In this document: piece by piece, positions 1 through 56,312 of the stretch
Layout: each line of letters opens with the position of its first letter
Position numbering within the stretch: the first letter of the stretch is position 1
Origin: Pseudomonadota bacterium
GTDB taxonomy: Bacteria; Pseudomonadota; Alphaproteobacteria; Acetobacterales; Acetobacteraceae
DNA length: 56,312 nucleotides
NCBI GenBank assembly: GCA_021805545.1
Contig: JAJZFB010000055.1
Span: forward strand, 1-56,312
Reading direction: 5' to 3'
Notes under the pieces: model-generated
What the model was told of the DNA's origin: nothing
What the model saw: only the letters and a program-made list of their open reading frames with translations
Database searches by the model: none
Position numbers and translations under genes: made by a program

Positions 1-714
1 CAGCTATGGGAACGCTTGGCGGCGGGGCCAGGTTTTGGCAGCGCCATGCCAGACACGCCACTGGACTGGATGTGGGGCAAGGGGCTGGAACTGGGCACTG
101 AGCTGGCCATGACTGGCCTGACCCACGCCCTGCGGCTGTTCAACCCCAGCCAGCTCAATCCGCTGGGGCAGAATCCACTGGCGCCACTCCTGAATGAGGT
201 GCTGGACGTGGAGGCGCTGCGCATGCCCGGGGCGCCACGGCTATACGTGGGCGCCACCGATGTGGAATCGGGCGAGGCGAGAATTTTCACCAACCACGAG
301 ATCGGCGTGCGGCATTTGCTGGCTTCGGCCTGCATTCCGATGATGTTTCCCACCGTGGAGATAAACGGGCGGCATTACTGGGATGGCGGCTATAGCTGCA
401 ACCCGCCATTGGCCCCGGTGCTGCGCCCAAGGCCGGACCATGTGATTTTGGTGCGGGCCCAGCCGCGCCAGCGTAAAGGCGTGCCCAGCAGCACGGTGGA
501 TATTGTGCACAGGCTGCACGAGCTGGCCTTCCAGGCCCCGCTGGAAGCCGAGCTTTCGCTCCTGCCCCGCCAGACCAGGCTGACCGATATTTCCGCCGAT
601 GCGGCGCTGGCGCACCGGCCCTTATCGTCCAAGACCAACACGGAAAAGGGTTTCCTCGATGATCTGTTCGCGGCTGGGCGGGCAGAGGCAGAGGCTGCCC
701 TGCAGCTTGCATGA
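1..714 (+). CDS. Patatin-like phospholipase, 3' part (5' end outside window)
   Basis: The frame is open from the first base, so this is the C-terminal part of a longer protein; the internal TTG at 16 is not a credible start. Patatin-family enzymes are serine acyl hydrolases with a Ser-Asp dyad. The GxSxG nucleophile would lie upstream and is not visible. What is visible is the region leading to the catalytic Asp: a helix rich in Ala, Cys and Pro, a short strand, then the Asp-Gly-Gly triad (encoded near 382) followed by a Pro-rich loop typical of bacterial patatins. The stop overlaps the start of the histidine kinase by 4 bp (ATGA), implying co-transcription. Acts on phospholipid or other acyl esters; the exact substrate is unknown. 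Confidence 0.85.
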   Translation, partial: QLWERLAAGPGFGSAMPDTPLDWMWGKGLELGTELAMTGLTHALRLFNPSQLNPLGQNPLAPLLNEVLDVEALRMPGAPRLYVGATDVESGEARIFTNHEIGVRHLLASACIPMMFPTVEINGRHYWDGGYSCNPPLAPVLRPRPDHVILVRAQPRQRKGVPSSTVDIVHRLHELAFQAPLEAELSLLPRQTRLTDISADAALAHRPLSSKTNTEKGFLDDLFAAGRAEAEAALQLA

Positions 715-2123
715 ACCCCGGCCGCCGCAAACGGCAACGCTTCGAACTCTTTGGCGATTCGCTGTCGGGGCGCGTGCTATGGGTAACCGTTGCGGTAATT
801 CTGGGCATTGAGCTGATGGTGCTGCTGCCGGGCCTGGGCAGGCTGCGCAATGACTGGATGTGGGAGCGCATCCACAAGGCGGAGCTGCTTATCTATGTGC
901 CCGTGGCAACCGGTACGCCGGTGGATCCGGCGCTATACGGGCAAATGCTGAAAAATGCGGGCGTTTACAGCATAAATTACGCGGCGCCAGGCCAGCCCCC
1001 GTTGCGGCTGCAAAGCCCGGCGGCGCTGGCGCGGCCGGTGCAGACTATTGATATAGACGCAGAAGGCATTGGCTACGGCACCTGGCGGGCCTTGCTGCGC
1101 ATTGCCGGGCGCGGCGTGCCGGTGGTGGATATACGCGCCCCCGCCACTCTGCCGCCGGGCACAACCATAGAGGTGCAGGCCAATACCGGACCATTAACCC
1201 AGGAGTTGCGCAACAATGCGGCGCATGTGCTGACGCTGACCGTGATTGTCGCGCTTGTTACCGGGCTTCTGGTCTTCGCGGTGCTGGACCGGCTGCTGGT
1301 GCGGCCGATGCGGGTGATTACCACCTCCATCATTAATTTCCGCGAGGACCCGGAGCAGGATGATGCCTCGGACCTGGCCTGGCTGGCGGCGCGGCCGGAG
1401 GATGATATTTCCACCGCGGCGCGCGAGCTAAAAATTATGCAGGATGAGATGCGCGCCGCGCTATGGCGCAATGCGCGCCTGGCCGCCGTGGGAACCGCAG
1501 TGGCCAAGATCAGCCATGATTTGCGCAACATTCTTTCCACCGCCCTGCTGGTGGCGGACCGCCTGCAAAGCGTGGATGACCCGACCGTGCAGCGCGCCAC
1601 ACGCACCTTTATTCCCGCTGTGGAACGCGCGGCGCAACTGGTAACGCGCACGGTGGATTTTGCCCGCGAGGGGCCGCCACCCATTACCCGTACCGCCGTG
1701 GCACTGCACGAGGTGGCGGAAGAAGCGATATCGGTGGTGCGGCCGCTGGACCCGGATGTGCGCTTTGCCAACGCGATACCCAAGGAACTGGTGCTGCCGC
1801 TGGACCGCGCGCAGATTTACCGCGTGCTGGTGAATTTGATGAAAAACGCGGCGGAAGCCGGAGCCAAGACCATAAGGCTGTATACGGACCGCGAAAACGC
1901 GGTAACGCAGCTGCGCGTGGCCGATAACGGGCCAGGCCTGCCGCTGCGCGTGCAGGATAATTTGTTCAAACCCTTTACCAGCTCGGGCCGTTATGGCGGC
2001 ACGGGGCTGGGGCTGGCCATTGCACGCGACCTGGTGCGCGCCCATGGCGGAGATTTGGTGCTGGAACAGACCGGGCCGCGCGGAACGGTGTTTTGCATGG
2101 ACCTGCCCGCCACCGACACATAA
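711..2123 (+). CDS. Membrane-bound sensor histidine kinase
   Basis: 470 aa. Two hydrophobic helices (about residues 22-42 and 172-193) bracket a periplasmic sensor segment, followed by a HAMP-like linker. The H-box KISHDLRN places the phospho-accepting His at residue 269. The C-terminal ATPase domain shows the N-box (LVNLMKNAAEAG, about 373-384), the G1 box DNGPGLP (about 405) and the G2 box GTGLGLAIARDL. The protein should autophosphorylate and pass phosphate to a response regulator, but none is encoded next to it, so it is an orphan kinase here. The ATG overlaps the patatin stop by 4 bp, so signalling and lipid hydrolysis may be co-expressed. Signal and partner are unknown. Confidence 0.93.
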   Translation: MNPGRRKRQRFELFGDSLSGRVLWVTVAVILGIELMVLLPGLGRLRNDWMWERIHKAELLIYVPVATGTPVDPALYGQMLKNAGVYSINYAAPGQPPLRLQSPAALARPVQTIDIDAEGIGYGTWRALLRIAGRGVPVVDIRAPATLPPGTTIEVQANTGPLTQELRNNAAHVLTLTVIVALVTGLLVFAVLDRLLVRPMRVITTSIINFREDPEQDDASDLAWLAARPEDDISTAARELKIMQDEMRAALWRNARLAAVGTAVAKISHDLRNILSTALLVADRLQSVDDPTVQRATRTFIPAVERAAQLVTRTVDFAREGPPPITRTAVALHEVAEEAISVVRPLDPDVRFANAIPKELVLPLDRAQIYRVLVNLMKNAAEAGAKTIRLYTDRENAVTQLRVADNGPGLPLRVQDNLFKPFTSSGRYGGTGLGLAIARDLVRAHGGDLVLEQTGPRGTVFCMDLPATDT

Positions 2124-2274
2124 CCCTACAAATAAACTAGATAAATTGCGGTTTCACTTTGCCGTAAATGCCGCTGGCAGGCAAAAATTTTTCGTGGGAG
2201 CGGTGGTGGAAAGCAGAAATTCTTTATTTTTTCCACCGCATTGCATCGCTGGAAAAAAACCTATTCTTGGTAGC

Positions 2275-2835
2275 ATGATTCCCTTGGCGCTGAACCCGGA
2301 AAAATTGCCGATTGGCCTGGCTGGCGCCGGCGTGGCCGGGGCGCGCCGGCTAGCCGCCTTGCGCGCCGGCGGTGTTGAGCCTGTGCTGTTTACCCACGAT
2401 GCCGCCCTGGCGGCGCAGGCCACGGCCCTGCCCTTGCCGCCGGATACCGCGGCACTGGCCAGGCTGCGGGTTCTGTACATTGCCGGGCTGGAGGCAGCGG
2501 ATTACGTGCCTCTGGCCGAAGCCGCCCGCGCCGCGCGCGTGCTGGTGAATGTGGAGGATGTGCCCGCTTTATGCGACTTCCACGCCATGGCGGAGGTAAG
2601 GCGCGGCGATTTGCTGCTGACCGTTTCCACCGGCGGCGCGGCGCCCGGGCTGGCCGGGGTAATCCGCCAGGCGCTGGAGCGCTGCTTCGCCCCGGAATGG
2701 GCCGGGCGCGTGGCCGAGCTGGCCGATTTGCGCCGCGCCTGGCGCGCGGAAGGCGTGCCCATGGCCGAGGCGGCACGGCGGATTGCGGTGCTGGCGCGCG
2801 AGCGCTGTTGGCTCTCCTGCCCGGCCAGCGAGTAA
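2275..2835 (+). CDS. Siroheme synthase N-terminal domain (precorrin-2 dehydrogenase / sirohydrochlorin ferrochelatase)
   Basis: 186 aa. The N-terminus has a Rossmann NAD-binding motif (GLAGAGVAGARRLAALRAGG) followed by the siroheme-synthase core with VNVEDVPALCDF, LLLTVSTGGAAPGLAG and a C-terminal dimerisation/helical part. The family (Met8p, CysG N-domain) oxidises precorrin-2 and inserts iron to make siroheme, the cofactor of sulfite reductase. It lacks the uroporphyrinogen methyltransferase domain of full CysG, which must be supplied elsewhere. The longer open frame from 1993 overlaps the kinase; the ATG at 2275 begins directly before the Rossmann fold and is preferred. cysH starts 38 bp after the stop, consistent with a sulfate-assimilation operon. 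Confidence 0.88.
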   Translation: MIPLALNPEKLPIGLAGAGVAGARRLAALRAGGVEPVLFTHDAALAAQATALPLPPDTAALARLRVLYIAGLEAADYVPLAEAARAARVLVNVEDVPALCDFHAMAEVRRGDLLLTVSTGGAAPGLAGVIRQALERCFAPEWAGRVAELADLRRAWRAEGVPMAEAARRIAVLARERCWLSCPASE

Positions 2836-2873
2836 GGATCAGGTTTTTGTCTTCGTCTCAGGACACCCAGATT

Positions 2874-3584
2874 ATGTTTGATAATGTCACCCCACCCGCC
2901 GCAGAAGCCATTCTGGCAGATGCCATCAAGCGGGATTTCGAGGGAAAAATCGCGCTGGTTTCATCGTTCGGTGCGGAATCCGCCATTTTGCTGCACATGG
3001 TATCGCGGATTGACCGCAGCCTGCCGGTGATTTTTTTAGAGACGGGCAAACTATTCCCTGAAACGCTTGCCTATCGCGATGCGCTGGTGAAGCAGCTTGG
3101 GCTGACGGATGTGCGCTCGATCAAGCCTTCTGGCGCGCAGCTTGCGGCTTACGACCCGGATGGGCGGCTATGGCAGAAAGATACTGATTTGTGCTGCGCC
3201 ATACGCAAAACCAACCCGCTGGATGACGCGCTGACCGGGTTTACCGCCTGGATTACCGGGCGCAAGCGCAGCCAATCTCCCACACGGGCCAATATGCAGC
3301 CGGTGGAAATGGGGCCGGATGGACGCATTACCGTCAACCCGCTGGCCTTTTGGAGCGATGAGCAGCTTGAGGCGTATTTTGAAACACATGATCTGCCGCG
3401 CCACCCGCTGCAGACGGAGGGTTATACCTCCATCGGCTGCGCCGTATGCACCGCCAAGCCGCTGGCAGGGCAGGATAAACGCTCAGGCCGCTGGGCCGGG
3501 CAGGGCAAGACGGAATGCGGCATCCACATGCCCCGCGCCATGACACAGCCGGACTGGCCGGAATCACTCAGTTTCGAGGTTTGA
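2874..3584 (+). CDS. cysH: Assimilatory APS/PAPS reductase with [4Fe-4S] cluster
   Basis: 236 aa. Reduces adenylyl sulfate (or PAPS) to sulfite using thioredoxin. The PP-loop is visible near the start (SSFGAESA, about residues 25-32). Two Cys pairs, C107-C108 (DLCCAIRK) and C189/C192 (GCAVC), form the CC...CxxC set that ligates a [4Fe-4S] cluster; this marks the APS-using branch rather than the enterobacterial PAPS type. The catalytic Cys is C215 in the ECGIH motif near the C-terminus. The ATG at 2874 is chosen because upstream sequence lies in the preceding gene. It pairs with the siroheme gene immediately upstream, whose product serves the next enzyme of the pathway, sulfite reductase. Confidence 0.93.
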   Translation: MFDNVTPPAAEAILADAIKRDFEGKIALVSSFGAESAILLHMVSRIDRSLPVIFLETGKLFPETLAYRDALVKQLGLTDVRSIKPSGAQLAAYDPDGRLWQKDTDLCCAIRKTNPLDDALTGFTAWITGRKRSQSPTRANMQPVEMGPDGRITVNPLAFWSDEQLEAYFETHDLPRHPLQTEGYTSIGCAVCTAKPLAGQDKRSGRWAGQGKTECGIHMPRAMTQPDWPESLSFEV

Positions 3585-3679
3585 GGCAGAGCTGGTTCAA
3601 CAGCCAGGGCCATCCGCCTCTCAGCGTGGTGCAAGGCGCTTATGCTTGGCGCGTGGCCGCCCCGACAGCCCCCCGCGCG

Positions 3680-3726
3680 ATACCAACGGCCATAAAGAAT
3701 GAGTCATCCTTTATAGCCGTTGGTAT
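3680..3726. repeat. Intergenic palindrome, family ATACCAACGG, copy 1
   Basis: Inverted repeat with arms 3680-3699 and 3707-3726, 18 of 20 positions complementary, around a 7-nt loop. It sits between the convergent 3' ends of cysH and the MFS gene, and the right arm touches the MFS stop codon (3726-3728). The outer motif ATACCAACGG is shared with palindromes at 44.0 and 52.1 kb. A bidirectional terminator role fits here; a REP-like element is the alternative. Confidence 0.8.
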
Positions 3727-5159
3727 TATTCGGCTTCGCCCGCCCGGTGCCCGCTAATGGCCGCGCCCGCGTTACGGGGTAAACGGGCGCAGAAGGGACT
3801 GGCGAGCAGGCCGATGGCGCTGACGGCGATGAAGGCCATGGCATAATCGGGCTTGGCGGGAATGAGGTGATGGCGCAACGTTGTTGAAATATCCAGCGCG
3901 GTGGCGCCGGCGACAATGCCCATGGTGAGTGAAAGCTGCTGGATGGTGGAATAAAGGCTGGTGGCGGCGGACATTCGCGGGCGGGGAATATCGCCATAGG
4001 CAATGACGTTGAGCGCGGTGAATTGCAGCGAGCGCAGGAAGCCGCCGATGAAGAGGATGAGATTCATGACCAGGCTGGGCCAATTTGGCTCGAAACTGGC
4101 GCACAGGCTCATGGCCAGGGCGGCGATGGCGCCATTCCAGATGAGGACGTTGCGGAAGCCATAGCGGGCGAGCAATGGCGGAGCGCAAGGCTTCATGAAA
4201 ATGGCGCCCGCGGCGGCGGTGAAGGTGATGAGGCCCGATTTGAGCGGGGTGAAACCAAAATCGAGCTGCAGCATGAGCGGCAGCAGGAAGGGCATGGCGC
4301 CAACGGCCACGCGGAACAGCGATCCGGCGAGGGCTGGGACGGCGAAGCTGGGAATTTTGAAGAGGGTGAGGTCCAGCACCGGTTGCGGGTGGCGCTTGGC
4401 GTGCCGCCAATACATGGCACAAGCCGCCAGTCCGGCGGCATAGGCGGCGGCAGTCCAGCCTAAAGGCACGAGATGGCGGCCCGTGGTCTCGAACCCGGCC
4501 ATCAGCAAGGCCATGGCGCAGCCGGATAAGGTGACACCCACCGAATCGAATCTGCCGCCCCTGCCCTCTTCCTGCGTGTTGGGGATGAACATGGTGACGG
4601 CGAACACGCCGATGATGCCAACGGGCACGTTGATGTCGAACACCCAGCGCCAGGAGGCGAAGGAGATGATGAAACCGCCAAGCGGCGGGCCGATGACAGG
4701 ACCAAGCAAGGCCGGAACGGTGAGCCAGGACATGGCGGAGACCATTTGCCGCTGCGAGATGGAGCGCATGAGCACCAGGCGGCCAACCGGGACCATCATG
4801 GCGCCGCCCATGCCTTGCAGCATGCGCGCCGCTACCAGCAAGGCGAGATTGGGGGCCAGGCCGCAGGCGATGGAGCCAAGGGTGAAAATGACGATGGCGG
4901 CGCGGAATACATCGCGGGCGCCGAAACGGTCCGCCATCCAGCCGGAGGCCGGAATGAAGATGGCAAGCGAAATGAGGTAGGAGGTGAGCGCCACGCTCAT
5001 ATACAGCGGCGGCTGGTGGAAGCTGCGCGCCATGGATGGCAGGGCCGTGGCGATGATGGTGGAGTCAAGCGACTGCATGAACAGCGCCGAGGCGACGATG
5101 AGCGCCATGGTGCGCATGCGCTCGTCGCTGATGGCTGGCTCGGTTTCAGTATGCGCCAT
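3726..5159 (-). CDS. DHA2-family MFS exporter (EmrB/QacA type)
   Basis: 477 aa integral membrane protein with many hydrophobic segments spread over its length, consistent with the 14-helix DHA2 drug:H+ antiporters. The N-terminal half carries the DHA signature LDSTIIATALPSMA, the loop 2-3 motif GWMADRFGARDVFR, and motif C (GPVIGPPLGG), which marks antiporters. Likely exports a hydrophobic or toxic compound; substrate unknown. The start is taken at ATG 5159, just after the upstream gene's TGA; an in-frame TTG at 5165 would add two residues. It is the last gene of the minus-strand string coming from DUF971, and its stop codon lies in a palindrome. Confidence 0.9.
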   Translation of the reverse strand: MAHTETEPAISDERMRTMALIVASALFMQSLDSTIIATALPSMARSFHQPPLYMSVALTSYLISLAIFIPASGWMADRFGARDVFRAAIVIFTLGSIACGLAPNLALLVAARMLQGMGGAMMVPVGRLVLMRSISQRQMVSAMSWLTVPALLGPVIGPPLGGFIISFASWRWVFDINVPVGIIGVFAVTMFIPNTQEEGRGGRFDSVGVTLSGCAMALLMAGFETTGRHLVPLGWTAAAYAAGLAACAMYWRHAKRHPQPVLDLTLFKIPSFAVPALAGSLFRVAVGAMPFLLPLMLQLDFGFTPLKSGLITFTAAAGAIFMKPCAPPLLARYGFRNVLIWNGAIAALAMSLCASFEPNWPSLVMNLILFIGGFLRSLQFTALNVIAYGDIPRPRMSAATSLYSTIQQLSLTMGIVAGATALDISTTLRHHLIPAKPDYAMAFIAVSAIGLLASPFCARLPRNAGAAISGHRAGEAE

Positions 5160-5161
5160 GC

Positions 5162-5497
5162 TCAATCCCGGCTCAGCCCCTCATCCTCCAGCAGGCGCAA
5201 ATAGCGCCGCCATCTTATGCTCTGTTCGCGGCCAAGCTCGGCCAAGAAATCCCAGGAATAGATGCCTGTGTCAAAACCGTCGGAAAAATACAGGCGCAGG
5301 GCGTATTTGCCCACCGGCGCGGCGGCCAGAAGCGAGACGCAGCGCTTGCCCGCCACAAGCACACGCTGCTGGCCAGGGGTTTGCGGCGGCTGAACGCGCA
5401 GGAATTCCGCTGGCAGGGCAAGGTTAGTGCCGTCCTCGTAGCTCAGTTCCAGCCTATGGGCGCCGTGGCGGATGCGTATGCCTGACGGGCTGCTCAC
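5162..5497 (-). CDS. DUF971 (gamma-butyrobetaine hydroxylase-like N-terminal domain) protein
   Basis: 111 aa. The hallmark segment [24 protein letters not shown] matches the DUF971/GBBH-like N-terminal domain, in which G-x-YA-[LI]-x3-[WF]-SDG-x-x-TGIY is strongly conserved (shown here only in outline). The domain is linked in other bacteria to Fe-S or metal handling, but function is not settled. Starts with GTG at 5497, overlapping the TGA of the Trm112 gene by 4 bp, so it is translationally coupled; the MFS gene follows two bases after its own TGA. Housekeeping operon member in many alphaproteobacteria. Confidence 0.85.
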
Positions 5498-5679
5498 GGG
5501 GGGAGCGGCCGCGCCTCTTCCACCAGCATGATGGGGATGCCATCACGTATGGGGAATGCAAGCCCCGCCTTGGCCGAAACCAGCTCGTTGCGCGCCGGAT
5601 CGTACGCCAGCGGGGCGCGGGTGAGCGGGCAGACCAGCATCTCCAGCAAACGCGGGTCGGGCTTTTGGGCGGGTTCCAT
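5494..5679 (-). CDS. Trm112 / UPF0434 family small protein
   Basis: 61 aa. The core [20 protein letters not shown] and the C-terminal [18 protein letters not shown] are the two conserved blocks of the Trm112/YcaR family. Only one Cys of the zinc-type CPxC pair is present (CPLT), as is common in bacterial members. Eukaryotic Trm112 activates methyltransferases; the bacterial role is unclear. The ATG at 5679 is chosen because the longer open frame to 5814 lies inside the Lon-domain gene. Overlaps the DUF971 start by 4 bp. Confidence 0.87.
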
Positions 5680-5681
5680 GC

Positions 5682-6344
5682 TCAGCTTGCTCGCGGTCCG
5701 GTTTCGCCGCCGCCGAGCGAGTCGATTTCCAGCAAGGCACGCAGGGCCCCTGCGCGGGCGGTGAAGTCGCGGGCTTCGAGCAAGGCTTGCTTTTCCTCCG
5801 CCGTGAAGGGGCAAGCCATGCAGAGGGAGGTGACGAGATTTTCATCCGGCATACCGGCTATGGCGTCCCAGTTGGCCTCGGCGCCCGCCGTGGCGAAGTA
5901 GCGGTGCAGCGCGTCGAGCAAATATTGGCGCGGAAAGGGAAGCTGCCCGGTGGCGGGGCGCAGATCGGCCGCGAATCCGGCGAGGCCGGCGGCTATACGG
6001 CGGTAACCGCGGCACATTTCAATTTCCTCCGCGATGGTGAAGCGGATGATGCCGGTAAGGGTGATGAGGTAGCGGTTATCATCGGTTTCGGCGAAGGAGG
6101 TGATGCGGCCCAGGCAGCCGATGCGGTACAGGCCGGGGCCGGTTTCGCCCCGCGCCAGGCGCTTATCGGGCTGCACCATGCCGAAATAACGCCCCTGCCC
6201 CAGCGCATCCTCGACCATGGCGAGGTAGCGCGGCTCGAAGATGGTGAGCGGTAAATGCCCGCCGGGCAGCAGCAGCGCGCCGCTGAGCGGAAATACCGGG
6301 AATTGCTCCGGCAGATCTTCCAGCATTGGCAAGGCGGCGGGCAT
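5682..6344 (-). CDS. Lon N-terminal (LON substrate-binding) domain protein
   Basis: 220 aa, consisting of a LON substrate-binding domain: [26 protein letters not shown] is the classic first strand-loop, and the second half carries the helical LAGF...LLDALHRYF part. No AAA+ or protease domain follows, so this is the stand-alone family, not Lon itself. Likely recognises damaged or unfolded protein. It begins two bases after the CnoX-like stop and ends two bases before the Trm112 start, a tightly packed minus-strand operon. Confidence 0.9.
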
Positions 6345-6346
6345 GC

Positions 6347-7282
6347 CTAGCTGAACAGCAGGGCGGAGAGTTTACGCCGCGCCGCCATGGTGGCGGGGTC
6401 GTCCATGCCCCAGGCCTCGAAGAATTTGAGGAGCTGCAGGCGGGCGGCGCCCTCGTTCCAGGCGCGGTCGCGGCGGATGATTTCCAGCAGGGCGGCGGCG
6501 GCCTCGGCGCGGGCGCCGGAGGCGTTGAGAGCCGTGGCCAGCTCGTAGCGGGCCTCGAAATCGTCTGGATTCGCGGCGAGGCGGGTTTCCAGCCCGGCCA
6601 GGGCGCCTTGAGCTTTGCGTCCCTCCTCGGCCAGGGCCAAGGCTGAGCGTGCGCCCGCGATTTCCGGGTGCCCGGCCAGTTTGGGCGGCACCTGGGCGAG
6701 AATCTGCGCGGCCTGATGCTCATCGCCCATGGCCAGAACGGCGCGGATGAAGCCGCCCCAGGCTTCCGGCTTTTCCTGGTCCTCCTGCAAGGCAGCGGCG
6801 AAATACTGGGCGGCGGCCTCGGCATTGCCTGCTTCCAGCAATTCTTTGGCCTGGGCTATGTAATCCGCCGCCGGGGGGGCGGAGCCAGCCAGTTTCAGCA
6901 GGGCTTCGACGAATCGCTTCACCTCGCTCTCGGGCAAAGCGCCGGAGAATGTATCGGCGATTTGGCCCTGCCAGAAGGCGACCACCGTGGGCACGGACTG
7001 CATGGGCAGGCCCATGCGGGAAAGCTGGGTAATGAGCTCGCGGTTCTTGTCCACGTCGATTTTGGCCAGACGGACCCGCCCGCCCTGCGCGCGCACCACT
7101 TTTTCCAGCGTGGGGGTGAGGGTTTTGCAAGGGCCGCACCATGTGGCCCAGAAATCGACCAGGACCGGCAAATTGGCGGAGGCATCGACCACTTCGGCCA
7201 TGAAATCGGCCTGGGTGACGTCCATCACGGGGTCCGCGGCCAGGGCCCCGCCATCTGCGGCAGTGGTGAATAGCGTGTTCAT
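6347..7282 (-). CDS. Thioredoxin-TPR co-chaperone (CnoX/YbbN-like)
   Basis: 311 aa. Residues about 20-130 form a thioredoxin fold with an intact WCGPC redox site (C49, C52) and the cis-Pro loop QSVPTVVAF. The remaining ~180 residues are Ala-rich helices of the TPR type (AQYFAAALQEDQEKPEAWGG and similar). CnoX/YbbN proteins protect and hand substrates to GroEL/DnaK under oxidative stress; unlike E. coli CnoX this one keeps both Cys. The frame is open upstream through the tRNA, so the ATG at 7282 is used, the first start before the fold. Heads the CnoX-LON-Trm112-DUF971-MFS string. Confidence 0.88.
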   Translation of the reverse strand: MNTLFTTAADGGALAADPVMDVTQADFMAEVVDASANLPVLVDFWATWCGPCKTLTPTLEKVVRAQGGRVRLAKIDVDKNRELITQLSRMGLPMQSVPTVVAFWQGQIADTFSGALPESEVKRFVEALLKLAGSAPPAADYIAQAKELLEAGNAEAAAQYFAAALQEDQEKPEAWGGFIRAVLAMGDEHQAAQILAQVPPKLAGHPEIAGARSALALAEEGRKAQGALAGLETRLAANPDDFEARYELATALNASGARAEAAAALLEIIRRDRAWNEGAARLQLLKFFEAWGMDDPATMAARRKLSALLFS

Positions 7283-7414
7283 CTCGGCAATCCGTATATG
7301 TGTTCCTGCCCTATATAGTATGGCGCGGCGCCATCCCAGCCCCGTGCAATTTTGTTTGTTCCACCGCTTGCAATCCACGGCGGTGCTGAGTAAACAGCCT
7401 GCACCGCGCCGTGA

Positions 7415-7489
7415 GCGGGCGTAGCTCAGGGGTAGAGCACAACCTTGCCAAGGTTGGGGTCGAGGGTTCGAATCCCTTCGCCCGCTCCA
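7415..7489 (+). tRNA. tRNA-Gly (anticodon GCC)
   Basis: Full cloverleaf read by eye: acceptor GCGGGCG (7415-7421) pairs with CGCCCGC (7479-7485), discriminator T, and encoded CCA at 7487-7489. The D-arm TAGCTCAGGGGTAGAGC, the anticodon stem CAACC/GGTTG around loop TTGCCAA, and the T-loop TTCGAAT are all present. The anticodon GCC reads GGC/GGT glycine codons. Divergent from the CnoX-like gene. Confidence 0.97.
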
Positions 7490-7794
7490 GATTTCCCAGA
7501 CAAAAAGCATAATAATTAAAAGGGCTTAGTGCCAAGAAGTTCCGAAATTGGCACAGTAACGGTTTATCGTCGCGATCGTGAACATAGCCTGAACACCAAC
7601 GATGAATCCATGCAAATCCGTGCATTTTATTCTGTAATTGTTCTTAAATAGCTTAATTGTTGATGGAGGAGCGAGACATTCCCGCGCTGACGCGCCATGT
7701 CAGATGCGAACGCATTTCCCCTTGCGGATATGGCACAAAGTGTCGCATTCGTGTGGCGCATCATCAACGGTAGGTTGTTTATGGGGCGCATCGT
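7490..7794. other. AT-richer gap between tRNA-Gly and acyltransferase
   Basis: No convincing gene. The composition is visibly more A/T-rich than the surrounding DNA. A perfect 7-bp inverted repeat (GTGCCAA 7529-7535 / TTGGCAC 7548-7554) is the only structure noted. The minus-strand open frame through it has no recognisable family. No repeat of the tRNA 3' end was found downstream of the acyltransferase. Confidence 0.5.
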
Positions 7795-8826
7795 ATGAGT
7801 AGCACGCGCATCCAATATCTGGACGGGCTGCGTGGGGTTGCGTGCCTGATGGTGGTCGCTGGGCATTACATGGACGCGCTCTCTCCGTCCTCTGTGGTTA
7901 GACCCTTCGATGATGGCGTTTTGGCGGTGGCCATCTTCTTTGTGATCTCCGGCTTCATCCTGACGGATAGCTTTGCCGTCAATATACCGGCGCAGCGCCA
8001 CCTAGCGGGCCGTTTAGTGCGCTTGCTGGTCCCGTGTGCCGTTGCATTGTTCTTGGCGTATGCCGCGTCATCCGGGCTGCATTATCTGAACCCTGATTTT
8101 CCATATTTTTCGATAAAGACTGCTGCAGTCCATGTATTTGGTTCTACAGGGGTGACTTTACTTGACCCGCCAACCTGGACCATTGGCTACGAGATTTATG
8201 GTTCATGCGCCGTGCTGGTCCTCGTGCTGATCAGAGCGCGTTCTCAATATGTCTGGATGGCGGTATGTGCTGCGTTGATCATTGTGTTTGGAGTGCGGGA
8301 GATCGGCCTTTTCGTCATCGGCCACCTCATGCGCGTCAATTGGGATAAAATTACCAGATCATCTAGGACAATTCGGTTTTCCATTGTGGTTCTAGCTGCA
8401 TATTTCCTGTTGACGGAATGCTTGAACGGCTCTGTTTTCGGGGGAAGTTTTGGGACTATAGGCACTGGACTCATCCACACCGACACGCCGCTTGATGCGC
8501 CCCATGCAATGCTCGGTGCGCTGTTGTTTTTGGCCATCGGCGCTTCCGCATCTCTTCAGGCGTTCTTTTCTCATAAGGCACCAGATTACATAGGAAAACT
8601 GTCTTTCTCCATCTATCTCATTCATTGGCCGATTATGTTCCTGCTGCATTGCGCGTCATCGTGGCCCGTGACGATTATCGCGGGAGTTGCGATGACTTTA
8701 ATGCTTTCGATCCTCTTTGAGCGCTATGTGGACAAGCCCTCAATTTCCCTTAATCGCAGAATAAAGAAAGTCCGGTTATCTGGTCGCGTTCTGAGCTTCA
8801 GCGCTCCCACAGGGGCCGCAGAATAG
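7795..8826 (+). CDS. Acyltransferase family 3 (OafA/YrhL-like) membrane protein
   Basis: 343 aa, about ten hydrophobic segments. The N-terminus IQYLDGLRGVACLMVVAGHY carries the family signature (L-D-G-L-R-G then a catalytic-type His on helix 1), and FFVISGFILT follows as in OafA-type O-acyltransferases. The family transfers acetyl or other acyl groups from cytoplasmic donors to surface polysaccharide or lipid sugars. The start lacks a strong Shine-Dalgarno. Codon use is less GC-biased than its neighbours, the gene stands alone behind a tRNA, and no polysaccharide gene is adjacent; all this suggests horizontal acquisition. Acceptor unknown. Confidence 0.85.
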   Translation: MSSTRIQYLDGLRGVACLMVVAGHYMDALSPSSVVRPFDDGVLAVAIFFVISGFILTDSFAVNIPAQRHLAGRLVRLLVPCAVALFLAYAASSGLHYLNPDFPYFSIKTAAVHVFGSTGVTLLDPPTWTIGYEIYGSCAVLVLVLIRARSQYVWMAVCAALIIVFGVREIGLFVIGHLMRVNWDKITRSSRTIRFSIVVLAAYFLLTECLNGSVFGGSFGTIGTGLIHTDTPLDAPHAMLGALLFLAIGASASLQAFFSHKAPDYIGKLSFSIYLIHWPIMFLLHCASSWPVTIIAGVAMTLMLSILFERYVDKPSISLNRRIKKVRLSGRVLSFSAPTGAAE

Positions 8827-8859
8827 ACCCAAACGCAAAAATCGCCCCGAATTCGCCCT

Positions 8860-10131
8860 TTAGCTGAACCGCGCGAGCAACCCGCCGAAATTGCGGCGTT
8901 GCCAGAGATTCAGCGCGTTGGTGAGCATGTGGAGCTGGGTGCGCGCGGCTTCGCTGGTTTTGAAGCCTGTGTGGAAACGGTCATGCGCGGGGGATAGCCC
9001 GGGGAGCTGGGCGCGGATGATGGGCGGGGCGTCGAGCAGCCAGGCCATGGCCATGGTGGCGATGTAGAGGAACATATGCGTTTGCAATGTTTCCAGCGTG
9101 GCGGCGGCGCCGCCATGGGCGGCGTATTCGCGCAGGAACAGGGTGAGGAGCGCATCCAGTTCAGCGTCGAGCATGTCCGGCTCGGCGGCGCTGAGCGTGC
9201 CCCATAAGGCGTGGGCGATGTTCATTTGGCCAACGCGGCCCCAATCCATCAGGCCGCAGCGCAGCGCGCCGGATTCATCGTGCCAGAACCAGGCATTATC
9301 GAGATTGGCGTTCCAGTGGCACAGAGCGATGAGGCTGGGATCGCTGGTGAAGAAACGCTGGATGGCGTGCTCGTGGGTGAGGAAATGCGGCATGTCTTCG
9401 GCGAGTTGCGCGATGAAGGCTGGGTTTGCGATGTTTTCTGGCAGGAGCTTGGGAAATTCCTTGGCGAAGGTTCCGGTGCGGGCCGCGCGGTTGCGGAGCT
9501 GGCGGGCATCGTACCGGATGGGGTCGCATGCGGCGGCGGGATTATAGGGGAATAGCGTGTTGATGTCTGGGCCGAGCCTGCCAGCGCGGTGCGCGCCCGC
9601 GAGGCGGGCATTGGCGGTGATGACGGCATGGTAGCGGGCAAGCGCGTCCGGCAGCTCGTAATCCAGGCATTTTTCGTGGTGCGGGGCGATGCCGTTATGG
9701 CCGAAGGTGATTGTTTCAGTAATCAGCAGGCCGGTTTGGGATTCGGCGTGGTAGTCGCCGAACATGCAGGCGGGCACGTTGATGGGGAAGCCCGGGCGGC
9801 GGGAGATGGCGGCGAAACGGATTTCCGGGCCAAGCTGGTCGCGGCCGCGGTCGCGGATAGGGTCGTCGAAATCGCGTGAGAATTTGACGAAGAGGCTTTC
9901 GTGCAGGCCCGGGGCAGGATGGGCATAGGCTACGGACAGGAAAAACTTACGCCCAGTACTGCCACCTTTGCATTCTGTAATTTGGTTGATGCGCGTGACC
10001 GCGTTATTGGCGCCCAGCGTGCCCACGGCGCGGAAGGCGGCGGTTAGGAAATCCGCGCCACCTTTTTGCAGGGCTTCGCCATGGGCGGGAATCAGGAGAC
10101 CGGTATTATCGCCCCGCACCCAGCCGCTCAT
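8860..10131 (-). CDS. Aminoglycoside-phosphotransferase-fold (kinase-like) protein with altered catalytic motif
   Basis: 423 aa. The C-lobe shows the APH/choline-kinase fold hallmarks: the catalytic loop CHWNANLDNAWFW (His272, Asn279) and the Mg-binding motif LMDWG (Asp296). In the consensus HxDxxxxN loop the catalytic Asp is replaced by Asn274, so kinase activity is doubtful. Its start overlaps the stop of HyuA by 4 bp, so it is translated as the last gene of the HyuB-HyuA operon. Possibilities: a phosphotransferase using a neighbouring acid, or a pseudokinase that serves the HyuAB complex. A small-molecule kinase of the ecdysteroid/acyl-CoA-dehydrogenase-associated sort is the nearest relative I can suggest. 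Confidence 0.75.
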   Translation of the reverse strand: MSGWVRGDNTGLLIPAHGEALQKGGADFLTAAFRAVGTLGANNAVTRINQITECKGGSTGRKFFLSVAYAHPAPGLHESLFVKFSRDFDDPIRDRGRDQLGPEIRFAAISRRPGFPINVPACMFGDYHAESQTGLLITETITFGHNGIAPHHEKCLDYELPDALARYHAVITANARLAGAHRAGRLGPDINTLFPYNPAAACDPIRYDARQLRNRAARTGTFAKEFPKLLPENIANPAFIAQLAEDMPHFLTHEHAIQRFFTSDPSLIALCHWNANLDNAWFWHDESGALRCGLMDWGRVGQMNIAHALWGTLSAAEPDMLDAELDALLTLFLREYAAHGGAAATLETLQTHMFLYIATMAMAWLLDAPPIIRAQLPGLSPAHDRFHTGFKTSEAARTQLHMLTNALNLWQRRNFGGLLARFS

Positions 10132-12206
10132 GGCAGGCGGGTCAACTCGTAATCGCCTGCATCATCCACCCTTGCCTGCCAGCCGGGATAGACGACGATG
10201 GTGGTAAAAACCTCGTGGATGATGGCCGGGCCGGTGATGATGTGGCCGGGTTTGAGATTGTTGCCGAAAAAAATGGGGGTTTCCGCAAAGCCCTGGCCGA
10301 GATTGGCGCGGCGGGTTTTGGCCGGCGCGGTAGGCTGGGCGGGCGCCTGGAACCCCATGGCCATTGCGGGCGATGGGGTGACAACATGGGTGGCAAGGCG
10401 CACGCCAATGATTTCGGGCAGTTCATGCTCGCGTATATGGTTATATTCGGCGAGATGGCGCTTATTGAACATGGCAAGGGCGCGTTCGCCCAGCGCTTCA
10501 TCCGCGAAGGAAAGATCGTGCAGCGCGCCGTTGGGATGAATGTCGAACGTAAGGGCGAAATTCTGCCCCGCATAACGCATGTTGAGCTGGTAGTTTGCCA
10601 AAATGTGTTCAAGTTTGAAGTGGGCATCGGCGAAGAATTTTTCCGCACGCGTACCAAGCTCATTCCAGAGCGCTTTAAGGCGCGGAATATCGAGCGCGTT
10701 GACCTTGGCAGTGTAGGAGCGTTCTTCATCGATGCTGGGATTGGCAACGAGCGTGCCAAGCGCTGAGAAAGTGGGGGAGGCTTTGGGGACGAGAACGCGG
10801 GTGATGCCGAGATCGTCCGCCTGCACGGCGGCGAAGGCGGGGCCGTTGCCGCCATAGGCGAGCATGGTGAAGTTATGCGGCTCCACGCTGCCCTGGCTGG
10901 CGACGGTGCGGCGCACACCCTGCGTCATGTTGGCGTTGACGATGCGCCAGCAATCGAAGGCGGCATCCTCGGCGGAATAGCCCATTTCATCGCCCAGTTT
11001 CTGGAAGGCTTCCGCAACACCTTCGCGGCTGAGGCTGAAACTGCCGCCGGCGAAGGATTCTTCCGTGGAGAGTATGCCGAGCATGACCAGCGCGTCGGTA
11101 ACCGTGGGCTGAGCGCCGCCTTTGCCATAGGCGATGGGGCCGGGTTTGGCCCCGGCTGAGACCGGGCCAACCTTAAGGGCGCCGCCTTGCACATGGCAGA
11201 TGGAGCCACCGCCCGCGCCGAGCGTTTCCACCTTCACCATCGGCACGCCGATGAGGTAGCGGTGATGCATGCTCCAACCCGCCTCGGCGGGGGCCGTGCC
11301 ATTGATGACCAGCGACATATCGTAGGAGGTGCCGCCGAGATCGACGCAGAGCAGGTTGGGATGACCCTTGGCGGTGCCAACATAAGCGGAACCGGCCACG
11401 CCGCCCACGGGGCCGGAGGCGAGTACGCGGATGGGGGCCCCATCTATGTATTCCTTGGTCATCACGCCGCCATTGGCCTGCATCACGAGGAGCTGGCGGG
11501 GATAGCCGCCTTCCTTCAGGCGGGAAGCCAGACGTTCGATATAGGCGGTGACGGGGGGCGCGATATAGGCGTTGACCACCGTGGTGCTGGTGCGGTCGTA
11601 TTCCGGGCCGCGCGGCAGAACCTGGTGCGAGAGCGAGATGTTGGCGCCCGGAAGCTCCTCGGCAATGATTTCGCCAATACGTTTTTCGTGTGCCGGGTTG
11701 ATGAAGGAAAACAGCAAGGAGACAGCAACGGATTTTACGCCTTGCTTGCGGAGTTTGCGGCAGGCGGCGCGGACGGAGGATTCGTCCAGCGGTTTGTGGA
11801 TGGAACCGTTGAACAGCACGCGCTCGGAAACCGTGAGACGGCGGCGGCGCGGGGTGATTTGCTTGGGCGGGGCCAGGCGGACATCCCAGATGTCTTCCTT
11901 GAAACCACGGCGATATTCGATCTCGTCGCGGAAGCCTTCCGTGGTGATGAGGCCGGTGAGCGCGCCATTCATTTCGATGAGCGTGTTATCAGCCACGGTG
12001 GTGGCGTGGACGCTGGCATCGCATTGGCCCAGGAAATCGCGCAACGGAAGGCCTTCTTTACCAGCCAGTATTTCCAGACCGTTCATCACGCCTATCGAGC
12101 GGTCCTCGGGCGTGGAGAGGTTTTTGTGAACAATGACCTGCGTACCTTTAAGGAGCGCGAAATCGGTGAATGTGCCGCCAATATCGATACCAACGCGATA
12201 ACCCAT
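10128..12206 (-). CDS. Hydantoinase/oxoprolinase family subunit A (HyuA-like)
   Basis: 692 aa. The N-terminus YRVGIDIGGTFTDFALL is the ATP-binding phosphate loop of the actin-like HyuA/5-oxoprolinase A fold; CVDLGGTSYDMSLV and VETLGAGGGSICHV are further family blocks. Family members work with HyuB to hydrolyse hydantoins or 5-oxoproline, or to carboxylate acetone and acetophenone, in all cases with ATP. The gene follows hyuB by 44 bp, with a GGGAG ribosome site before the ATG, and overlaps the kinase-like gene by 4 bp. The sequence does not tell which of these reactions is performed; the nearby oxygenase genes favour a catabolic carboxylase or amidase. Confidence 0.92.
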   Translation of the reverse strand: MGYRVGIDIGGTFTDFALLKGTQVIVHKNLSTPEDRSIGVMNGLEILAGKEGLPLRDFLGQCDASVHATTVADNTLIEMNGALTGLITTEGFRDEIEYRRGFKEDIWDVRLAPPKQITPRRRRLTVSERVLFNGSIHKPLDESSVRAACRKLRKQGVKSVAVSLLFSFINPAHEKRIGEIIAEELPGANISLSHQVLPRGPEYDRTSTTVVNAYIAPPVTAYIERLASRLKEGGYPRQLLVMQANGGVMTKEYIDGAPIRVLASGPVGGVAGSAYVGTAKGHPNLLCVDLGGTSYDMSLVINGTAPAEAGWSMHHRYLIGVPMVKVETLGAGGGSICHVQGGALKVGPVSAGAKPGPIAYGKGGAQPTVTDALVMLGILSTEESFAGGSFSLSREGVAEAFQKLGDEMGYSAEDAAFDCWRIVNANMTQGVRRTVASQGSVEPHNFTMLAYGGNGPAFAAVQADDLGITRVLVPKASPTFSALGTLVANPSIDEERSYTAKVNALDIPRLKALWNELGTRAEKFFADAHFKLEHILANYQLNMRYAGQNFALTFDIHPNGALHDLSFADEALGERALAMFNKRHLAEYNHIREHELPEIIGVRLATHVVTPSPAMAMGFQAPAQPTAPAKTRRANLGQGFAETPIFFGNNLKPGHIITGPAIIHEVFTTIVVYPGWQARVDDAGDYELTRLP

Positions 12207-12250
12207 TTTGCTCCCTCGTCCGGCGGCGCCGGGTTGTTCCTAAAAATTCG

Positions 12251-14059
12251 TCAGGCGGCTTTGCGCATTTGCGCGCGCAATTGCTCCGTCGCCGCGTAAT
12301 CGACCGCCAGATCGTAGTCTTCCAGACTGCCGGTAAGGACCACGCCGTAGGCTTCCCGCGCGGCTTTCAGGCTTACATATTCGTCCAGCACGTCTTCCTT
12401 CACCGCATCGGGGTTGCGTGACAGTGCCGGGCCAAAGCCCGCGCCGCCGCCATGCTGGTAGGCGATGGTAGCACCTGCCGGGAGCTGGGCCTGGGCGGTG
12501 CGCTCGATCTTGCGCTCGTTGGGCGAGCCGACCTCGAAATAATTTGTGTATGGAATGGCGTCTTCCCCGCCGCACATGCCGCGCAGCGGGTGGTCGGCGG
12601 AGACCATCCAGGCCACTGCCATGGTAGGGGCGAGAACGGTTTTGACGTTGAGGCTGCCCGGCGCGCCGCGCCATTGGCCTGCGCCGCCGCCATCGGTTTT
12701 CATCTCGCGGCTGACATTGAGGATGGGGAAGCGCATTTCCGCATCCTCGGCTTCCGACAACAAAAGATTGCCGAGGCTGACCGGGCATGAACCCCAGCCA
12801 TCTATGCCTTGCACGGCGGAGGCATCCATGGAGCGGCAATCCACACCCTGGTCCATCCACATCATGCCGCTGGCATCGAACCCCATGACGGCATTGGGCA
12901 TGCCTATTTTGTAGAGCTGCGGCGCGGCGCGCTCTGGCACCACCTGGCTGAGCGCAAGGCACGTGGCTTCGGTAATCTCGCTGGCTGGGTGGAAGGAGCC
13001 AAGCGCGGCGGGCTTGCCCGGCGGCGGCTGGGCGATGCAGCCCGCGGGGATGATGATATCAACAGCGTTGAACAGGCCTTCATTCTTGTCGATAGACGGG
13101 TCGATGGCCGCACCCACCTGGGTCATGACGTAGGAGCGGCTATTGGCGAAGGTGTTCCACACGCCGACGAGATTCTGGCGGTCATCCGTGCCGGTAAGGT
13201 CAACGGTGAGCTGATCGCCCTGCACCGTGCAGGCCACATGCACCTTGATGTCGCGCGTGCCTGCCGTGTCGTGGTCGATGAGCACCGTGCCTTCGTAAAC
13301 GCCATTGGGCCAGGCGGAAACTTCCTCGCGCATGCGCTTCTCGCTATGGGCGATGGCATGGTTGATGGCGGCCTTTACCACATCGGCTCCGTGCTTGCGG
13401 ATCATGCCCTGCAATTTTACCGCCGCCTGCTCCACGCCGCCGATCATGGCGGCGAGGTCGCCGCCGAACGTGGCGAAGCGGTTATTGCGCTCCAGCATGT
13501 GGATGACATCCTTGCGCTTACTGCCACGATGCACGAGTTTGAGGCAGGGGTAGCACACGCCCTCGGTGTAGATGTCCGTTGCCTCCAGCGTGAAGCCGCC
13601 TGGGTCCTTGCCGCCCGTGTCGCCCTGGTGGGCCTGCAGGGTCTGGAACAGGATCAGCTCGCCGGTATCATCGAATACCGGCGCATAGACGCAATAATCG
13701 GGCAGATGGCCGCCGCCATATTCGGGGTCGTTGGAGAGCAGCACGTCGCCAGGGCCGATGTCGTAAGTCTCCATGTTCATCAGCGCCCAGCGCACCATCA
13801 TCTGGTTGACGAAGGTGAGGTGCGGCGTGCCGATGGCGCCCATGGCGAGGCGGCCATGCGCATCGACGATGGCGGCGTTACGCTCGTTGGAGGAGTTGAT
13901 GATGGGCGAGGACGCGGCGCGGCCAAGATGGGTGGCGGCTTCGAAACAGATTGTCTCGAACGCACCCCTAATGATGCTGGCCGTGACGGAATCGATATTT
14001 ACGCCTGTGGGCAGCGGTGGCCGCGCGGCGGCGAGCTTGGCATTCAGTTCGTAAGACAT
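12251..14059 (-). CDS. Hydantoinase/oxoprolinase family subunit B (HyuB-like)
   Basis: 602 aa, the usual HyuB length (500-600). Family blocks seen: GAFETICFEAATHLGRAASSP, LTFVNQMM, PGDVLLSNDPEYGGGHLPDY, QAHQGDTGG and the Gly-rich DGGGAGQWRGAPG near residue 470. It forms the partner of HyuA in an ATP-dependent complex. The ATG at 14059 has a GGGGGAG ribosome site 8 nt upstream and is preferred to the in-frame TTG at 14080. The small gene 14077-14280 precedes it by 17 bp and hyuA follows, giving a four-gene operon with the kinase-like protein. Confidence 0.93.
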   Translation of the reverse strand: MSYELNAKLAAARPPLPTGVNIDSVTASIIRGAFETICFEAATHLGRAASSPIINSSNERNAAIVDAHGRLAMGAIGTPHLTFVNQMMVRWALMNMETYDIGPGDVLLSNDPEYGGGHLPDYCVYAPVFDDTGELILFQTLQAHQGDTGGKDPGGFTLEATDIYTEGVCYPCLKLVHRGSKRKDVIHMLERNNRFATFGGDLAAMIGGVEQAAVKLQGMIRKHGADVVKAAINHAIAHSEKRMREEVSAWPNGVYEGTVLIDHDTAGTRDIKVHVACTVQGDQLTVDLTGTDDRQNLVGVWNTFANSRSYVMTQVGAAIDPSIDKNEGLFNAVDIIIPAGCIAQPPPGKPAALGSFHPASEITEATCLALSQVVPERAAPQLYKIGMPNAVMGFDASGMMWMDQGVDCRSMDASAVQGIDGWGSCPVSLGNLLLSEAEDAEMRFPILNVSREMKTDGGGAGQWRGAPGSLNVKTVLAPTMAVAWMVSADHPLRGMCGGEDAIPYTNYFEVGSPNERKIERTAQAQLPAGATIAYQHGGGAGFGPALSRNPDAVKEDVLDEYVSLKAAREAYGVVLTGSLEDYDLAVDYAATEQLRAQMRKAA

Positions 14060-14076
14060 GGCAGTGACTCCCCCAT

Positions 14077-14280
14077 TCAATGTTCGGTGACGCTGGGGCC
14101 GGCATCGTTGAACAGGAAGCCGGTGGCGGCCTCGTCCGCCGAGGCGGGCATGGCGCTGCCGCCAGGGCGGTAGACGCTGACAACCATGCCGAGATCGAGA
14201 TGGCCACCAGATTGCACGCGCAGTTCGGCACCGGCCAGGTCTCGCTTCTCGTGCTGCTGCTGTCTGGCGTTACGACGCAT
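14077..14280 (-). CDS. Small protein preceding HyuB (unknown)
   Basis: 67 aa, no family recognised. It has a charged, Gln/Arg-rich start (MRRNARQQQHEKRD), then a short strand-rich part (AELRVQSGGHLDLGMVVSVY) and an acidic end. The ATG at 14280 follows a good ribosome site (GGGAG, 6 nt), whereas the TTG two codons upstream does not. It lies 17 bp upstream of HyuB in the same direction and is first in the operon. Acetone and acetophenone carboxylases have small extra subunits beside their Hyu-like ones, so a subunit role is possible, but no Zn-binding Cys motif is visible. Confidence 0.6.
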   Translation of the reverse strand: MRRNARQQQHEKRDLAGAELRVQSGGHLDLGMVVSVYRPGGSAMPASADEAATGFLFNDAGPSVTEH

Positions 14281-14485
14281 CTCCAACTCCCTTGCTCCGG
14301 CCCGAAGGCACAGCTTGACCAGGAGTAGCTACGCGCCACCCTTTAGAGCCGCAAGCTGGTGCCAGCCATGCTGCAATCTGCGGCAAGCGGGGCTGCGTTG
14401 GGGGAACAATGGGGTAAGGCGGAGTGTGATTGAAGGATGGCAAGCCGGGCCGCCATAAGGGCGGGTTGGCTGTGGAGGGTGCATA

Positions 14486-14803
14486 TTGCTTATGCAAGCT
14501 GAATTTACGCGGGTGGCACGGGTGGAGGAACTGCCGCCAGGGGCCAAGCATGTGGCCGAGATCAACGGCAAAGCGGTTCTGCTATGTAATTCAAACGGCA
14601 AGGTTTTTGCCATCTCGAACATATGCTCCCATGCCGAGGAAAAGCTGGATTGCGGGCGCATGGGGAATGGCTGGATTGCCTGCCCCATCCATGGCGCGCG
14701 CTTTGACCTGGCCACGGGCAAGGCCAAGAATCCACCCGCCAAACAGCCAATTGCGGTGTATGCGGTGCGGCTGGAAGAGGGCTGGATAGAGGTGGCGGCG
14801 TGA
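14486..14803 (+). CDS. Rieske-type [2Fe-2S] ferredoxin (non-haem iron oxygenase ferredoxin component)
   Basis: 105 aa. Complete Rieske motif: CSH near residue 48 and CPIHG about 17 residues later (C-x-H...C-x2-H), ligating a [2Fe-2S] cluster. Size and layout match BphF/NdoA-type ferredoxins that carry electrons to ring-hydroxylating oxygenases; the likely partner is the oxygenase alpha subunit at 23.6 kb. The TTG at 14486 is used because GGAGG sits 7 nt upstream; ATG 14492 is the alternative (13-nt spacing). It is divergent from the Hyu operon, so the 14281-14485 interval should hold both promoters. Confidence 0.9.
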   Translation: MLMQAEFTRVARVEELPPGAKHVAEINGKAVLLCNSNGKVFAISNICSHAEEKLDCGRMGNGWIACPIHGARFDLATGKAKNPPAKQPIAVYAVRLEEGWIEVAA

Positions 14804-14957
14804 GTGCCGGGCAGCGTATCGTGAAAGCGATTTTTTGCCTTTTACCTTGTTCGTGCGGCTTGGCTGGCCTATGCTGTGCTGCCCGCGAAGCTGCCCGCGG
14901 CACAAGGCGCCAAGAGACCCAAGAGATAAAGCGTTAAGGGCGGAAGGAGACCGGCAT

Positions 14958-15944
14958 TTGCCTGTACTGGCTTTTGACATGACAAGCGCGAACCATGAGC
15001 ACCGGCGCCATGAGTTCCGTGGCAAGAACAATAGCGATTATTATGAGGGCGAGCTTCGCGCCATCTCGCCGCGCGATGTTGACATGCGCATCGAGAAAAG
15101 CGTGGCCGGGGAATATTGCATCTACAAGCTCACCTCGCGTTCGGGCCTCGCCTTCCGCCGTTCCTGGGCGCATATACGGTCCGACAAGACGAATGTGACC
15201 GTGTTCTGGTTTGTCCGGCGCGGGCGGATTACCGTGTCCTCCCCCGGCGTGAAGCACGACATTAGCCCGCAGGAATGTGCCGTGACGCGCTCTTGCCGTC
15301 CCTTCAACATGGAGCTGACCCCGGATAAAAACGGCTTGCTGGAAGTGATGCATGTTGTCGTGCCCTCACACGAACTACATGCCATTATCAGCGACGGGCT
15401 GGAAGCAGGCCGGCCTTTTCCGGCCTCGAAGGGCGATTTATTTCTGGCTGAACGGATTTTTACGATGCTGTTCGACGAAGATGACCAGATCGATGCTGAT
15501 ATTTCCGAGCAGCTTGTGCGCACCTTGCTGACCGGGCTTGGTAAATCCATCGCCAAATTCAGCGGGCCACCAGCGCAGCGCAGCTCGATTGCTGAAAAAC
15601 GTGTTGCAGACATTAAAAATTGTATCAACCGGCATATCGCCAACCCGGATTTGAATGCGCGCATGGTGGCGGAGCGCTGTGGCATTTCGTTGCGGTATCT
15701 GTGCCATATTCTCAAAAAGAACAACCTCTCCTTCTCCACGCTCATTTGGGAGCGGCGTATAGAAATGGCGGAGGCCTGGCTGAAAGACACTGCGATGCAA
15801 CATCATCTGGTATGCGAGATTGCGTATCTGGTGGGATTCAAGAGCAGCGCGCATTTCAGCCGCATGTTCAAGGCCCGTTTTGGCGTGGCGCCGCGCGAAT
15901 ACCGCGAGGCACATATGGGCAAGCCAGCCGAGCCGGCTTTGTGA
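14958..15944 (+). CDS. AraC-family transcriptional regulator
   Basis: 328 aa. The C-terminal ~100 residues hold two helix-turn-helix units: the first around MVAERCGISLRYLCHILKKN, the second around CEIAYLVGFKSSAHFSRMFKARFG, followed by the family end motif PREYR. The N-terminal ~200 residues resemble the AraC_binding_2 (cupin-like) sensor found in FeaR/AlkS-type regulators of aromatic catabolism. The start is taken at TTG 14958, where a GGAAGGAG site lies 8 nt upstream; ATG 14979 is in frame but has no ribosome site at the right distance. Embedded in the oxygenase region, so probably its activator. Confidence 0.88.
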   Translation: MPVLAFDMTSANHEHRRHEFRGKNNSDYYEGELRAISPRDVDMRIEKSVAGEYCIYKLTSRSGLAFRRSWAHIRSDKTNVTVFWFVRRGRITVSSPGVKHDISPQECAVTRSCRPFNMELTPDKNGLLEVMHVVVPSHELHAIISDGLEAGRPFPASKGDLFLAERIFTMLFDEDDQIDADISEQLVRTLLTGLGKSIAKFSGPPAQRSSIAEKRVADIKNCINRHIANPDLNARMVAERCGISLRYLCHILKKNNLSFSTLIWERRIEMAEAWLKDTAMQHHLVCEIAYLVGFKSSAHFSRMFKARFGVAPREYREAHMGKPAEPAL

Positions 15945-16077
15945 GACCACCGCGGCGCGGATAAAACGCCCGAGTGCATGTTATGATGACTGCGGGTGCA
16001 ATGCGGCCGCTGCGCGGTTTACCTTTGCCATGCAAGGTGGCAAAGGCCGTGCACAGATCATGTTCCGGGGAAAAACC

Positions 16078-16509
16078 ATGGAGAGTCTGCAGCGCCTGCA
16101 GGCCATTGAGGAGATAAGGCTGCTCAAGGCGCGCTATTTCCGCTTCATGGATACCAAGCAATGGGCCGCGCTGGCGGATTTGTTCATGCCGGATTTACAG
16201 GTGCTGAGGCCGGATGGCGGGGTTTACCTGCAAGGCGGTGCGGAATTTGCCGCGAGCCTGAAGCATTCGCTGGAGCATAGCGTATCTGTGCATCAGGGGT
16301 TTATGGGAGAAATTGAGATTCTCGGCGCGGAAAATGCTACCGGCATCTGGGCCATGCAGGATGTGATTGAGTGGCACGGCAAGCACCCGGTGCAGGGGTG
16401 GAAGTCGATTATCGGCCGCGGCCATTACCATGAGACCTACCGCAAGCATGAGCGCGCCTGGCGCATTGCCAGCCTGTGCCTGATTAGGCTGCGGCTGGAT
16501 ACCGCTTGA
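16078..16509 (+). CDS. SnoaL/NTF2-like polyketide cyclase-dehydratase fold protein
   Basis: 143 aa. The start LQRLQAIEEIRLLKARYFRFMDTKQWAALADLF is the typical SnoaL-like/NTF2 opening (helices 1-2 with the R-Y-F-x3-D motif), and the C-terminal strand block RGHYHETYRKHERAWRIASL closes the cone-shaped fold. In catabolic clusters such proteins act as dehydratases, isomerases or small oxygenase subunits; residues do not decide between them. The ATG at 16078 follows GGGGA; the open frame upstream overlaps the AraC gene. The stop falls just before the next gene's start, so the two are probably coupled. Confidence 0.82.
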   Translation: MESLQRLQAIEEIRLLKARYFRFMDTKQWAALADLFMPDLQVLRPDGGVYLQGGAEFAASLKHSLEHSVSVHQGFMGEIEILGAENATGIWAMQDVIEWHGKHPVQGWKSIIGRGHYHETYRKHERAWRIASLCLIRLRLDTA

Positions 16510-16526
16510 GACTATTTTATGTGGGA

Positions 16527-17483
16527 ATGAAGCACGCCATGAATGATTTGCCGATGGCCGACCGGTTTTCCGGCGGCCGCAACGAGAACCCGTATTGGAA
16601 TGAGAGCGTCTGGTTCTCGATTTCCAAGCCAGAAGAAAAGCTGCACGGATTTGTGCAATATTATTTCCGCCCCAATATGGGCATGCTGAATGGCGGGCCG
16701 GTGTTGTGGGACCCGAGCGGGACGTTGCAGTGGAATTGCCTGTATTACAACTGGAGCCATTTGCAGGCGATGCCGCCTGGTGCAGAGAAGTTCAACATGC
16801 AGGCGCGTAATTCGCTGACCGTGAAGGTGCTGGAGCCGCTTACGCGTTATTCCATTGGGTACGACAAGGACGGGGTGAAGATCGGCCTGGTTTGGGAGGC
16901 GATTGGCCCTGTGCATGAGTTGAATACAGGCGATTCCGGGCAGCAGAAGACGGCGAAATTTCATATCGAACAGCCCGGACGGATAAAGGGAACGATATGG
17001 ATTGATGCGCGGAAGATCGAGATTGATTGTTTCTCGATGCGCGATACTTCGTTTGGGCCGCGCGATTATGAAGCGCTGGCGGCGGGCGGGTATTTCTGGG
17101 GGATTGCGGCCAACAGTTCGTTTCATGCCATTGCCATGGGCGATGGCGATGAGCAGCGCGTGATTGGCGGTTATATCTACAAGGATGGCAAGCTGGCGAG
17201 TTTGGCCTCTGGCACGCGCAAGGTTGTGGAGTTTGGTAAATACGGGCCGAAGCGCGTGGTGTTTGAGGCTACGGATAAAACAGGCCGGGCGATGCGCGCC
17301 ACGGGTGTTCTGGAAGATGGGCTTATTTTCACGGGTTATACGGACCATACGGTGGTGTGGTCGCTCCTCCGCTGGGAATGGAATGGGGTTGAACATTGGG
17401 GTGATAACCAGGAATTCAGCCCCCTCACCCGCTTTCGCGATATTGCGCGCGGTGTGATTCCGGCTGGTCATAAAAAGCAATAG
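16527..17483 (+). CDS. AttH/DUF7064-DUF7065-like protein of catabolic clusters
   Basis: 318 aa, no signal peptide or membrane helix. Dominated by Trp/Tyr/Gly-rich beta strands (PYWNESVWFSISKP, GVKIGLVWEAIGPVHEL, ISMRDTSFGPRDY-like block with DTSFGPRD, YFWGIAANSSFHAI, RWEWNGVEHWGDNQEFSP), consistent with a double lipocalin-like barrel as in AttH/DUF7064-7065 families. Such proteins recur near steroid, terpenoid and aromatic oxygenase genes, but their activity is not established. A role in binding or isomerising a hydrophobic substrate is an inference. The start may instead be ATG 16539, which has better ribosome-site spacing. Closely coupled to the NTF2-like gene. Confidence 0.7.
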   Translation: MKHAMNDLPMADRFSGGRNENPYWNESVWFSISKPEEKLHGFVQYYFRPNMGMLNGGPVLWDPSGTLQWNCLYYNWSHLQAMPPGAEKFNMQARNSLTVKVLEPLTRYSIGYDKDGVKIGLVWEAIGPVHELNTGDSGQQKTAKFHIEQPGRIKGTIWIDARKIEIDCFSMRDTSFGPRDYEALAAGGYFWGIAANSSFHAIAMGDGDEQRVIGGYIYKDGKLASLASGTRKVVEFGKYGPKRVVFEATDKTGRAMRATGVLEDGLIFTGYTDHTVVWSLLRWEWNGVEHWGDNQEFSPLTRFRDIARGVIPAGHKKQ

Positions 17484-17492
17484 GGAGCAAAC

Positions 17493-18182
17493 ATGCAGCC
17501 GGGGCAGATTATCATCGTCAACGGTACGTCGGGTTCGGGGAAATCCACCACCTGCGAGATGCTGGCCAAGGAGTCTGAGGATTTCTGGCTGCTTTATGGC
17601 ATTGACCATTTTCTCGCGGGGACGCTGCCGGCCACATTCGGGCACCATGGGCCACGTTGCCGTGATGGGATTTACGCGCACCCCGTGAATGAAGCCGAAC
17701 CGGACGGCGCGCTGCGCTGGAGTTTTGGCCCCTATGGCACGAGGGCTTTTGCCACGCTGCATGAATGGGTGGCAAGCGCGGCGCGCCAGGGGTGTAACAT
17801 TATTCTCGACCATTTGATGATGATGGACCCGCCCGTGCTGCAGGATGCGATATGGCGCATGCAGGGCCTGCCCGTAACGCTGATAACGCTGAAGCCGCCT
17901 TACGAGGTGCTGGAGCAGCGCTTGTTGCAGCGCAAATACGACAAGAAGCTGCCAGCCGATATTCTGGGTGAAGAAACGGTACGGATTATTACCAACCGGC
18001 TGAACCGGCTGCGCCCTTGGTTTTATGAGGCGGTTTACGCCAATGATTGCTCCGACCTGGAGATAGACACCGCGCGGCACGGGCCGGAGGCGGTGTGCGC
18101 CATGATAAATGAGCGGCTGGCGGCGGGGCCGGGCACGGCTTTTGCGCAGTTGCGGGCACGCTTCCCCCTTGCCGGAAAATGA
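17493..18182 (+). CDS. Chloramphenicol-phosphotransferase-like (CPT) P-loop kinase
   Basis: 229 aa. Walker A GTSGSGKST at residues about 11-19, then YGIDHF and the Asp of IILDHLMMMDPP in the Walker-B/acceptor region, as in the CPT family. CPT enzymes phosphorylate a hydroxyl of chloramphenicol; most homologues act on unknown hydroxylated molecules. It starts 10 bp after the DUF7064-like gene, with a GGGAG ribosome site, so it belongs to the catabolic operon. Phosphorylating a hydroxylated pathway intermediate, or detoxifying one, is a guess from context; resistance is not implied. Confidence 0.8.
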   Translation: MQPGQIIIVNGTSGSGKSTTCEMLAKESEDFWLLYGIDHFLAGTLPATFGHHGPRCRDGIYAHPVNEAEPDGALRWSFGPYGTRAFATLHEWVASAARQGCNIILDHLMMMDPPVLQDAIWRMQGLPVTLITLKPPYEVLEQRLLQRKYDKKLPADILGEETVRIITNRLNRLRPWFYEAVYANDCSDLEIDTARHGPEAVCAMINERLAAGPGTAFAQLRARFPLAGK

Positions 18183-18332
18183 GACGTGGCTTGATCCGCG
18201 CCGCCACGGGACCGTAAACCGGCCAGTTGCGAATGGCAGGCGCGGCTGGCCGGCACTAGAATGGCACATGAGCCCGCAAGGGACGCAGCAGCGCAACCAC
18301 AAGATTGGACGGGAACGGATTTGGGCATTGTG

Positions 18333-19148
18333 ATGGAGAATAAAAACACTAACGCAGCGGCGCCGGTGGTGCTGATTACCGGCGCCTCGGCTGGCATTGG
18401 CGAGGCCACGGCACAGCGTTTCGCACGTGAGGGCTGGCGTATAGTGGCTGTGGCGCGCCGGGCGGAAAAGCTGGCGCGGCTGGCAGAGAACATTGCCGGG
18501 GCAACCGGGATAGCAACGCTTGCAGCCGATGTGGCAGCACCCGGCACGGCGCGGCAGGCCATAGATTTGACAATGGAACGATTCGGCAGGCTGGATTGCC
18601 TGGTGAATAACGCCGGCTCCGGGCGCTGGGCACCAGTGCACGCCACCGAAGATGCAATGCTGGATGAAGTAGTGGATATAAGCCTGAAAGGCACGTTCCG
18701 CTTCTGCCGCGCAGCGCTTGGGGTGATGAAGCCGGGGGCTTGTATCGTGACGGTGGGCTCCACATTTGGCCTGCTGGGCGGGCTGGATGGCGGCATTTAT
18801 TGCGCGGTGAAAGCCGGGCTGGTTGGGCTGACCCAGACCATGGCCGCGCAGTATGGGGCCAGCGGCATACGCGCCAACCTTGTGGCGCCGGGCGTTATAA
18901 AAACTGACATGACAAAGGATTATTGGGACGCGCCCTTTTTCACGCGCATCAACCAGGAGATGACGCCGTTCGACCGCGAGGGCACGTGCGAGGATGTGGC
19001 CAACGCGATTTATTTTCTCGCATCGGACCAGGGCAGCTATATTAACGGCCAGAGCATTGCGCTGGATGGCGGCTGGTCGACCACGAAATATCTGTGCAAG
19101 GACGCCATGCTGGCCGAGCGCGTGCCGCATGCAAAGGCGGCGGAATAG
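18333..19148 (+). CDS. Short-chain dehydrogenase/reductase (classical SDR), first copy
   Basis: 271 aa. Shows TGASAGIG (cofactor loop), NNAG, the catalytic Ser in VGSTFG and YCAVK (Tyr-x3-Lys). Arg pair RRAEK after strand 2 suggests NADP preference. Likely oxidises an alcohol or reduces a ketone formed by the P450 or Rieske oxygenase. ATG 18333 is used; in-frame upstream sequence contains TTG/GTG codons without a clear ribosome site. The P450 gene begins 10 bp after its stop, pointing to one operon. Confidence 0.9.
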   Translation: MENKNTNAAAPVVLITGASAGIGEATAQRFAREGWRIVAVARRAEKLARLAENIAGATGIATLAADVAAPGTARQAIDLTMERFGRLDCLVNNAGSGRWAPVHATEDAMLDEVVDISLKGTFRFCRAALGVMKPGACIVTVGSTFGLLGGLDGGIYCAVKAGLVGLTQTMAAQYGASGIRANLVAPGVIKTDMTKDYWDAPFFTRINQEMTPFDREGTCEDVANAIYFLASDQGSYINGQSIALDGGWSTTKYLCKDAMLAERVPHAKAAE

Positions 19149-19158
19149 GAGAAGCCTT

Positions 19159-20457
19159 ATGAACACGACGAAGCAGACGGGTGTTTGCCCGGTGACGGGA
19201 AAAGGCACGATGCTGGAGCAGAGATCGCTCATTGACCCGGAGATTTCCGCACACCCGAAAGCCTATTACGACGCGATGCGCGCCGATGACCCGATTCATT
19301 ATGACGAGAAGCTGCATATGTATCTCGTCTCGCGGTTTGAGGATATTCAAACGATCCAGCGTGATCCTGTCACCTTTTCGGTCGAGCATGGCTACAAGGC
19401 GCAGTATTCGGCCGGCTATTTCGAGGAGTTCAAGGAAATTCTTGAGCGTGAGGGCGGCGGGTACTTCCCCGATGCCATCATGTCCGACCCGCCATACCAT
19501 ACGCGCATACGCGGGCTTATGGACAAAGCCTTTACCGCCCACCGCGTGCGTGAGCTGGAACCGTGCATTACCGAAATTGTGGTGGATTTGCTTGATAAAC
19601 TGCCCGCGGGTGAGCCGGTGGATATTGTCAAGCATTTCTCGGTGCCCGTGACCATCCGTGTGATTTGCGAGCAGTTGGGCGTGGAGCAGTATAATGCGGA
19701 CAAGCTCTCACGCTGGTCTCAGGCCGTTACGGCCCAAATTGGGCGGATGCAGAACCGTGAGCAGATGGTGGAGAACGCGAAGGAGATTTGCGAGCTTCAA
19801 CATTTCCTCATAGGGCATATAAAGGACCGGCAAAAACACCCGAAGGAGGACATGATCTCCGACCTGGTGCATGCGCGGATTGAAGGCTCGGATGAGCCGA
19901 CACTGACCTTCAAGGAAGTGGTCTCGCTGGTGCGCGCCCTGATGATCGCGGGGAATGACACGACCGCGACGGCGATGACTAATTTGTTCTACGTGCTTGG
20001 CACGCAGCCGAAAGTGGCTGAGCTGCTCAAGGCTTCGGCTGACGATGACAAACTGATGTCGCGCTTTGTGGAGGAGCTGCTGCGGCTGGAGCCGCCCGTG
20101 CGCGGGCTTTCGCGCATGACTACCAAAGAGGTTGAGGTTGGCGGCAGGCTGTTGCCCAAAGGAGCGCATTTGCTGCTGATGTATGCCTCGGCTAATGACC
20201 AGGAGGATGTGTTCACCTGTCCGCGCGATTTCGATATGGACCGGCCTAATTTGGGGCGCCATGTTGCGTTTGGCGGCGGGCCGCACAGGTGCATCGGGCT
20301 TTCTCTGGCGCGCATGGAAATACGCATCGCGGCGCGCGAGGTGGCGAAGCGGCTGGAGAATATCAGGCTGAAAATTCCGTTGGCCGATATTCCGTATCTG
20401 AAATCGGTGGCGACGCATACGATCGAGCATCTGCCGATAAGTTTTACAAAGCGCTGA
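19159..20457 (+). CDS. Cytochrome P450, bacterial class I
   Basis: 432 aa. I-helix AGNDTTA (oxygen activation), K-helix EELLR (ExxR), and haem loop AFGGGPHRCIG with the axial Cys at residue 378. Soluble; no membrane anchor. Hydroxylates an alicyclic or terpenoid-like substrate in partnership with a [2Fe-2S] ferredoxin; the ferredoxin at 21.3 kb is two genes downstream. An AGGAG site 8 nt before ATG 19159 fixes the start; the longer frame from 18994 overlaps the SDR. A ferredoxin reductase is not encoded in this window. Confidence 0.95.
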   Translation: MNTTKQTGVCPVTGKGTMLEQRSLIDPEISAHPKAYYDAMRADDPIHYDEKLHMYLVSRFEDIQTIQRDPVTFSVEHGYKAQYSAGYFEEFKEILEREGGGYFPDAIMSDPPYHTRIRGLMDKAFTAHRVRELEPCITEIVVDLLDKLPAGEPVDIVKHFSVPVTIRVICEQLGVEQYNADKLSRWSQAVTAQIGRMQNREQMVENAKEICELQHFLIGHIKDRQKHPKEDMISDLVHARIEGSDEPTLTFKEVVSLVRALMIAGNDTTATAMTNLFYVLGTQPKVAELLKASADDDKLMSRFVEELLRLEPPVRGLSRMTTKEVEVGGRLLPKGAHLLLMYASANDQEDVFTCPRDFDMDRPNLGRHVAFGGGPHRCIGLSLARMEIRIAAREVAKRLENIRLKIPLADIPYLKSVATHTIEHLPISFTKR

Positions 20458-20469
20458 GTAGAGATATTC

Positions 20470-21321
20470 ATGAACCAGGAATTAGCGGGCAAAGTGGCGA
20501 TTATCACCGGCGGCTCCAGCGGCATTGGGCGCGCGACGGTGGAGGTGTTTGCCCAGGCCGGGGCACGGGTGGCGATTGCCGATGTGAATGACGGCGCGGG
20601 CGAGGAGTTGGCCAAACAGATTGGCCCGGATGCATTTTACCAGCATACCGATGTTGCCCAGGCCGGGCAGGTGCAGGCGCTGGTGGATGCGGCTGTGGCC
20701 AGGTTTGGACGGCTGGATATCATGTTCAACAATGCCGGTATTTCCGGCGGGCGGCACCCGTATTTCCTTGATGACGACCTGGAGAATTTTCATGACGTCA
20801 TCGGGGTGAATTTATACGGGGTGATGATCGGCGCGCAGCGCGCCGGGCGTTATATGGCCAAGCATGGCGGCGGGGTGATTCTGAATAATGCTTCCATCGC
20901 GGGCATAATGGCGGGGCAGGCGCTGATGAGCTACCGGGCCTCGAAAGCCGCGGTCATACATCTCACCAAATCGCTCGCCATAGATTTGGCGCGGCATAAT
21001 ATACGCGTGAACTGCCTGGCGCCGGGGCATATACGCACGCCTATTCGTGTAATGACGGACGGACCCGTGGCAGCCAGCGTGGCGGTGCGGCTGGAGGAGC
21101 ATTTGCAGCCGGTTTGGGATGAGAATAAGCCGCTAAAACGCGCCGGCGTGCCAGAGGATGCGGCCTATGCCGCGTTGTTCTTGGCCAGCAGCCGTGCTGC
21201 GCAGATAACCGGCGCGATTTTGCCGGTGGATGGTGGAATCTCGGCGGGTGATTCGGTAAACCATCTGGCAAAGCTGCTAACCGCACAGGAAGAATTTTTG
21301 GCGAATGAAGGAAATGAATGA
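20470..21321 (+). CDS. Short-chain dehydrogenase/reductase, second copy
   Basis: 283 aa. TGGSSGIG near residue 14, Asp at the end of strand 2 (IADVND) favouring NAD+, NNAGISGG, catalytic NNASIAG and YRASK, then the substrate-loop motif CLAPGHIRTP. A C-terminal extension relative to minimal SDRs is seen. NAD+ preference suits an alcohol-oxidising catabolic step, possibly the product of the P450 upstream (12-bp gap). It overlaps the ferredoxin start by 4 bp. Confidence 0.92.
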   Translation: MNQELAGKVAIITGGSSGIGRATVEVFAQAGARVAIADVNDGAGEELAKQIGPDAFYQHTDVAQAGQVQALVDAAVARFGRLDIMFNNAGISGGRHPYFLDDDLENFHDVIGVNLYGVMIGAQRAGRYMAKHGGGVILNNASIAGIMAGQALMSYRASKAAVIHLTKSLAIDLARHNIRVNCLAPGHIRTPIRVMTDGPVAASVAVRLEEHLQPVWDENKPLKRAGVPEDAAYAALFLASSRAAQITGAILPVDGGISAGDSVNHLAKLLTAQEEFLANEGNE

Positions 21322-21647
21322 TGCGTGAGGTGACGGTCACATTCGTGGAGGAGGACGGCACGGCAAGGGTGCTGGCCGCCGAAACGGGCCAGTCTTTGAT
21401 GCAAGCCGGCAAGGATGGCGGTGTCGCTGGTATATTGGCGGATTGCTCTGGCTCCTGCGCCTGCGCCACCTGCCATGTTTATGTGGATGAGGCATGGTTC
21501 GGCAAAACCGGCGCACCAGATGCGATCGAGGACGAGATGCTGGATATGGTGGCCGATGTGCGCAAGCCAACCAGCCGCCTCTCTTGCCAGATTAAGTTGA
21601 GCCAAACGCTGGATGGGCTGAAAGTGACCGTGGCGCCAACGGGCTGA
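21318..21647 (+). CDS. [2Fe-2S] ferredoxin, adrenodoxin/putidaredoxin type
   Basis: 109 aa. The cluster loop ADCSGSCACATCHVYV gives C-x5-C-x2-C, with the fourth Cys in RLSCQI about 45 residues on; an extra Cys sits inside the loop. EDEMLDM is the acidic partner-docking helix of P450 ferredoxins. It should reduce the P450 encoded two genes upstream. ATGA overlap with the SDR shows translational coupling. A strong hairpin terminator follows 13 bp after the stop, closing the operon. Confidence 0.94.
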   Translation: MMREVTVTFVEEDGTARVLAAETGQSLMQAGKDGGVAGILADCSGSCACATCHVYVDEAWFGKTGAPDAIEDEMLDMVADVRKPTSRLSCQIKLSQTLDGLKVTVAPTG

Positions 21648-21659
21648 GGCGTAGATGCC

Positions 21660-21694
21660 AAAACGCCGCCGGGGCTGGCCCCAGGCGGCGTTTT
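21660..21694. terminator. Bidirectional rho-independent terminator
   Basis: Hairpin AAAACGCCGCC-GGGGC-TG-GCCCC-A-GGCGGCGTTTT with 16 paired positions and one bulged A. A-tract on the left and T-tract on the right let it work in both directions, matching the convergent ferredoxin (+) and VOC (-) genes on either side. Confidence 0.9.
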
Positions 21695-21699
21695 GCGTG

Positions 21700-22167
21700 T
21701 TAACCGTGCGGGCTGCTCAGCGGAAAATCGCAATGAGGAGCTGTTTCTTGCAGCTCGATGATATTGCCTTCCGGGTCTCGCCCGTAAACAGATTTGACAT
21801 GACCCATATCAATGGGCGCAGGGGCGCCGAAACTCATGCCCAGGGCTTTCAGGCGCTCAAACTCCCGGCCTATATCCGTTACGTCTACGCAAAAATGTGT
21901 ATAGCCTTTATCTTGCGGGTTTAGCGGCGGGACCGGGCGCGGATCCGGGGCGGCGAATTCAAACATTTCCAGGTAGCAATTGCCGGCGCGCAACATCGCG
22001 CCACGGGCGGCGGAGCCAGGGACGTCTATGAGTCTGTCCAGCACTGGCTCATCCTTCCAAACAAAAGGCTCTCCCACCAGCTCGAAACCAAAGGCATCTT
22101 TGTAAAAACGGATCATCTTCTCGAAATCGCGCACATGTACGCCAATATGGTGGATGCCTCGGATCAT
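21700..22167 (-). CDS. VOC-family (glyoxalase/extradiol dioxygenase fold) protein
   Basis: 155 aa, two beta-alpha-beta-beta-beta modules. First module opens with GIHHIGVHVRDFEKMIRFYKD (metal His at its HH), YLEMFEF supplies a possible Glu ligand; second module has YTHFCVDV and ends with GNIIELQE (Glu ligand). This layout suits lyases, epimerases (methylmalonyl-CoA epimerase type) or dioxygenases. Alone on the minus strand between two plus-strand operons, sharing a divergent promoter interval with the amidohydrolase. Reaction unknown. Confidence 0.87.
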   Translation of the reverse strand: MIRGIHHIGVHVRDFEKMIRFYKDAFGFELVGEPFVWKDEPVLDRLIDVPGSAARGAMLRAGNCYLEMFEFAAPDPRPVPPLNPQDKGYTHFCVDVTDIGREFERLKALGMSFGAPAPIDMGHVKSVYGRDPEGNIIELQETAPHCDFPLSSPHG

Positions 22168-22308
22168 GATACTCTCTCCTGCCGTTTATGCCCCGATAAG
22201 CCAGCCGCGGCATGGATACAAATGGCGCGGCGGGGCTGCACAGAACCAGACAAATCGCGCTGCACAGTGGGACATTCGAAAGCCGCGAGGGGGCAGGCTA
22301 GTTTGCTG

Positions 22309-22314
22309 TATAAT
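22309..22314 (+). promoter_or_regulatory. Candidate -10 element upstream of amidohydrolase operon
   Basis: A perfect TATAAT lies 40 bp before the amidohydrolase ATG in the interval divergent from the VOC gene. No good -35 is seen at 16-18 bp upstream, as expected if an activator such as the AraC-family protein is required. Prediction only. Confidence 0.4.
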
Positions 22315-22353
22315 TTGGCGGCCGCCAGAACGGCCGCGAGAGAGGATGAAATA

Positions 22354-23631
22354 ATGGCCAGCCAGATGATTACCGGCGCGCGCATATGGGACGCCACAGG
22401 AAACCCGGCTTTTGCGGGCGATGTGCTGGTTGAAGGCAACCATGTGCGGGCCATATCACGCATCCCCGGGCAATTGCGGCGCGAGGGGAGCGAGGTGATT
22501 GATGGCACGGGGATGACGCTGATGCCGGGCATGGTGGAGGGGCACGCACATCTTTCCTTCGAGGCCGTTGCGGCAACGGAGGACCTGATAACACCGCCGC
22601 CCGAGGAACAGGTTTTTGCAGCGGCGCGCGGCGCCAAGGCATTGCTGGACGCGGGATTCACCAGCGCCTATGGGGCATCGGAGGCAAAGCTGCGCCTGGC
22701 CGTGGCGGTACGAAATGAAGTGAATGCGGGGCGCCTGCCAGGGCCACGCATAAGGGCCGGGTCGCTGGAGATTTCCGTGACTGGGGCGATGGGCGATGAA
22801 AGCCGGTTGCATAACCCGCGCCCGGGTGGACCAGCCATGATTGTGGATGGGCCGGAGGAGATGCGCAAAGCCGTGCGGCTGGCATGCCGCGAGGGGTGCG
22901 ACAATATCAAGCTCGATGTATCAGGAGACCCGTTCTACCCGAACACGCCGGGGCATACGACGCCCATGAGCTTCGAGGAAATCCGCATGGCGGTGCAAAC
23001 CGCTCATGCTTACGGGCGCAAGGTGAACGCGCATACACGTTCGGTTGAAGGCTCAAAGCACTGCATTCGCGCGGGGGTGGATGGGCTGTTCCACTGCGAA
23101 TATGCCGATGAGGAATTGCTGGACATGATGGAGGCGGCAAAGGAGCGTATTTTTGTTGTGCCCACGGTCAGCCTGTTTCATACAATTATGCACGGCGAAG
23201 CTGCACGCAGCGGCCTGACGCCAGAAGTGGGCGGCTATATGGGGCTGCAAGATCTGCTGGAGGAATCAGCCAAGACACATACGGCGCTGCGCAAGCGCGG
23301 TGTGCGGCATTTAATTGGTGGCGATTACGGCTTTGCCTGGAGCCGCCAGGGCACCAATGCACGCGACTTGAAGTTTTTTGTTGATTACTACGGCTACACG
23401 CCAGAAGCCGCGCTGATCTGCGCCACGAATTACGGCGGGCTGGCGATGCGCGCGCAAGGCGACCTTGGCACCATTGCCGAGGGCGCGCTGGCGGACTTGC
23501 TGCTGGTGGCGGGCAACCCGCTGGAGGATGTGACAATGATGACCGATGCCAACCGCCTGGTGATGATTATGAAGGATGGCGCGATTTACAAAAACACCAC
23601 CGGCGCCGCGCAAAACCGCGCCGCTGCCTGA
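22354..23631 (+). CDS. Metal-dependent amidohydrolase
   Basis: 425 aa. HxH metal motif at H64/H66 (VEGHAHLSF), then a Lys in IKLDVSG (candidate carboxylated bridging Lys), His in VNAHTRS, His in LFHCEYADEE and Asp in GGDYGFAW; this is the full metal set of a prolidase/imidazolonepropionase-like amidohydrolase, with a C-terminal GALADLLLVAGNPLED strand typical of the composite beta domain. Hydrolyses an amide, lactam or lactone; substrate unknown. The ATG at 22354 has AGAGGA upstream. First gene of the operon continuing to the Rieske oxygenase, 16 bp later. Confidence 0.9.
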   Translation: MASQMITGARIWDATGNPAFAGDVLVEGNHVRAISRIPGQLRREGSEVIDGTGMTLMPGMVEGHAHLSFEAVAATEDLITPPPEEQVFAAARGAKALLDAGFTSAYGASEAKLRLAVAVRNEVNAGRLPGPRIRAGSLEISVTGAMGDESRLHNPRPGGPAMIVDGPEEMRKAVRLACREGCDNIKLDVSGDPFYPNTPGHTTPMSFEEIRMAVQTAHAYGRKVNAHTRSVEGSKHCIRAGVDGLFHCEYADEELLDMMEAAKERIFVVPTVSLFHTIMHGEAARSGLTPEVGGYMGLQDLLEESAKTHTALRKRGVRHLIGGDYGFAWSRQGTNARDLKFFVDYYGYTPEAALICATNYGGLAMRAQGDLGTIAEGALADLLLVAGNPLEDVTMMTDANRLVMIMKDGAIYKNTTGAAQNRAAA

Positions 23632-23646
23632 GACAGGATACGGAAC

Positions 23647-25059
23647 ATGAACGAAATGAGCAAGCAAGGCCCGGCTTTGAAACCAGGAGAAGCCCGCTGC
23701 CCGGCGGCTAGTACGCAGGAAATTATCGCACGCGACAAGGTGGGCGCGCCGGATTGGGTGCGCTCGGAAGCCTACGAATACATGGGCAGCGAGGATATAA
23801 GCAAAGACCGCTATATAAATGCCGATTATGCAAAGGCGGAATATGAACGGCTGTGGACGCGGACCTGGCAATTTGCATGCCGCGAGGAGCATATTCCCCA
23901 ACCGGGCGACTACCATGTGTATGATGTTGGCCCTTATTCCTTCATCATCACCCGTGTTTCAGAAAATGACATTCGCGCCTATTACAATGCCTGTTTGCAC
24001 CGCGGCACAAAACTACGTGCTTCAGGCACTGAAGGGCGCGCCTCGGAGTTCAAATGCAGTTTTCACGGCTGGAGCTGGAATGTAGACGGCAGCAACAAAA
24101 ATGTGGTCTGCCCCTGGGATTTTCCGCATGTGGACAAGGCCGGTCTGAACCTTCCGGAAGCGCGGGTGGAACGGCTGGCCGGGTTTGTGTGGATTAACAT
24201 GGACAAGACCGCACCGTCCCTGGCGGAATATCTGGGGCCGGAGGCCATAAAGCACATCAATGCATGGAAGCTGGAAAACCGTTATATCGCACTGCATGTG
24301 ACAAAGCCGATTCCGGCGAATTGGAAACTGACCGTGGAGGCATTTCAGGAAGCCTACCACGTCATCGAGACGCATCCACAGGTGGCGGTTTCCAATGCCG
24401 ATGCAAATTCGCAATATGACGTGTATGGCGAGCATGTGGACCGCTTCATTTCACCGCTGGGCGTGCTCAGCCCGCATCTGGAGGGTAAATATAGCGAGCA
24501 GGATATTCTGGACCAGTTTACCGTTGGTGATGCCGGGGTGCTGGAAGGCAACAAGCTGAGTGTGGGCGATGGCACGGCGCGGCAGGTAATGGCGGATATG
24601 TTCCGCGGCATGTTTGAGAAGGCCACGAATGCCGACCTTTCCGCCGTTTCCGATTCCGAAATTCTCGATTGTTTCTCTTATACGGTTTTTCCCAACTGCT
24701 TCCTCTTCCCTGGCATTTCGCTGCCCATGGTGTACCGCTTCCGGCCCAACCCGAAAAACCACCGGGAATGTCTTTATGAGGTAATGTTTCTGCGCCCTGT
24801 GGGCAAGGATGGCGTGCGCCCGCCACCGGCTGAGCCGATAGAGCTGACGCTGGAGCAGAGCTTTAAGGAGGCCGAGGGCATGGACCCAGGATTTGGCGCC
24901 ATTCTGGACCAGGACACAGATAATTTATTCCTGCAACAGGAAGGGCTGGAGGCTTCGGCAAAACCAGGCATCACGCTGGGTAATTATCAGGAAATCCGCA
25001 TCCGCCATTTTGAAAAAGCGGTTGACAAATACATGGCAATGCCGCCGCTAAAGCCTTGA
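23647..25059 (+). CDS. Rieske non-haem iron ring-hydroxylating oxygenase, alpha subunit
   Basis: 470 aa. Rieske cluster ligands C116/H118 (CLHRG) and C137/H140 (CSFHGW). Catalytic domain: EAYHVIETH gives mononuclear iron ligands H238 and H243, with the third ligand in the Asp-rich LDQDTDNLFLQQ segment (D421-D425). Hydroxylates an aromatic or otherwise cyclic substrate, or acts as a demethylase. No beta subunit is adjacent, so a homotrimeric alpha-only enzyme is likely. The Rieske ferredoxin at 14.5 kb may feed it. Sits between the amidohydrolase and the IorAB-type gene in one operon. Confidence 0.95.
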   Translation: MNEMSKQGPALKPGEARCPAASTQEIIARDKVGAPDWVRSEAYEYMGSEDISKDRYINADYAKAEYERLWTRTWQFACREEHIPQPGDYHVYDVGPYSFIITRVSENDIRAYYNACLHRGTKLRASGTEGRASEFKCSFHGWSWNVDGSNKNVVCPWDFPHVDKAGLNLPEARVERLAGFVWINMDKTAPSLAEYLGPEAIKHINAWKLENRYIALHVTKPIPANWKLTVEAFQEAYHVIETHPQVAVSNADANSQYDVYGEHVDRFISPLGVLSPHLEGKYSEQDILDQFTVGDAGVLEGNKLSVGDGTARQVMADMFRGMFEKATNADLSAVSDSEILDCFSYTVFPNCFLFPGISLPMVYRFRPNPKNHRECLYEVMFLRPVGKDGVRPPPAEPIELTLEQSFKEAEGMDPGFGAILDQDTDNLFLQQEGLEASAKPGITLGNYQEIRIRHFEKAVDKYMAMPPLKP

Positions 25060-25068
25060 GGCTGATCC

Positions 25069-28000
25069 GTGACCAAGACCGTTGTGAAGCTGGATGACCG
25101 CTATGAGCAATGCTCTGGTCAGATTTTTCTTTCATCCATGCAGGCGCTTGTGCGCCTGCCGCTGGACCAAAAGCGGCGCGATGCGGCTGCGGGGCTGAAT
25201 ACGGCGGGATACGTCACCGGGTATCGCGGCTCGCCGATTACCACGCTGGATGCACAGCTTTGGAGCGCACAGAAACTTCTGGATGCGCATGATATTCATT
25301 TTGAGCCCGGCCTGAATGAGGAGCTGGCAGCGACCAGCCTGCGCGGAACCCAGCAGCTGGGCTGGTTTGGGCCGGCGCGGTTTTCTGGCGTGTTTGCCAT
25401 GTGGTACGCCAAGGGGCTGGGGGTGGACCGCGCTTGCGAGGCTCTTAAGCTCGCGAATTTCGAGGGTACAGCGGCGCAAGGTGGTGTGCTGGTGGTGGCG
25501 GGCGATGACCATGCCGCGAAATCCTCAGCTTCAGCGCATCAATCGGAACATACGCTGATCGCAGGGTTTATTCCGGTTCTCGCCCCCGCCACCACGGATG
25601 AGATTCTGCAATATGGCCAGCTTGGCTGGGCGCTATCGCGCCATAGCGGCCTGTATGTAGGGCTTAAGACCGTTACCGACACGCTGGATTTAACCTCTTC
25701 AATTACAATACCTGAATTTTCAGTTTCTATACCGCAATATTCTGGTAAAGCATTGAATATCCGCCGCGGGCTGGCACCACTTGCGCAGGAGGCACTCGTG
25801 GTAAACGAGCGCCTGCCCGCCGCGATTTTGTTTGCACGCGCCAACGGGTTGAACCATGTGGTGGTGGCGCCAGCACAACCGCGCCTGATGATTATCGCGG
25901 CTGGAAAATCGTATCTCGACGTACGGCAGGCGCTGCACGATCTGGGGCTGGATGAGGCGCGTTGCGCGGCATTCGGCATTGGGCTCATCAAGCTGGGCAT
26001 GACATGGCCACTGGATGGAGAATTTATCCGCCAGAGCTGCGGCGCGGCGCGTGCAGTGCTGGTGGTGGAAGAAAAGCGGCCTGTAATTGAGGAACAGCTT
26101 GCAAGCGCGCTCTATGCTCTTTCCATCCGTCCTGAGATTCTCGGTAAACATGATGAGCAGGGGCGCGTGCTGTTTCCGGCTGATGGCGTGCTGGATGCGG
26201 CCCAAATTCGCCATGCGGTTTTGCGCCAGATGGCACGGCTGGGAATTGAGGATGACCACGTGGCGCGGCGCGCGGCAAGGTTGGCGGCATTCGAAGCCGC
26301 CGTGCCGCCAGCCACGGCCATTCGGCCGGCGTATTTCTGTTCAGGTTGCCCGCATAACAGCAGCACGAATATCCCCGATGGCAGTATCGCGCTCGGCGCC
26401 ACGGGCTGCCATGGTCTGGCTGCCTTCATGCCAGAACGGCGCACGATGAATGTGGTGGGCATGGGCGCGGAAGGAATGGCCTGGGTCGGCGCCAAGAATT
26501 TTGTGGAAACCAAGCATGTTTTCGCGAATATGGGCGACGGAACCTATGCGCATTCCGGTATTCTCGCTATACGCGCCGCGGTTTCCGCCAAGGCGAATGT
26601 GACGTTCAAGGTTCTGTATAACGATGCCGTGGCCATGACCGGCGGACAGCCGATGGAAGGGAATATCTCCGTCGAGATGATTATCAAGGAGCTTCAGGCG
26701 GAAGGCGCCGCGCCGGTTATACTGGTAAGTGACGAGCCTGAAAAACATGCAAACCCAGGCGTGCGGGTGCTGCACCGCGACCATCTGGACAAGGTTCAGC
26801 GTGAGTTGCGCGAGGTGGCAGGTGTGTCGGCCATTGTGTATGAGCAGACCTGCGCCAATGAAAAACGCCGGCGGCGAAAAAGGGGGGATTATCCCGATCC
26901 GGATTTGCGGCTCTTTATCAACCCCGATGTGTGCGAGGGGTGTGGGGATTGTTCACGGCAATCCAACTGCGTCTCCATCACACCGCTTGAGACAGAGTTT
27001 GGACGGAAGCGGACGATAGACCAATCTAATTGTAATAAAGATTATAGCTGCATAAAGGGGTTTTGTCCGTCTTTTGTTTCTCTGCGCGGCGCCAAACCCG
27101 CGCGGCGCGGCGGTGATATGGGGAAACTGGATACGCTAATTGCCACCCTGCCCCAGCCTGCCATCGTGGATGCGCGGGATTCTTATTCCGTTATCGTTAC
27201 AGGAATTGGCGGTACGGGGGTACTTACCGTGGGTGCCATACTCGGCATGGCCGCGCATATAGAGGGTAAAAGCGCAAAAGTGCTCGATATGACCGGCATG
27301 GCGCAAAAGGGCGGCGGGGTGATGAGCCATGTGCGGTTCGGCCTATCGGCCGACTCTATTCCTTCCGCGCGTCTTGGGGCGGGACAGGCGGATTTGCTGG
27401 TGGCGTGCGACCTTGTCGTGGCTTCCGGGCCGGATGTGCTGAGAACGCTGCGGGCGGATACCACGGTGGCGGCCAATGCGGATATAGTGCCGACTGGCGC
27501 GTTTCAGACCCAGCCGGATATAGACCTTACCCCTGCCCTCTTCATCAAAGCCATAGAGCAACGCACAAAAAAGCTGATGCCATTGCAGGCTAATACATTG
27601 GCGGCGCGGCTGTTGGGCGACAGCATTTTCACCAACCTGCTGATGGTAGGGTTTGTTGCGCAAAAGGGACTGCTGCCAATAGGGCTGAGCTCGATAGAGG
27701 AAGCCGTGCGATTGAACGGCACGGCCGTAAAGCAGAATTTGCAGGCGCTGGCACTGGGCCGCTTGGCAGCAGCACAGCCCAGCGAAATGTTGCGATTAGT
27801 AAATTTTAATGGCTCAAGCCCGCCTGCGACTATAGGCGAGATGGTGGCCAGCAGGGCCAAGCATCTTACCGATTATCAAAACGCCGCCTATGCCAAAATT
27901 TATACCGATTTCATAAGCAGCCTCGCGGCGCAATTGCGCGGGCGGGTGAAGAATGGCGACGGTTTTCTGCTACAGGTGGCAAACCATCTTGCCCGGCTGA

Positions 28001-28485
28001 TGGCGTATAAGGATGAGTACGAGGTAGCGCGTCTTTATAGCCTGCCTGGCTTCCGCATGGCACTGGCGCAGCAATTCGAGGGAGATTTCAAGATCGCCCT
28101 CAACCTCGCACCGCCATTTTTGGCGCGGCGGCGCGATGCGCGCACGGGACGGCCCAGAAAAATGGAGTTCGGCGCATGGGTATTTCCAGCATTAAAGCTG
28201 CTTTGCCGGATGAAGGCATTGCGCGGCACAAGGCTGGACCCGTTTGGCTACAATGATGAGCGGCGCATGGAGCGGGCGCTGGTTGTGGAATATCGCAACC
28301 TGGCCGCGCGGCTGGCGGAAGGCATGACAGAGGCCACTCTGCCACAGGCCACGGAGATTGCCGCGGCCGCGCACCTGATTGCAGGATATGGGCCCGTGAA
28401 GAAAGATGGGATAAAAGCGTATAACGAACGGGTTACGGCGCTGCTGGCGGCTTATGATTGGCCTGCGAGCATGGCCGCGGAATAA
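25069..28485 (+). CDS. Fused indolepyruvate:ferredoxin oxidoreductase-family protein (IorA-IorB)
   Basis: 1138 aa, the length of the single-chain aerobic-type family. Order: pyrimidine-binding domain (about 1-370; GYRGSPITTLD), thiamine-diphosphate/Mg domain (about 430-610; SGCPHNSSTN, GMGAEGMAW, ANMGDGTYAHSG), ferredoxin-like [4Fe-4S] segment (C622, C625, C628, C634, then a second Cys group in NCNKDYSCIKGFC), and a gamma/acceptor domain (about 705-900; TGIGGTGVLTVG). It oxidatively decarboxylates a 2-oxoacid to its acyl-CoA with reduction of ferredoxin. Starts at GTG 25069, 9 bp after the oxygenase. It likely handles a 2-oxo acid made during ring degradation. Confidence 0.93.
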   Translation: MTKTVVKLDDRYEQCSGQIFLSSMQALVRLPLDQKRRDAAAGLNTAGYVTGYRGSPITTLDAQLWSAQKLLDAHDIHFEPGLNEELAATSLRGTQQLGWFGPARFSGVFAMWYAKGLGVDRACEALKLANFEGTAAQGGVLVVAGDDHAAKSSASAHQSEHTLIAGFIPVLAPATTDEILQYGQLGWALSRHSGLYVGLKTVTDTLDLTSSITIPEFSVSIPQYSGKALNIRRGLAPLAQEALVVNERLPAAILFARANGLNHVVVAPAQPRLMIIAAGKSYLDVRQALHDLGLDEARCAAFGIGLIKLGMTWPLDGEFIRQSCGAARAVLVVEEKRPVIEEQLASALYALSIRPEILGKHDEQGRVLFPADGVLDAAQIRHAVLRQMARLGIEDDHVARRAARLAAFEAAVPPATAIRPAYFCSGCPHNSSTNIPDGSIALGATGCHGLAAFMPERRTMNVVGMGAEGMAWVGAKNFVETKHVFANMGDGTYAHSGILAIRAAVSAKANVTFKVLYNDAVAMTGGQPMEGNISVEMIIKELQAEGAAPVILVSDEPEKHANPGVRVLHRDHLDKVQRELREVAGVSAIVYEQTCANEKRRRRKRGDYPDPDLRLFINPDVCEGCGDCSRQSNCVSITPLETEFGRKRTIDQSNCNKDYSCIKGFCPSFVSLRGAKPARRGGDMGKLDTLIATLPQPAIVDARDSYSVIVTGIGGTGVLTVGAILGMAAHIEGKSAKVLDMTGMAQKGGGVMSHVRFGLSADSIPSARLGAGQADLLVACDLVVASGPDVLRTLRADTTVAANADIVPTGAFQTQPDIDLTPALFIKAIEQRTKKLMPLQANTLAARLLGDSIFTNLLMVGFVAQKGLLPIGLSSIEEAVRLNGTAVKQNLQALALGRLAAAQPSEMLRLVNFNGSSPPATIGEMVASRAKHLTDYQNAAYAKIYTDFISSLAAQLRGRVKNGDGFLLQVANHLARLMAYKDEYEVARLYSLPGFRMALAQQFEGDFKIALNLAPPFLARRRDARTGRPRKMEFGAWVFPALKLLCRMKALRGTRLDPFGYNDERRMERALVVEYRNLAARLAEGMTEATLPQATEIAAAAHLIAGYGPVKKDGIKAYNERVTALLAAYDWPASMAAE

Positions 28486-28500
28486 AACAAGGGGAGCAAA

Positions 28501-30204
28501 ATGGCCGGGACATATGATGTGATCGTGGTTGGCTCCGGCGCTGCCGGTATGACCGCCGCGTTGCGCGCCGCGGCGCTGGGGCTGCATGTGCTCATTGTTG
28601 AGAAAGCGCATAAATATGGCGGTACTTCAGCTACCTCGGGCGGCGTGGCGTGGATTCCCAACCACGGGCTGGGTGGCAGCAACGATACGCGCGAGGAAGC
28701 GCTGACCTATCTCGATGCCGTTATCCAGGGGCCGGTGAACCGCGAACGGCTGGAAGCCTATGTGGATACGGGGCGCGATATGCTGGGCTTTCTCGGCAGC
28801 CTCGGGGTAAACTTCATTCCCATGCCCTGGCCGGATTATTTCGCCGAGCTTGCTGGTTCGCGCACCGATCGTTCCTTGGTCATGCCGATGTGGAATGGAC
28901 GCAGACTGGGTGATAAATTCCCGCTGGTGCGCGAACAGTTTCCGCGTTTCAAGCTCTTCAACCGTTATGCGATGAATTTGGAAGAGACATTTACCATCGC
29001 GGCGCGTGGCAAGGGGTGGAAGCGCATGCTGGCGAAAGTTATCGCGCGCTATTGGCTGGACCAATCCACCCGCCGGGTGACCAAGCGCGACCGCTGGTTT
29101 ACCTCGGGCAATGCCGTTATCGGGCCGCTGCTGGAACAGCTTTCCACCAGGAATGTCGAGATAAGGCTGGAGACGAAGCTGGAAGAATTGCTGGTGCAGG
29201 ATGGCAAAGTAAGTGGTGTGCGCGCCAGCCGTTTTGGCACGGCTTACGACATTGCGGCACGGCATGGTGTAATTATTTGCGCGGGCGGGTTTGAGTGGAA
29301 CCAGGAGCTGCGAGACCGTTTCTACCCCGTTAAGACTTCCATCTGGTGGAGCAGCACACCGCAGGGTGCCAATACGGGCGATGCCCTGTTGGCGGCGGAA
29401 GCCATTGGTGCCGCCACGGAGCATACGGGGGAAGGCTGGTGGGCGCCTACAATGATTATGCCCAGCATCTCAGCCTCGAATTTCGAGGAGGTGCATCAGG
29501 CGGTGTTCGATGCCGGCCGCCCTTCAAGCGTGTGTGTCAACCGCAAGGGAGACCGGTTTGTGAATGAAAGTTGTTCGTACGACCGGTTTGGCGCGGGCAT
29601 GGTGGCAGACCAAAAAAAGACCGGCGCCAATTTGCCCTGCTGGCTGATTTTCGATTCCGTTTTCCGCGCCAAATTCACCGCTGGCGGGTTTCTGCCCTCT
29701 GCGGTGATGCCGGATAAATCCATCCCCATCGATTGGTGGGACCATTATATTTTCAAAGCCGATACCGTGGCGGAGCTGGCGCAGAAATTGCAGATTGATC
29801 CAACGAAAATTGAGAATGTGGTAAAGCGCATGAACGAGTATGCGGCCAAAGGCGAGGACCCGGAATTCGGGCGCGGCAGCACGATTTATGACCAGGCCTT
29901 TGGCGACCCCACCTGCAAGCCCAATCCGGCACTGGGGCCGATTGTGAAGGCGCCTTTCTACGCGATCCCGATTCATCTGGGCGATTTGGGCACCAAGGGC
30001 GGGCTGAAAGCCGATGCCAAGGCGCGTGTGCTGGATGGCAATAACCAGCCAATCCCTGGCCTGTATGCGGCGGGCAATGCCACGGGCAGCCCGTTTGGGC
30101 TGAATTATCCGGGAGCTGGCGGCACAATTGGCCCCGCCATGGTGTTTGGCTTTATAGCAGCCAATGAGATTGCGGCCCGCGCCAGCAACAGCGCGCCCGC
30201 CTGA
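28501..30204 (+). CDS. FAD-dependent dehydrogenase, 3-ketosteroid-delta1-dehydrogenase-like
   Basis: 567 aa. N-terminal FAD motif VIVVGSGAAGMTAAL (GxGxxG at residues 11-16) with Glu of IVEKA binding ribose and GGTSATSGG as the second nucleotide loop. C-terminal LYAAGNATGSPFGLNYPGAGG is the flavin-binding end shared by KstD, fumarate reductase and related 3-oxo acid dehydrogenases. Tyr in that last block aligns by eye with the KstD catalytic region. Introduces a double bond next to a ketone on a cyclic substrate. A GGGGAG site precedes ATG 28501, 15 bp after the Ior gene. The steroid label is a family name, not a proven substrate. Confidence 0.88.
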   Translation: MAGTYDVIVVGSGAAGMTAALRAAALGLHVLIVEKAHKYGGTSATSGGVAWIPNHGLGGSNDTREEALTYLDAVIQGPVNRERLEAYVDTGRDMLGFLGSLGVNFIPMPWPDYFAELAGSRTDRSLVMPMWNGRRLGDKFPLVREQFPRFKLFNRYAMNLEETFTIAARGKGWKRMLAKVIARYWLDQSTRRVTKRDRWFTSGNAVIGPLLEQLSTRNVEIRLETKLEELLVQDGKVSGVRASRFGTAYDIAARHGVIICAGGFEWNQELRDRFYPVKTSIWWSSTPQGANTGDALLAAEAIGAATEHTGEGWWAPTMIMPSISASNFEEVHQAVFDAGRPSSVCVNRKGDRFVNESCSYDRFGAGMVADQKKTGANLPCWLIFDSVFRAKFTAGGFLPSAVMPDKSIPIDWWDHYIFKADTVAELAQKLQIDPTKIENVVKRMNEYAAKGEDPEFGRGSTIYDQAFGDPTCKPNPALGPIVKAPFYAIPIHLGDLGTKGGLKADAKARVLDGNNQPIPGLYAAGNATGSPFGLNYPGAGGTIGPAMVFGFIAANEIAARASNSAPA

Positions 30205-30222
30205 ATTTGAGGAGTGAAAATA

Positions 30223-31167
30223 ATGAGCAGGACATTCGATGCATTATCGACAGCAGAAGAGGTGCTGGACGGCATAGACCTAAGCGGAAAGCGGGCTTTC
30301 ATCACCGGTGTTTCAGCCGGTATTGGCGTGGAAACCGCACATGCGCTGGCCGCGCGCGGAGCTGTTGTATTTGGCGCGGCGCGCGATTTAGCCAAGGCTG
30401 AAGCGGCGATGGCCGGGTTGGGAGAAAGCCGGGTGAAGCTGGTTCACCTGGACCTTGCCTCGCTCGCCTCCGTGCGCGCCTGTGCCGATGCGATGGCGAA
30501 AGAAGGGCCATTTGATCTTGTCGTTGCCAATGCCGGGCTGATGGGCCCGCCCTTTGGGCGTACTGAAGATGGGTTCGAAACACAATTCGGCACCAATCAT
30601 CTCAGCCATTTCGTGCTGGTCAACCGCCTGGCGCCACATATCAATCCCGGCGGGCGCGTTGTGGTTCTGGCGTCTTCCGCGCACCATATTTGCGACGTTG
30701 ATCTCGATGACCCGAATTTCGAGCACACGGAATACACACCCTATGGTGGCTATGGCCGCTCCAAAACCGCGAATATTCTGTTTGCCGTGGAATTCGACCG
30801 CCGCCATCGCGGCCGCGGGATACGCGCCACCGCCGTGCATCCGGGCGGGGTGGCCACGGAGCTGGGGCGCTATATGGATGACCAAACGCGCGAGGCGCAG
30901 CGCAAGGCGCTGGCGAGTGGCGGCGGAAATTGGAGTTTCGTGCGTAAAACCGCCGCGCAGGGCGCCTCCACCAGCGTATGGGCGGGCGTGTATGCGCCGG
31001 CTGATGAGGTGGGCGGGCGCTATTGCGAGGATTGCCATGTGGGCGAAGTGCTCTCTGGCCCCGCCCCCAGCCCCATGGGGCCGGGTGTTGCGGCTTATGC
31101 ACTAAACCCGGAGCGGGCCAAGGCACTATGGGCCAAGAGCGAGGAGATGGTGGGCGAAAGATTTTGA
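30223..31167 (+). CDS. Short-chain dehydrogenase (retinol dehydrogenase-like SDR), third copy
   Basis: 314 aa, longer than minimal SDRs. TGVSAGIG cofactor loop, ANAGLM, catalytic Ser in LASSAHH, and YGRSKTAN (Tyr-x3-Lys). The long C-terminus with AAQGASTSVWAGV and GRYCEDC matches the RDH11/WWOX-like SDR group acting on bulky hydrophobic alcohols such as retinoids or sterols. GAGGAG 8 nt before ATG 30223 decides the start over GTG 30214. Last gene of the amidohydrolase-to-SDR operon; a convergent hairpin follows. Confidence 0.9.
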   Translation: MSRTFDALSTAEEVLDGIDLSGKRAFITGVSAGIGVETAHALAARGAVVFGAARDLAKAEAAMAGLGESRVKLVHLDLASLASVRACADAMAKEGPFDLVVANAGLMGPPFGRTEDGFETQFGTNHLSHFVLVNRLAPHINPGGRVVVLASSAHHICDVDLDDPNFEHTEYTPYGGYGRSKTANILFAVEFDRRHRGRGIRATAVHPGGVATELGRYMDDQTREAQRKALASGGGNWSFVRKTAAQGASTSVWAGVYAPADEVGGRYCEDCHVGEVLSGPAPSPMGPGVAAYALNPERAKALWAKSEEMVGERF

Positions 31168-31177
31168 GCCGCAATGC

Positions 31178-31204
31178 CGATCAGGGGCTAATACCCCCTG
31201 ATCG
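31178..31204. terminator. Bidirectional terminator-like hairpin
   Basis: Perfect 10-bp arms CGATCAGGGG (31178-31187) and CCCCTGATCG (31195-31204), 7-nt loop. It lies between the convergent SDR and hydroxyisobutyrate dehydrogenase genes; the latter's TAG stop (31188-31190) is inside the loop. No long T-tract, so strength is uncertain. Confidence 0.65.
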
Positions 31205-32072
31205 TATTGATGATGCCGGAGAAATCCACGCCACCCTGCCCGGATTCAACAAAATTTTTGTAGATTTCCGTTGCATGTTTCCCAAGCGCGGTAGCGGCGC
31301 CGGTTGCGGCGGCGGCTTCCTGGCTCAACAGCAAATCCTTCAGCATAAGGGCCGCCGCAAAGCCCGGCTTGTACCCGTTATTGGCAGGGCTGCCGGGCAC
31401 CGGCCCCGGCACAGGGCAATAGCTGGTGAGAGACCAGCATTGGCCAGAGGCGGTGGAGGCAACATCGTATAGTGCCTGATGCGAGAGGCCGGTTTTTTCC
31501 GCCAGCACAAAGGCTTCGCCCACGGCAATCATCGAGATGCCGAGGATCATGTTGTTGCAGATTTTCGCGGCCTGCCCGGCGCCAGAGCCGCCACAATGGA
31601 CGATCTTCTTGCCCATGAGTTCCAGCACCGGCTTGGCGCGGGCGAAATCGCTTTCCTCGCCGCCTGCCATGAATGTGAGCGTGCCCGCCGCCGCGCCGCC
31701 AACACCGCCGGAAACCGGGGCGTCGAGCTGCTTCATGCCCGCCGCAATAGCCAAGGCGTTGGCCTGGCGCGCGCTCTCGATGTCGATTGTGGAGCTGTCC
31801 ATGAATAAAGTGCCGGGGTGTGCGGCCTGGAGGATGCCAGTTTGGTAAAGCTCAAGCACCAGCTTTCCGTTTGGCAGCATGGTGATGACGATGCCGGCGC
31901 CCTTCACGGCCTCGGCCGCGCTGGCCATTACCGTAATACCGGCCTTGGCCGCGGCCTCGCGGGCGGCGGGCACAACATCGTAACCCTGCACCTTATGCCC
32001 GGCCTTCACGAGGTTGCTGGCCATGGGCAGGCCCATATTGCCGAGGCCGATAAACCCGATCGCTTCGCTCAT
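31188..32072 (-). CDS. mmsB: 3-hydroxyisobutyrate dehydrogenase family protein
   Basis: 294 aa. N-terminal Rossmann motif IGFIGLGNMGLPMASNL, substrate loop DAPVSGGVGGAAAGTL, and catalytic Lys block GGSGAGQAAKICNNM, all hallmark positions of beta-hydroxyacid dehydrogenases. The valine-pathway enzyme oxidises 3-hydroxyisobutyrate to methylmalonate semialdehyde. It sits 14 bp after an acyl-CoA dehydrogenase resembling isobutyryl-CoA dehydrogenase, which supports the assignment. GGTGGAG precedes the ATG. Confidence 0.88.
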   Translation of the reverse strand: MSEAIGFIGLGNMGLPMASNLVKAGHKVQGYDVVPAAREAAAKAGITVMASAAEAVKGAGIVITMLPNGKLVLELYQTGILQAAHPGTLFMDSSTIDIESARQANALAIAAGMKQLDAPVSGGVGGAAAGTLTFMAGGEESDFARAKPVLELMGKKIVHCGGSGAGQAAKICNNMILGISMIAVGEAFVLAEKTGLSHQALYDVASTASGQCWSLTSYCPVPGPVPGSPANNGYKPGFAAALMLKDLLLSQEAAAATGAATALGKHATEIYKNFVESGQGGVDFSGIINTIRGY

Positions 32073-32086
32073 ATCTCCACCCTTCC

Positions 32087-33238
32087 CTATTGCGGCGCCA
32101 GCAGGCCGCGCGCGATGATGACGCGCATAATCTCGTTCGTGCCTTCGAGAATCTGGTGCACGCGCAAATCGCGCACGATTTTCTCGATGCCGTAATCGGC
32201 CAGATAGCCGTAACCGCCGAGCAGTTGCAGCGCCTGGTTGGCCACATCGAACCCTGTATCGGTAACAAAACGCTTAGCCATGGCGCAGAGTTTGGTGGCG
32301 TCAGGCGCTTTGGCATCCAGCGCCGTAGCCGCCCGCCATAGCAGCAGGCGCGCGGCTTCCAGTTCGGTCGCCATATCCGCCAGGCGGAATTGCAACGCCT
32401 GAAACTGCCCTATGGGCTGGCCAAACGCCTTGCGCTCTCCCACATAGGCGATGGCTTTATCCAAAGCCGCCTGGGCGCCGCCGAGCGAGGCCGCGGCGAT
32501 GTTGATGCGCCCGCCATCCAGCCCCGCCATGGCGAATTTGAAGCCCATGCCCTCCTCACCAAGCAGATTGGCCACGGGCACGCGCACATCCTGGAAGACC
32601 ACCTGCCGTGTTGGCTGGGCGTTCCAGCCCATTTTATGCTCATTGGCGCCGAAGCTCACACCTTCCATGCTCTTCTCGATGAGCAGCGTGGAAATGCCTT
32701 TTGGCCCTTCGCCGCCCGTGCGGACCATAACGGCGTAAAGCTCCGCCGTGCCCGCGCCCGAGATGAATTGCTTTGAACCATTTACAATATAATGCCCGCC
32801 ATCCCGCACCGCGCGCGTGCGCAACGCCGCCGCGTCGGACCCGGCAGCGGGTTCGGTAAGGCAGTAGCTGGCAAAATGCTCCATGCCGCAAAGTTGCGGC
32901 AAATATTTGCGGCGCTGCTCCTCATTGCCATAGAGGTCGATCATGCCCGCGACCATGTTATGAATGGAGATATAAGCAGCTATGGTGGGGCAGCCCGTAG
33001 CCAGCGCTTCTATAATCAGCGCCGCATCGAGGCGCGAAAGGCCGGAACCGCCATGGGCCTCGTTCACGTAAATACCGCCCATGCCCAGGGCGGCGGCGGC
33101 ACGCATTGTCTCAACGGGAAAATATTTATCGCGGTCCCACGCCACGGCAAATGGCGCCAGATGCTCATTGGCGAATTCGCGCGCCATATCGCGTATGGCG
33201 GCCTGCTCGTCAGCCAGTTCAAACGACAGACCGCTCAT
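32087..33238 (-). CDS. Acyl-CoA dehydrogenase, isobutyryl-CoA dehydrogenase-like
   Basis: 383 aa. FAD/substrate motif YCLTEPAAGSDAAAL, FISGAG, and the C-terminal LEGTNEIMR holding the catalytic Glu in the position used by short-chain and isobutyryl-CoA dehydrogenases. LGGYGYLADYGIEKIVRDLRVHQI is the usual helix before it. Oxidises a short branched acyl-CoA; the neighbouring mmsB suggests isobutyryl-CoA. ATG 33238 is preceded by GGGAGGG. Confidence 0.92.
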   Translation of the reverse strand: MSGLSFELADEQAAIRDMAREFANEHLAPFAVAWDRDKYFPVETMRAAAALGMGGIYVNEAHGGSGLSRLDAALIIEALATGCPTIAAYISIHNMVAGMIDLYGNEEQRRKYLPQLCGMEHFASYCLTEPAAGSDAAALRTRAVRDGGHYIVNGSKQFISGAGTAELYAVMVRTGGEGPKGISTLLIEKSMEGVSFGANEHKMGWNAQPTRQVVFQDVRVPVANLLGEEGMGFKFAMAGLDGGRINIAAASLGGAQAALDKAIAYVGERKAFGQPIGQFQALQFRLADMATELEAARLLLWRAATALDAKAPDATKLCAMAKRFVTDTGFDVANQALQLLGGYGYLADYGIEKIVRDLRVHQILEGTNEIMRVIIARGLLAPQ

Positions 33239-33342
33239 TCCACACTATCCCTCCCAAATACCGGGCGCGATTGTAAGCCGTAAAAGCCGCACCCATCATA
33301 GGCGGGAATTTGCACAGCCATTCTGCACAAATTCCCATGGCC

Positions 33343-34206
33343 TCATGGGCGGCCCAAAAATTCCAGGATCATCGGTGCCAGCAGCGGCCAGCGCTCGAAC
33401 CGGCCGCGGCCTGGCTCATTGGGGATTTTGGAGCAGTTATTCCATTCCTGGTCGGGCCAGGGTGGCTCCACAAGCTGGGCGTTGGGCAGCAGGGCTGCCG
33501 TCTGTTCGCTGGCCTCGCGCGTGTGGGAAAGATCGCTCTTGCCACTGCGCAGCACAATGGCCGGCATGGTCATGCGCGTGAATTGATCCGCCGAAATGCC
33601 CGGCACGGGCGAGGTGCGGGAATAGGCATAGCCCTCGGCCCAAAGCTGCATACGGGCGATAAAGGCATCTGGGTCCCATTGCAGAATCAGCTCGCGGTTA
33701 CGCGGGTTGCGGGCAATCTGGTCAGCAAAACCGGGCAATGCCGCCACCGCCTCCATCCCCCCGCGAGACGCCGCCACGGCGGCATCGGCACAGTAATAAC
33801 TGGCAAGCTGCGCCAAAGAGATTGGTCCGCCGCTAATCCACCAGATAAAGAGCTTGCTCACGCGCTCGGGCGCCCGCGCCGCCGCCATGAGCGAGATGCG
33901 TGAACCAGCCGAGCCGCCAACAAGGGCAAAACGCCGCAGGCCCAGCGCCTCGGTAAGGCCCACCAGCGTATCGGCATGCAGGGCGGATTCGCTGACGCCT
34001 TCAAAACTTATATCAGAGGCACCACAATTCGGGCGGTCCCAGGAGAGCACGCGGTAGCCCCCCTCCACCAGCACCGCCGCCAGTTGCGGCAGGCCTGGCG
34101 TATCGCGCGGGTAACGGCCGCCAGGGGTGAGAATAACAACGGGCGATCGTTCGTCTCCGAAAAACTCATAATCAATTTCAATTCCGCCCACATTTTGGCG
34201 TGCCAT
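33343..34206 (-). CDS. Alpha/beta hydrolase
   Basis: 287 aa. Oxyanion region VILTPGGRYP, DRPNCGASD after strand 4, and nucleophile elbow LVGGSAGSR (GxSxG Ser). An acid residue candidate is in LRSGKSDLSH near residue 228. The family includes C-C bond hydrolases (meta-cleavage products), esterases and lactonases. GGGAG ribosome site before ATG 34206; divergent from the IclR regulator, 180 bp apart. Co-directional with the acyl-CoA dehydrogenase, 104 bp upstream of it. Confidence 0.88.
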   Translation of the reverse strand: MARQNVGGIEIDYEFFGDERSPVVILTPGGRYPRDTPGLPQLAAVLVEGGYRVLSWDRPNCGASDISFEGVSESALHADTLVGLTEALGLRRFALVGGSAGSRISLMAAARAPERVSKLFIWWISGGPISLAQLASYYCADAAVAASRGGMEAVAALPGFADQIARNPRNRELILQWDPDAFIARMQLWAEGYAYSRTSPVPGISADQFTRMTMPAIVLRSGKSDLSHTREASEQTAALLPNAQLVEPPWPDQEWNNCSKIPNEPGRGRFERWPLLAPMILEFLGRP

Positions 34207-34385
34207 CTCGCGTCTCCCTTATCGTTGCTGCCCGAGTGTAATTTCCTCTGCCGCAGGGGTAAACAGGGCCGCATTCCCCAACCGCCACCCGGCGTGACTG
34301 GGCGTGATCTCCCTGTATTGAATAATGGGCAAATTCGGATTACTGAGTAACACATTTAGTCGAATAGTGACATAGAGAGGGGTTT

Positions 34386-35129
34386 ATGGCGGTCAAGCGC
34401 AGCCTGAGTGCGAGCCGGATGCTGGCGGTGTTCGAGCTTGTGGCGAAGCTGCAACCCGTGGGGGTGAGCGTGCTGGCGCGCGAGCTGGATGCCGACAAAT
34501 CAGCCGTTCAGCGCGATTTGATGACGCTCTCCGATGCGGGCTGGATTCACGCCGTGCCTGGCTTGCGCGGGCAATGGGAACTGACCCTGCACGCCCTCTC
34601 ACTCGCCCGCCCCCCCCATAGCACAGATAGCTTGCGTAACAGGCTGCGCCCAATGATGGAGCGGCTGCATAAAGCCACGGGCGAAACTGTTTACCTCAAC
34701 CTGCCCTACCAGAACCATTTTGTGGTGGTGGATGCGCTGGAGAGCCAGCAATTGCTGCGCGTGGTGCCCTCCATTGGCATGAGCGTGCCCATGGCGGGTA
34801 GTGCCACGGCGCGCGTGTACCTGGCCTTTATGCCGCTACCCGTGCAAGAGGCGCTGATTGGCGCTGCGGCGGCAGCAGCCCGGCAGGAGGATTTTGCCGC
34901 CACACGCCAGCGCGGGTACGCGGTAAACGATGGCGATTTGCTGCCCGGCTCAATGGCCATCGCCGCCCCTGTATTCACCAGCCATAACCACCCAGCCGGC
35001 GTGCTGGTGGTGGTGGGGCCAAGCGAACGTATACCGCCTGAGCGCCAGCACGAGATTGGCGTGGCCCTGCGCGAGGCCGGGCGCGGCGGCCTGGACGCCG
35101 CCGCCGTCCCGCCCGTTCTGGCGGGCTGA
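34386..35129 (+). CDS. IclR-family transcriptional regulator
   Basis: 247 aa. N-terminal winged helix (SRMLAVFELVAKLQPVGVSVLARELDADKSAVQRDLMTLSDAGW) followed by the IclR effector domain (ETVYLNLPYQNHFVVVDALES, GSATARVYLAFMP). IclR proteins often control aromatic and terpenoid catabolism. Divergent from the alpha/beta hydrolase and 128 bp upstream of the second P450, so either may be its target. An AGAGGGG site precedes ATG 34386. Confidence 0.92.
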   Translation: MAVKRSLSASRMLAVFELVAKLQPVGVSVLARELDADKSAVQRDLMTLSDAGWIHAVPGLRGQWELTLHALSLARPPHSTDSLRNRLRPMMERLHKATGETVYLNLPYQNHFVVVDALESQQLLRVVPSIGMSVPMAGSATARVYLAFMPLPVQEALIGAAAAAARQEDFAATRQRGYAVNDGDLLPGSMAIAAPVFTSHNHPAGVLVVVGPSERIPPERQHEIGVALREAGRGGLDAAAVPPVLAG

Positions 35130-35172
35130 AAGCACAATCTCGCATGCCACCGCGTGGCCGCGCGCCGCGCGC

Positions 35173-35202
35173 TTGACGCCGGTCATCCAGTCTGTTTATG
35201 AT
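35173..35202 (+). promoter_or_regulatory. Candidate sigma70 promoter of P450-ferredoxin operon
   Basis: TTGACG (35173-35178) and TATGAT (35197-35202) with an 18-bp spacer, 55 bp before the P450 ATG. The strongest sigma70-like match I noticed in the window. Its -10 overlaps the palindrome at 35199-35215. Confidence 0.6.
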
Positions 35203-35215
35203 ATACACTATATCA
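35199..35215. promoter_or_regulatory. Candidate repressor operator (17-bp perfect palindrome)
   Basis: TGATATA-CAC-TATATCA, perfect 7-bp arms around a 3-bp spacer, overlapping the -10 and the expected start of transcription. Position and size suit a dimeric repressor; the TetR protein at 37.2 kb and the IclR protein at 34.4 kb are the nearest candidates. Confidence 0.55.
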
Positions 35216-35257
35216 CAAAACAAGCCCCGCCCGCATCCAGCTTCGGAGACGCATCGC

Positions 35258-36799
35258 ATGAATGCCGTAACCAGCCCGGGGGTCCATTGGGATCCCTACG
35301 ACCCCAAATATTTCGCCAACCCCTATCCGGCCTTCAACCGGCTGCGTGAGGAAGCACCGCTCTATTATAACGGGCAATATGATTTTTATGCCGTGAGCCG
35401 GTACGAGGATGTGGAGCGCGGCCTGTTCGACCGCGATACATTTATTTCCGGGCGTGGCGGCATTCTTGAAATTATCAAACAGAATGTGCCCATTCCCAAA
35501 GGCGTGTTCATATTCGAAGACCCGCCCCTGCACACCATGCACCGCAGCCTGCTGACGCGCGTGTTCACACCTAAAAAAATGAACGCGCTGGAACCGCAAA
35601 TCCGCGCTTTTTGCGCCAAGGCGCTGGACCCGCTGGTGGAAGGCGGACGCTTCAACTTCATCGATGATCTGGGCGCGGAAATGCCCTTGCGCGTCATCGG
35701 CATGCTGCTTGGCATTCCCGAGGAAGACCTGAAGAGCGTGCAGCACGAGGCAAATGAGAAGCTGCGCACCGATCCGGGCAAACCGAAGGACTTCACCGGT
35801 CATCAATTCGTGGGCGAAGGGTTCGAGGATTATCTCGACTGGCGCGTGAAGCATCCATCGGATGATTTGATGACAGAGCTTCTCAATGCTGAATTTACCG
35901 ACGAAACCGGCACAATCCGCAAGCTGACACGCGAGGAGGTGCTGCTGTTCCTCAGCATTCTGGCAGGTGCTGGCAATGAAACAACAAACCGCCTGATTGG
36001 CTGGACCGGCAAGGTGCTGGCCGAGCACCCGGACCAGCGCCGGCAGATTTACGAAAACCGCGCGCTCATCCCGCAAGCCATCGAGGAGTTGCTGCGCTTT
36101 GAGCCACCCGGCCCCTCCGTAGGCCGGTACGTGGCGAAGGATACCGAATTCCACGGGCAAAAACTGCCTCAGGGCAGCGCCATCCTCTTTCTTGTTGGCG
36201 GCGCCAACCGCGATCCGCGCAAATTCACCAACCCGGATATGTTCGACATCCACCGTCCGCGCGTGCCGCATCTCACCTTCGGCTACGGCTTCCATTCCTG
36301 CCTTGGCAACGCGCTGGCGCGCATCGAGGGCCGCGTGGCGCTGGATGAACTGCTCAACCGCTTTCCTGAATGGGATGTGGACCTTGAGAACGCGCACCTT
36401 TCCTCCACCTCTACCGTGCGCGGGTGGGAGACGCTGCCCGCCTATACGCCCAAGGCGGGCAAGGCCAAACCCATTGCCGCCGCCGTGCCCGTGGCAAACC
36501 AGCCACCCGCGGGCGAGCGCTGGAAAATGGTGCTGAAAACGCCGATGGGACCGCAGGAAATGGTGATGACCATGCACCGCGATGGCAACCGCTTTACCGG
36601 GCGCATAGACAGCCCCATGGGCGGTGAGGATATTGCCGAAGGCAAGGTCGATGGCGAAAAGCTAAGCTGGACCATGAACGTAACAAAACCGGCGAAAATC
36701 AAGCTGAGTTTCGAGGTGACGCAAAACGGAGATGCGCTCACCGGCCATGCCAAGCTCGGCATGTTCGGCAAATCAGCGCTCACTGGCGAGCGCATCTAA
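35258..36799 (+). CDS. Cytochrome P450 with extra C-terminal beta-rich domain
   Basis: 513 aa, about 90 longer than usual. P450 core to about residue 400: I-helix AGAGNETTN, EELLR, haem loop FGYGFHSCLGNALAR with axial Cys348. After a Pro/Ala-rich linker (about 400-420) a separate domain runs from W422 to the end: WKMVLKTPMGPQEMVMTMHR ... FTGRIDSPMG ... GKVDGEKLSWTMNVTKP ... LTGHAKLGMFG. Its alternating strands and Gly turns look like a small lipocalin-type barrel, a type I also associate with stand-alone ~100-aa proteins. GGAG lies 9 nt before ATG 35258. The ferredoxin gene follows by 12 bp. Hydroxylation substrate unknown. Confidence 0.92.
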   Translation: MNAVTSPGVHWDPYDPKYFANPYPAFNRLREEAPLYYNGQYDFYAVSRYEDVERGLFDRDTFISGRGGILEIIKQNVPIPKGVFIFEDPPLHTMHRSLLTRVFTPKKMNALEPQIRAFCAKALDPLVEGGRFNFIDDLGAEMPLRVIGMLLGIPEEDLKSVQHEANEKLRTDPGKPKDFTGHQFVGEGFEDYLDWRVKHPSDDLMTELLNAEFTDETGTIRKLTREEVLLFLSILAGAGNETTNRLIGWTGKVLAEHPDQRRQIYENRALIPQAIEELLRFEPPGPSVGRYVAKDTEFHGQKLPQGSAILFLVGGANRDPRKFTNPDMFDIHRPRVPHLTFGYGFHSCLGNALARIEGRVALDELLNRFPEWDVDLENAHLSSTSTVRGWETLPAYTPKAGKAKPIAAAVPVANQPPAGERWKMVLKTPMGPQEMVMTMHRDGNRFTGRIDSPMGGEDIAEGKVDGEKLSWTMNVTKPAKIKLSFEVTQNGDALTGHAKLGMFGKSALTGERI

Positions 36800-36811
36800 A
36801 ACCGGGGCGGC

Positions 36812-37129
36812 ATGGTCAAAATTACCTACATCACCTTTTCCGGCAACGCGCATGTGGTGGATGTCCCGCCAGGCGAGACGCTTATGCGCGGGGCACGGGA
36901 TAATAATATCCCCGGCATAGATGCCGATTGCGGCGGTGCCTGTGTGTGCGGGACATGCCATGTTTACATAGCCCCGGATTGGCGGGCGAAGCTGGGCAAA
37001 CGGACGGAGATCGAGGAAGCAACCATCGAATTTTCAAGCGATGTAAAAGAGAATAGCCGCCTTGCCTGCCAGATTACCGTTTGCGCGGAAATGGATGGTC
37101 TGGTTGTGCATATGCCCGAGACACAATAG
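36812..37129 (+). CDS. [2Fe-2S] ferredoxin, adrenodoxin type, second copy
   Basis: 105 aa. Cluster loop ADCGGACVCGTCHVYI (C-x5-C-x2-C) and fourth Cys in RLACQI. TEIEEATIEF replaces the usual acidic docking helix sequence, so its partner choice may differ from the first ferredoxin. Encoded 12 bp after the fused P450, which it should reduce. No reductase gene is nearby. Confidence 0.93.
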   Translation: MVKITYITFSGNAHVVDVPPGETLMRGARDNNIPGIDADCGGACVCGTCHVYIAPDWRAKLGKRTEIEEATIEFSSDVKENSRLACQITVCAEMDGLVVHMPETQ

Positions 37130-37154
37130 GCTGGGCTAAGCCGGATTCAGAAAT

Positions 37155-37201
37155 TCGGATCGCTCACAAAGCGAGCGCGTCTCAAGTCATCGCGCTCTAC
37201 C
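37155..37201 (+). repeat. Partial copy of 123-bp dispersed repeat, at tetR 3' end
   Basis: About 45 bp match the right part of the full element at 37856-37978 in the same orientation (core TCGCTCACAAAGCGAGCG, then TCTCAAGTCATCGCGCTCTA). The tetR stop codon (37197-37199) lies in its last bases. Just before it, AGCCGGATTCAG is the reverse complement of another part of the element. Confidence 0.8.
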
Positions 37202-37826
37202 GGACTGTTTTGGCCTTATGCGGGTGTTGCTCCAGCAGGCCCACGCGCGGCACATCGGCCAGGCTGGGTTCCACCACCAGCCGGTCGAGTGTCTGGGCCA
37301 TTTTCTCGATGCTTGCGGGCTCTTTCTGTTCCAGCCACCAGGCGAGAATTTCCAGCGTGGCGGCAACTGAAAACGCCACGCGCAAATCGCTCGGCGGCCA
37401 GGAATCCACGGGTGTTTCCGCGGCGGCCAGTTGGCGCATCTGGCGGATGAACTCGGTCTTCACCGTGCCTGCCGCGCCGCCCGTCAATAAAGCCGCCCAC
37501 AAGGTTTTATGCGCCCATACATATTCAAACATTGTGCGCGAGGTAAGCTGCAAATCGGCGCTATGCAGCAATGGCAGCGTTACCGCCGTAAGCCCGCCAA
37601 TCTGGTCGGCGGCCAGATCGTTCAGTAGCGCTTCCTTGCTGGGATAATGGCGGAAAAATGTGGCATAGCCGATTTTCGCCATGGCGGCGATCTCTCGGAT
37701 CGTCACCTGCTCAAACGGCTTCTGTTCCAGCAGGCTGATAAGCGTATTACGCAATGCAACACGCGAGCGCGCGGCCCGGGCATCGCCCGAAACTGGCTGA
37801 ACTCCGCTTTGCGCCTTCTCATTCAC
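37197..37826 (-). CDS. TetR-family transcriptional regulator
   Basis: 209 aa. N-terminal helix-turn-helix LEQKPFEQVTIREIAAMAKIGYATFFRHYPSKEALL (given here for outline: T-I-R-E-I-A ... G-x-x-Y-A-T-F-F-R-H-Y) matches TetR; the rest is the all-helical ligand domain. Convergent with the P450-ferredoxin operon and likely its regulator. The last residues and the TAG stop lie in a copy of a dispersed repeat, and a full copy starts 30 bp upstream of the gene, so repeats flank it on both sides. Confidence 0.9.
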   Translation of the reverse strand: MNEKAQSGVQPVSGDARAARSRVALRNTLISLLEQKPFEQVTIREIAAMAKIGYATFFRHYPSKEALLNDLAADQIGGLTAVTLPLLHSADLQLTSRTMFEYVWAHKTLWAALLTGGAAGTVKTEFIRQMRQLAAAETPVDSWPPSDLRVAFSVAATLEILAWWLEQKEPASIEKMAQTLDRLVVEPSLADVPRVGLLEQHPHKAKTVR

Positions 37827-37855
37827 CTATCTGGAACCTCGTTTTGGTAGAGCCT

Positions 37856-37978
37856 GATGATTTTAGACCGGATCACAACGTGATCCGATCTAAAATCTGA
37901 ATCCGGCTCTAAATCAATACAATAGAGCGCGATTCAAACCTTCGAATCGCTCGCAAAGCGAGCGCATCTCAAATCATC
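37856..37978 (+). repeat. 123-bp dispersed repeat, full copy A
   Basis: Aligns without gaps to the reverse complement of 53577-53699 with 17 mismatches counted by hand (about 86 percent identity). Contains two internal hairpins: GGATCAC/GTGATCC around AAC, and CGCTCGC/GCGAGCG around AAA. Lies upstream of tetR in the interval divergent from nothing else. Non-coding; resembles a MITE or REP-type element. Confidence 0.88.
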
Positions 37979-38062
37979 GCCCTCTAGGTATATACTACAA
38001 TCGATGCGCCCAAACGCCAAGCGGGGCAAGATGCCAGCAGCTCATGCCGCCGGCGCCTTGCC

Positions 38063-39418
38063 TCAAAAACTTGCAACAACCCGTATGCCCGCCACAAATT
38101 CGTTGCGCAAATTATGCGTAGTATCGTTCGGGTCCAGTACGCCGCCACCAGGATTGATGACATATTGCATGTCTGGCTGCACCACCAGCCAGGGGGCAAG
38201 CTGTGCCTGGTAGGTCAACTCTACCAGCTCTTCAGCACCCCGTGGCGGCATGCCTGCAGCGCGGTCGAGGCTTGCCGCGCGGCTGCTGACCTTGCCTATG
38301 CCAAAATCAAGCCCCAGCTGATCATTATTCCGCCCCGGCAAGGGCGCGGCCATGGTAACCCCGCCATTAAAAAATAAGGTAATGAGATTCTCATCGGCTG
38401 GCGCGCCCATGATACGCCCGAACACATTAACGTTGCGCGCGTTATTGGTGGAAGATTGCCACACGGTCTGGTCCACCACACCATACAGGCTGTAATTGCC
38501 ACGATGCATGACCGGGTTGCCATTACTGGCCGGGTTGGCCAGGGTCAGCCCATCTGTACTGTAGAGCTGATCGGGGAAAAAGCCGCTATCGTACCATCCG
38601 CCGATTTTATAAGTGCCGGGAAGGCCAAATAGCGTGGTGGCGTACTGAAGCTCAGCAATCCACAGCGCGCCGGTATTCAGGTTAAACTTGCCGCCCGCGG
38701 CATCCAGCGCCTGGGCATTGCTGCCAAACGAGCCGCCGCCTGGATTATCGTCGAACACACCGGCAAGAATGGCGGTGTTGCCATTGGGCTTGAAGCGCCC
38801 GCGCACGCCAAGCGATGAGAGCGGATAGGCCGGACCGCCACCACCGTAAAGATCAGCCGAAGGCACAAGCGGCCAGCCCGCCATGGTGTTTACAAACAGC
38901 GCCGAATATTTGCTGTCGATGAATTCATTGTCGACGCTCTGCTGGCCAATCTTGAGATCGAACATGCCTTTGGCGAATGACTGATCGTACCACAACTCCC
39001 ATAAGCGCGTGGCATTCTCGCTCTCATTTCCATTGGCGGTTTGCAAATTATCGAGATAGGCGGGAGAAAGCGGCTGACCATGTATCTGCAGCGCGCTTAT
39101 ATGCAGCTTGCCCCCGGGTAGACCCACGGCTTTGGCCGTGTCCACATCCAGGCTCATGGTTGTCACACCTTGCATGGTGGCACCCGTCTTCACGCCACCG
39201 GAAAGATTGGCGAGCAGGTTCTCGCTGTCGTTCAACCCGAATGTAATGCCGGCATTGCCCAGCGCCGTGCGCAACCCGCCAATATTGCCCAGCAATTCCG
39301 GGCGCTGCCATATATTGCTATTATCGCTCTGCGCGCAGGCGGGGGCCGTGGCCAGCGCCGCGGCCAGCGCCGCAGCGGACAAACGCCGCAATATCCAAAC
39401 TTTATTGGATTTTCCCAT
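38063..39418 (-). CDS. OprB-family carbohydrate porin
   Basis: 451 aa outer-membrane protein. Signal peptide at the start (KVWILRRLSAAALAAALATAPACA, cut after ACA, roughly residue 28), then beta-barrel sequence with the OprB blocks LHISALQIHGQPLS, NATRLWELWYDQSF, FDLKIGQQSVDNEF and a terminal strand ending in Phe (AGIRVVASF), the BAM recognition signal. OprB porins admit sugars and other small solutes and are abundant in Acetobacteraceae. ATG 39418 has an AGGA site; the TTG at 39439 is rejected. Monocistronic, next to the TetR/repeat block. Confidence 0.92.
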   Translation of the reverse strand: MGKSNKVWILRRLSAAALAAALATAPACAQSDNSNIWQRPELLGNIGGLRTALGNAGITFGLNDSENLLANLSGGVKTGATMQGVTTMSLDVDTAKAVGLPGGKLHISALQIHGQPLSPAYLDNLQTANGNESENATRLWELWYDQSFAKGMFDLKIGQQSVDNEFIDSKYSALFVNTMAGWPLVPSADLYGGGGPAYPLSSLGVRGRFKPNGNTAILAGVFDDNPGGGSFGSNAQALDAAGGKFNLNTGALWIAELQYATTLFGLPGTYKIGGWYDSGFFPDQLYSTDGLTLANPASNGNPVMHRGNYSLYGVVDQTVWQSSTNNARNVNVFGRIMGAPADENLITLFFNGGVTMAAPLPGRNNDQLGLDFGIGKVSSRAASLDRAAGMPPRGAEELVELTYQAQLAPWLVVQPDMQYVINPGGGVLDPNDTTHNLRNEFVAGIRVVASF

Positions 39419-39439
39419 GCTCTTTTCCTGCTGACTCAA

Positions 39440-39889
39440 ACTTGGAGCTGCCTGCCCGCATCAGCGGCGGCAGGGTATGCTATATTATAACATTTAATCA
39501 AGCTGCCCCGGATAAAGCCTGGCCAATATAACCGCCCTTCTGTTTTTGGCAGACAAGCAGAAATGGCTGGGCCACCCCGTTACTCAAGATTTTCGGAAAT
39601 TTTTAGGGGCCGCAAAAGCTCCTAAAAAGCGTGTGATAATCCAGTCTATCACTGCCCACATTGAGGCGCCCAGCGCTTTCTGAAGTGGGACCGCACCACC
39701 CTGCCCCAGCATCATGCCACGCGCGGCCATCAACCATGGCAGAGATGTATTTCAGGAGAGAGGTAAGGTTTTTACTAGTTAATATTAAGAAGCATTTGCA
39801 ATTTATGCGTTTGTCCTAATCGCCGTCCGCCGCCGTGTCAATATGCCAGGCCAATTTGACAAATCGTGCCACGGCGCGTTTGTTGGCGC
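39440..39889. other. Divergent oprB-thiC interval without a gene
   Basis: No coding region supported. Near 39484-39489 the minus strand reads TATAAT, a possible -10 for oprB. A hairpin with perfect 8-bp arms TTTTTAGG/CCTAAAAA (39600-39628) stands alone in the middle; it might end a short transcript or be part of a small RNA, but nothing else supports that. Confidence 0.4.
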
Positions 39890-41862
<1,973 letters not shown>

Positions 41863-41931
41863 CCAGCCGCCTTGTGCGGCTGGGCGGGCTATGACATGCC
41901 TCTCCCATTATTGGCCGACCGGGAGAGATTC

Positions 41932-43950
41932 ATGGATGCTGCTGCCGCCCAGAAGGACGTGACGATTGACGAGCTGAGCCAGGCGATCTCGGCTGCGATC
42001 GGCTGGCTCGACCGCGAGCAGACGCCGGACGGGTATTGGGCGGGAGCCGCTGAAACCAACGTGGCCATGGAGGCGGAATGGCTGCTCACCAGCCATTTCC
42101 TCGGCCAGCCTTTGCCCTTTGAGGACAAGGTGATTACCGGCATCCTCAACCGCCAGCGCCCGGATGGCGCGTGGGAGGTTTACCCCGGCGCGCCCAAAGG
42201 CGACCTGAACGGCACGGTGGAAGCCTACGCCGCCCTGCGCGCCAAGGGTTTTGCGCCAGACCACCCCGCCATGGCCAAGGCACGGGACTGGATTCGCGCC
42301 GAGGGCGGCCTGCGCAACATTCGCGTTTTCACCCGCTACTGGCTGGCGATGATTGGCGTCTGGCCGTGGGATGCAGCACCCAATTTGCCGCCAGAAATCA
42401 TCCGCCTGCCCTATTGGGTTCCGTTCAACATCTACCATTTCGCGCAATGGGCGCGGGCCACCATCGTGCCGCTCTGCGTTGTTTCCGCGCGCCAGCCCGT
42501 GTGGCCCCTGCCGGGCGGCGATAAGCTGGAGGAGCTGTTCCCCGAGGGCCGCGCCAATTTCGACTTTTACTTGCCCAATAAACCAGCCCGGAAATACTCG
42601 GTGGAATGGGCCTTTGAGCAGCTCGACAAAGGGTTGCACTGGGTGCAGCGCCAAAAGCTGATGCCGGGGCGTGAGAACGCCATAAAACTCTGCCTGGAAT
42701 GGTTGATTAAGCACCAGGATTGGGACGGCGCCTGGGGCGGCATCCAGCCGCCCTGGATTTACGGCGTCATCGCCCTGTTCAATGAAGGCTACGGCCTGAA
42801 GCACCCCGTGATGCAGAAAGCCTGGGGCGCGCTCGATTCGCACTGGGCTGTTGAACGCAATGGCGGCCGCCTGCTCCAGGCCACCGATTCGGTGGTGTGG
42901 GACACAATGATTACCCTGCTCGCCCAGGCCGAAGCGGGGCGCGGCATTGCCACCACACCCAGCACGCGCAAGGCGCTGGAATGGCTGCTGGACGCCCAGG
43001 TGCTGGTGGATGGCGACTGGTCCCAGCACACCAGGAACACCAAGCCGGGCGGCTGGGCCTTCGAGCGCGCCAATATACGCTACCCGGATGTGGACGACAC
43101 CGCCGTATGCGTGCTGATGCTCGCCACCATCCGCGATAAATCCGGCGATTTGCGCCCGCGAATCGAGGCCGCCCTGGAGCGCGCCCAGCAATGGCTGCTG
43201 GGCATGCAGTGCGAAAATGGCGGCTGGGGCGCGTTCGACAAGGACAACAACAAGCAGATCATCTCCAAAATTCCCTTCTGCAATTTTGGCGAGGCACTGG
43301 ACCCGCCAAGCGCCGACGTAACCGCGCATGTGGTTGAGGCACTGGCCAGGCTGGGCATGGGCAAATCCCACCCCGTTATGGCGCGCGCACTGGAATTTTT
43401 GCGCGCGGAGCAGGAGGCAGACGGAAGCTGGTTTGGCCGCTGGGGTGTAAACTACATATACGGTACCGGCGCCGTGCTACCAGCCTTGCGCGCCGCGGGC
43501 GAAAACATGACCCAGCCCTGGATTGTGAAAGCCGCCGAATGGCTAAAAGCGCACCAGAACACGGATGGCGGCTGGGGCGAAAGCTGCGCCTCTTACATGA
43601 ACCCCGAATGGCGCGGGCGCGGCGACAGCACACCCTCGCAAACTGCCTGGGCGCTGCTGGGCCTTATGGCGCAAGACGAAAAGGCGCACGATGCCGCCGT
43701 GCTGCGCGGGCTTGGCCACCTTACCGCCACACAGCGGCAAGACGGCACCTGGAACGAGCCCTACTATACCGGCACCGGCTTCCCCGGCTACGGCGCGGGT
43801 TCACGCCAGAACCTCAACGACCCGAATTTCGCCGCGAACATGCAGCAGGGCGACGAGCTCTCCCGCGGGTTCATGATCGGGTATAATTTATACCGCCATT
43901 ATTTCCCGCTATTGGCGCTGGGCAAGGCGCGGCATATGCGTGAGGCATAA
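41932..43950 (+). CDS. shc: Squalene-hopene cyclase
   Basis: 672 aa. Cyclises squalene to hopene/diplopterol, making membrane hopanoids. Catalytic DVDD motif at residues 386-389 (YPDVDDTAVC); repeated QW motifs (QTPDGYWAG, QRPDGAWE, QCENGGWGAF, QEADGSWFGRWG, QNTDGGWGE, QRQDGTWNEP). The monotopic enzyme sits in the membrane. ATG 41932 is chosen because GGGAGAG lies 4 nt upstream; in-frame starts at 41872 and 41893 lack ribosome sites. Probably read through from thiC, which is unusual company; other hopanoid genes are not in the window. Confidence 0.96.
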   Translation: MDAAAAQKDVTIDELSQAISAAIGWLDREQTPDGYWAGAAETNVAMEAEWLLTSHFLGQPLPFEDKVITGILNRQRPDGAWEVYPGAPKGDLNGTVEAYAALRAKGFAPDHPAMAKARDWIRAEGGLRNIRVFTRYWLAMIGVWPWDAAPNLPPEIIRLPYWVPFNIYHFAQWARATIVPLCVVSARQPVWPLPGGDKLEELFPEGRANFDFYLPNKPARKYSVEWAFEQLDKGLHWVQRQKLMPGRENAIKLCLEWLIKHQDWDGAWGGIQPPWIYGVIALFNEGYGLKHPVMQKAWGALDSHWAVERNGGRLLQATDSVVWDTMITLLAQAEAGRGIATTPSTRKALEWLLDAQVLVDGDWSQHTRNTKPGGWAFERANIRYPDVDDTAVCVLMLATIRDKSGDLRPRIEAALERAQQWLLGMQCENGGWGAFDKDNNKQIISKIPFCNFGEALDPPSADVTAHVVEALARLGMGKSHPVMARALEFLRAEQEADGSWFGRWGVNYIYGTGAVLPALRAAGENMTQPWIVKAAEWLKAHQNTDGGWGESCASYMNPEWRGRGDSTPSQTAWALLGLMAQDEKAHDAAVLRGLGHLTATQRQDGTWNEPYYTGTGFPGYGAGSRQNLNDPNFAANMQQGDELSRGFMIGYNLYRHYFPLLALGKARHMREA

Positions 43951-44004
43951 CCCCGCTGGTATCGCGCGTGGGGCTGGCGGGGCGGTCACGCGCCAGGCAT
44001 AAGC

Positions 44005-44043
44005 CTTATACCAACGGTCATGCTCAATGACCGTTGGTATAAG
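44005..44043. repeat. Intergenic palindrome, family ATACCAACGG, copy 2
   Basis: Perfect 17-bp arms CTTATACCAACGGTCAT (44005-44021) and its complement (44027-44043) around a 5-nt loop. It lies between convergent shc (+) and the sulfotransferase (-), like copy 1. Inner and outer arm sequence is shared with copy 3. Confidence 0.88.
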
Positions 44044-44063
44044 CCCGCCATCTCATCAAATCA

Positions 44064-44930
44064 TCAGGATGCCTTCGGCAGTGCCGTCTCCTGCAGCAGC
44101 AATTGCGGCCCGCGCGGCAACTGCCCCGGATTATTCACCTTAGCGGCGGCCGAGCTGGATTTATCCTGTTGCCTGAACAGCTTGACCTGGCCTGCATCAG
44201 CCCCCTCCACCACCGGCCGGCCAAACACAATCTCCAGCGCCTCGCGCACCTTATCGGTCTTCTCCCGCGCATCCGCCGCGTGCAGCCATTCATAGCTCAC
44301 AGTGGTAACAGGTATGCCCTCATCGGCGCAAAATTCGGCGATGCTGGTAAAATAGGCCATGAGCTGCGCCTTATATTCGTAATATTCGGCCTTGTTGAAG
44401 GTAATCTTCAGCCCCGACGTATCCACATCCTGCGGCTTCTTGGTCTCGACCAGTTTTTTGAACGAAATGAAACTTTCAATAGGGTTTCGTGCCATCAGGA
44501 TAACCGGCGGCCGCTGCACCCGCAGCACGGAGAGAATATGGAAAACACCCAAATGCTCGGGAAAAATCTTCAACAGCGTCCGGCTGGTCTCCGCCGTCTC
44601 ACGAATCGCTGCAAAATATTTATTGGGCGTGCGGTGCGCAAACTGCACCAGGCTCCGGCTCAGCTGCTCGTCATTTTCCTTGCTGTACGGCGCCTGGAAA
44701 TCCCAGCCCGCCAATACAGGGTCTCCATGCTCGGGAAACTGGTTATGGATGAAATAGGCCAGCTTGCGCTTAATCTCATAATCGCCTTGCTGGCTCTGCT
44801 GGAAGGGAAAGACCCCGCCACGGTGGTACATCTCGCCATAGACCGTCAAATCAGCATAACGCCGGCAGGCTGACAAAAAAAAGTTTGAACCACACCTTTG
44901 CATCCCGAAAATAACGGCAACCTGGCTCAT
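44064..44930 (-). CDS. Sulfotransferase-family protein
   Basis: 288 aa. N-terminal IFGMQRCGSNFF is the 5'-phosphosulfate loop of PAPS sulfotransferases, and LMARNPIESFISFKKL gives the 3'-phosphate motif (Arg and Ser). This matches carbohydrate-type sulfotransferases such as Stf0-like enzymes. Likely sulfates a surface glycan or lipid, since glycosyltransferase and ManC genes follow upstream on the same strand. Could be an inactive or alternative nucleotide-binding member. Monocistronic or the last gene of the locus, 114 bp after the glycosyltransferase. Confidence 0.85.
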   Translation of the reverse strand: MSQVAVIFGMQRCGSNFFLSACRRYADLTVYGEMYHRGGVFPFQQSQQGDYEIKRKLAYFIHNQFPEHGDPVLAGWDFQAPYSKENDEQLSRSLVQFAHRTPNKYFAAIRETAETSRTLLKIFPEHLGVFHILSVLRVQRPPVILMARNPIESFISFKKLVETKKPQDVDTSGLKITFNKAEYYEYKAQLMAYFTSIAEFCADEGIPVTTVSYEWLHAADAREKTDKVREALEIVFGRPVVEGADAGQVKLFRQQDKSSSAAAKVNNPGQLPRGPQLLLQETALPKAS

Positions 44931-45044
44931 TACCCCTAACTTTCACCCACAGGCGTGTTTACCGGTAAGGAAGACATATTGCCGCCCTCGACTCACGCTG
45001 GAAAACACAAGTACCATCTTTCATTCGCGGCAGGCAACGCGCCC

Positions 45045-46196
45045 CTACTGCACCGGCAGCCTTGCCACTGTTGCCTCTAACAGCCTGGAAAAACACAACT
45101 CCCAGGTGAACGAGCCCGCCCGTCCGCGCAATTCGCCCGCCAGCCTTGTATACTCATCTGCCGGCATGGTCTCTATGTGGCGGAACGCCCGCGAAAAATC
45201 GGCGAGTGAGAACGGGTCGAAATACATAGGCTCCGGCAACTCAAACTCCACCAGAGAAGAGCTGCGCGAGGCAATAACCGGGCAGCCAGCGGCCATGCAT
45301 TCCAGCACCGGCAGGCCAAACCCCTCGAACAGCGAGGGAAAAATGGCGAACCGGGCACTTCGCATCAGCGCCCATTTCTCATTCTCGCCAACAAAATCGG
45401 TGAAATACATCCTGTCTTTCCAGGGCGAGCTGGTCAGCAAGTCGCCAAACACCTCGTCAAAATCGGCCCCCCAGCCGCGCCGGCCCACAAACACCATGGC
45501 AAGCTGCCGCGCCAGGCCCGGCCGGCTGAGCATGAATTCCGCCACCAGACGCAGGTTTTTGCGTGGCTCTATGGTGCCGAGCACGATGGCGAAATTCTGC
45601 CGCGGCAAGGCGTCCTGCCCCTCCGGGGGCGGGCACACGCCAAGATGCGAGACAATCGTATTTTCTGGCTTCACGCCCAAATAAGTTATGGCGTCCGCCC
45701 GGGTGGCGGCCGAAACGCAGCACACCACTTCCGAGGAATTCACATCCTTTAGCATCGCCTTGGTATGCACATGGGCCGCCCAATCCTGGTGCAGCTCAGG
45801 CATCAGCATGGCGGAGAGGTCGTGCAGCACCACCGCCTCCACATCAAAGGTGCGGTGCGCCGTTTTAATGTTGGGGAAGATACCGATGGAAACCGGCGCC
45901 AGGCCAATGAAATCGCCAATGCCGCCAAGCTGGGCATGGCCATTCTCCAGCAGCACCTCCAGGTAGCAGCCAGGCGCACTCTCAATGGCCGTAACCAGCG
46001 CCCTTGGGTCAATAACCGTGCCCCGTGAGAAGAAATAGCTGTTATCAGGCAGTTGCCGGTACAATTCTCGCGCCATATTGGCGGTAACATTGGCAATACC
46101 GGTCCAGGAAACCTCCATCAGCGCCGATACATCCATGAACACCATGGCATTGCGGCGGATAATCTGCTCGGCAGCGCTCACGCGCGGGCTGTTCAT
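45045..46196 (-). CDS. GT-B glycosyltransferase (GT4 family)
   Basis: 383 aa. C-terminal Rossmann domain with FAIVLGTIEPRKNLRLVAEF, FVGRRGWG and FPSLFEGFGLPVLECMAAGCPVIASRSSSLVE, where E-x7-E (EGFGLPVLE) binds the donor nucleotide-sugar. Retaining GT4 enzymes build polysaccharide or LPS side chains; mannose is plausible given manC in the locus. Start overlaps the next glycosyltransferase's stop by 4 bp, so both are translationally coupled. Confidence 0.9.
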   Translation of the reverse strand: MNSPRVSAAEQIIRRNAMVFMDVSALMEVSWTGIANVTANMARELYRQLPDNSYFFSRGTVIDPRALVTAIESAPGCYLEVLLENGHAQLGGIGDFIGLAPVSIGIFPNIKTAHRTFDVEAVVLHDLSAMLMPELHQDWAAHVHTKAMLKDVNSSEVVCCVSAATRADAITYLGVKPENTIVSHLGVCPPPEGQDALPRQNFAIVLGTIEPRKNLRLVAEFMLSRPGLARQLAMVFVGRRGWGADFDEVFGDLLTSSPWKDRMYFTDFVGENEKWALMRSARFAIFPSLFEGFGLPVLECMAAGCPVIASRSSSLVEFELPEPMYFDPFSLADFSRAFRHIETMPADEYTRLAGELRGRAGSFTWELCFSRLLEATVARLPVQ

Positions 46197-47494
46197 GCGG
46201 CCAATTCCTTCATGCGCTTCAGCAGCTTCTTCCTGGTTATGTCAAACCCGTATTGTTTTTCGATAAAAGCCTGCGCCGCCCGCGAGCGCCGCTCATATTC
46301 ATCCTGCGGCATCTCCGCCGCCTGCTGCAACGCGCGGACAAGCTCGTGGTGGCTGGCTAACCGCCAGGATACGCCCAACAGCCCATAGGCCTCGGATACT
46401 TGCAGCGGTATCGGCGCCTCGCTGGTTTGCAGCACTATGGCATGGTCCGGCTTAATATAATCGGCCATGGCGGTCTCGGCGGCGCTTATGGGCACCAGCC
46501 CCGCCGCCATCGCCTCCTGCACCGGCAGCCCTTGCCCTTCCGCAGCGCTGGTGCATATATAAAAATCCGCCGCCCGGTATAGCGCCTCCAGCGCCCTGGC
46601 AGACAAAAGTTCCGGCACAAGCAGTATATTCTCGCAATCCACAAAAGAGACCGGAACACCCGCGTAATCAAAATGCTTCGGCATTTGCGTGCTCAGCGCC
46701 TGGCGCACCGATTGCGGCGAACCCTCAAGCACGAGTTTGACGATGAGCAGATCGTTCCGTTTGGTCCGGCGCAGATATTCCTGAAACCCCAGGAACAAAG
46801 TGGCAATGTTCTTGCGCGGGTCGCCGGGGTTGAACACCGAGAAAAACACACGCCCCCCATTGGCGCGGCACTCCCCGGCGCGGAACAAGGTGCTGTTATC
46901 CAGCCGCGGCTTACCGGTGCTGTCTATACATCCGGCAATCGCCTCGCGGGTGAATTCCAGGCAGCCAATTTTGTACATGCCGGCCAAATGCTCGTCATCC
47001 TCCGCGTCAGCCGTGGGCTGGGTCTCTATCGGTGCGGGCATAACCTGCACATGTTTGAGCCCATGCGCCTCGAAAACCGACTTGGTGTATTCGCAGCCCA
47101 CCCAGACTTCCGATGCCATGCCCAGCACATGCACATAATCATTCAGCACATTATCGCGGCGCGGATGGTCGAACGGCAACCCGGCAAAATCCGGCACCTT
47201 GGCAAACTCCCAAGCTACATGCGCTACATTGGCCGCGCCTTTTAGTATACGGATTTCCTCGTAAGGCTTGAAAGCCACATGCACGGGCCGCTTGCCGCCA
47301 TTGGGCGGCATTAAATGCGCGGCATTGGCGTAAATCTCCGGCATCAGCACTTCCTGGGCCTTAATGCCGCCACGCTTGAACAGGCCGAGAAATTTCTGGC
47401 AAACCGAACCATAGGAATAATGCGCATAACCCAGCGGCAAATAAACACGGCCTTCAGCCAGGGTCTTGCGGGTACGATGACTGTAATAGATCAT
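46193..47494 (-). CDS. GT-B glycosyltransferase, second
   Basis: 433 aa. N-half contains AHVAWEFAKVPDFAGLPF and GMASEVWVGCEYTKSVFEAHGLKHV (acceptor-side block), C-half FSVFNPGDPRKNIATLFLGF and the donor loop CTSAAEGQGLPVQEAMAAGLVPISA (E-x7-E). Similar architecture to the downstream enzyme; the pair may add successive sugars. Acceptor and sugar unknown. Coupled to the 45.0-46.2 kb gene through a 4-bp overlap. Confidence 0.9.
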   Translation of the reverse strand: MIYYSHRTRKTLAEGRVYLPLGYAHYSYGSVCQKFLGLFKRGGIKAQEVLMPEIYANAAHLMPPNGGKRPVHVAFKPYEEIRILKGAANVAHVAWEFAKVPDFAGLPFDHPRRDNVLNDYVHVLGMASEVWVGCEYTKSVFEAHGLKHVQVMPAPIETQPTADAEDDEHLAGMYKIGCLEFTREAIAGCIDSTGKPRLDNSTLFRAGECRANGGRVFFSVFNPGDPRKNIATLFLGFQEYLRRTKRNDLLIVKLVLEGSPQSVRQALSTQMPKHFDYAGVPVSFVDCENILLVPELLSARALEALYRAADFYICTSAAEGQGLPVQEAMAAGLVPISAAETAMADYIKPDHAIVLQTSEAPIPLQVSEAYGLLGVSWRLASHHELVRALQQAAEMPQDEYERRSRAAQAFIEKQYGFDITRKKLLKRMKELAA

Positions 47495-47582
47495 GAAACT
47501 CGCTTTCTAATAGCGTCCGCGGTGTTATGGCCGGATAGCGCGCCTGGCCCTGGCGCCACGCATGGAATGGACAGGTACATGC

Positions 47583-48422
47583 TCAAATGATGGGCCGCAG
47601 CCTGGTCCAGGCGGATAGCGCCTCGAGGTCCGGCAGATGATACCCGCTGGGCGTTTTGAGGCGGTTTTGCGCCTCTTCGGAATGCACAACCTCGCGCACC
47701 ACATCGGCAAACTGTTCAGGATTTTTGCTCAGCCGCGTCAGGCGCGACTGCAGCCCGGCCCCATCGATCCGGCGGCGCAACACATGCACATAAAGCAAGC
47801 CCAGTGCCGTGGCAAAATCATAGTCCCGCGCCACGGTATCAAGCACCCGCATGAGCGCCTGTATGTAGGGCTCCAAGGATATTACCGGCCGCGCCACGCC
47901 GCCGCCCAGTACATTCTCCACCATCTGGGCTGCCCTGCCAGCCATGTCCGTTACGTTTTCGGCTGCCTTTGGCGGGCGGCTGGGCAAAACAATGTCGAGC
48001 CGCCCCAGAACATGGGGCGAAGCCGGAGGCGCCACACGCACGGTAAGGCTGTGTCGCCTGCCATCAAACAGGCTGGCGGGAATGGATAGCTTAAACCCGT
48101 ATTTACCGTCGCCACGCGCCGAAGCCAGCAAATCTCCCCGGAAACGCTCAGCCGTATCGGTGGAGATGGTTTGTTTCCCTTCAGCCAGTTCAAGCGCCAG
48201 CCTTTCGTCACCCGAAAGCAATGAGCGGGCCCACCCCACCACATGCCAGCGCGAATCCAACCCGTCTATATACCCTTCAACCTCGGCGGCATGCCTTGCC
48301 GCCTCCCCCGCAGGCTTAGCCACATCCGCACCAGGCACTTGCCCCCCAGCCGCCTGGCTTTCAGTCATCTCCTCACTCATCTCTGTTTCAGCCTCCGCAG
48401 CGGAGCCTCCCGGCATGGCCAT
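47583..48422 (-). CDS. DUF4214-like protein with polysaccharide-locus beta domain
   Basis: 279 aa. Acidic, low-complexity N-terminus (about 1-45), then a beta-rich domain (VEGYIDGLDSRWHVVGWARS ... KYGFKLSIPASLFDGRRHSLTVRV, about 48-130) that resembles the carbohydrate-side domains seen in glycosyltransferase loci, then helices ending in SRLTRLSKNPEQFADVVREVVHSEEAQNRL, typical of DUF4214 repeats. No signal peptide. Function unknown; scaffold or glycan-binding partner of the neighbouring transferases is possible. Confidence 0.65.
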   Translation of the reverse strand: MAMPGGSAAEAETEMSEEMTESQAAGGQVPGADVAKPAGEAARHAAEVEGYIDGLDSRWHVVGWARSLLSGDERLALELAEGKQTISTDTAERFRGDLLASARGDGKYGFKLSIPASLFDGRRHSLTVRVAPPASPHVLGRLDIVLPSRPPKAAENVTDMAGRAAQMVENVLGGGVARPVISLEPYIQALMRVLDTVARDYDFATALGLLYVHVLRRRIDGAGLQSRLTRLSKNPEQFADVVREVVHSEEAQNRLKTPSGYHLPDLEALSAWTRLRPII

Positions 48423-48574
48423 GCCGTCCCGCCCTTATGTGCCCAGCAAAATATGTTACACCACTTTATTCCCTTTATCTCAAGGCTCCAGGGCAATCTC
48501 AAGGCTCCAGGCCAACCTCAGGGCTACAGCGTGCCCGCGCGGGGATGGCTTGCCCCGCAACCGCCATCTCACAC

Positions 48575-48604
48575 AAAAAAACACCGGGCCCAAGCGGCCC
48601 GGTG
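48575..48604 (-). terminator. Rho-independent terminator of manC
   Basis: Stem CACCGGGCC (48582-48590) / GGCCCGGTG (48596-48604) with a 5-nt loop; on the minus strand it is followed by seven T residues (48581-48575). It lies 28 bp past the manC stop. Confidence 0.9.
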
Positions 48605-48631
48605 CGGATACGCGCAATATAACCGGCGGTC

Positions 48632-50104
48632 TCAGCCCGTACGCCCGTAAGTATCCTCAATCCTCACAATATCGTCCTCGCCCAGGTAGGAGCCGGACTG
48701 CACCTCGATCAGCTCAAGATTGATCTTGCCCGGATTCTCCAGCCGGTGCACCGCGCCCAGCGGCAGGTACACGCTTTCATTCTCGCGCAGCATAATCTTT
48801 TCATCCTCGCGCGTCACCAGAGCGGTGCCATTCACCACCACCCAATGTTCGGCGCGGTGAAAGTGCTTTTGCAGCGAGAGCTTATTGCCAGGGTGCACAA
48901 CAATGCGCTTCACCTGGAAGCGGTCACCGGCAATCAACGATTCATAAAATCCCCATGGCCGGTACATGCGGTTATGCGCAATGCCCTCGTGCCGCTTGGC
49001 CGCCTTCAGCCGGTCCACAATCTTCTTCACGTCCTGGGCGTGGTCGCGGTGCAGCGCCAGCACGGCATCCTCGGTGGTCACCACCACCGCATCCTGCAAC
49101 CCCACAACGGCGGTTAGCATACCGTCGGAGCGCACATAGCAATTCACCGCATTTTCCAGCAGCACATCGCCCTGCGCCACATTGCCGGATTCATCCTGGG
49201 CGCCCAGCTCCCACAGCGCGCTCCAACTGCCAATGTCAGACCAGCCAATATTCGCCGGCACCACGGCGGCGCGCTCGGTACGCTCGGCCACGGCGTAGTC
49301 CAGGCTAATATCCGGGCAGGCCTTGAACGCGGCGGCATCGAGCCGCACAAAGTCGAGGTCCTCCTTACGCCCGGCCAGCGCCTTGCGTACCGCGGCCAGC
49401 ACCTCCGGCGCGTGTATCTGCATCTCTTCCAGCAATGTTTTGGCGGTGAACACGAACATGCCGGAATTCCACAAATACCCGCCCGCCGCCAGCATTGCCT
49501 CCGCCCCGGCGCGCTCCGGTTTTTCCAGGAATCGGCTTATAACATGCACCCCCGCCACATCTTCCAGCGCCGGGCCAACCTCAATGTAGCCATAGCCGGT
49601 TTCGGGCTTGTCCGGCGTAATGCCAAAGGTAACAATCTGCCCGCCCTGCGCCGCGGCACAGGCTTTGGCCAGGGCCTCGCGCAGCGCCTGCTCGTCGCCA
49701 ATGGCCGCATCCGCCGCCATAATCCATAACAGCGTGTTAGGGTCATCCTCCGCCGCCAGCAGCGCCGCCGCGGTTACCGCCGGGGCAGAGTTGCGGCCCG
49801 CCGGCTCCAGCAAAATACGGCTGCCCGCAACCGCGGCGCCGCGCAAATGTTCCGCAACAACAAAACGATGTTCCTCGTTGCACACCACGATGGGCGCGCC
49901 AAGCCCCGCATTGGCGGCGCGCAAGGCCGTGTCCTGAATGAGCGATTTATCCGACAGGAGCGGCCAAAATTGTTTCGGGAAACTCGCCCGCGAAACGGGC
50001 CAGAGGCGCGAGCCAGAGCCGCCGGAAAGAATGACCGGTGTAACCGCAAACCCCAGGGAATTGGCTTTCGCCGCCACTCCCGCCTGCGTTATTTGCCCCG
50101 CCAT
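48632..50104 (-). CDS. manC: Mannose-1-phosphate guanylyltransferase / mannose-6-phosphate isomerase
   Basis: 490 aa. N-terminal pyrophosphorylase with VILSGGSGSRLWPVSR and FPKQF (nucleotide and Lys motifs), then a C-terminal cupin isomerase domain with RPWGFYESLIAGDRFQVKRI, HFHRAEHWVVVNGTA and the Zn-site His residues. This bifunctional ManC/AlgA/XanB type makes GDP-mannose for polysaccharide. A GGAGG site precedes ATG 50104; the frame upstream to 50203 lacks one and is left out. Its own terminator separates it from the DUF4214-like gene downstream. Confidence 0.95.
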   Translation of the reverse strand: MAGQITQAGVAAKANSLGFAVTPVILSGGSGSRLWPVSRASFPKQFWPLLSDKSLIQDTALRAANAGLGAPIVVCNEEHRFVVAEHLRGAAVAGSRILLEPAGRNSAPAVTAAALLAAEDDPNTLLWIMAADAAIGDEQALREALAKACAAAQGGQIVTFGITPDKPETGYGYIEVGPALEDVAGVHVISRFLEKPERAGAEAMLAAGGYLWNSGMFVFTAKTLLEEMQIHAPEVLAAVRKALAGRKEDLDFVRLDAAAFKACPDISLDYAVAERTERAAVVPANIGWSDIGSWSALWELGAQDESGNVAQGDVLLENAVNCYVRSDGMLTAVVGLQDAVVVTTEDAVLALHRDHAQDVKKIVDRLKAAKRHEGIAHNRMYRPWGFYESLIAGDRFQVKRIVVHPGNKLSLQKHFHRAEHWVVVNGTALVTREDEKIMLRENESVYLPLGAVHRLENPGKINLELIEVQSGSYLGEDDIVRIEDTYGRTG

Positions 50105-50288
50105 CTCCACCTCCATTATGCTGCACCGCACATTGCCATGACCGGCATCACACTGACAACAAGATTTCCGCCGCGGCGCGTCAAAAAACGAGAATCTCTC
50201 CAAAATTTTACAATAATTTCACGTCTCTAGCCCTGCTTGACGTTGCGCGGCAACAGGTCTCTCCTGGGCCGCCAACGGAGAAACCGCC

Positions 50289-51311
50289 ATGCGCTACAAA
50301 ACACTCGGCCGCTCGGGCCTTATCGTTTCACCGCTCTGCCTGGGCTGCATGAGCTTTGGCACCGCCGCGCGCGGGCAGCATGAATGGGCGCTGACCGAGG
50401 AAGAAAGCCGCCCATTCTTCCGCCAGGCGCTGGAATCCGGCATCAACTTCTTCGACACGGCCAACGCCTACTCCGCCGGCACGTCGGAGGAGATAACCGG
50501 CCGTGCCCTCAAGGACTTCGCCAAGCGCGACGAGGTGGTGATCGCCACCAAGGCTTTTTTCCCCTGGCGCGCCGCGCCCAACACGGGCGGGCTTTCGCGT
50601 AAGGCGCTGTTCTCCGCCATCGATGCCAGCCTGCGCCGCCTGGGCACCGATTATATCGACCTTTACCAGATTCACCGCTGGGACCAGTCCACACCCATTG
50701 ATGAAACGATGGAAGCCCTGCACGACATCGTCAAATCCGGGCGCGTGCGCTATATCGGCGCCTCGTCCATGGCCGCGTGGCAATTCGCCAAGGCGCAATA
50801 CACAGCGCGGCTGCATGGCTGGACGGCGTTTGTCTCCATGCAGAACCAGGTCAACCTGCTCTACCGCGAGGAAGAGCGCGAGATGCTGCCGCTTTGCACC
50901 GATATGAACATTGGCGTCATCCCCTGGAGCCCGCTGGCGCGCGGCCTGCTTACACGCGGCTGGGGCGCGCAAACCAAGCGCTCGCAAACCGACCCCTTCG
51001 CCAAATCCATGTTCGGCGGCGATTACGATCCAGACCGCCAGATTGTGGCCGCCGTAGCAAACATTGCCGCCGCGCGCGGCGTGCCCCAGGCGCAAATCGC
51101 CCTGGCCTGGCTGCTCAGCAAGCCCGTCATCACCGCGCCCATCATCGGCGCCACAAAAACCGCGCATCTGGCCGATGCCGTGGCGGCCCTCGGCATCACC
51201 CTCACCCAGGAGGAGATCGAGCAGCTCGAAACACCCTACCAGCCGCGCCCCGTAACCGGCATCATCCCGCCTTACCAAAACCGGCCCATCGCCGTATCGC
51301 TCCAGCCATGA
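50289..51311 (+). CDS. Aldo/keto reductase
   Basis: 340 aa (beta/alpha)8 NADP-dependent oxidoreductase. Catalytic tetrad: Asp in FFDTANAY with Tyr, Lys in VVIATKAF, His in LYQIHRWD; C-terminal [12 protein letters not shown] binds the 2'-phosphate of NADP. Close in pattern to the YajO/AKR12-like group. A CGGAGAA site precedes ATG 50289. The phosphatase start overlaps its stop by 4 bp. Confidence 0.94.
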
Positions 51312-52090
51312 GCACCATCACCGCGCCGCCGCCCCGTACCCTGCCCATAGAAGGCGGGCATAACCTGCGCGACCTTGGCGGCTACCGCACCCAGGATGGA
51401 CGCCAGCTTAAATGGCGCACCCTCTACCGCGCCGGCGCGCTATACGGGCTGCCGGAAAATAGCCGCGCCGCCCTGCGCGGGCTGGGCATACGCGCCATTT
51501 GCGACCTGCGCACCCCTGATGAGCGTGCCCAGAACCCGATGGAATGGCACGAAGGGCTGGGTATTCATTATTATGGCGGCGTTACGCTAAACAGCGGCGC
51601 CCAGCTGGAACAAACCCTGAGCGGCGGCACCGCGCCGCGCGACAGGATGCGCGCCCGCATGCTCTCTATCTACGCCAGCCTGCCCTTCGAGCAGGCGGCC
51701 AGCTACCGCCACCTGTTTGCCTTGCTGGCCGCGGGCACCGTGCCGCTCCTGTTCAACTGCGCCGCCGGCAAAGACCGCACCGGCCTGGCCGCCGCCCTGC
51801 TGCTCACCGCCCTGGGCGTTGCGCGCGAGACGGTGCTGGAGGATTACCTGCTTAGCAATGAATGGGCCGCGCGGCTGCGGGTGATGATGGCCAGCCGCCA
51901 CCCGCGCCGCGAAGCCACATTCGCCAGCCCGGAAGCGCTTGCCCCCGTGCTTACCGCCGATGCCGGATACCTTGCCCTGTCCTTCCAGGCCATCGAGCAA
52001 AACTGCGGCGGCCTGGAGGCCTATCTGGCCGCGCATCTGGCCACCGGTCCGGCCGAACTCGCGCAAATCCGCGCCCATTTGCTGGAATAA
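51308..52090 (+). CDS. Tyrosine-type protein phosphatase (dual-specificity-like)
   Basis: 260 aa. P-loop NCAAGKDRTGLAAALLL gives the catalytic Cys151 and Arg157 of HCxxGxxR; the first residue is Asn instead of His. N-terminal GGHNLRDLGGYRT and CDLRTPDER are the family blocks of bacterial IphP/YbaF-like tyrosine/lipid phosphatases. Coupled to the aldo/keto reductase by ATGA. Target unknown, protein tyrosine or phosphoinositide. Confidence 0.9.
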   Translation: MSTITAPPPRTLPIEGGHNLRDLGGYRTQDGRQLKWRTLYRAGALYGLPENSRAALRGLGIRAICDLRTPDERAQNPMEWHEGLGIHYYGGVTLNSGAQLEQTLSGGTAPRDRMRARMLSIYASLPFEQAASYRHLFALLAAGTVPLLFNCAAGKDRTGLAAALLLTALGVARETVLEDYLLSNEWAARLRVMMASRHPRREATFASPEALAPVLTADAGYLALSFQAIEQNCGGLEAYLAAHLATGPAELAQIRAHLLE

Positions 52091-52110
52091 GCACGGCGGG
52101 CGCTGAACTT

Positions 52111-52143
52111 ATACCAACGGTCATTGAGCATGACCGTTGGTAT
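52111..52143. repeat. Intergenic palindrome, family ATACCAACGG, copy 3
   Basis: Perfect 14-bp arms ATACCAACGGTCAT (52111-52124) and complement (52130-52143), loop TGAGC. The arms are identical in sequence to the inner 14 bp of copy 2. The flanking genes (phosphatase, PPK2) are co-directional, so it may end the upstream transcript. Confidence 0.88.
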
Positions 52144-52181
52144 TATTTTACAACCGGCTCAATCCGGTTCACCATGCCGCC

Positions 52182-52976
52182 ATGGCCAAAACAGAGAAAA
52201 CCCCGAGCGCCAAGGCGCGCAAAGACGATAAAAACGGCTACGAGGCAGAGCTGCGCGCGTTGCAGATCGAGCTGGTAAAGCTGCAGCGCCATGTTATCGC
52301 CCAGGAGAAGAAGCTGCTCATCATCCTGGAAGGGCGCGATACCGCCGGCAAGGATGGCACCATCAAGCGCATCATCGAACATCTCTCCCCGCGCGACATA
52401 AGGGTTGTCGCCCTGCCCAAGCCCTCGGACCGCGAAGCCACGCAATGGTATTTCCAGCGCTATACCGCGCATCTGCCCGCGGCGGGCGAAATCGTGCTGT
52501 TCAACCGCTCTTGGTATAACCGCGCCGGGGTCGAGCATGTCATGGGCTTCTGCACCGGTGAGGAATACAGCCAATTCCTGCTTCACGTACCTGTCTTGGA
52601 GAATATGCTGGTTCAGGATGGGATGATTATCCTGAAATATTACCTCGACATTGACCGCAAGGAGCAGAAGCGGCGCCTGGAAGGACGCCGCCATGACCCG
52701 CTGAAACAATGGAAAATCAGCCCCATAGACGAAAAGGCTCTGGCGCATTTCGACGATTACACCAAGGCCCGCGATGCCATGCTGCGCCAGACCGACAGCG
52801 CCGCAGCACCCTGGATTGTGGTCCGCGCCGAGGATAAGAAAACCGCCCGTCTCGCCATCATCGCCGACCTCATCTCGCGCATCGAGTATCACGGCGCCAG
52901 CCCCAAGGACACGCGCAAAAACATTGTGTGCCGGTTCGACGAGGTTTGCTTCACCAACGGCATGCTGGCTGGCTAG
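52182..52976 (+). CDS. ppk2: Polyphosphate kinase 2
   Basis: 264 aa, single-domain PPK2. Walker A LEGRDTAGKDG, lid region PKPSDREATQWYFQRY, Walker B FNRSWYNRAGVEHVMGF. Transfers phosphate between polyphosphate and nucleotides (ADP/GDP direction favoured in this subclass). ATG 52182 is used; the frame upstream enters the palindrome. Starts 39 bp after that palindrome. Confidence 0.95.
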   Translation: MAKTEKTPSAKARKDDKNGYEAELRALQIELVKLQRHVIAQEKKLLIILEGRDTAGKDGTIKRIIEHLSPRDIRVVALPKPSDREATQWYFQRYTAHLPAAGEIVLFNRSWYNRAGVEHVMGFCTGEEYSQFLLHVPVLENMLVQDGMIILKYYLDIDRKEQKRRLEGRRHDPLKQWKISPIDEKALAHFDDYTKARDAMLRQTDSAAAPWIVVRAEDKKTARLAIIADLISRIEYHGASPKDTRKNIVCRFDEVCFTNGMLAG

Positions 52977-53025
52977 GCCGGGTAAGCCCCTGGTTTTCAA
53001 AAAGCCGCCATTCTAAATAACGCCC

Positions 53026-53409
53026 ATGACCCATCTTCTCAGCACCATCAAATTCGACGTCACAGGCCTCATCCCCGCCATCGCCCAGCAGCACGATACG
53101 GGCGAGGTGCTGATGATGGCCTGGATGAACGCCGAGTCGGTCGAGGAGAGCCTGCGCACCGGCCAGGTCTGCTACTGGTCGCGCTCGCGCGGCAAACTCT
53201 GGCGTAAGGGCGAAACCTCGGGCCAGCAGCAAAAACTCGTCGAGATGCGCCTGGATTGCGACGGCGACACGCTGCTGCTGCTGGTGGACCAGCAAGGCGT
53301 GGCCTGCCACACCGGGCGGCGCAACTGCTTTTTCCTGGCCGCACGGGGTGGGGAATGGGTGGAAATCGCCAAACCGCTGGTGGACCCAGAACGGCTTTAC
53401 CACCGCTAG
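53026..53409 (+). CDS. hisI: Phosphoribosyl-AMP cyclohydrolase
   Basis: 127 aa, the normal single-domain length. Zn and Mg site pieces visible: MMAWMNAESVEESLRTGQ, YWSRSRGKLWRKGETSG, LDCDGDTLLLLV (Asp metal ligands) and CHTGRRNCFF (Cys ligands). Opens the purine ring of PR-AMP in histidine synthesis. No hisE fusion. The stop abuts the first hairpin of the repeat block. Confidence 0.96.
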   Translation: MTHLLSTIKFDVTGLIPAIAQQHDTGEVLMMAWMNAESVEESLRTGQVCYWSRSRGKLWRKGETSGQQQKLVEMRLDCDGDTLLLLVDQQGVACHTGRRNCFFLAARGGEWVEIAKPLVDPERLYHR

Positions 53410-53464
53410 AGCAATATCCGATCAGCTTGAATCGAAGATTTAAGCTGATCGGATGAAATTGCTC
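53409..53464. repeat. Hairpin 1 after hisI (terminator-like)
   Basis: Long imperfect hairpin: GAGCAAT (53409-53415) with ATTGCTC (53458-53464), and inside it TCCGATCAGCTT with AAGCTGATCGGA, AATC with GATT, around a GAA loop. It starts at the last base of the hisI stop. Confidence 0.75.
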
Positions 53465-53478
53465 GCCCAAGCAAATTT

Positions 53479-53509
53479 AGAGCGTTTCCGATTGATCGGA
53501 AAATGCTCT
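53479..53509. repeat. Hairpin 2 of hisI downstream block
   Basis: Inverted repeat AGAGCGTTTCCGAT / ATCGGAAAATGCTCT with a 2-nt loop and one bulge. Its AGAGC ends and CCGAT core recur in hairpin 1 (GAGCAAT, CCGATC). Confidence 0.75.
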
Positions 53510-53556
53510 GGTGTCCCGGCTCTGAAATCCGTTGGATTTCAGAGCCGGGACACCAG
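53508..53556. repeat. Hairpin 3, perfect 23-bp arms
   Basis: Arms 53508-53530 and 53534-53556 are perfect reverse complements over 23 bp, starting CTGGTGTCCCGG, with a 3-nt GTT spacer. The longest perfect palindrome I found in the window; it overlaps the end of hairpin 2 by two bases. Confidence 0.9.
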
Positions 53557-53576
53557 AAAAATCAATAAGCTAGTGT

Positions 53577-53699
53577 GATGACTTGAGATGCGCCCGCTTT
53601 GCGCGCGATTCGAACGTCTGAATCACGCTCTACGTCATTGATTGAGAGCCGGATTCAGATTTCAGGCCGGATCACAACGTGATCCGGTCTAAAATCATC
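53577..53699 (-). repeat. 123-bp dispersed repeat, full copy C (inverted)
   Basis: Reverse complement aligns without gaps to 37856-37978, 17 mismatches by hand count. The 3-bp loop of the GGATCAC hairpin reads inverted relative to copy A (AAC versus GTT). It ends 78 bp before the cytochrome c gene. Confidence 0.88.
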
Positions 53700-53776
53700 T
53701 GGCTACAACCAATACACTTGATACGGCCCCGTTTTTTGGCGAGAAGGGGGCTACAAAAATAATCCAGGGGTTGTCC

Positions 53777-55420
53777 ATGCCGCTCGCGCCATCAAACCTT
53801 CGCCGCCATGGGGTGGTTCTGGCCACCGCCTTTCTTATCCTAGGCCTCGGCAGCATCGTGGCCGCGCGCATGGCCACGGCGGCGGATAATACCGTAAACT
53901 ACCCCGCCGCCTCGCTCGCCGCGCCGGCCAATCAAGCCGCCCTCATCGCCCGCGGCAAATACCTGGTCACCGCGGCGGATTGCGCGCCCTGCCATACCGG
54001 CCCCGGCCATGCGCCCTTTACCGGCGGGCTTATCATGAACACGCCGTTCGGCGGCCTGGCCACCCCCAACATCACGCCAGACAAGGCAACCGGCATCGGC
54101 AACTGGTCGGACGAGGATTTCTACAACGCCCTGCATTACGGCATCTCTCCCGGCCGCTCCTGGCTGGTTTTCCCCCGGTTCCTGTATCCGGGCATGCCCT
54201 ATACCTCCTACACCAAACTTTCCCGTGCCGACGTGATGGCGATAAAGGCCTATCTTTTCTCGCTGGCGCCGCAGCATGTGCAGCCCACACCATCCTCGCT
54301 GCATTTCCCCTTCAACCAGCGCCCCGTGCTGCTGGGCTGGCGCCTCCTGTTTTTCCACCCGGGGCCGATGCACATGAACCCCGCCTGGAATGAGCAGAGG
54401 AAGAACGGCGCCTACCTTACCGAGGCACTGGGCCATTGCGCCGAATGCCACACGCCGCGCAACATCATGGCCGCCATGGAAACCGGCGCCTGGCTGGCCG
54501 GCTCGCCCGTCGACGCCTTCTACGCCCCCAATATCAGCTCGGACAAAACCTACGGCGTGGGCGGCTGGAGCCAGGCAGACCTGGTGGCCTATCTGCATGA
54601 CGACGGCAACCTTTCCAAAGGCTCGCCCTACGGCCCCATGGGCGACATGACCGACCACTCCACCAGCCTCATCCCGGTTTCCGATGTGGTGGATATCGCC
54701 AACTACCTGCAACACGAGACCAAGCCGCAGCACACCCCGCCGCCGCCCGCGGTGGCCAATGGCGCGGCCTCGGCCAAGGCGGGCGAGGTTGTGTACCAGG
54801 CCAATTGCTCCGGCTGCCATGGCCAAACCGGCGGCGGCATGCCACCCAGAATGGTGCCCAACCTGGCGGGCAACGATTCCATCGTCTCCGGCCCGGCTGA
54901 TAACGTCATCGGCGCCGTGCTGAGCGGGCTGGACATTTGGCATGGCGGCCCGCCCATGCCGAGCTTCGCCACCGCGCTCTCGGACCAGCAAATTGCGGAT
55001 GTGGCCAATTACGTCCGCACCGCCTGGGGCAATAAAGGCACGGCCTCCGCCACACCGGCCCAGGTTATGGCGCTGCGCGGCATCGCCGTGGTGCCCTACA
55101 GCGCCGATGAAGCCTCGGACAGGCTGGGCTGCCCGCGCATTACCGCCGCCGGCGGGGCAGATAGCGTGGCCGACCCCGGCAACGGGCTGCTGAACGCCTA
55201 CCAGGGCGTCACCGCCGCCACCCTGCCCAACCGCACCGGCGCGCTTATCAACGCTGTGCGCGCCGGTAACAGCACCATCTCCAACGCCGACCTGATGAAC
55301 ACGCTGGTGGCCGCCTATTGCCCCGTGGTGGCGCACCAGCCAGGCCTCAGCCTTGCCGCCAAGCGGCTCGCCGTGAAGGATTTCATGGCTGCCTCCTGGC
55401 CTCTGGTAACGGCCCATTAA
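53777..55420 (+). CDS. Tri-haem cytochrome c, alcohol/aldehyde dehydrogenase type subunit
   Basis: 547 aa. N-terminal signal/anchor (RRHGVVLATAFLILGLGSIV) followed by three CxxCH haem sites: CAPCH (C69), CAECH (C221) and CSGCH (C344). This spacing is that of the cytochrome subunit (AdhB-like) of membrane PQQ alcohol dehydrogenases of acetic acid bacteria and of flavin-dependent gluconate/sorbitol dehydrogenases. No dehydrogenase subunit is next to it, and a C-terminal ~120-residue part without haem motif is present. Periplasmic; passes electrons to ubiquinone. ATG 53777 rather than TTG 53771. Confidence 0.92.
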   Translation: MPLAPSNLRRHGVVLATAFLILGLGSIVAARMATAADNTVNYPAASLAAPANQAALIARGKYLVTAADCAPCHTGPGHAPFTGGLIMNTPFGGLATPNITPDKATGIGNWSDEDFYNALHYGISPGRSWLVFPRFLYPGMPYTSYTKLSRADVMAIKAYLFSLAPQHVQPTPSSLHFPFNQRPVLLGWRLLFFHPGPMHMNPAWNEQRKNGAYLTEALGHCAECHTPRNIMAAMETGAWLAGSPVDAFYAPNISSDKTYGVGGWSQADLVAYLHDDGNLSKGSPYGPMGDMTDHSTSLIPVSDVVDIANYLQHETKPQHTPPPPAVANGAASAKAGEVVYQANCSGCHGQTGGGMPPRMVPNLAGNDSIVSGPADNVIGAVLSGLDIWHGGPPMPSFATALSDQQIADVANYVRTAWGNKGTASATPAQVMALRGIAVVPYSADEASDRLGCPRITAAGGADSVADPGNGLLNAYQGVTAATLPNRTGALINAVRAGNSTISNADLMNTLVAAYCPVVAHQPGLSLAAKRLAVKDFMAASWPLVTAH

Positions 55421-55448
55421 GGTCGAAACCTACACAGGGGCGGCGGTA

Positions 55449-55991
55449 ATGCCGCTCCTGCCTGCGCTCGCCCGGCTGCGCGTCGAGGTTTTCCGCGACT
55501 TCCCGTATCTTTACGATGGCGACATCGCCTACGAGCAGAAATATCTGCGAATTTATGCCGATACGCCGGGCGCGGCCATCATTGTGGCGCGCGATGGCGG
55601 GCGGGTTGTTGGCGCCTCCACCTGCCTGCCGCTGACAGCGGAAACAGAGGCCGTGAAAAAGCCGTTCCTCGATGCCGGGATCGGCATCTCCCGCGTCTTC
55701 TATTTCGGCGAATCCGTGCTGGAAAAACCCTATCGCGGCCAGGGCATCGGCGTCGCCTTCTTCCAGGCGCGCGAGGCCCAGGCGGCGGGCTACGCCACCA
55801 CCGCCTTCTGCGCCGTCATCCGCCCGCCGGACCATAAACTACGCCCGCGGGATTACGTGCCGCTGGACGAATTCTGGCGCCATCGCGGCTACCGCCCGCG
55901 CCCGGAACTTGTGTGCAGCATGAGCTGGCGCGATATTGGCGAGAGCGCCGAAACGGGCAAGCGCCTGCAATTCTGGACCAAGGATTTATGA
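55449..55991 (+). CDS. GNAT-family acetyltransferase
   Basis: 180 aa. ARLRVEVFRDFPYLYDGD opening and the acetyl-CoA loop ESVLEKPYRGQGIGVAFFQ (R-G-x-G-x-G/A) define the GNAT fold. The in-frame sequence upstream of ATG 55449 reads sensibly back to 55416 (ATT), so the true start may be a few codons earlier at a rare codon. Ends in a 4-bp overlap with the nitrilase-family gene, so the two are coupled. Acceptor unknown. Confidence 0.85.
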   Translation: MPLLPALARLRVEVFRDFPYLYDGDIAYEQKYLRIYADTPGAAIIVARDGGRVVGASTCLPLTAETEAVKKPFLDAGIGISRVFYFGESVLEKPYRGQGIGVAFFQAREAQAAGYATTAFCAVIRPPDHKLRPRDYVPLDEFWRHRGYRPRPELVCSMSWRDIGESAETGKRLQFWTKDL

Positions 55992-56312
55992 AGCTCGCCT
56001 TGGCCGCCTGCGGCGTCAACCCGCCATCCTCGCCCAAATTCTTCTTCGCCCGGCTAGACCGCCTGGCCGCCAACGCCGCCCTGGCCGGGGCGGATTTGCT
56101 GGTGCTGCCGGAATACGTCTCCATGGTGCTGGCGGGTGCCGAGGTGAAGGCACCAGACCTCGCGGCGGAACTCAACTGCGTGCTCAAGCAAACGGACGCG
56201 CTGCTGGAAAACCTCTCCGCCATCGCCCGGCGCCACAAGCTGCATTTGCTCGGCGGCTCGCTGCCCATGCGCGATGCGGATGGCAAAATCCGCAACCGCG
56301 CGCCCTTCATCG
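55988..56312 (+). CDS. Carbon-nitrogen hydrolase (nitrilase superfamily), 5' part
   Basis: About 108 residues are visible; the frame is open at the window edge. It begins MKLALAACGVNPPSSPKFFF and has ADLLVLPEYVSM, where the Glu is the first member of the Glu-Lys-Cys catalytic triad; the GGSLPMRD strand follows. Lys and Cys lie beyond the window. Hydrolyses an amide or nitrile, or acts as an omega-amidase. ATGA overlap with the GNAT gene. Confidence 0.85.
   Translation, partial: MKLALAACGVNPPSSPKFFFARLDRLAANAALAGADLLVLPEYVSMVLAGAEVKAPDLAAELNCVLKQTDALLENLSAIARRHKLHLLGGSLPMRDADGKIRNRAPFI

What the first reader, a model, noticed from the sequence alone, without database searches (positions are those of the whole stretch)
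8860..37826. Large undescribed catabolic region with two P450-ferredoxin pairs, Rieske oxygenase, HyuAB and fused IorAB
About 29 kb combine oxygenases, several dehydrogenases, a KstD-like flavoprotein, an amidohydrolase, 2-oxoacid oxidation and CoA steps under AraC, IclR and TetR regulators. I know no named pathway with this exact set. Hydroxylation, ketone formation, ring desaturation, hydrolytic opening, 2-oxoacid decarboxylation and acyl-CoA oxidation form a plausible sequence for a cyclic hydrophobic compound. Substrate is inference.
Basis: partly seen in the sequence, partly recalled or inferred. Interest (0 to 1): 0.8.

Follow-up and report, generated by a model that had tools for sequence, protein, structure and literature searches.

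The report
Conserved catabolic island, substrate unknown
A real set of genes for breaking down an unknown ring-shaped, probably greasy compound, built around an oxygenase and a hydrolase that turn up together in distantly related bacteria; the compound is not identified, and the host lacks three marker genes of the usual steroid route.

Summary
All named genes are present in open frames. The block APH-like to IclR (8.9-35.1 kb) recurs gene for gene in two congeners; P450b-Fdx2 in one of them.

Rieske orthologues sit in 53 named loci. Within 10 kb lie the amidohydrolase in 45, IorAB in 28, VOC in 28, P450a in 25, KstD in 18; in 27 paralogue control loci 0, 0, 2, 0, 0. Two downstream versions replace each other: IorAB+VOC (22 of 41 long loci) or CoA-transferase III (18), both in 1, neither in 2.

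Parts resemble steroid and oestrogen catabolism: KstD keeps its tyrosines; IorAB belongs to the family of EdcC. But HsaD, HsaA and an IpdA-like protein, markers of the 9,10-seco route, were not found in this genome; 25 of 44 carriers lack both HsaA and IpdA.

Best reading: a cassette for a cyclic terpenoid-like ketone, in which Rieske oxygenase and amidohydrolase open the molecule to an acid captured as CoA ester. Substrate and reaction order are inferred. HIBADH+ACAD look like ordinary valine genes.

The parts
8860..10131 (-). APH-like (small-molecule kinase fold) protein, 423 aa
   Evidence: No Pfam or NCBIfam family at E<=0.001; AlphaFold model (pLDDT 75) matches APH and choline kinases, best E 2e-5. 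In 4 of 53 loci and both congeners.
10128..12206 (-). HyuA, hydantoinase/oxoprolinase family
   Evidence: PF01968, PF05378; CapA model 561 bits, cut-off 1000, not reached. In 5 of 53 loci.
12251..14080 (-). HyuB
   Evidence: PF02538 371 bits. In 6 of 53 loci.
14486..14803 (+).
   Evidence: PF00355 70.8 bits; C47/H49/C66/H69 in 26 of 26; 30 of 53 loci, 1 of 27 controls.
14835..15944 (+). AraC-family regulator
   Evidence: PF12833; 87 and 90% in two congeners.
15820..16509 (+). SnoaL-like protein (true start probably downstream; frame overlaps AraC)
   Evidence: PF13577; 3 of 53 loci.
16506..17483 (+). DUF7064/DUF7065 protein
   Evidence: Weak Pfam hits; 84 and 81% in two congeners.
17493..18182 (+). 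CPT-like small-molecule kinase
   Evidence: PF07931 73.6 bits; 3 of 53 loci.
18261..19148 (+). SDR1, short-chain dehydrogenase
   Evidence: PF13561; 14 of 53 loci.
19159..20457 (+). P450a, probably served by the [2Fe-2S] ferredoxin Fdx1
   Evidence: PF00067; haem Cys433 and Thr323 (numbered in the frame from 18994) in 26 of 26; 25 of 53 loci, 0 of 27 controls.
20470..21321 (+). SDR2
   Evidence: PF13561; 24 of 53 loci.
21318..21647 (+). Fdx1, [2Fe-2S] ferredoxin
   Evidence: PF00111; 23 of 53 loci.
21700..22167 (-).
   Evidence: PF00903 68.9 bits; H7/E67/H91/E138 in 27 of 27; in each of the 22 long loci that hold IorAB.
22354..23631 (+). AmdH, amidohydrolase of the Xaa-Pro dipeptidase / Cc2672 group with a binuclear-metal ligand set
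   Evidence: PF01979; NF051886 198 bits, below its cut-off 500; H137, H139, K259, H300, H320, D397 (frame from 22135) in 40 of 40; 45 of 53 loci, 0 of 27 controls.
23647..25059 (+). Rieske oxygenase large subunit; no small subunit seen in the block
   Evidence: PF00355, PF00848; cluster ligands and iron ligands in 53 of 53.
25069..28485 (+). IorAB, fused 2-oxoacid:ferredoxin oxidoreductase
   Evidence: NF009589 1414 bits, cut-off 816; 28 of 53 loci, 0 of 27 controls.
28501..30204 (+). KstD-like flavoprotein dehydrogenase
   Evidence: 439 bits to 7p18, 3-oxosteroid 1-dehydrogenase; Y113, Y360, Y536, G540 in 14 of 14 full-length members; 18 of 53 loci.
30214..31167 (+). SDR3
   Evidence: NF004845 314 bits, below cut-off 414; 3 of 53 loci.
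31188..32072 (-). 3-hydroxyisobutyrate dehydrogenase; probably valine/isobutyrate catabolism, membership doubtful
   Evidence: TIGR01692 402 bits, cut-off 291.6; the only copy over the cut-off in this genome.
32087..33238 (-). Acyl-CoA dehydrogenase; membership doubtful
   Evidence: PF00441; stands near HIBADH in three congener loci without the cassette.
33343..34206 (-). alpha/beta hydrolase
   Evidence: PF00561; 5 of 53 loci.
34386..35129 (+). IclR-family regulator
   Evidence: PF01614; 4 of 53 loci.
35198..36799 (+). P450b with a C-terminal domain of unknown family; accessory
   Evidence: PF00067 over residues 219-391; in one of two compared congeners, 0 of 53 loci.
36812..37129 (+). Fdx2, [2Fe-2S] ferredoxin; accessory
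   Evidence: PF00111; in one of two compared congeners.
37197..37826 (-). TetR-family regulator
   Evidence: PF00440; in both compared congeners.

Best explanation
A dedicated, patchily distributed (probably horizontally passed) catabolic cassette for a cyclic, probably terpenoid-like compound. Shown: the frames are open; ligand and catalytic positions of Rieske oxygenase, amidohydrolase, KstD, P450a, VOC and Rieske ferredoxin are conserved; the set recurs together across families; the genome gave no match to three markers of the 9,10-seco steroid route. Inferred: P450a with Fdx1 hydroxylates the substrate, SDRs make a ketone, KstD desaturates next to it, the Rieske oxygenase fed by its Rieske ferredoxin oxygenates the enone, the amidohydrolase hydrolyses the product (ring or lactone opening) to an acid that after VOC isomerisation is a 2-oxo acid, and IorAB decarboxylates it oxidatively to an acyl-CoA. 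In a second version of the cassette a family III CoA-transferase takes the place of IorAB+VOC.
For: Co-occurrence against controls; gene-for-gene block in two congeners; conserved residues; IorAB above its subfamily cut-off, and EdcC of the same family is needed for normal growth on oestradiol, its mutant accumulating a by-product of the ring-A cleavage product (PMC7793797, passages and section 6); IorAB/CoA-transferase exclusivity, 22 and 18 of 41, both in 1, at least 4 changes on the Rieske tree; IpdA-like, HsaA and HsaD not found in this genome.
Against: No substrate or transcript data. Characterised or named relatives of the amidohydrolase are dipeptidases and amide hydrolases, and HyuAB resembles lactamases, so an amide or lactam is possible. 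P450a was seen in 1 of 19 gammaproteobacterial loci and KstD in 6 of 19. 8 of 53 loci lack AmdH in range; in Aestuariicella it lies on another contig. 19 of 44 carriers match HsaA or the IpdA-like protein, so some may use the cassette on steroids. HIBADH+ACAD may not belong.
Confidence: 0.5

Rival explanations
1. A steroid or bile-salt side-chain module: AmdH and Rieske act on the side chain, as may hold for the amidohydrolase and monooxygenase of Caenibius tardaugens and Nov2c228 of Sphingobium Chol11.
For: C. tardaugens bsd I holds an amidohydrolase (about 21-fold induced by cholate), a monooxygenase of unknown role, two ACAD subunits, a CoA ligase and a MaoC protein (PMC12882949 passages); several gammaproteobacterial loci here run AmdH, Rieske, Rieske ferredoxin, ACAD, ACAD, then MaoC and CoA ligase. 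KstD present. A hydroxylation that may serve side-chain degradation in Chol11 is ascribed to Nov2c228 (PMC12175502 passages). All 14 genomes with a strong IpdA-like match also match HsaA, so about a third of the carriers probably degrade steroids.
Against: The window genome matched none of HsaD, the IpdA-like protein and HsaA; 25 of 44 carriers match neither HsaA nor the IpdA-like protein. No ACAD pair, MaoC or CoA ligase in the window block (one single ACAD). I had no sequences of the C. tardaugens or Chol11 proteins; the paper on Chol11 side-chain degradation was not held.
Confidence: 0.2
2. Catabolism of a nitrogen-containing ring compound (alkaloid, amide or lactam), with AmdH and HyuAB doing amide hydrolysis.
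For: AmdH falls with Xaa-Pro dipeptidase, arginine carboxypeptidase and ochratoxinase; HyuA scores best with caprolactamase. The Rieske enzyme has Glu before the first iron histidine in 53 of 53, a trait I recall from carnitine-type oxygenases.
Against: HyuAB is in only 5-6 of 53 loci; the curated models of those enzymes are far below cut-off; KstD and PimC-like ACADs fit carbocycles better (inference).
Confidence: 0.2
3. A mosaic of unrelated catabolic genes on a variable island, only AmdH-Rieske-IorAB-VOC being a unit.
For: SnoaL, DUF7064, CPT, SDR3, HIBADH, ACAD are in 3 of 53 loci only, those of close relatives; HIBADH+ACAD occur elsewhere in congeners.
Against: P450a, SDR2, Fdx1, KstD and SDR1 recur in 14-25 of 53 loci in changing order and in 0 of 27 controls.
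Confidence: 0.1

Closest known systems
edc cluster, oestrogen 4,5-seco pathway, Caenibius tardaugens (EdcA P450, EdcB, VOC protein, EdcC)
   Same: P450, a VOC-domain protein next to an IOR-family 2-oxoacid oxidoreductase, an ACAD (PMC7793797 section 6)
   Different: No amidohydrolase, hydantoinase or Rieske gene in that description; the window block has no separate EdcB-like gene among those scanned, and its VOC protein keeps four ligand positions
9,10-seco/HIP steroid catabolism
   Same: KstD with conserved tyrosines; SDRs; a Rieske oxygenase as a class
   Different: The Rieske protein matches PF00848 and has its own Rieske ferredoxin; IpdA-like, HsaA and HsaD not found in the genome
Bile-salt side-chain cluster bsd I of C. 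tardaugens / Sphingobium Chol11
   Same: Amidohydrolase next to a monooxygenase (PMC12882949 passages)
   Different: ACAD pair, MaoC and CoA ligase absent from the window block; sequence identity not testable here
Cyclohexanecarboxylate aromatisation (ChcA/B/C)
   Same: P450, ferredoxin, SDR, KstD-like desaturase (pathway recalled; Chc model names)
   Different: ChcC1 347 of 1000, ChcC2 356 of 900, ChcB2 177.5 of 350 bits

Membership tests
9,10-seco/HIP steroid catabolism | Delta1-3-ketosteroid dehydrogenase with catalytic Tyr/Gly | tested here: met
   Y113, Y360, Y536, G540 align with 7p18; 14 of 14 full-length members; that these are the catalytic residues is recalled
9,10-seco/HIP steroid catabolism | IpdA (C/D-ring CoA hydrolase subunit) | tested here: not met
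   IpdA-like query from L225, so named by my reading (no NCBIfam match at E<=1e-20); no match at E<=1e-20 in G000; 15 of 44 genomes matched
9,10-seco/HIP steroid catabolism | HsaA oxygenase | tested here: not met
   NF045629: no match at E<=1e-60 in G000; 18 of 44 genomes matched, 0 over the cut-off, 0 of 14 control genomes
9,10-seco/HIP steroid catabolism | HsaD meta-cleavage hydrolase | tested here: not met
   NF045632: no match at E<=1e-30 in G000; 22 of 42 genomes matched, 0 over the cut-off
9,10-seco/HIP steroid catabolism | KshA | not tested
   The cluster's Rieske protein matched PF00355 and PF00848 only; the genome was not searched for KshA
Oestrogen 4,5-seco (edc) | IOR-family 2-oxoacid oxidoreductase | tested here: met
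   NF009589 1414 bits, cut-off 816; identity to EdcC itself not measured
Oestrogen 4,5-seco (edc) | Extradiol dioxygenase EdcB | tested here: inconclusive
   VOC protein has H7/E67/H91/E138 in 27 of 27, a four-ligand pattern I recall from glyoxalase I; fold hits mix glyoxalases, epimerases and L-DOPA dioxygenase
Bile-salt side-chain cluster (C. tardaugens bsd I) | Amidohydrolase and monooxygenase orthologous to EGO55_16305/16310 | not testable with these tools
   The protein sequences were not in hand; only text passages
Bile-salt side-chain cluster (C. tardaugens bsd I) | ACAD pair, CoA ligase and MaoC beside the pair | tested here: not met
   No CoA ligase or MaoC and only one ACAD among the proteins scanned from 8.9-37.8 kb; such genes are in 7 to 11 of 41 long loci elsewhere
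Caprolactamase CapAB | CapA and CapB model cut-offs | tested here: not met
   561 and 233 bits against 1000 each
3-hydroxyisobutyrate dehydrogenase | TIGR01692 cut-off | tested here: met
   402 bits, cut-off 291.6
Fused IorAB subfamily | NF009589 cut-off | tested here: met
   1414 bits, cut-off 816

The most novel reading that the evidence does not exclude
A so far undescribed way of opening a cyclic terpenoid-like skeleton: a ferredoxin-fed Rieske oxygenase and a binuclear metal amidohydrolase together cleave it without an extradiol dioxygenase, and the acid formed is captured by one of two interchangeable modules, oxidative decarboxylation (IorAB+VOC) or CoA transfer. 25 of 44 carriers examined match neither HsaA nor the IpdA-like steroid marker.
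Probability: 0.35. Interest if true: 0.75.

Novelty: new variant of a known kind. Interest (0 to 1): 0.52.

Why it matters
Amidohydrolases are not known to me as partners of Rieske oxygenases in ring catabolism. A set of this size, found in Acetobacterales, Sphingomonadales, Nevskiales and others in changing order, points to a natural substrate whose breakdown genes I could not find assigned in the ten paper searches I made. Cultured carriers (Nitrospirillum iridis, Novosphingobium and Solimonas species, Sphingobium scionense) make it directly testable.

Tried and rejected
Classical steroid catabolism for this host: rejected on HsaD, the IpdA-like protein and HsaA, though KshA was not searched. 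The VOC protein as a plain extradiol dioxygenase: disfavoured by the invariant fourth position E67, not excluded. HIBADH+ACAD as dedicated isobutyryl-CoA steps of an isopropyl or gem-dimethyl substrate: attractive, but the pair also stands away from the cassette in congeners. Tryptophan or indole catabolism because of the 'indolepyruvate' name: considered; KstD and P450 do not fit (inference). Plasmid collection: the best-identity Rieske hit was 68% over 67% of the query, in Sphingobium WTD-1 beside an IS256 transposase, no substrate clue. Literature: ten searches; none of their listings, as far as titles, abstract beginnings and the passages I opened show, describes this set. Of papers I saw passages of PMC8399759, PMC8540908, PMC12882949, PMC7793797, PMC12507874 and PMC12175502, and the whole of section 6 of PMC7793797; none was read whole. 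The library holds open-licence papers only, so absence there is weak evidence. An even sample of the phylum found the Rieske gene (E<=1e-150) in 0 of 397 other genomes, so the cassette is rare.

Full report
What is there. The window is one whole contig of a 2.79 Mb, 96-contig genome rated 97.75% complete. Two small genes were missed: a Rieske-type ferredoxin at 14486-14803 and a VOC/glyoxalase-family protein at 21700-22167.

Conservation inside the genus. In two congeners, G445 and G446, the run from the APH-like gene to IclR is present gene for gene at 68-90% identity, with TetR and OprB to the right; P450b and Fdx2 are in G445 and not in the G446 stretch. Fragments lie in G448 and G449. Of 30 other congeners sampled, 4 have IorAB at 71% or more, one of them over about half its length; of the 13 other congeners listed in an earlier draw none has AmdH at E<=1e-60. 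The cassette is thus patchy within the genus.

Conservation beyond it. A scan of named genomes with a two-sequence Rieske alignment kept 80 loci; 53 are 63-94% identical to the window's Rieske protein, the next is 52%. The pattern scan is a lower bound. By contig names the 53 loci come from 49 genomes, since four give two loci each; L072 has the contig length of G080:C196, which was used to build the alignment, so it is not an independent find. With thresholds of 45% identity and 40% coverage (38% identity for the small Rieske ferredoxin), the 53 loci hold AmdH in 45, Rieske ferredoxin in 30, IorAB in 28, VOC in 28, P450a in 25, SDR2 in 24, Fdx1 in 23, CoA-transferase III in 20, KstD in 18, SDR1 in 14, HyuB in 6, HyuA in 5, P450b in 0. 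The 27 loci around paralogous Rieske genes (44-52%) serve as control: VOC in 2, Rieske ferredoxin in 1, each of the others just named 0. Loci reach at most 10 kb on each side and 12 of the 53 are under 15 kb, so absences are soft. Gene order and strand vary between lineages, so the co-occurrence is not just descent of one frozen stretch. The core is not uniform: in 19 gammaproteobacterial loci (by title) AmdH is in 13, IorAB in 17, KstD in 6, P450a in 1. The cassette is rare: in an even sample of the phylum 0 of 397 other genomes carry the Rieske gene at E<=1e-150, and 6 of 397 genomes of the family of Sphingobium scionense, that genome included, have AmdH at 62% or more.

Two versions. Of 41 loci of at least 15 kb, 22 hold IorAB, 18 hold the CoA-transferase, one (L059, Nitrospirillum iridis) both and two (L079, L101) neither; Fisher p is 1.9e-8 without correction for kinship. 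All 22 with IorAB also hold VOC; one locus (L073) has VOC without IorAB. On a quick Rieske tree with 48 labelled rows (29 of type I with the window, 19 of type II; types assigned by me, L059 counted as I, L073 as II) at least 4 changes of type are needed (a quick search, 17 of 54 inner branches open). IorAB+VOC and CoA-transferase are therefore likely alternative ways to take up the same kind of product; that is inference.

Residues. In members long enough to align, the Rieske cluster ligands C116, H118, C137, H140 and the positions H238, H243, D421 are kept in 53 of 53; the residue before the YH-motif of the iron site is Glu (E235) in 53 of 53. AmdH keeps H137, H139, K259, H300, H320, D397 in 40 of 40. 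KstD keeps Y113, Y360, Y536, G540 in 14 of 14, and these align with 7p18. P450a keeps its haem cysteine in 26 of 26. The VOC protein keeps H7, E67, H91, E138 in 27 of 27. Which residues are catalytic in these families, and the name AcmB for 7p18, I take from recall. A model of the VOC protein (pLDDT 83) matches glyoxalases, methylmalonyl-CoA epimerases and L-DOPA dioxygenase alike, so the fold does not decide its reaction.

Is it steroid catabolism? A cluster with HsaA-like (399 of 450 bits) and HsaC-like (314 of 450) genes lies elsewhere in Aestuariicella hydrocarbonica (L225); its IpdA-like protein is so named by my reading, NCBIfam gave no match. That protein finds matches in 15 of 44 carriers, 14 of them strong and one (G406) at 33% identity. 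The HsaA model matches 18 of the same 44, among them all 14 strong ones, none over the cut-off and none in 14 control genomes. The HsaD model matches 22 of 42 (all within the 44), none over the cut-off. The window genome matches none of the three. The genomes of L056, L057, L059 and L062 match none of the three either; that of L083 matches HsaD weakly (108 bits) and the other two not. 25 of 44 carriers match neither HsaA nor the IpdA-like protein. Incomplete assemblies could hide a gene. Against my reading, about a third of the carriers probably do degrade steroids.

Literature. In C. tardaugens a mutant of the IOR-family EdcC grows poorly on oestradiol and accumulates a by-product of the ring-A meta-cleavage product (PMC7793797, passages and section 6). 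In the same species an amidohydrolase next to a monooxygenase of unknown role is induced by cholate (PMC12882949, passages). The bile-acid review calls side-chain degradation in Chol11 so far unknown and gives gene tables (PMC8399759, passages). A paper that may bear on this (PMC8552905) was not held. None of my ten searches listed a description of the present set that I could recognise.

Mechanism. Most likely P450a/Fdx1 and the SDRs make a ring ketone, KstD desaturates beside it, the Rieske oxygenase inserts oxygen, AmdH hydrolyses, and IorAB turns the resulting 2-oxo acid into an acyl-CoA. No step is shown for this locus. HyuAB could open a lactam or act on a ketone; it is optional. HIBADH+ACAD match ordinary valine catabolism: of 31 genus genomes 21 have a HIBADH over the cut-off, and in three congener loci without other cassette genes the pair stands within 1.1 kb.

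Verdict. The substrate remains open. I rate it a new variant of a known kind.

Noticed in passing
36488-36796: P450b carries a C-terminal extension of about 100 residues without a Pfam match; a similar stretch (48%) stands in a separate small frame of Solimonas locus L080 at 3408-3899.
   Followed up: partly
8860-10131: The APH-like protein has Asn (N274) where kinases of this fold, as I recall, have the catalytic Asp of the HGD motif; it may be inactive or altered. N274 is invariant in the 4 aligned members.
   Followed up: partly
8860-10131 and 17493-18182; L107:8773-9909: Two unrelated small-molecule kinase families (APH-like, CPT-like) sit in one catabolic block, and locus L107 carries a gene matching APH and the ecdysteroid-kinase-like family.
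   Followed up: no
L195:1664-5098: In congener G449 IorAB lies on the strand opposite to the Rieske fragment and KstD on either side of it, unlike in the window; an inversion or an assembly error.
   Followed up: no
L137:18746-25711: Sphingobium WTD-1 plasmid carries a partial Rieske orthologue (68% over 67% of the query) beside an IS256 transposase, with an amidohydrolase gene 3.4 kb on that is not among the AmdH hits.
   Followed up: no
40045-43950: ThiC directly followed by a squalene-hopene cyclase, right of the block.
   Followed up: no
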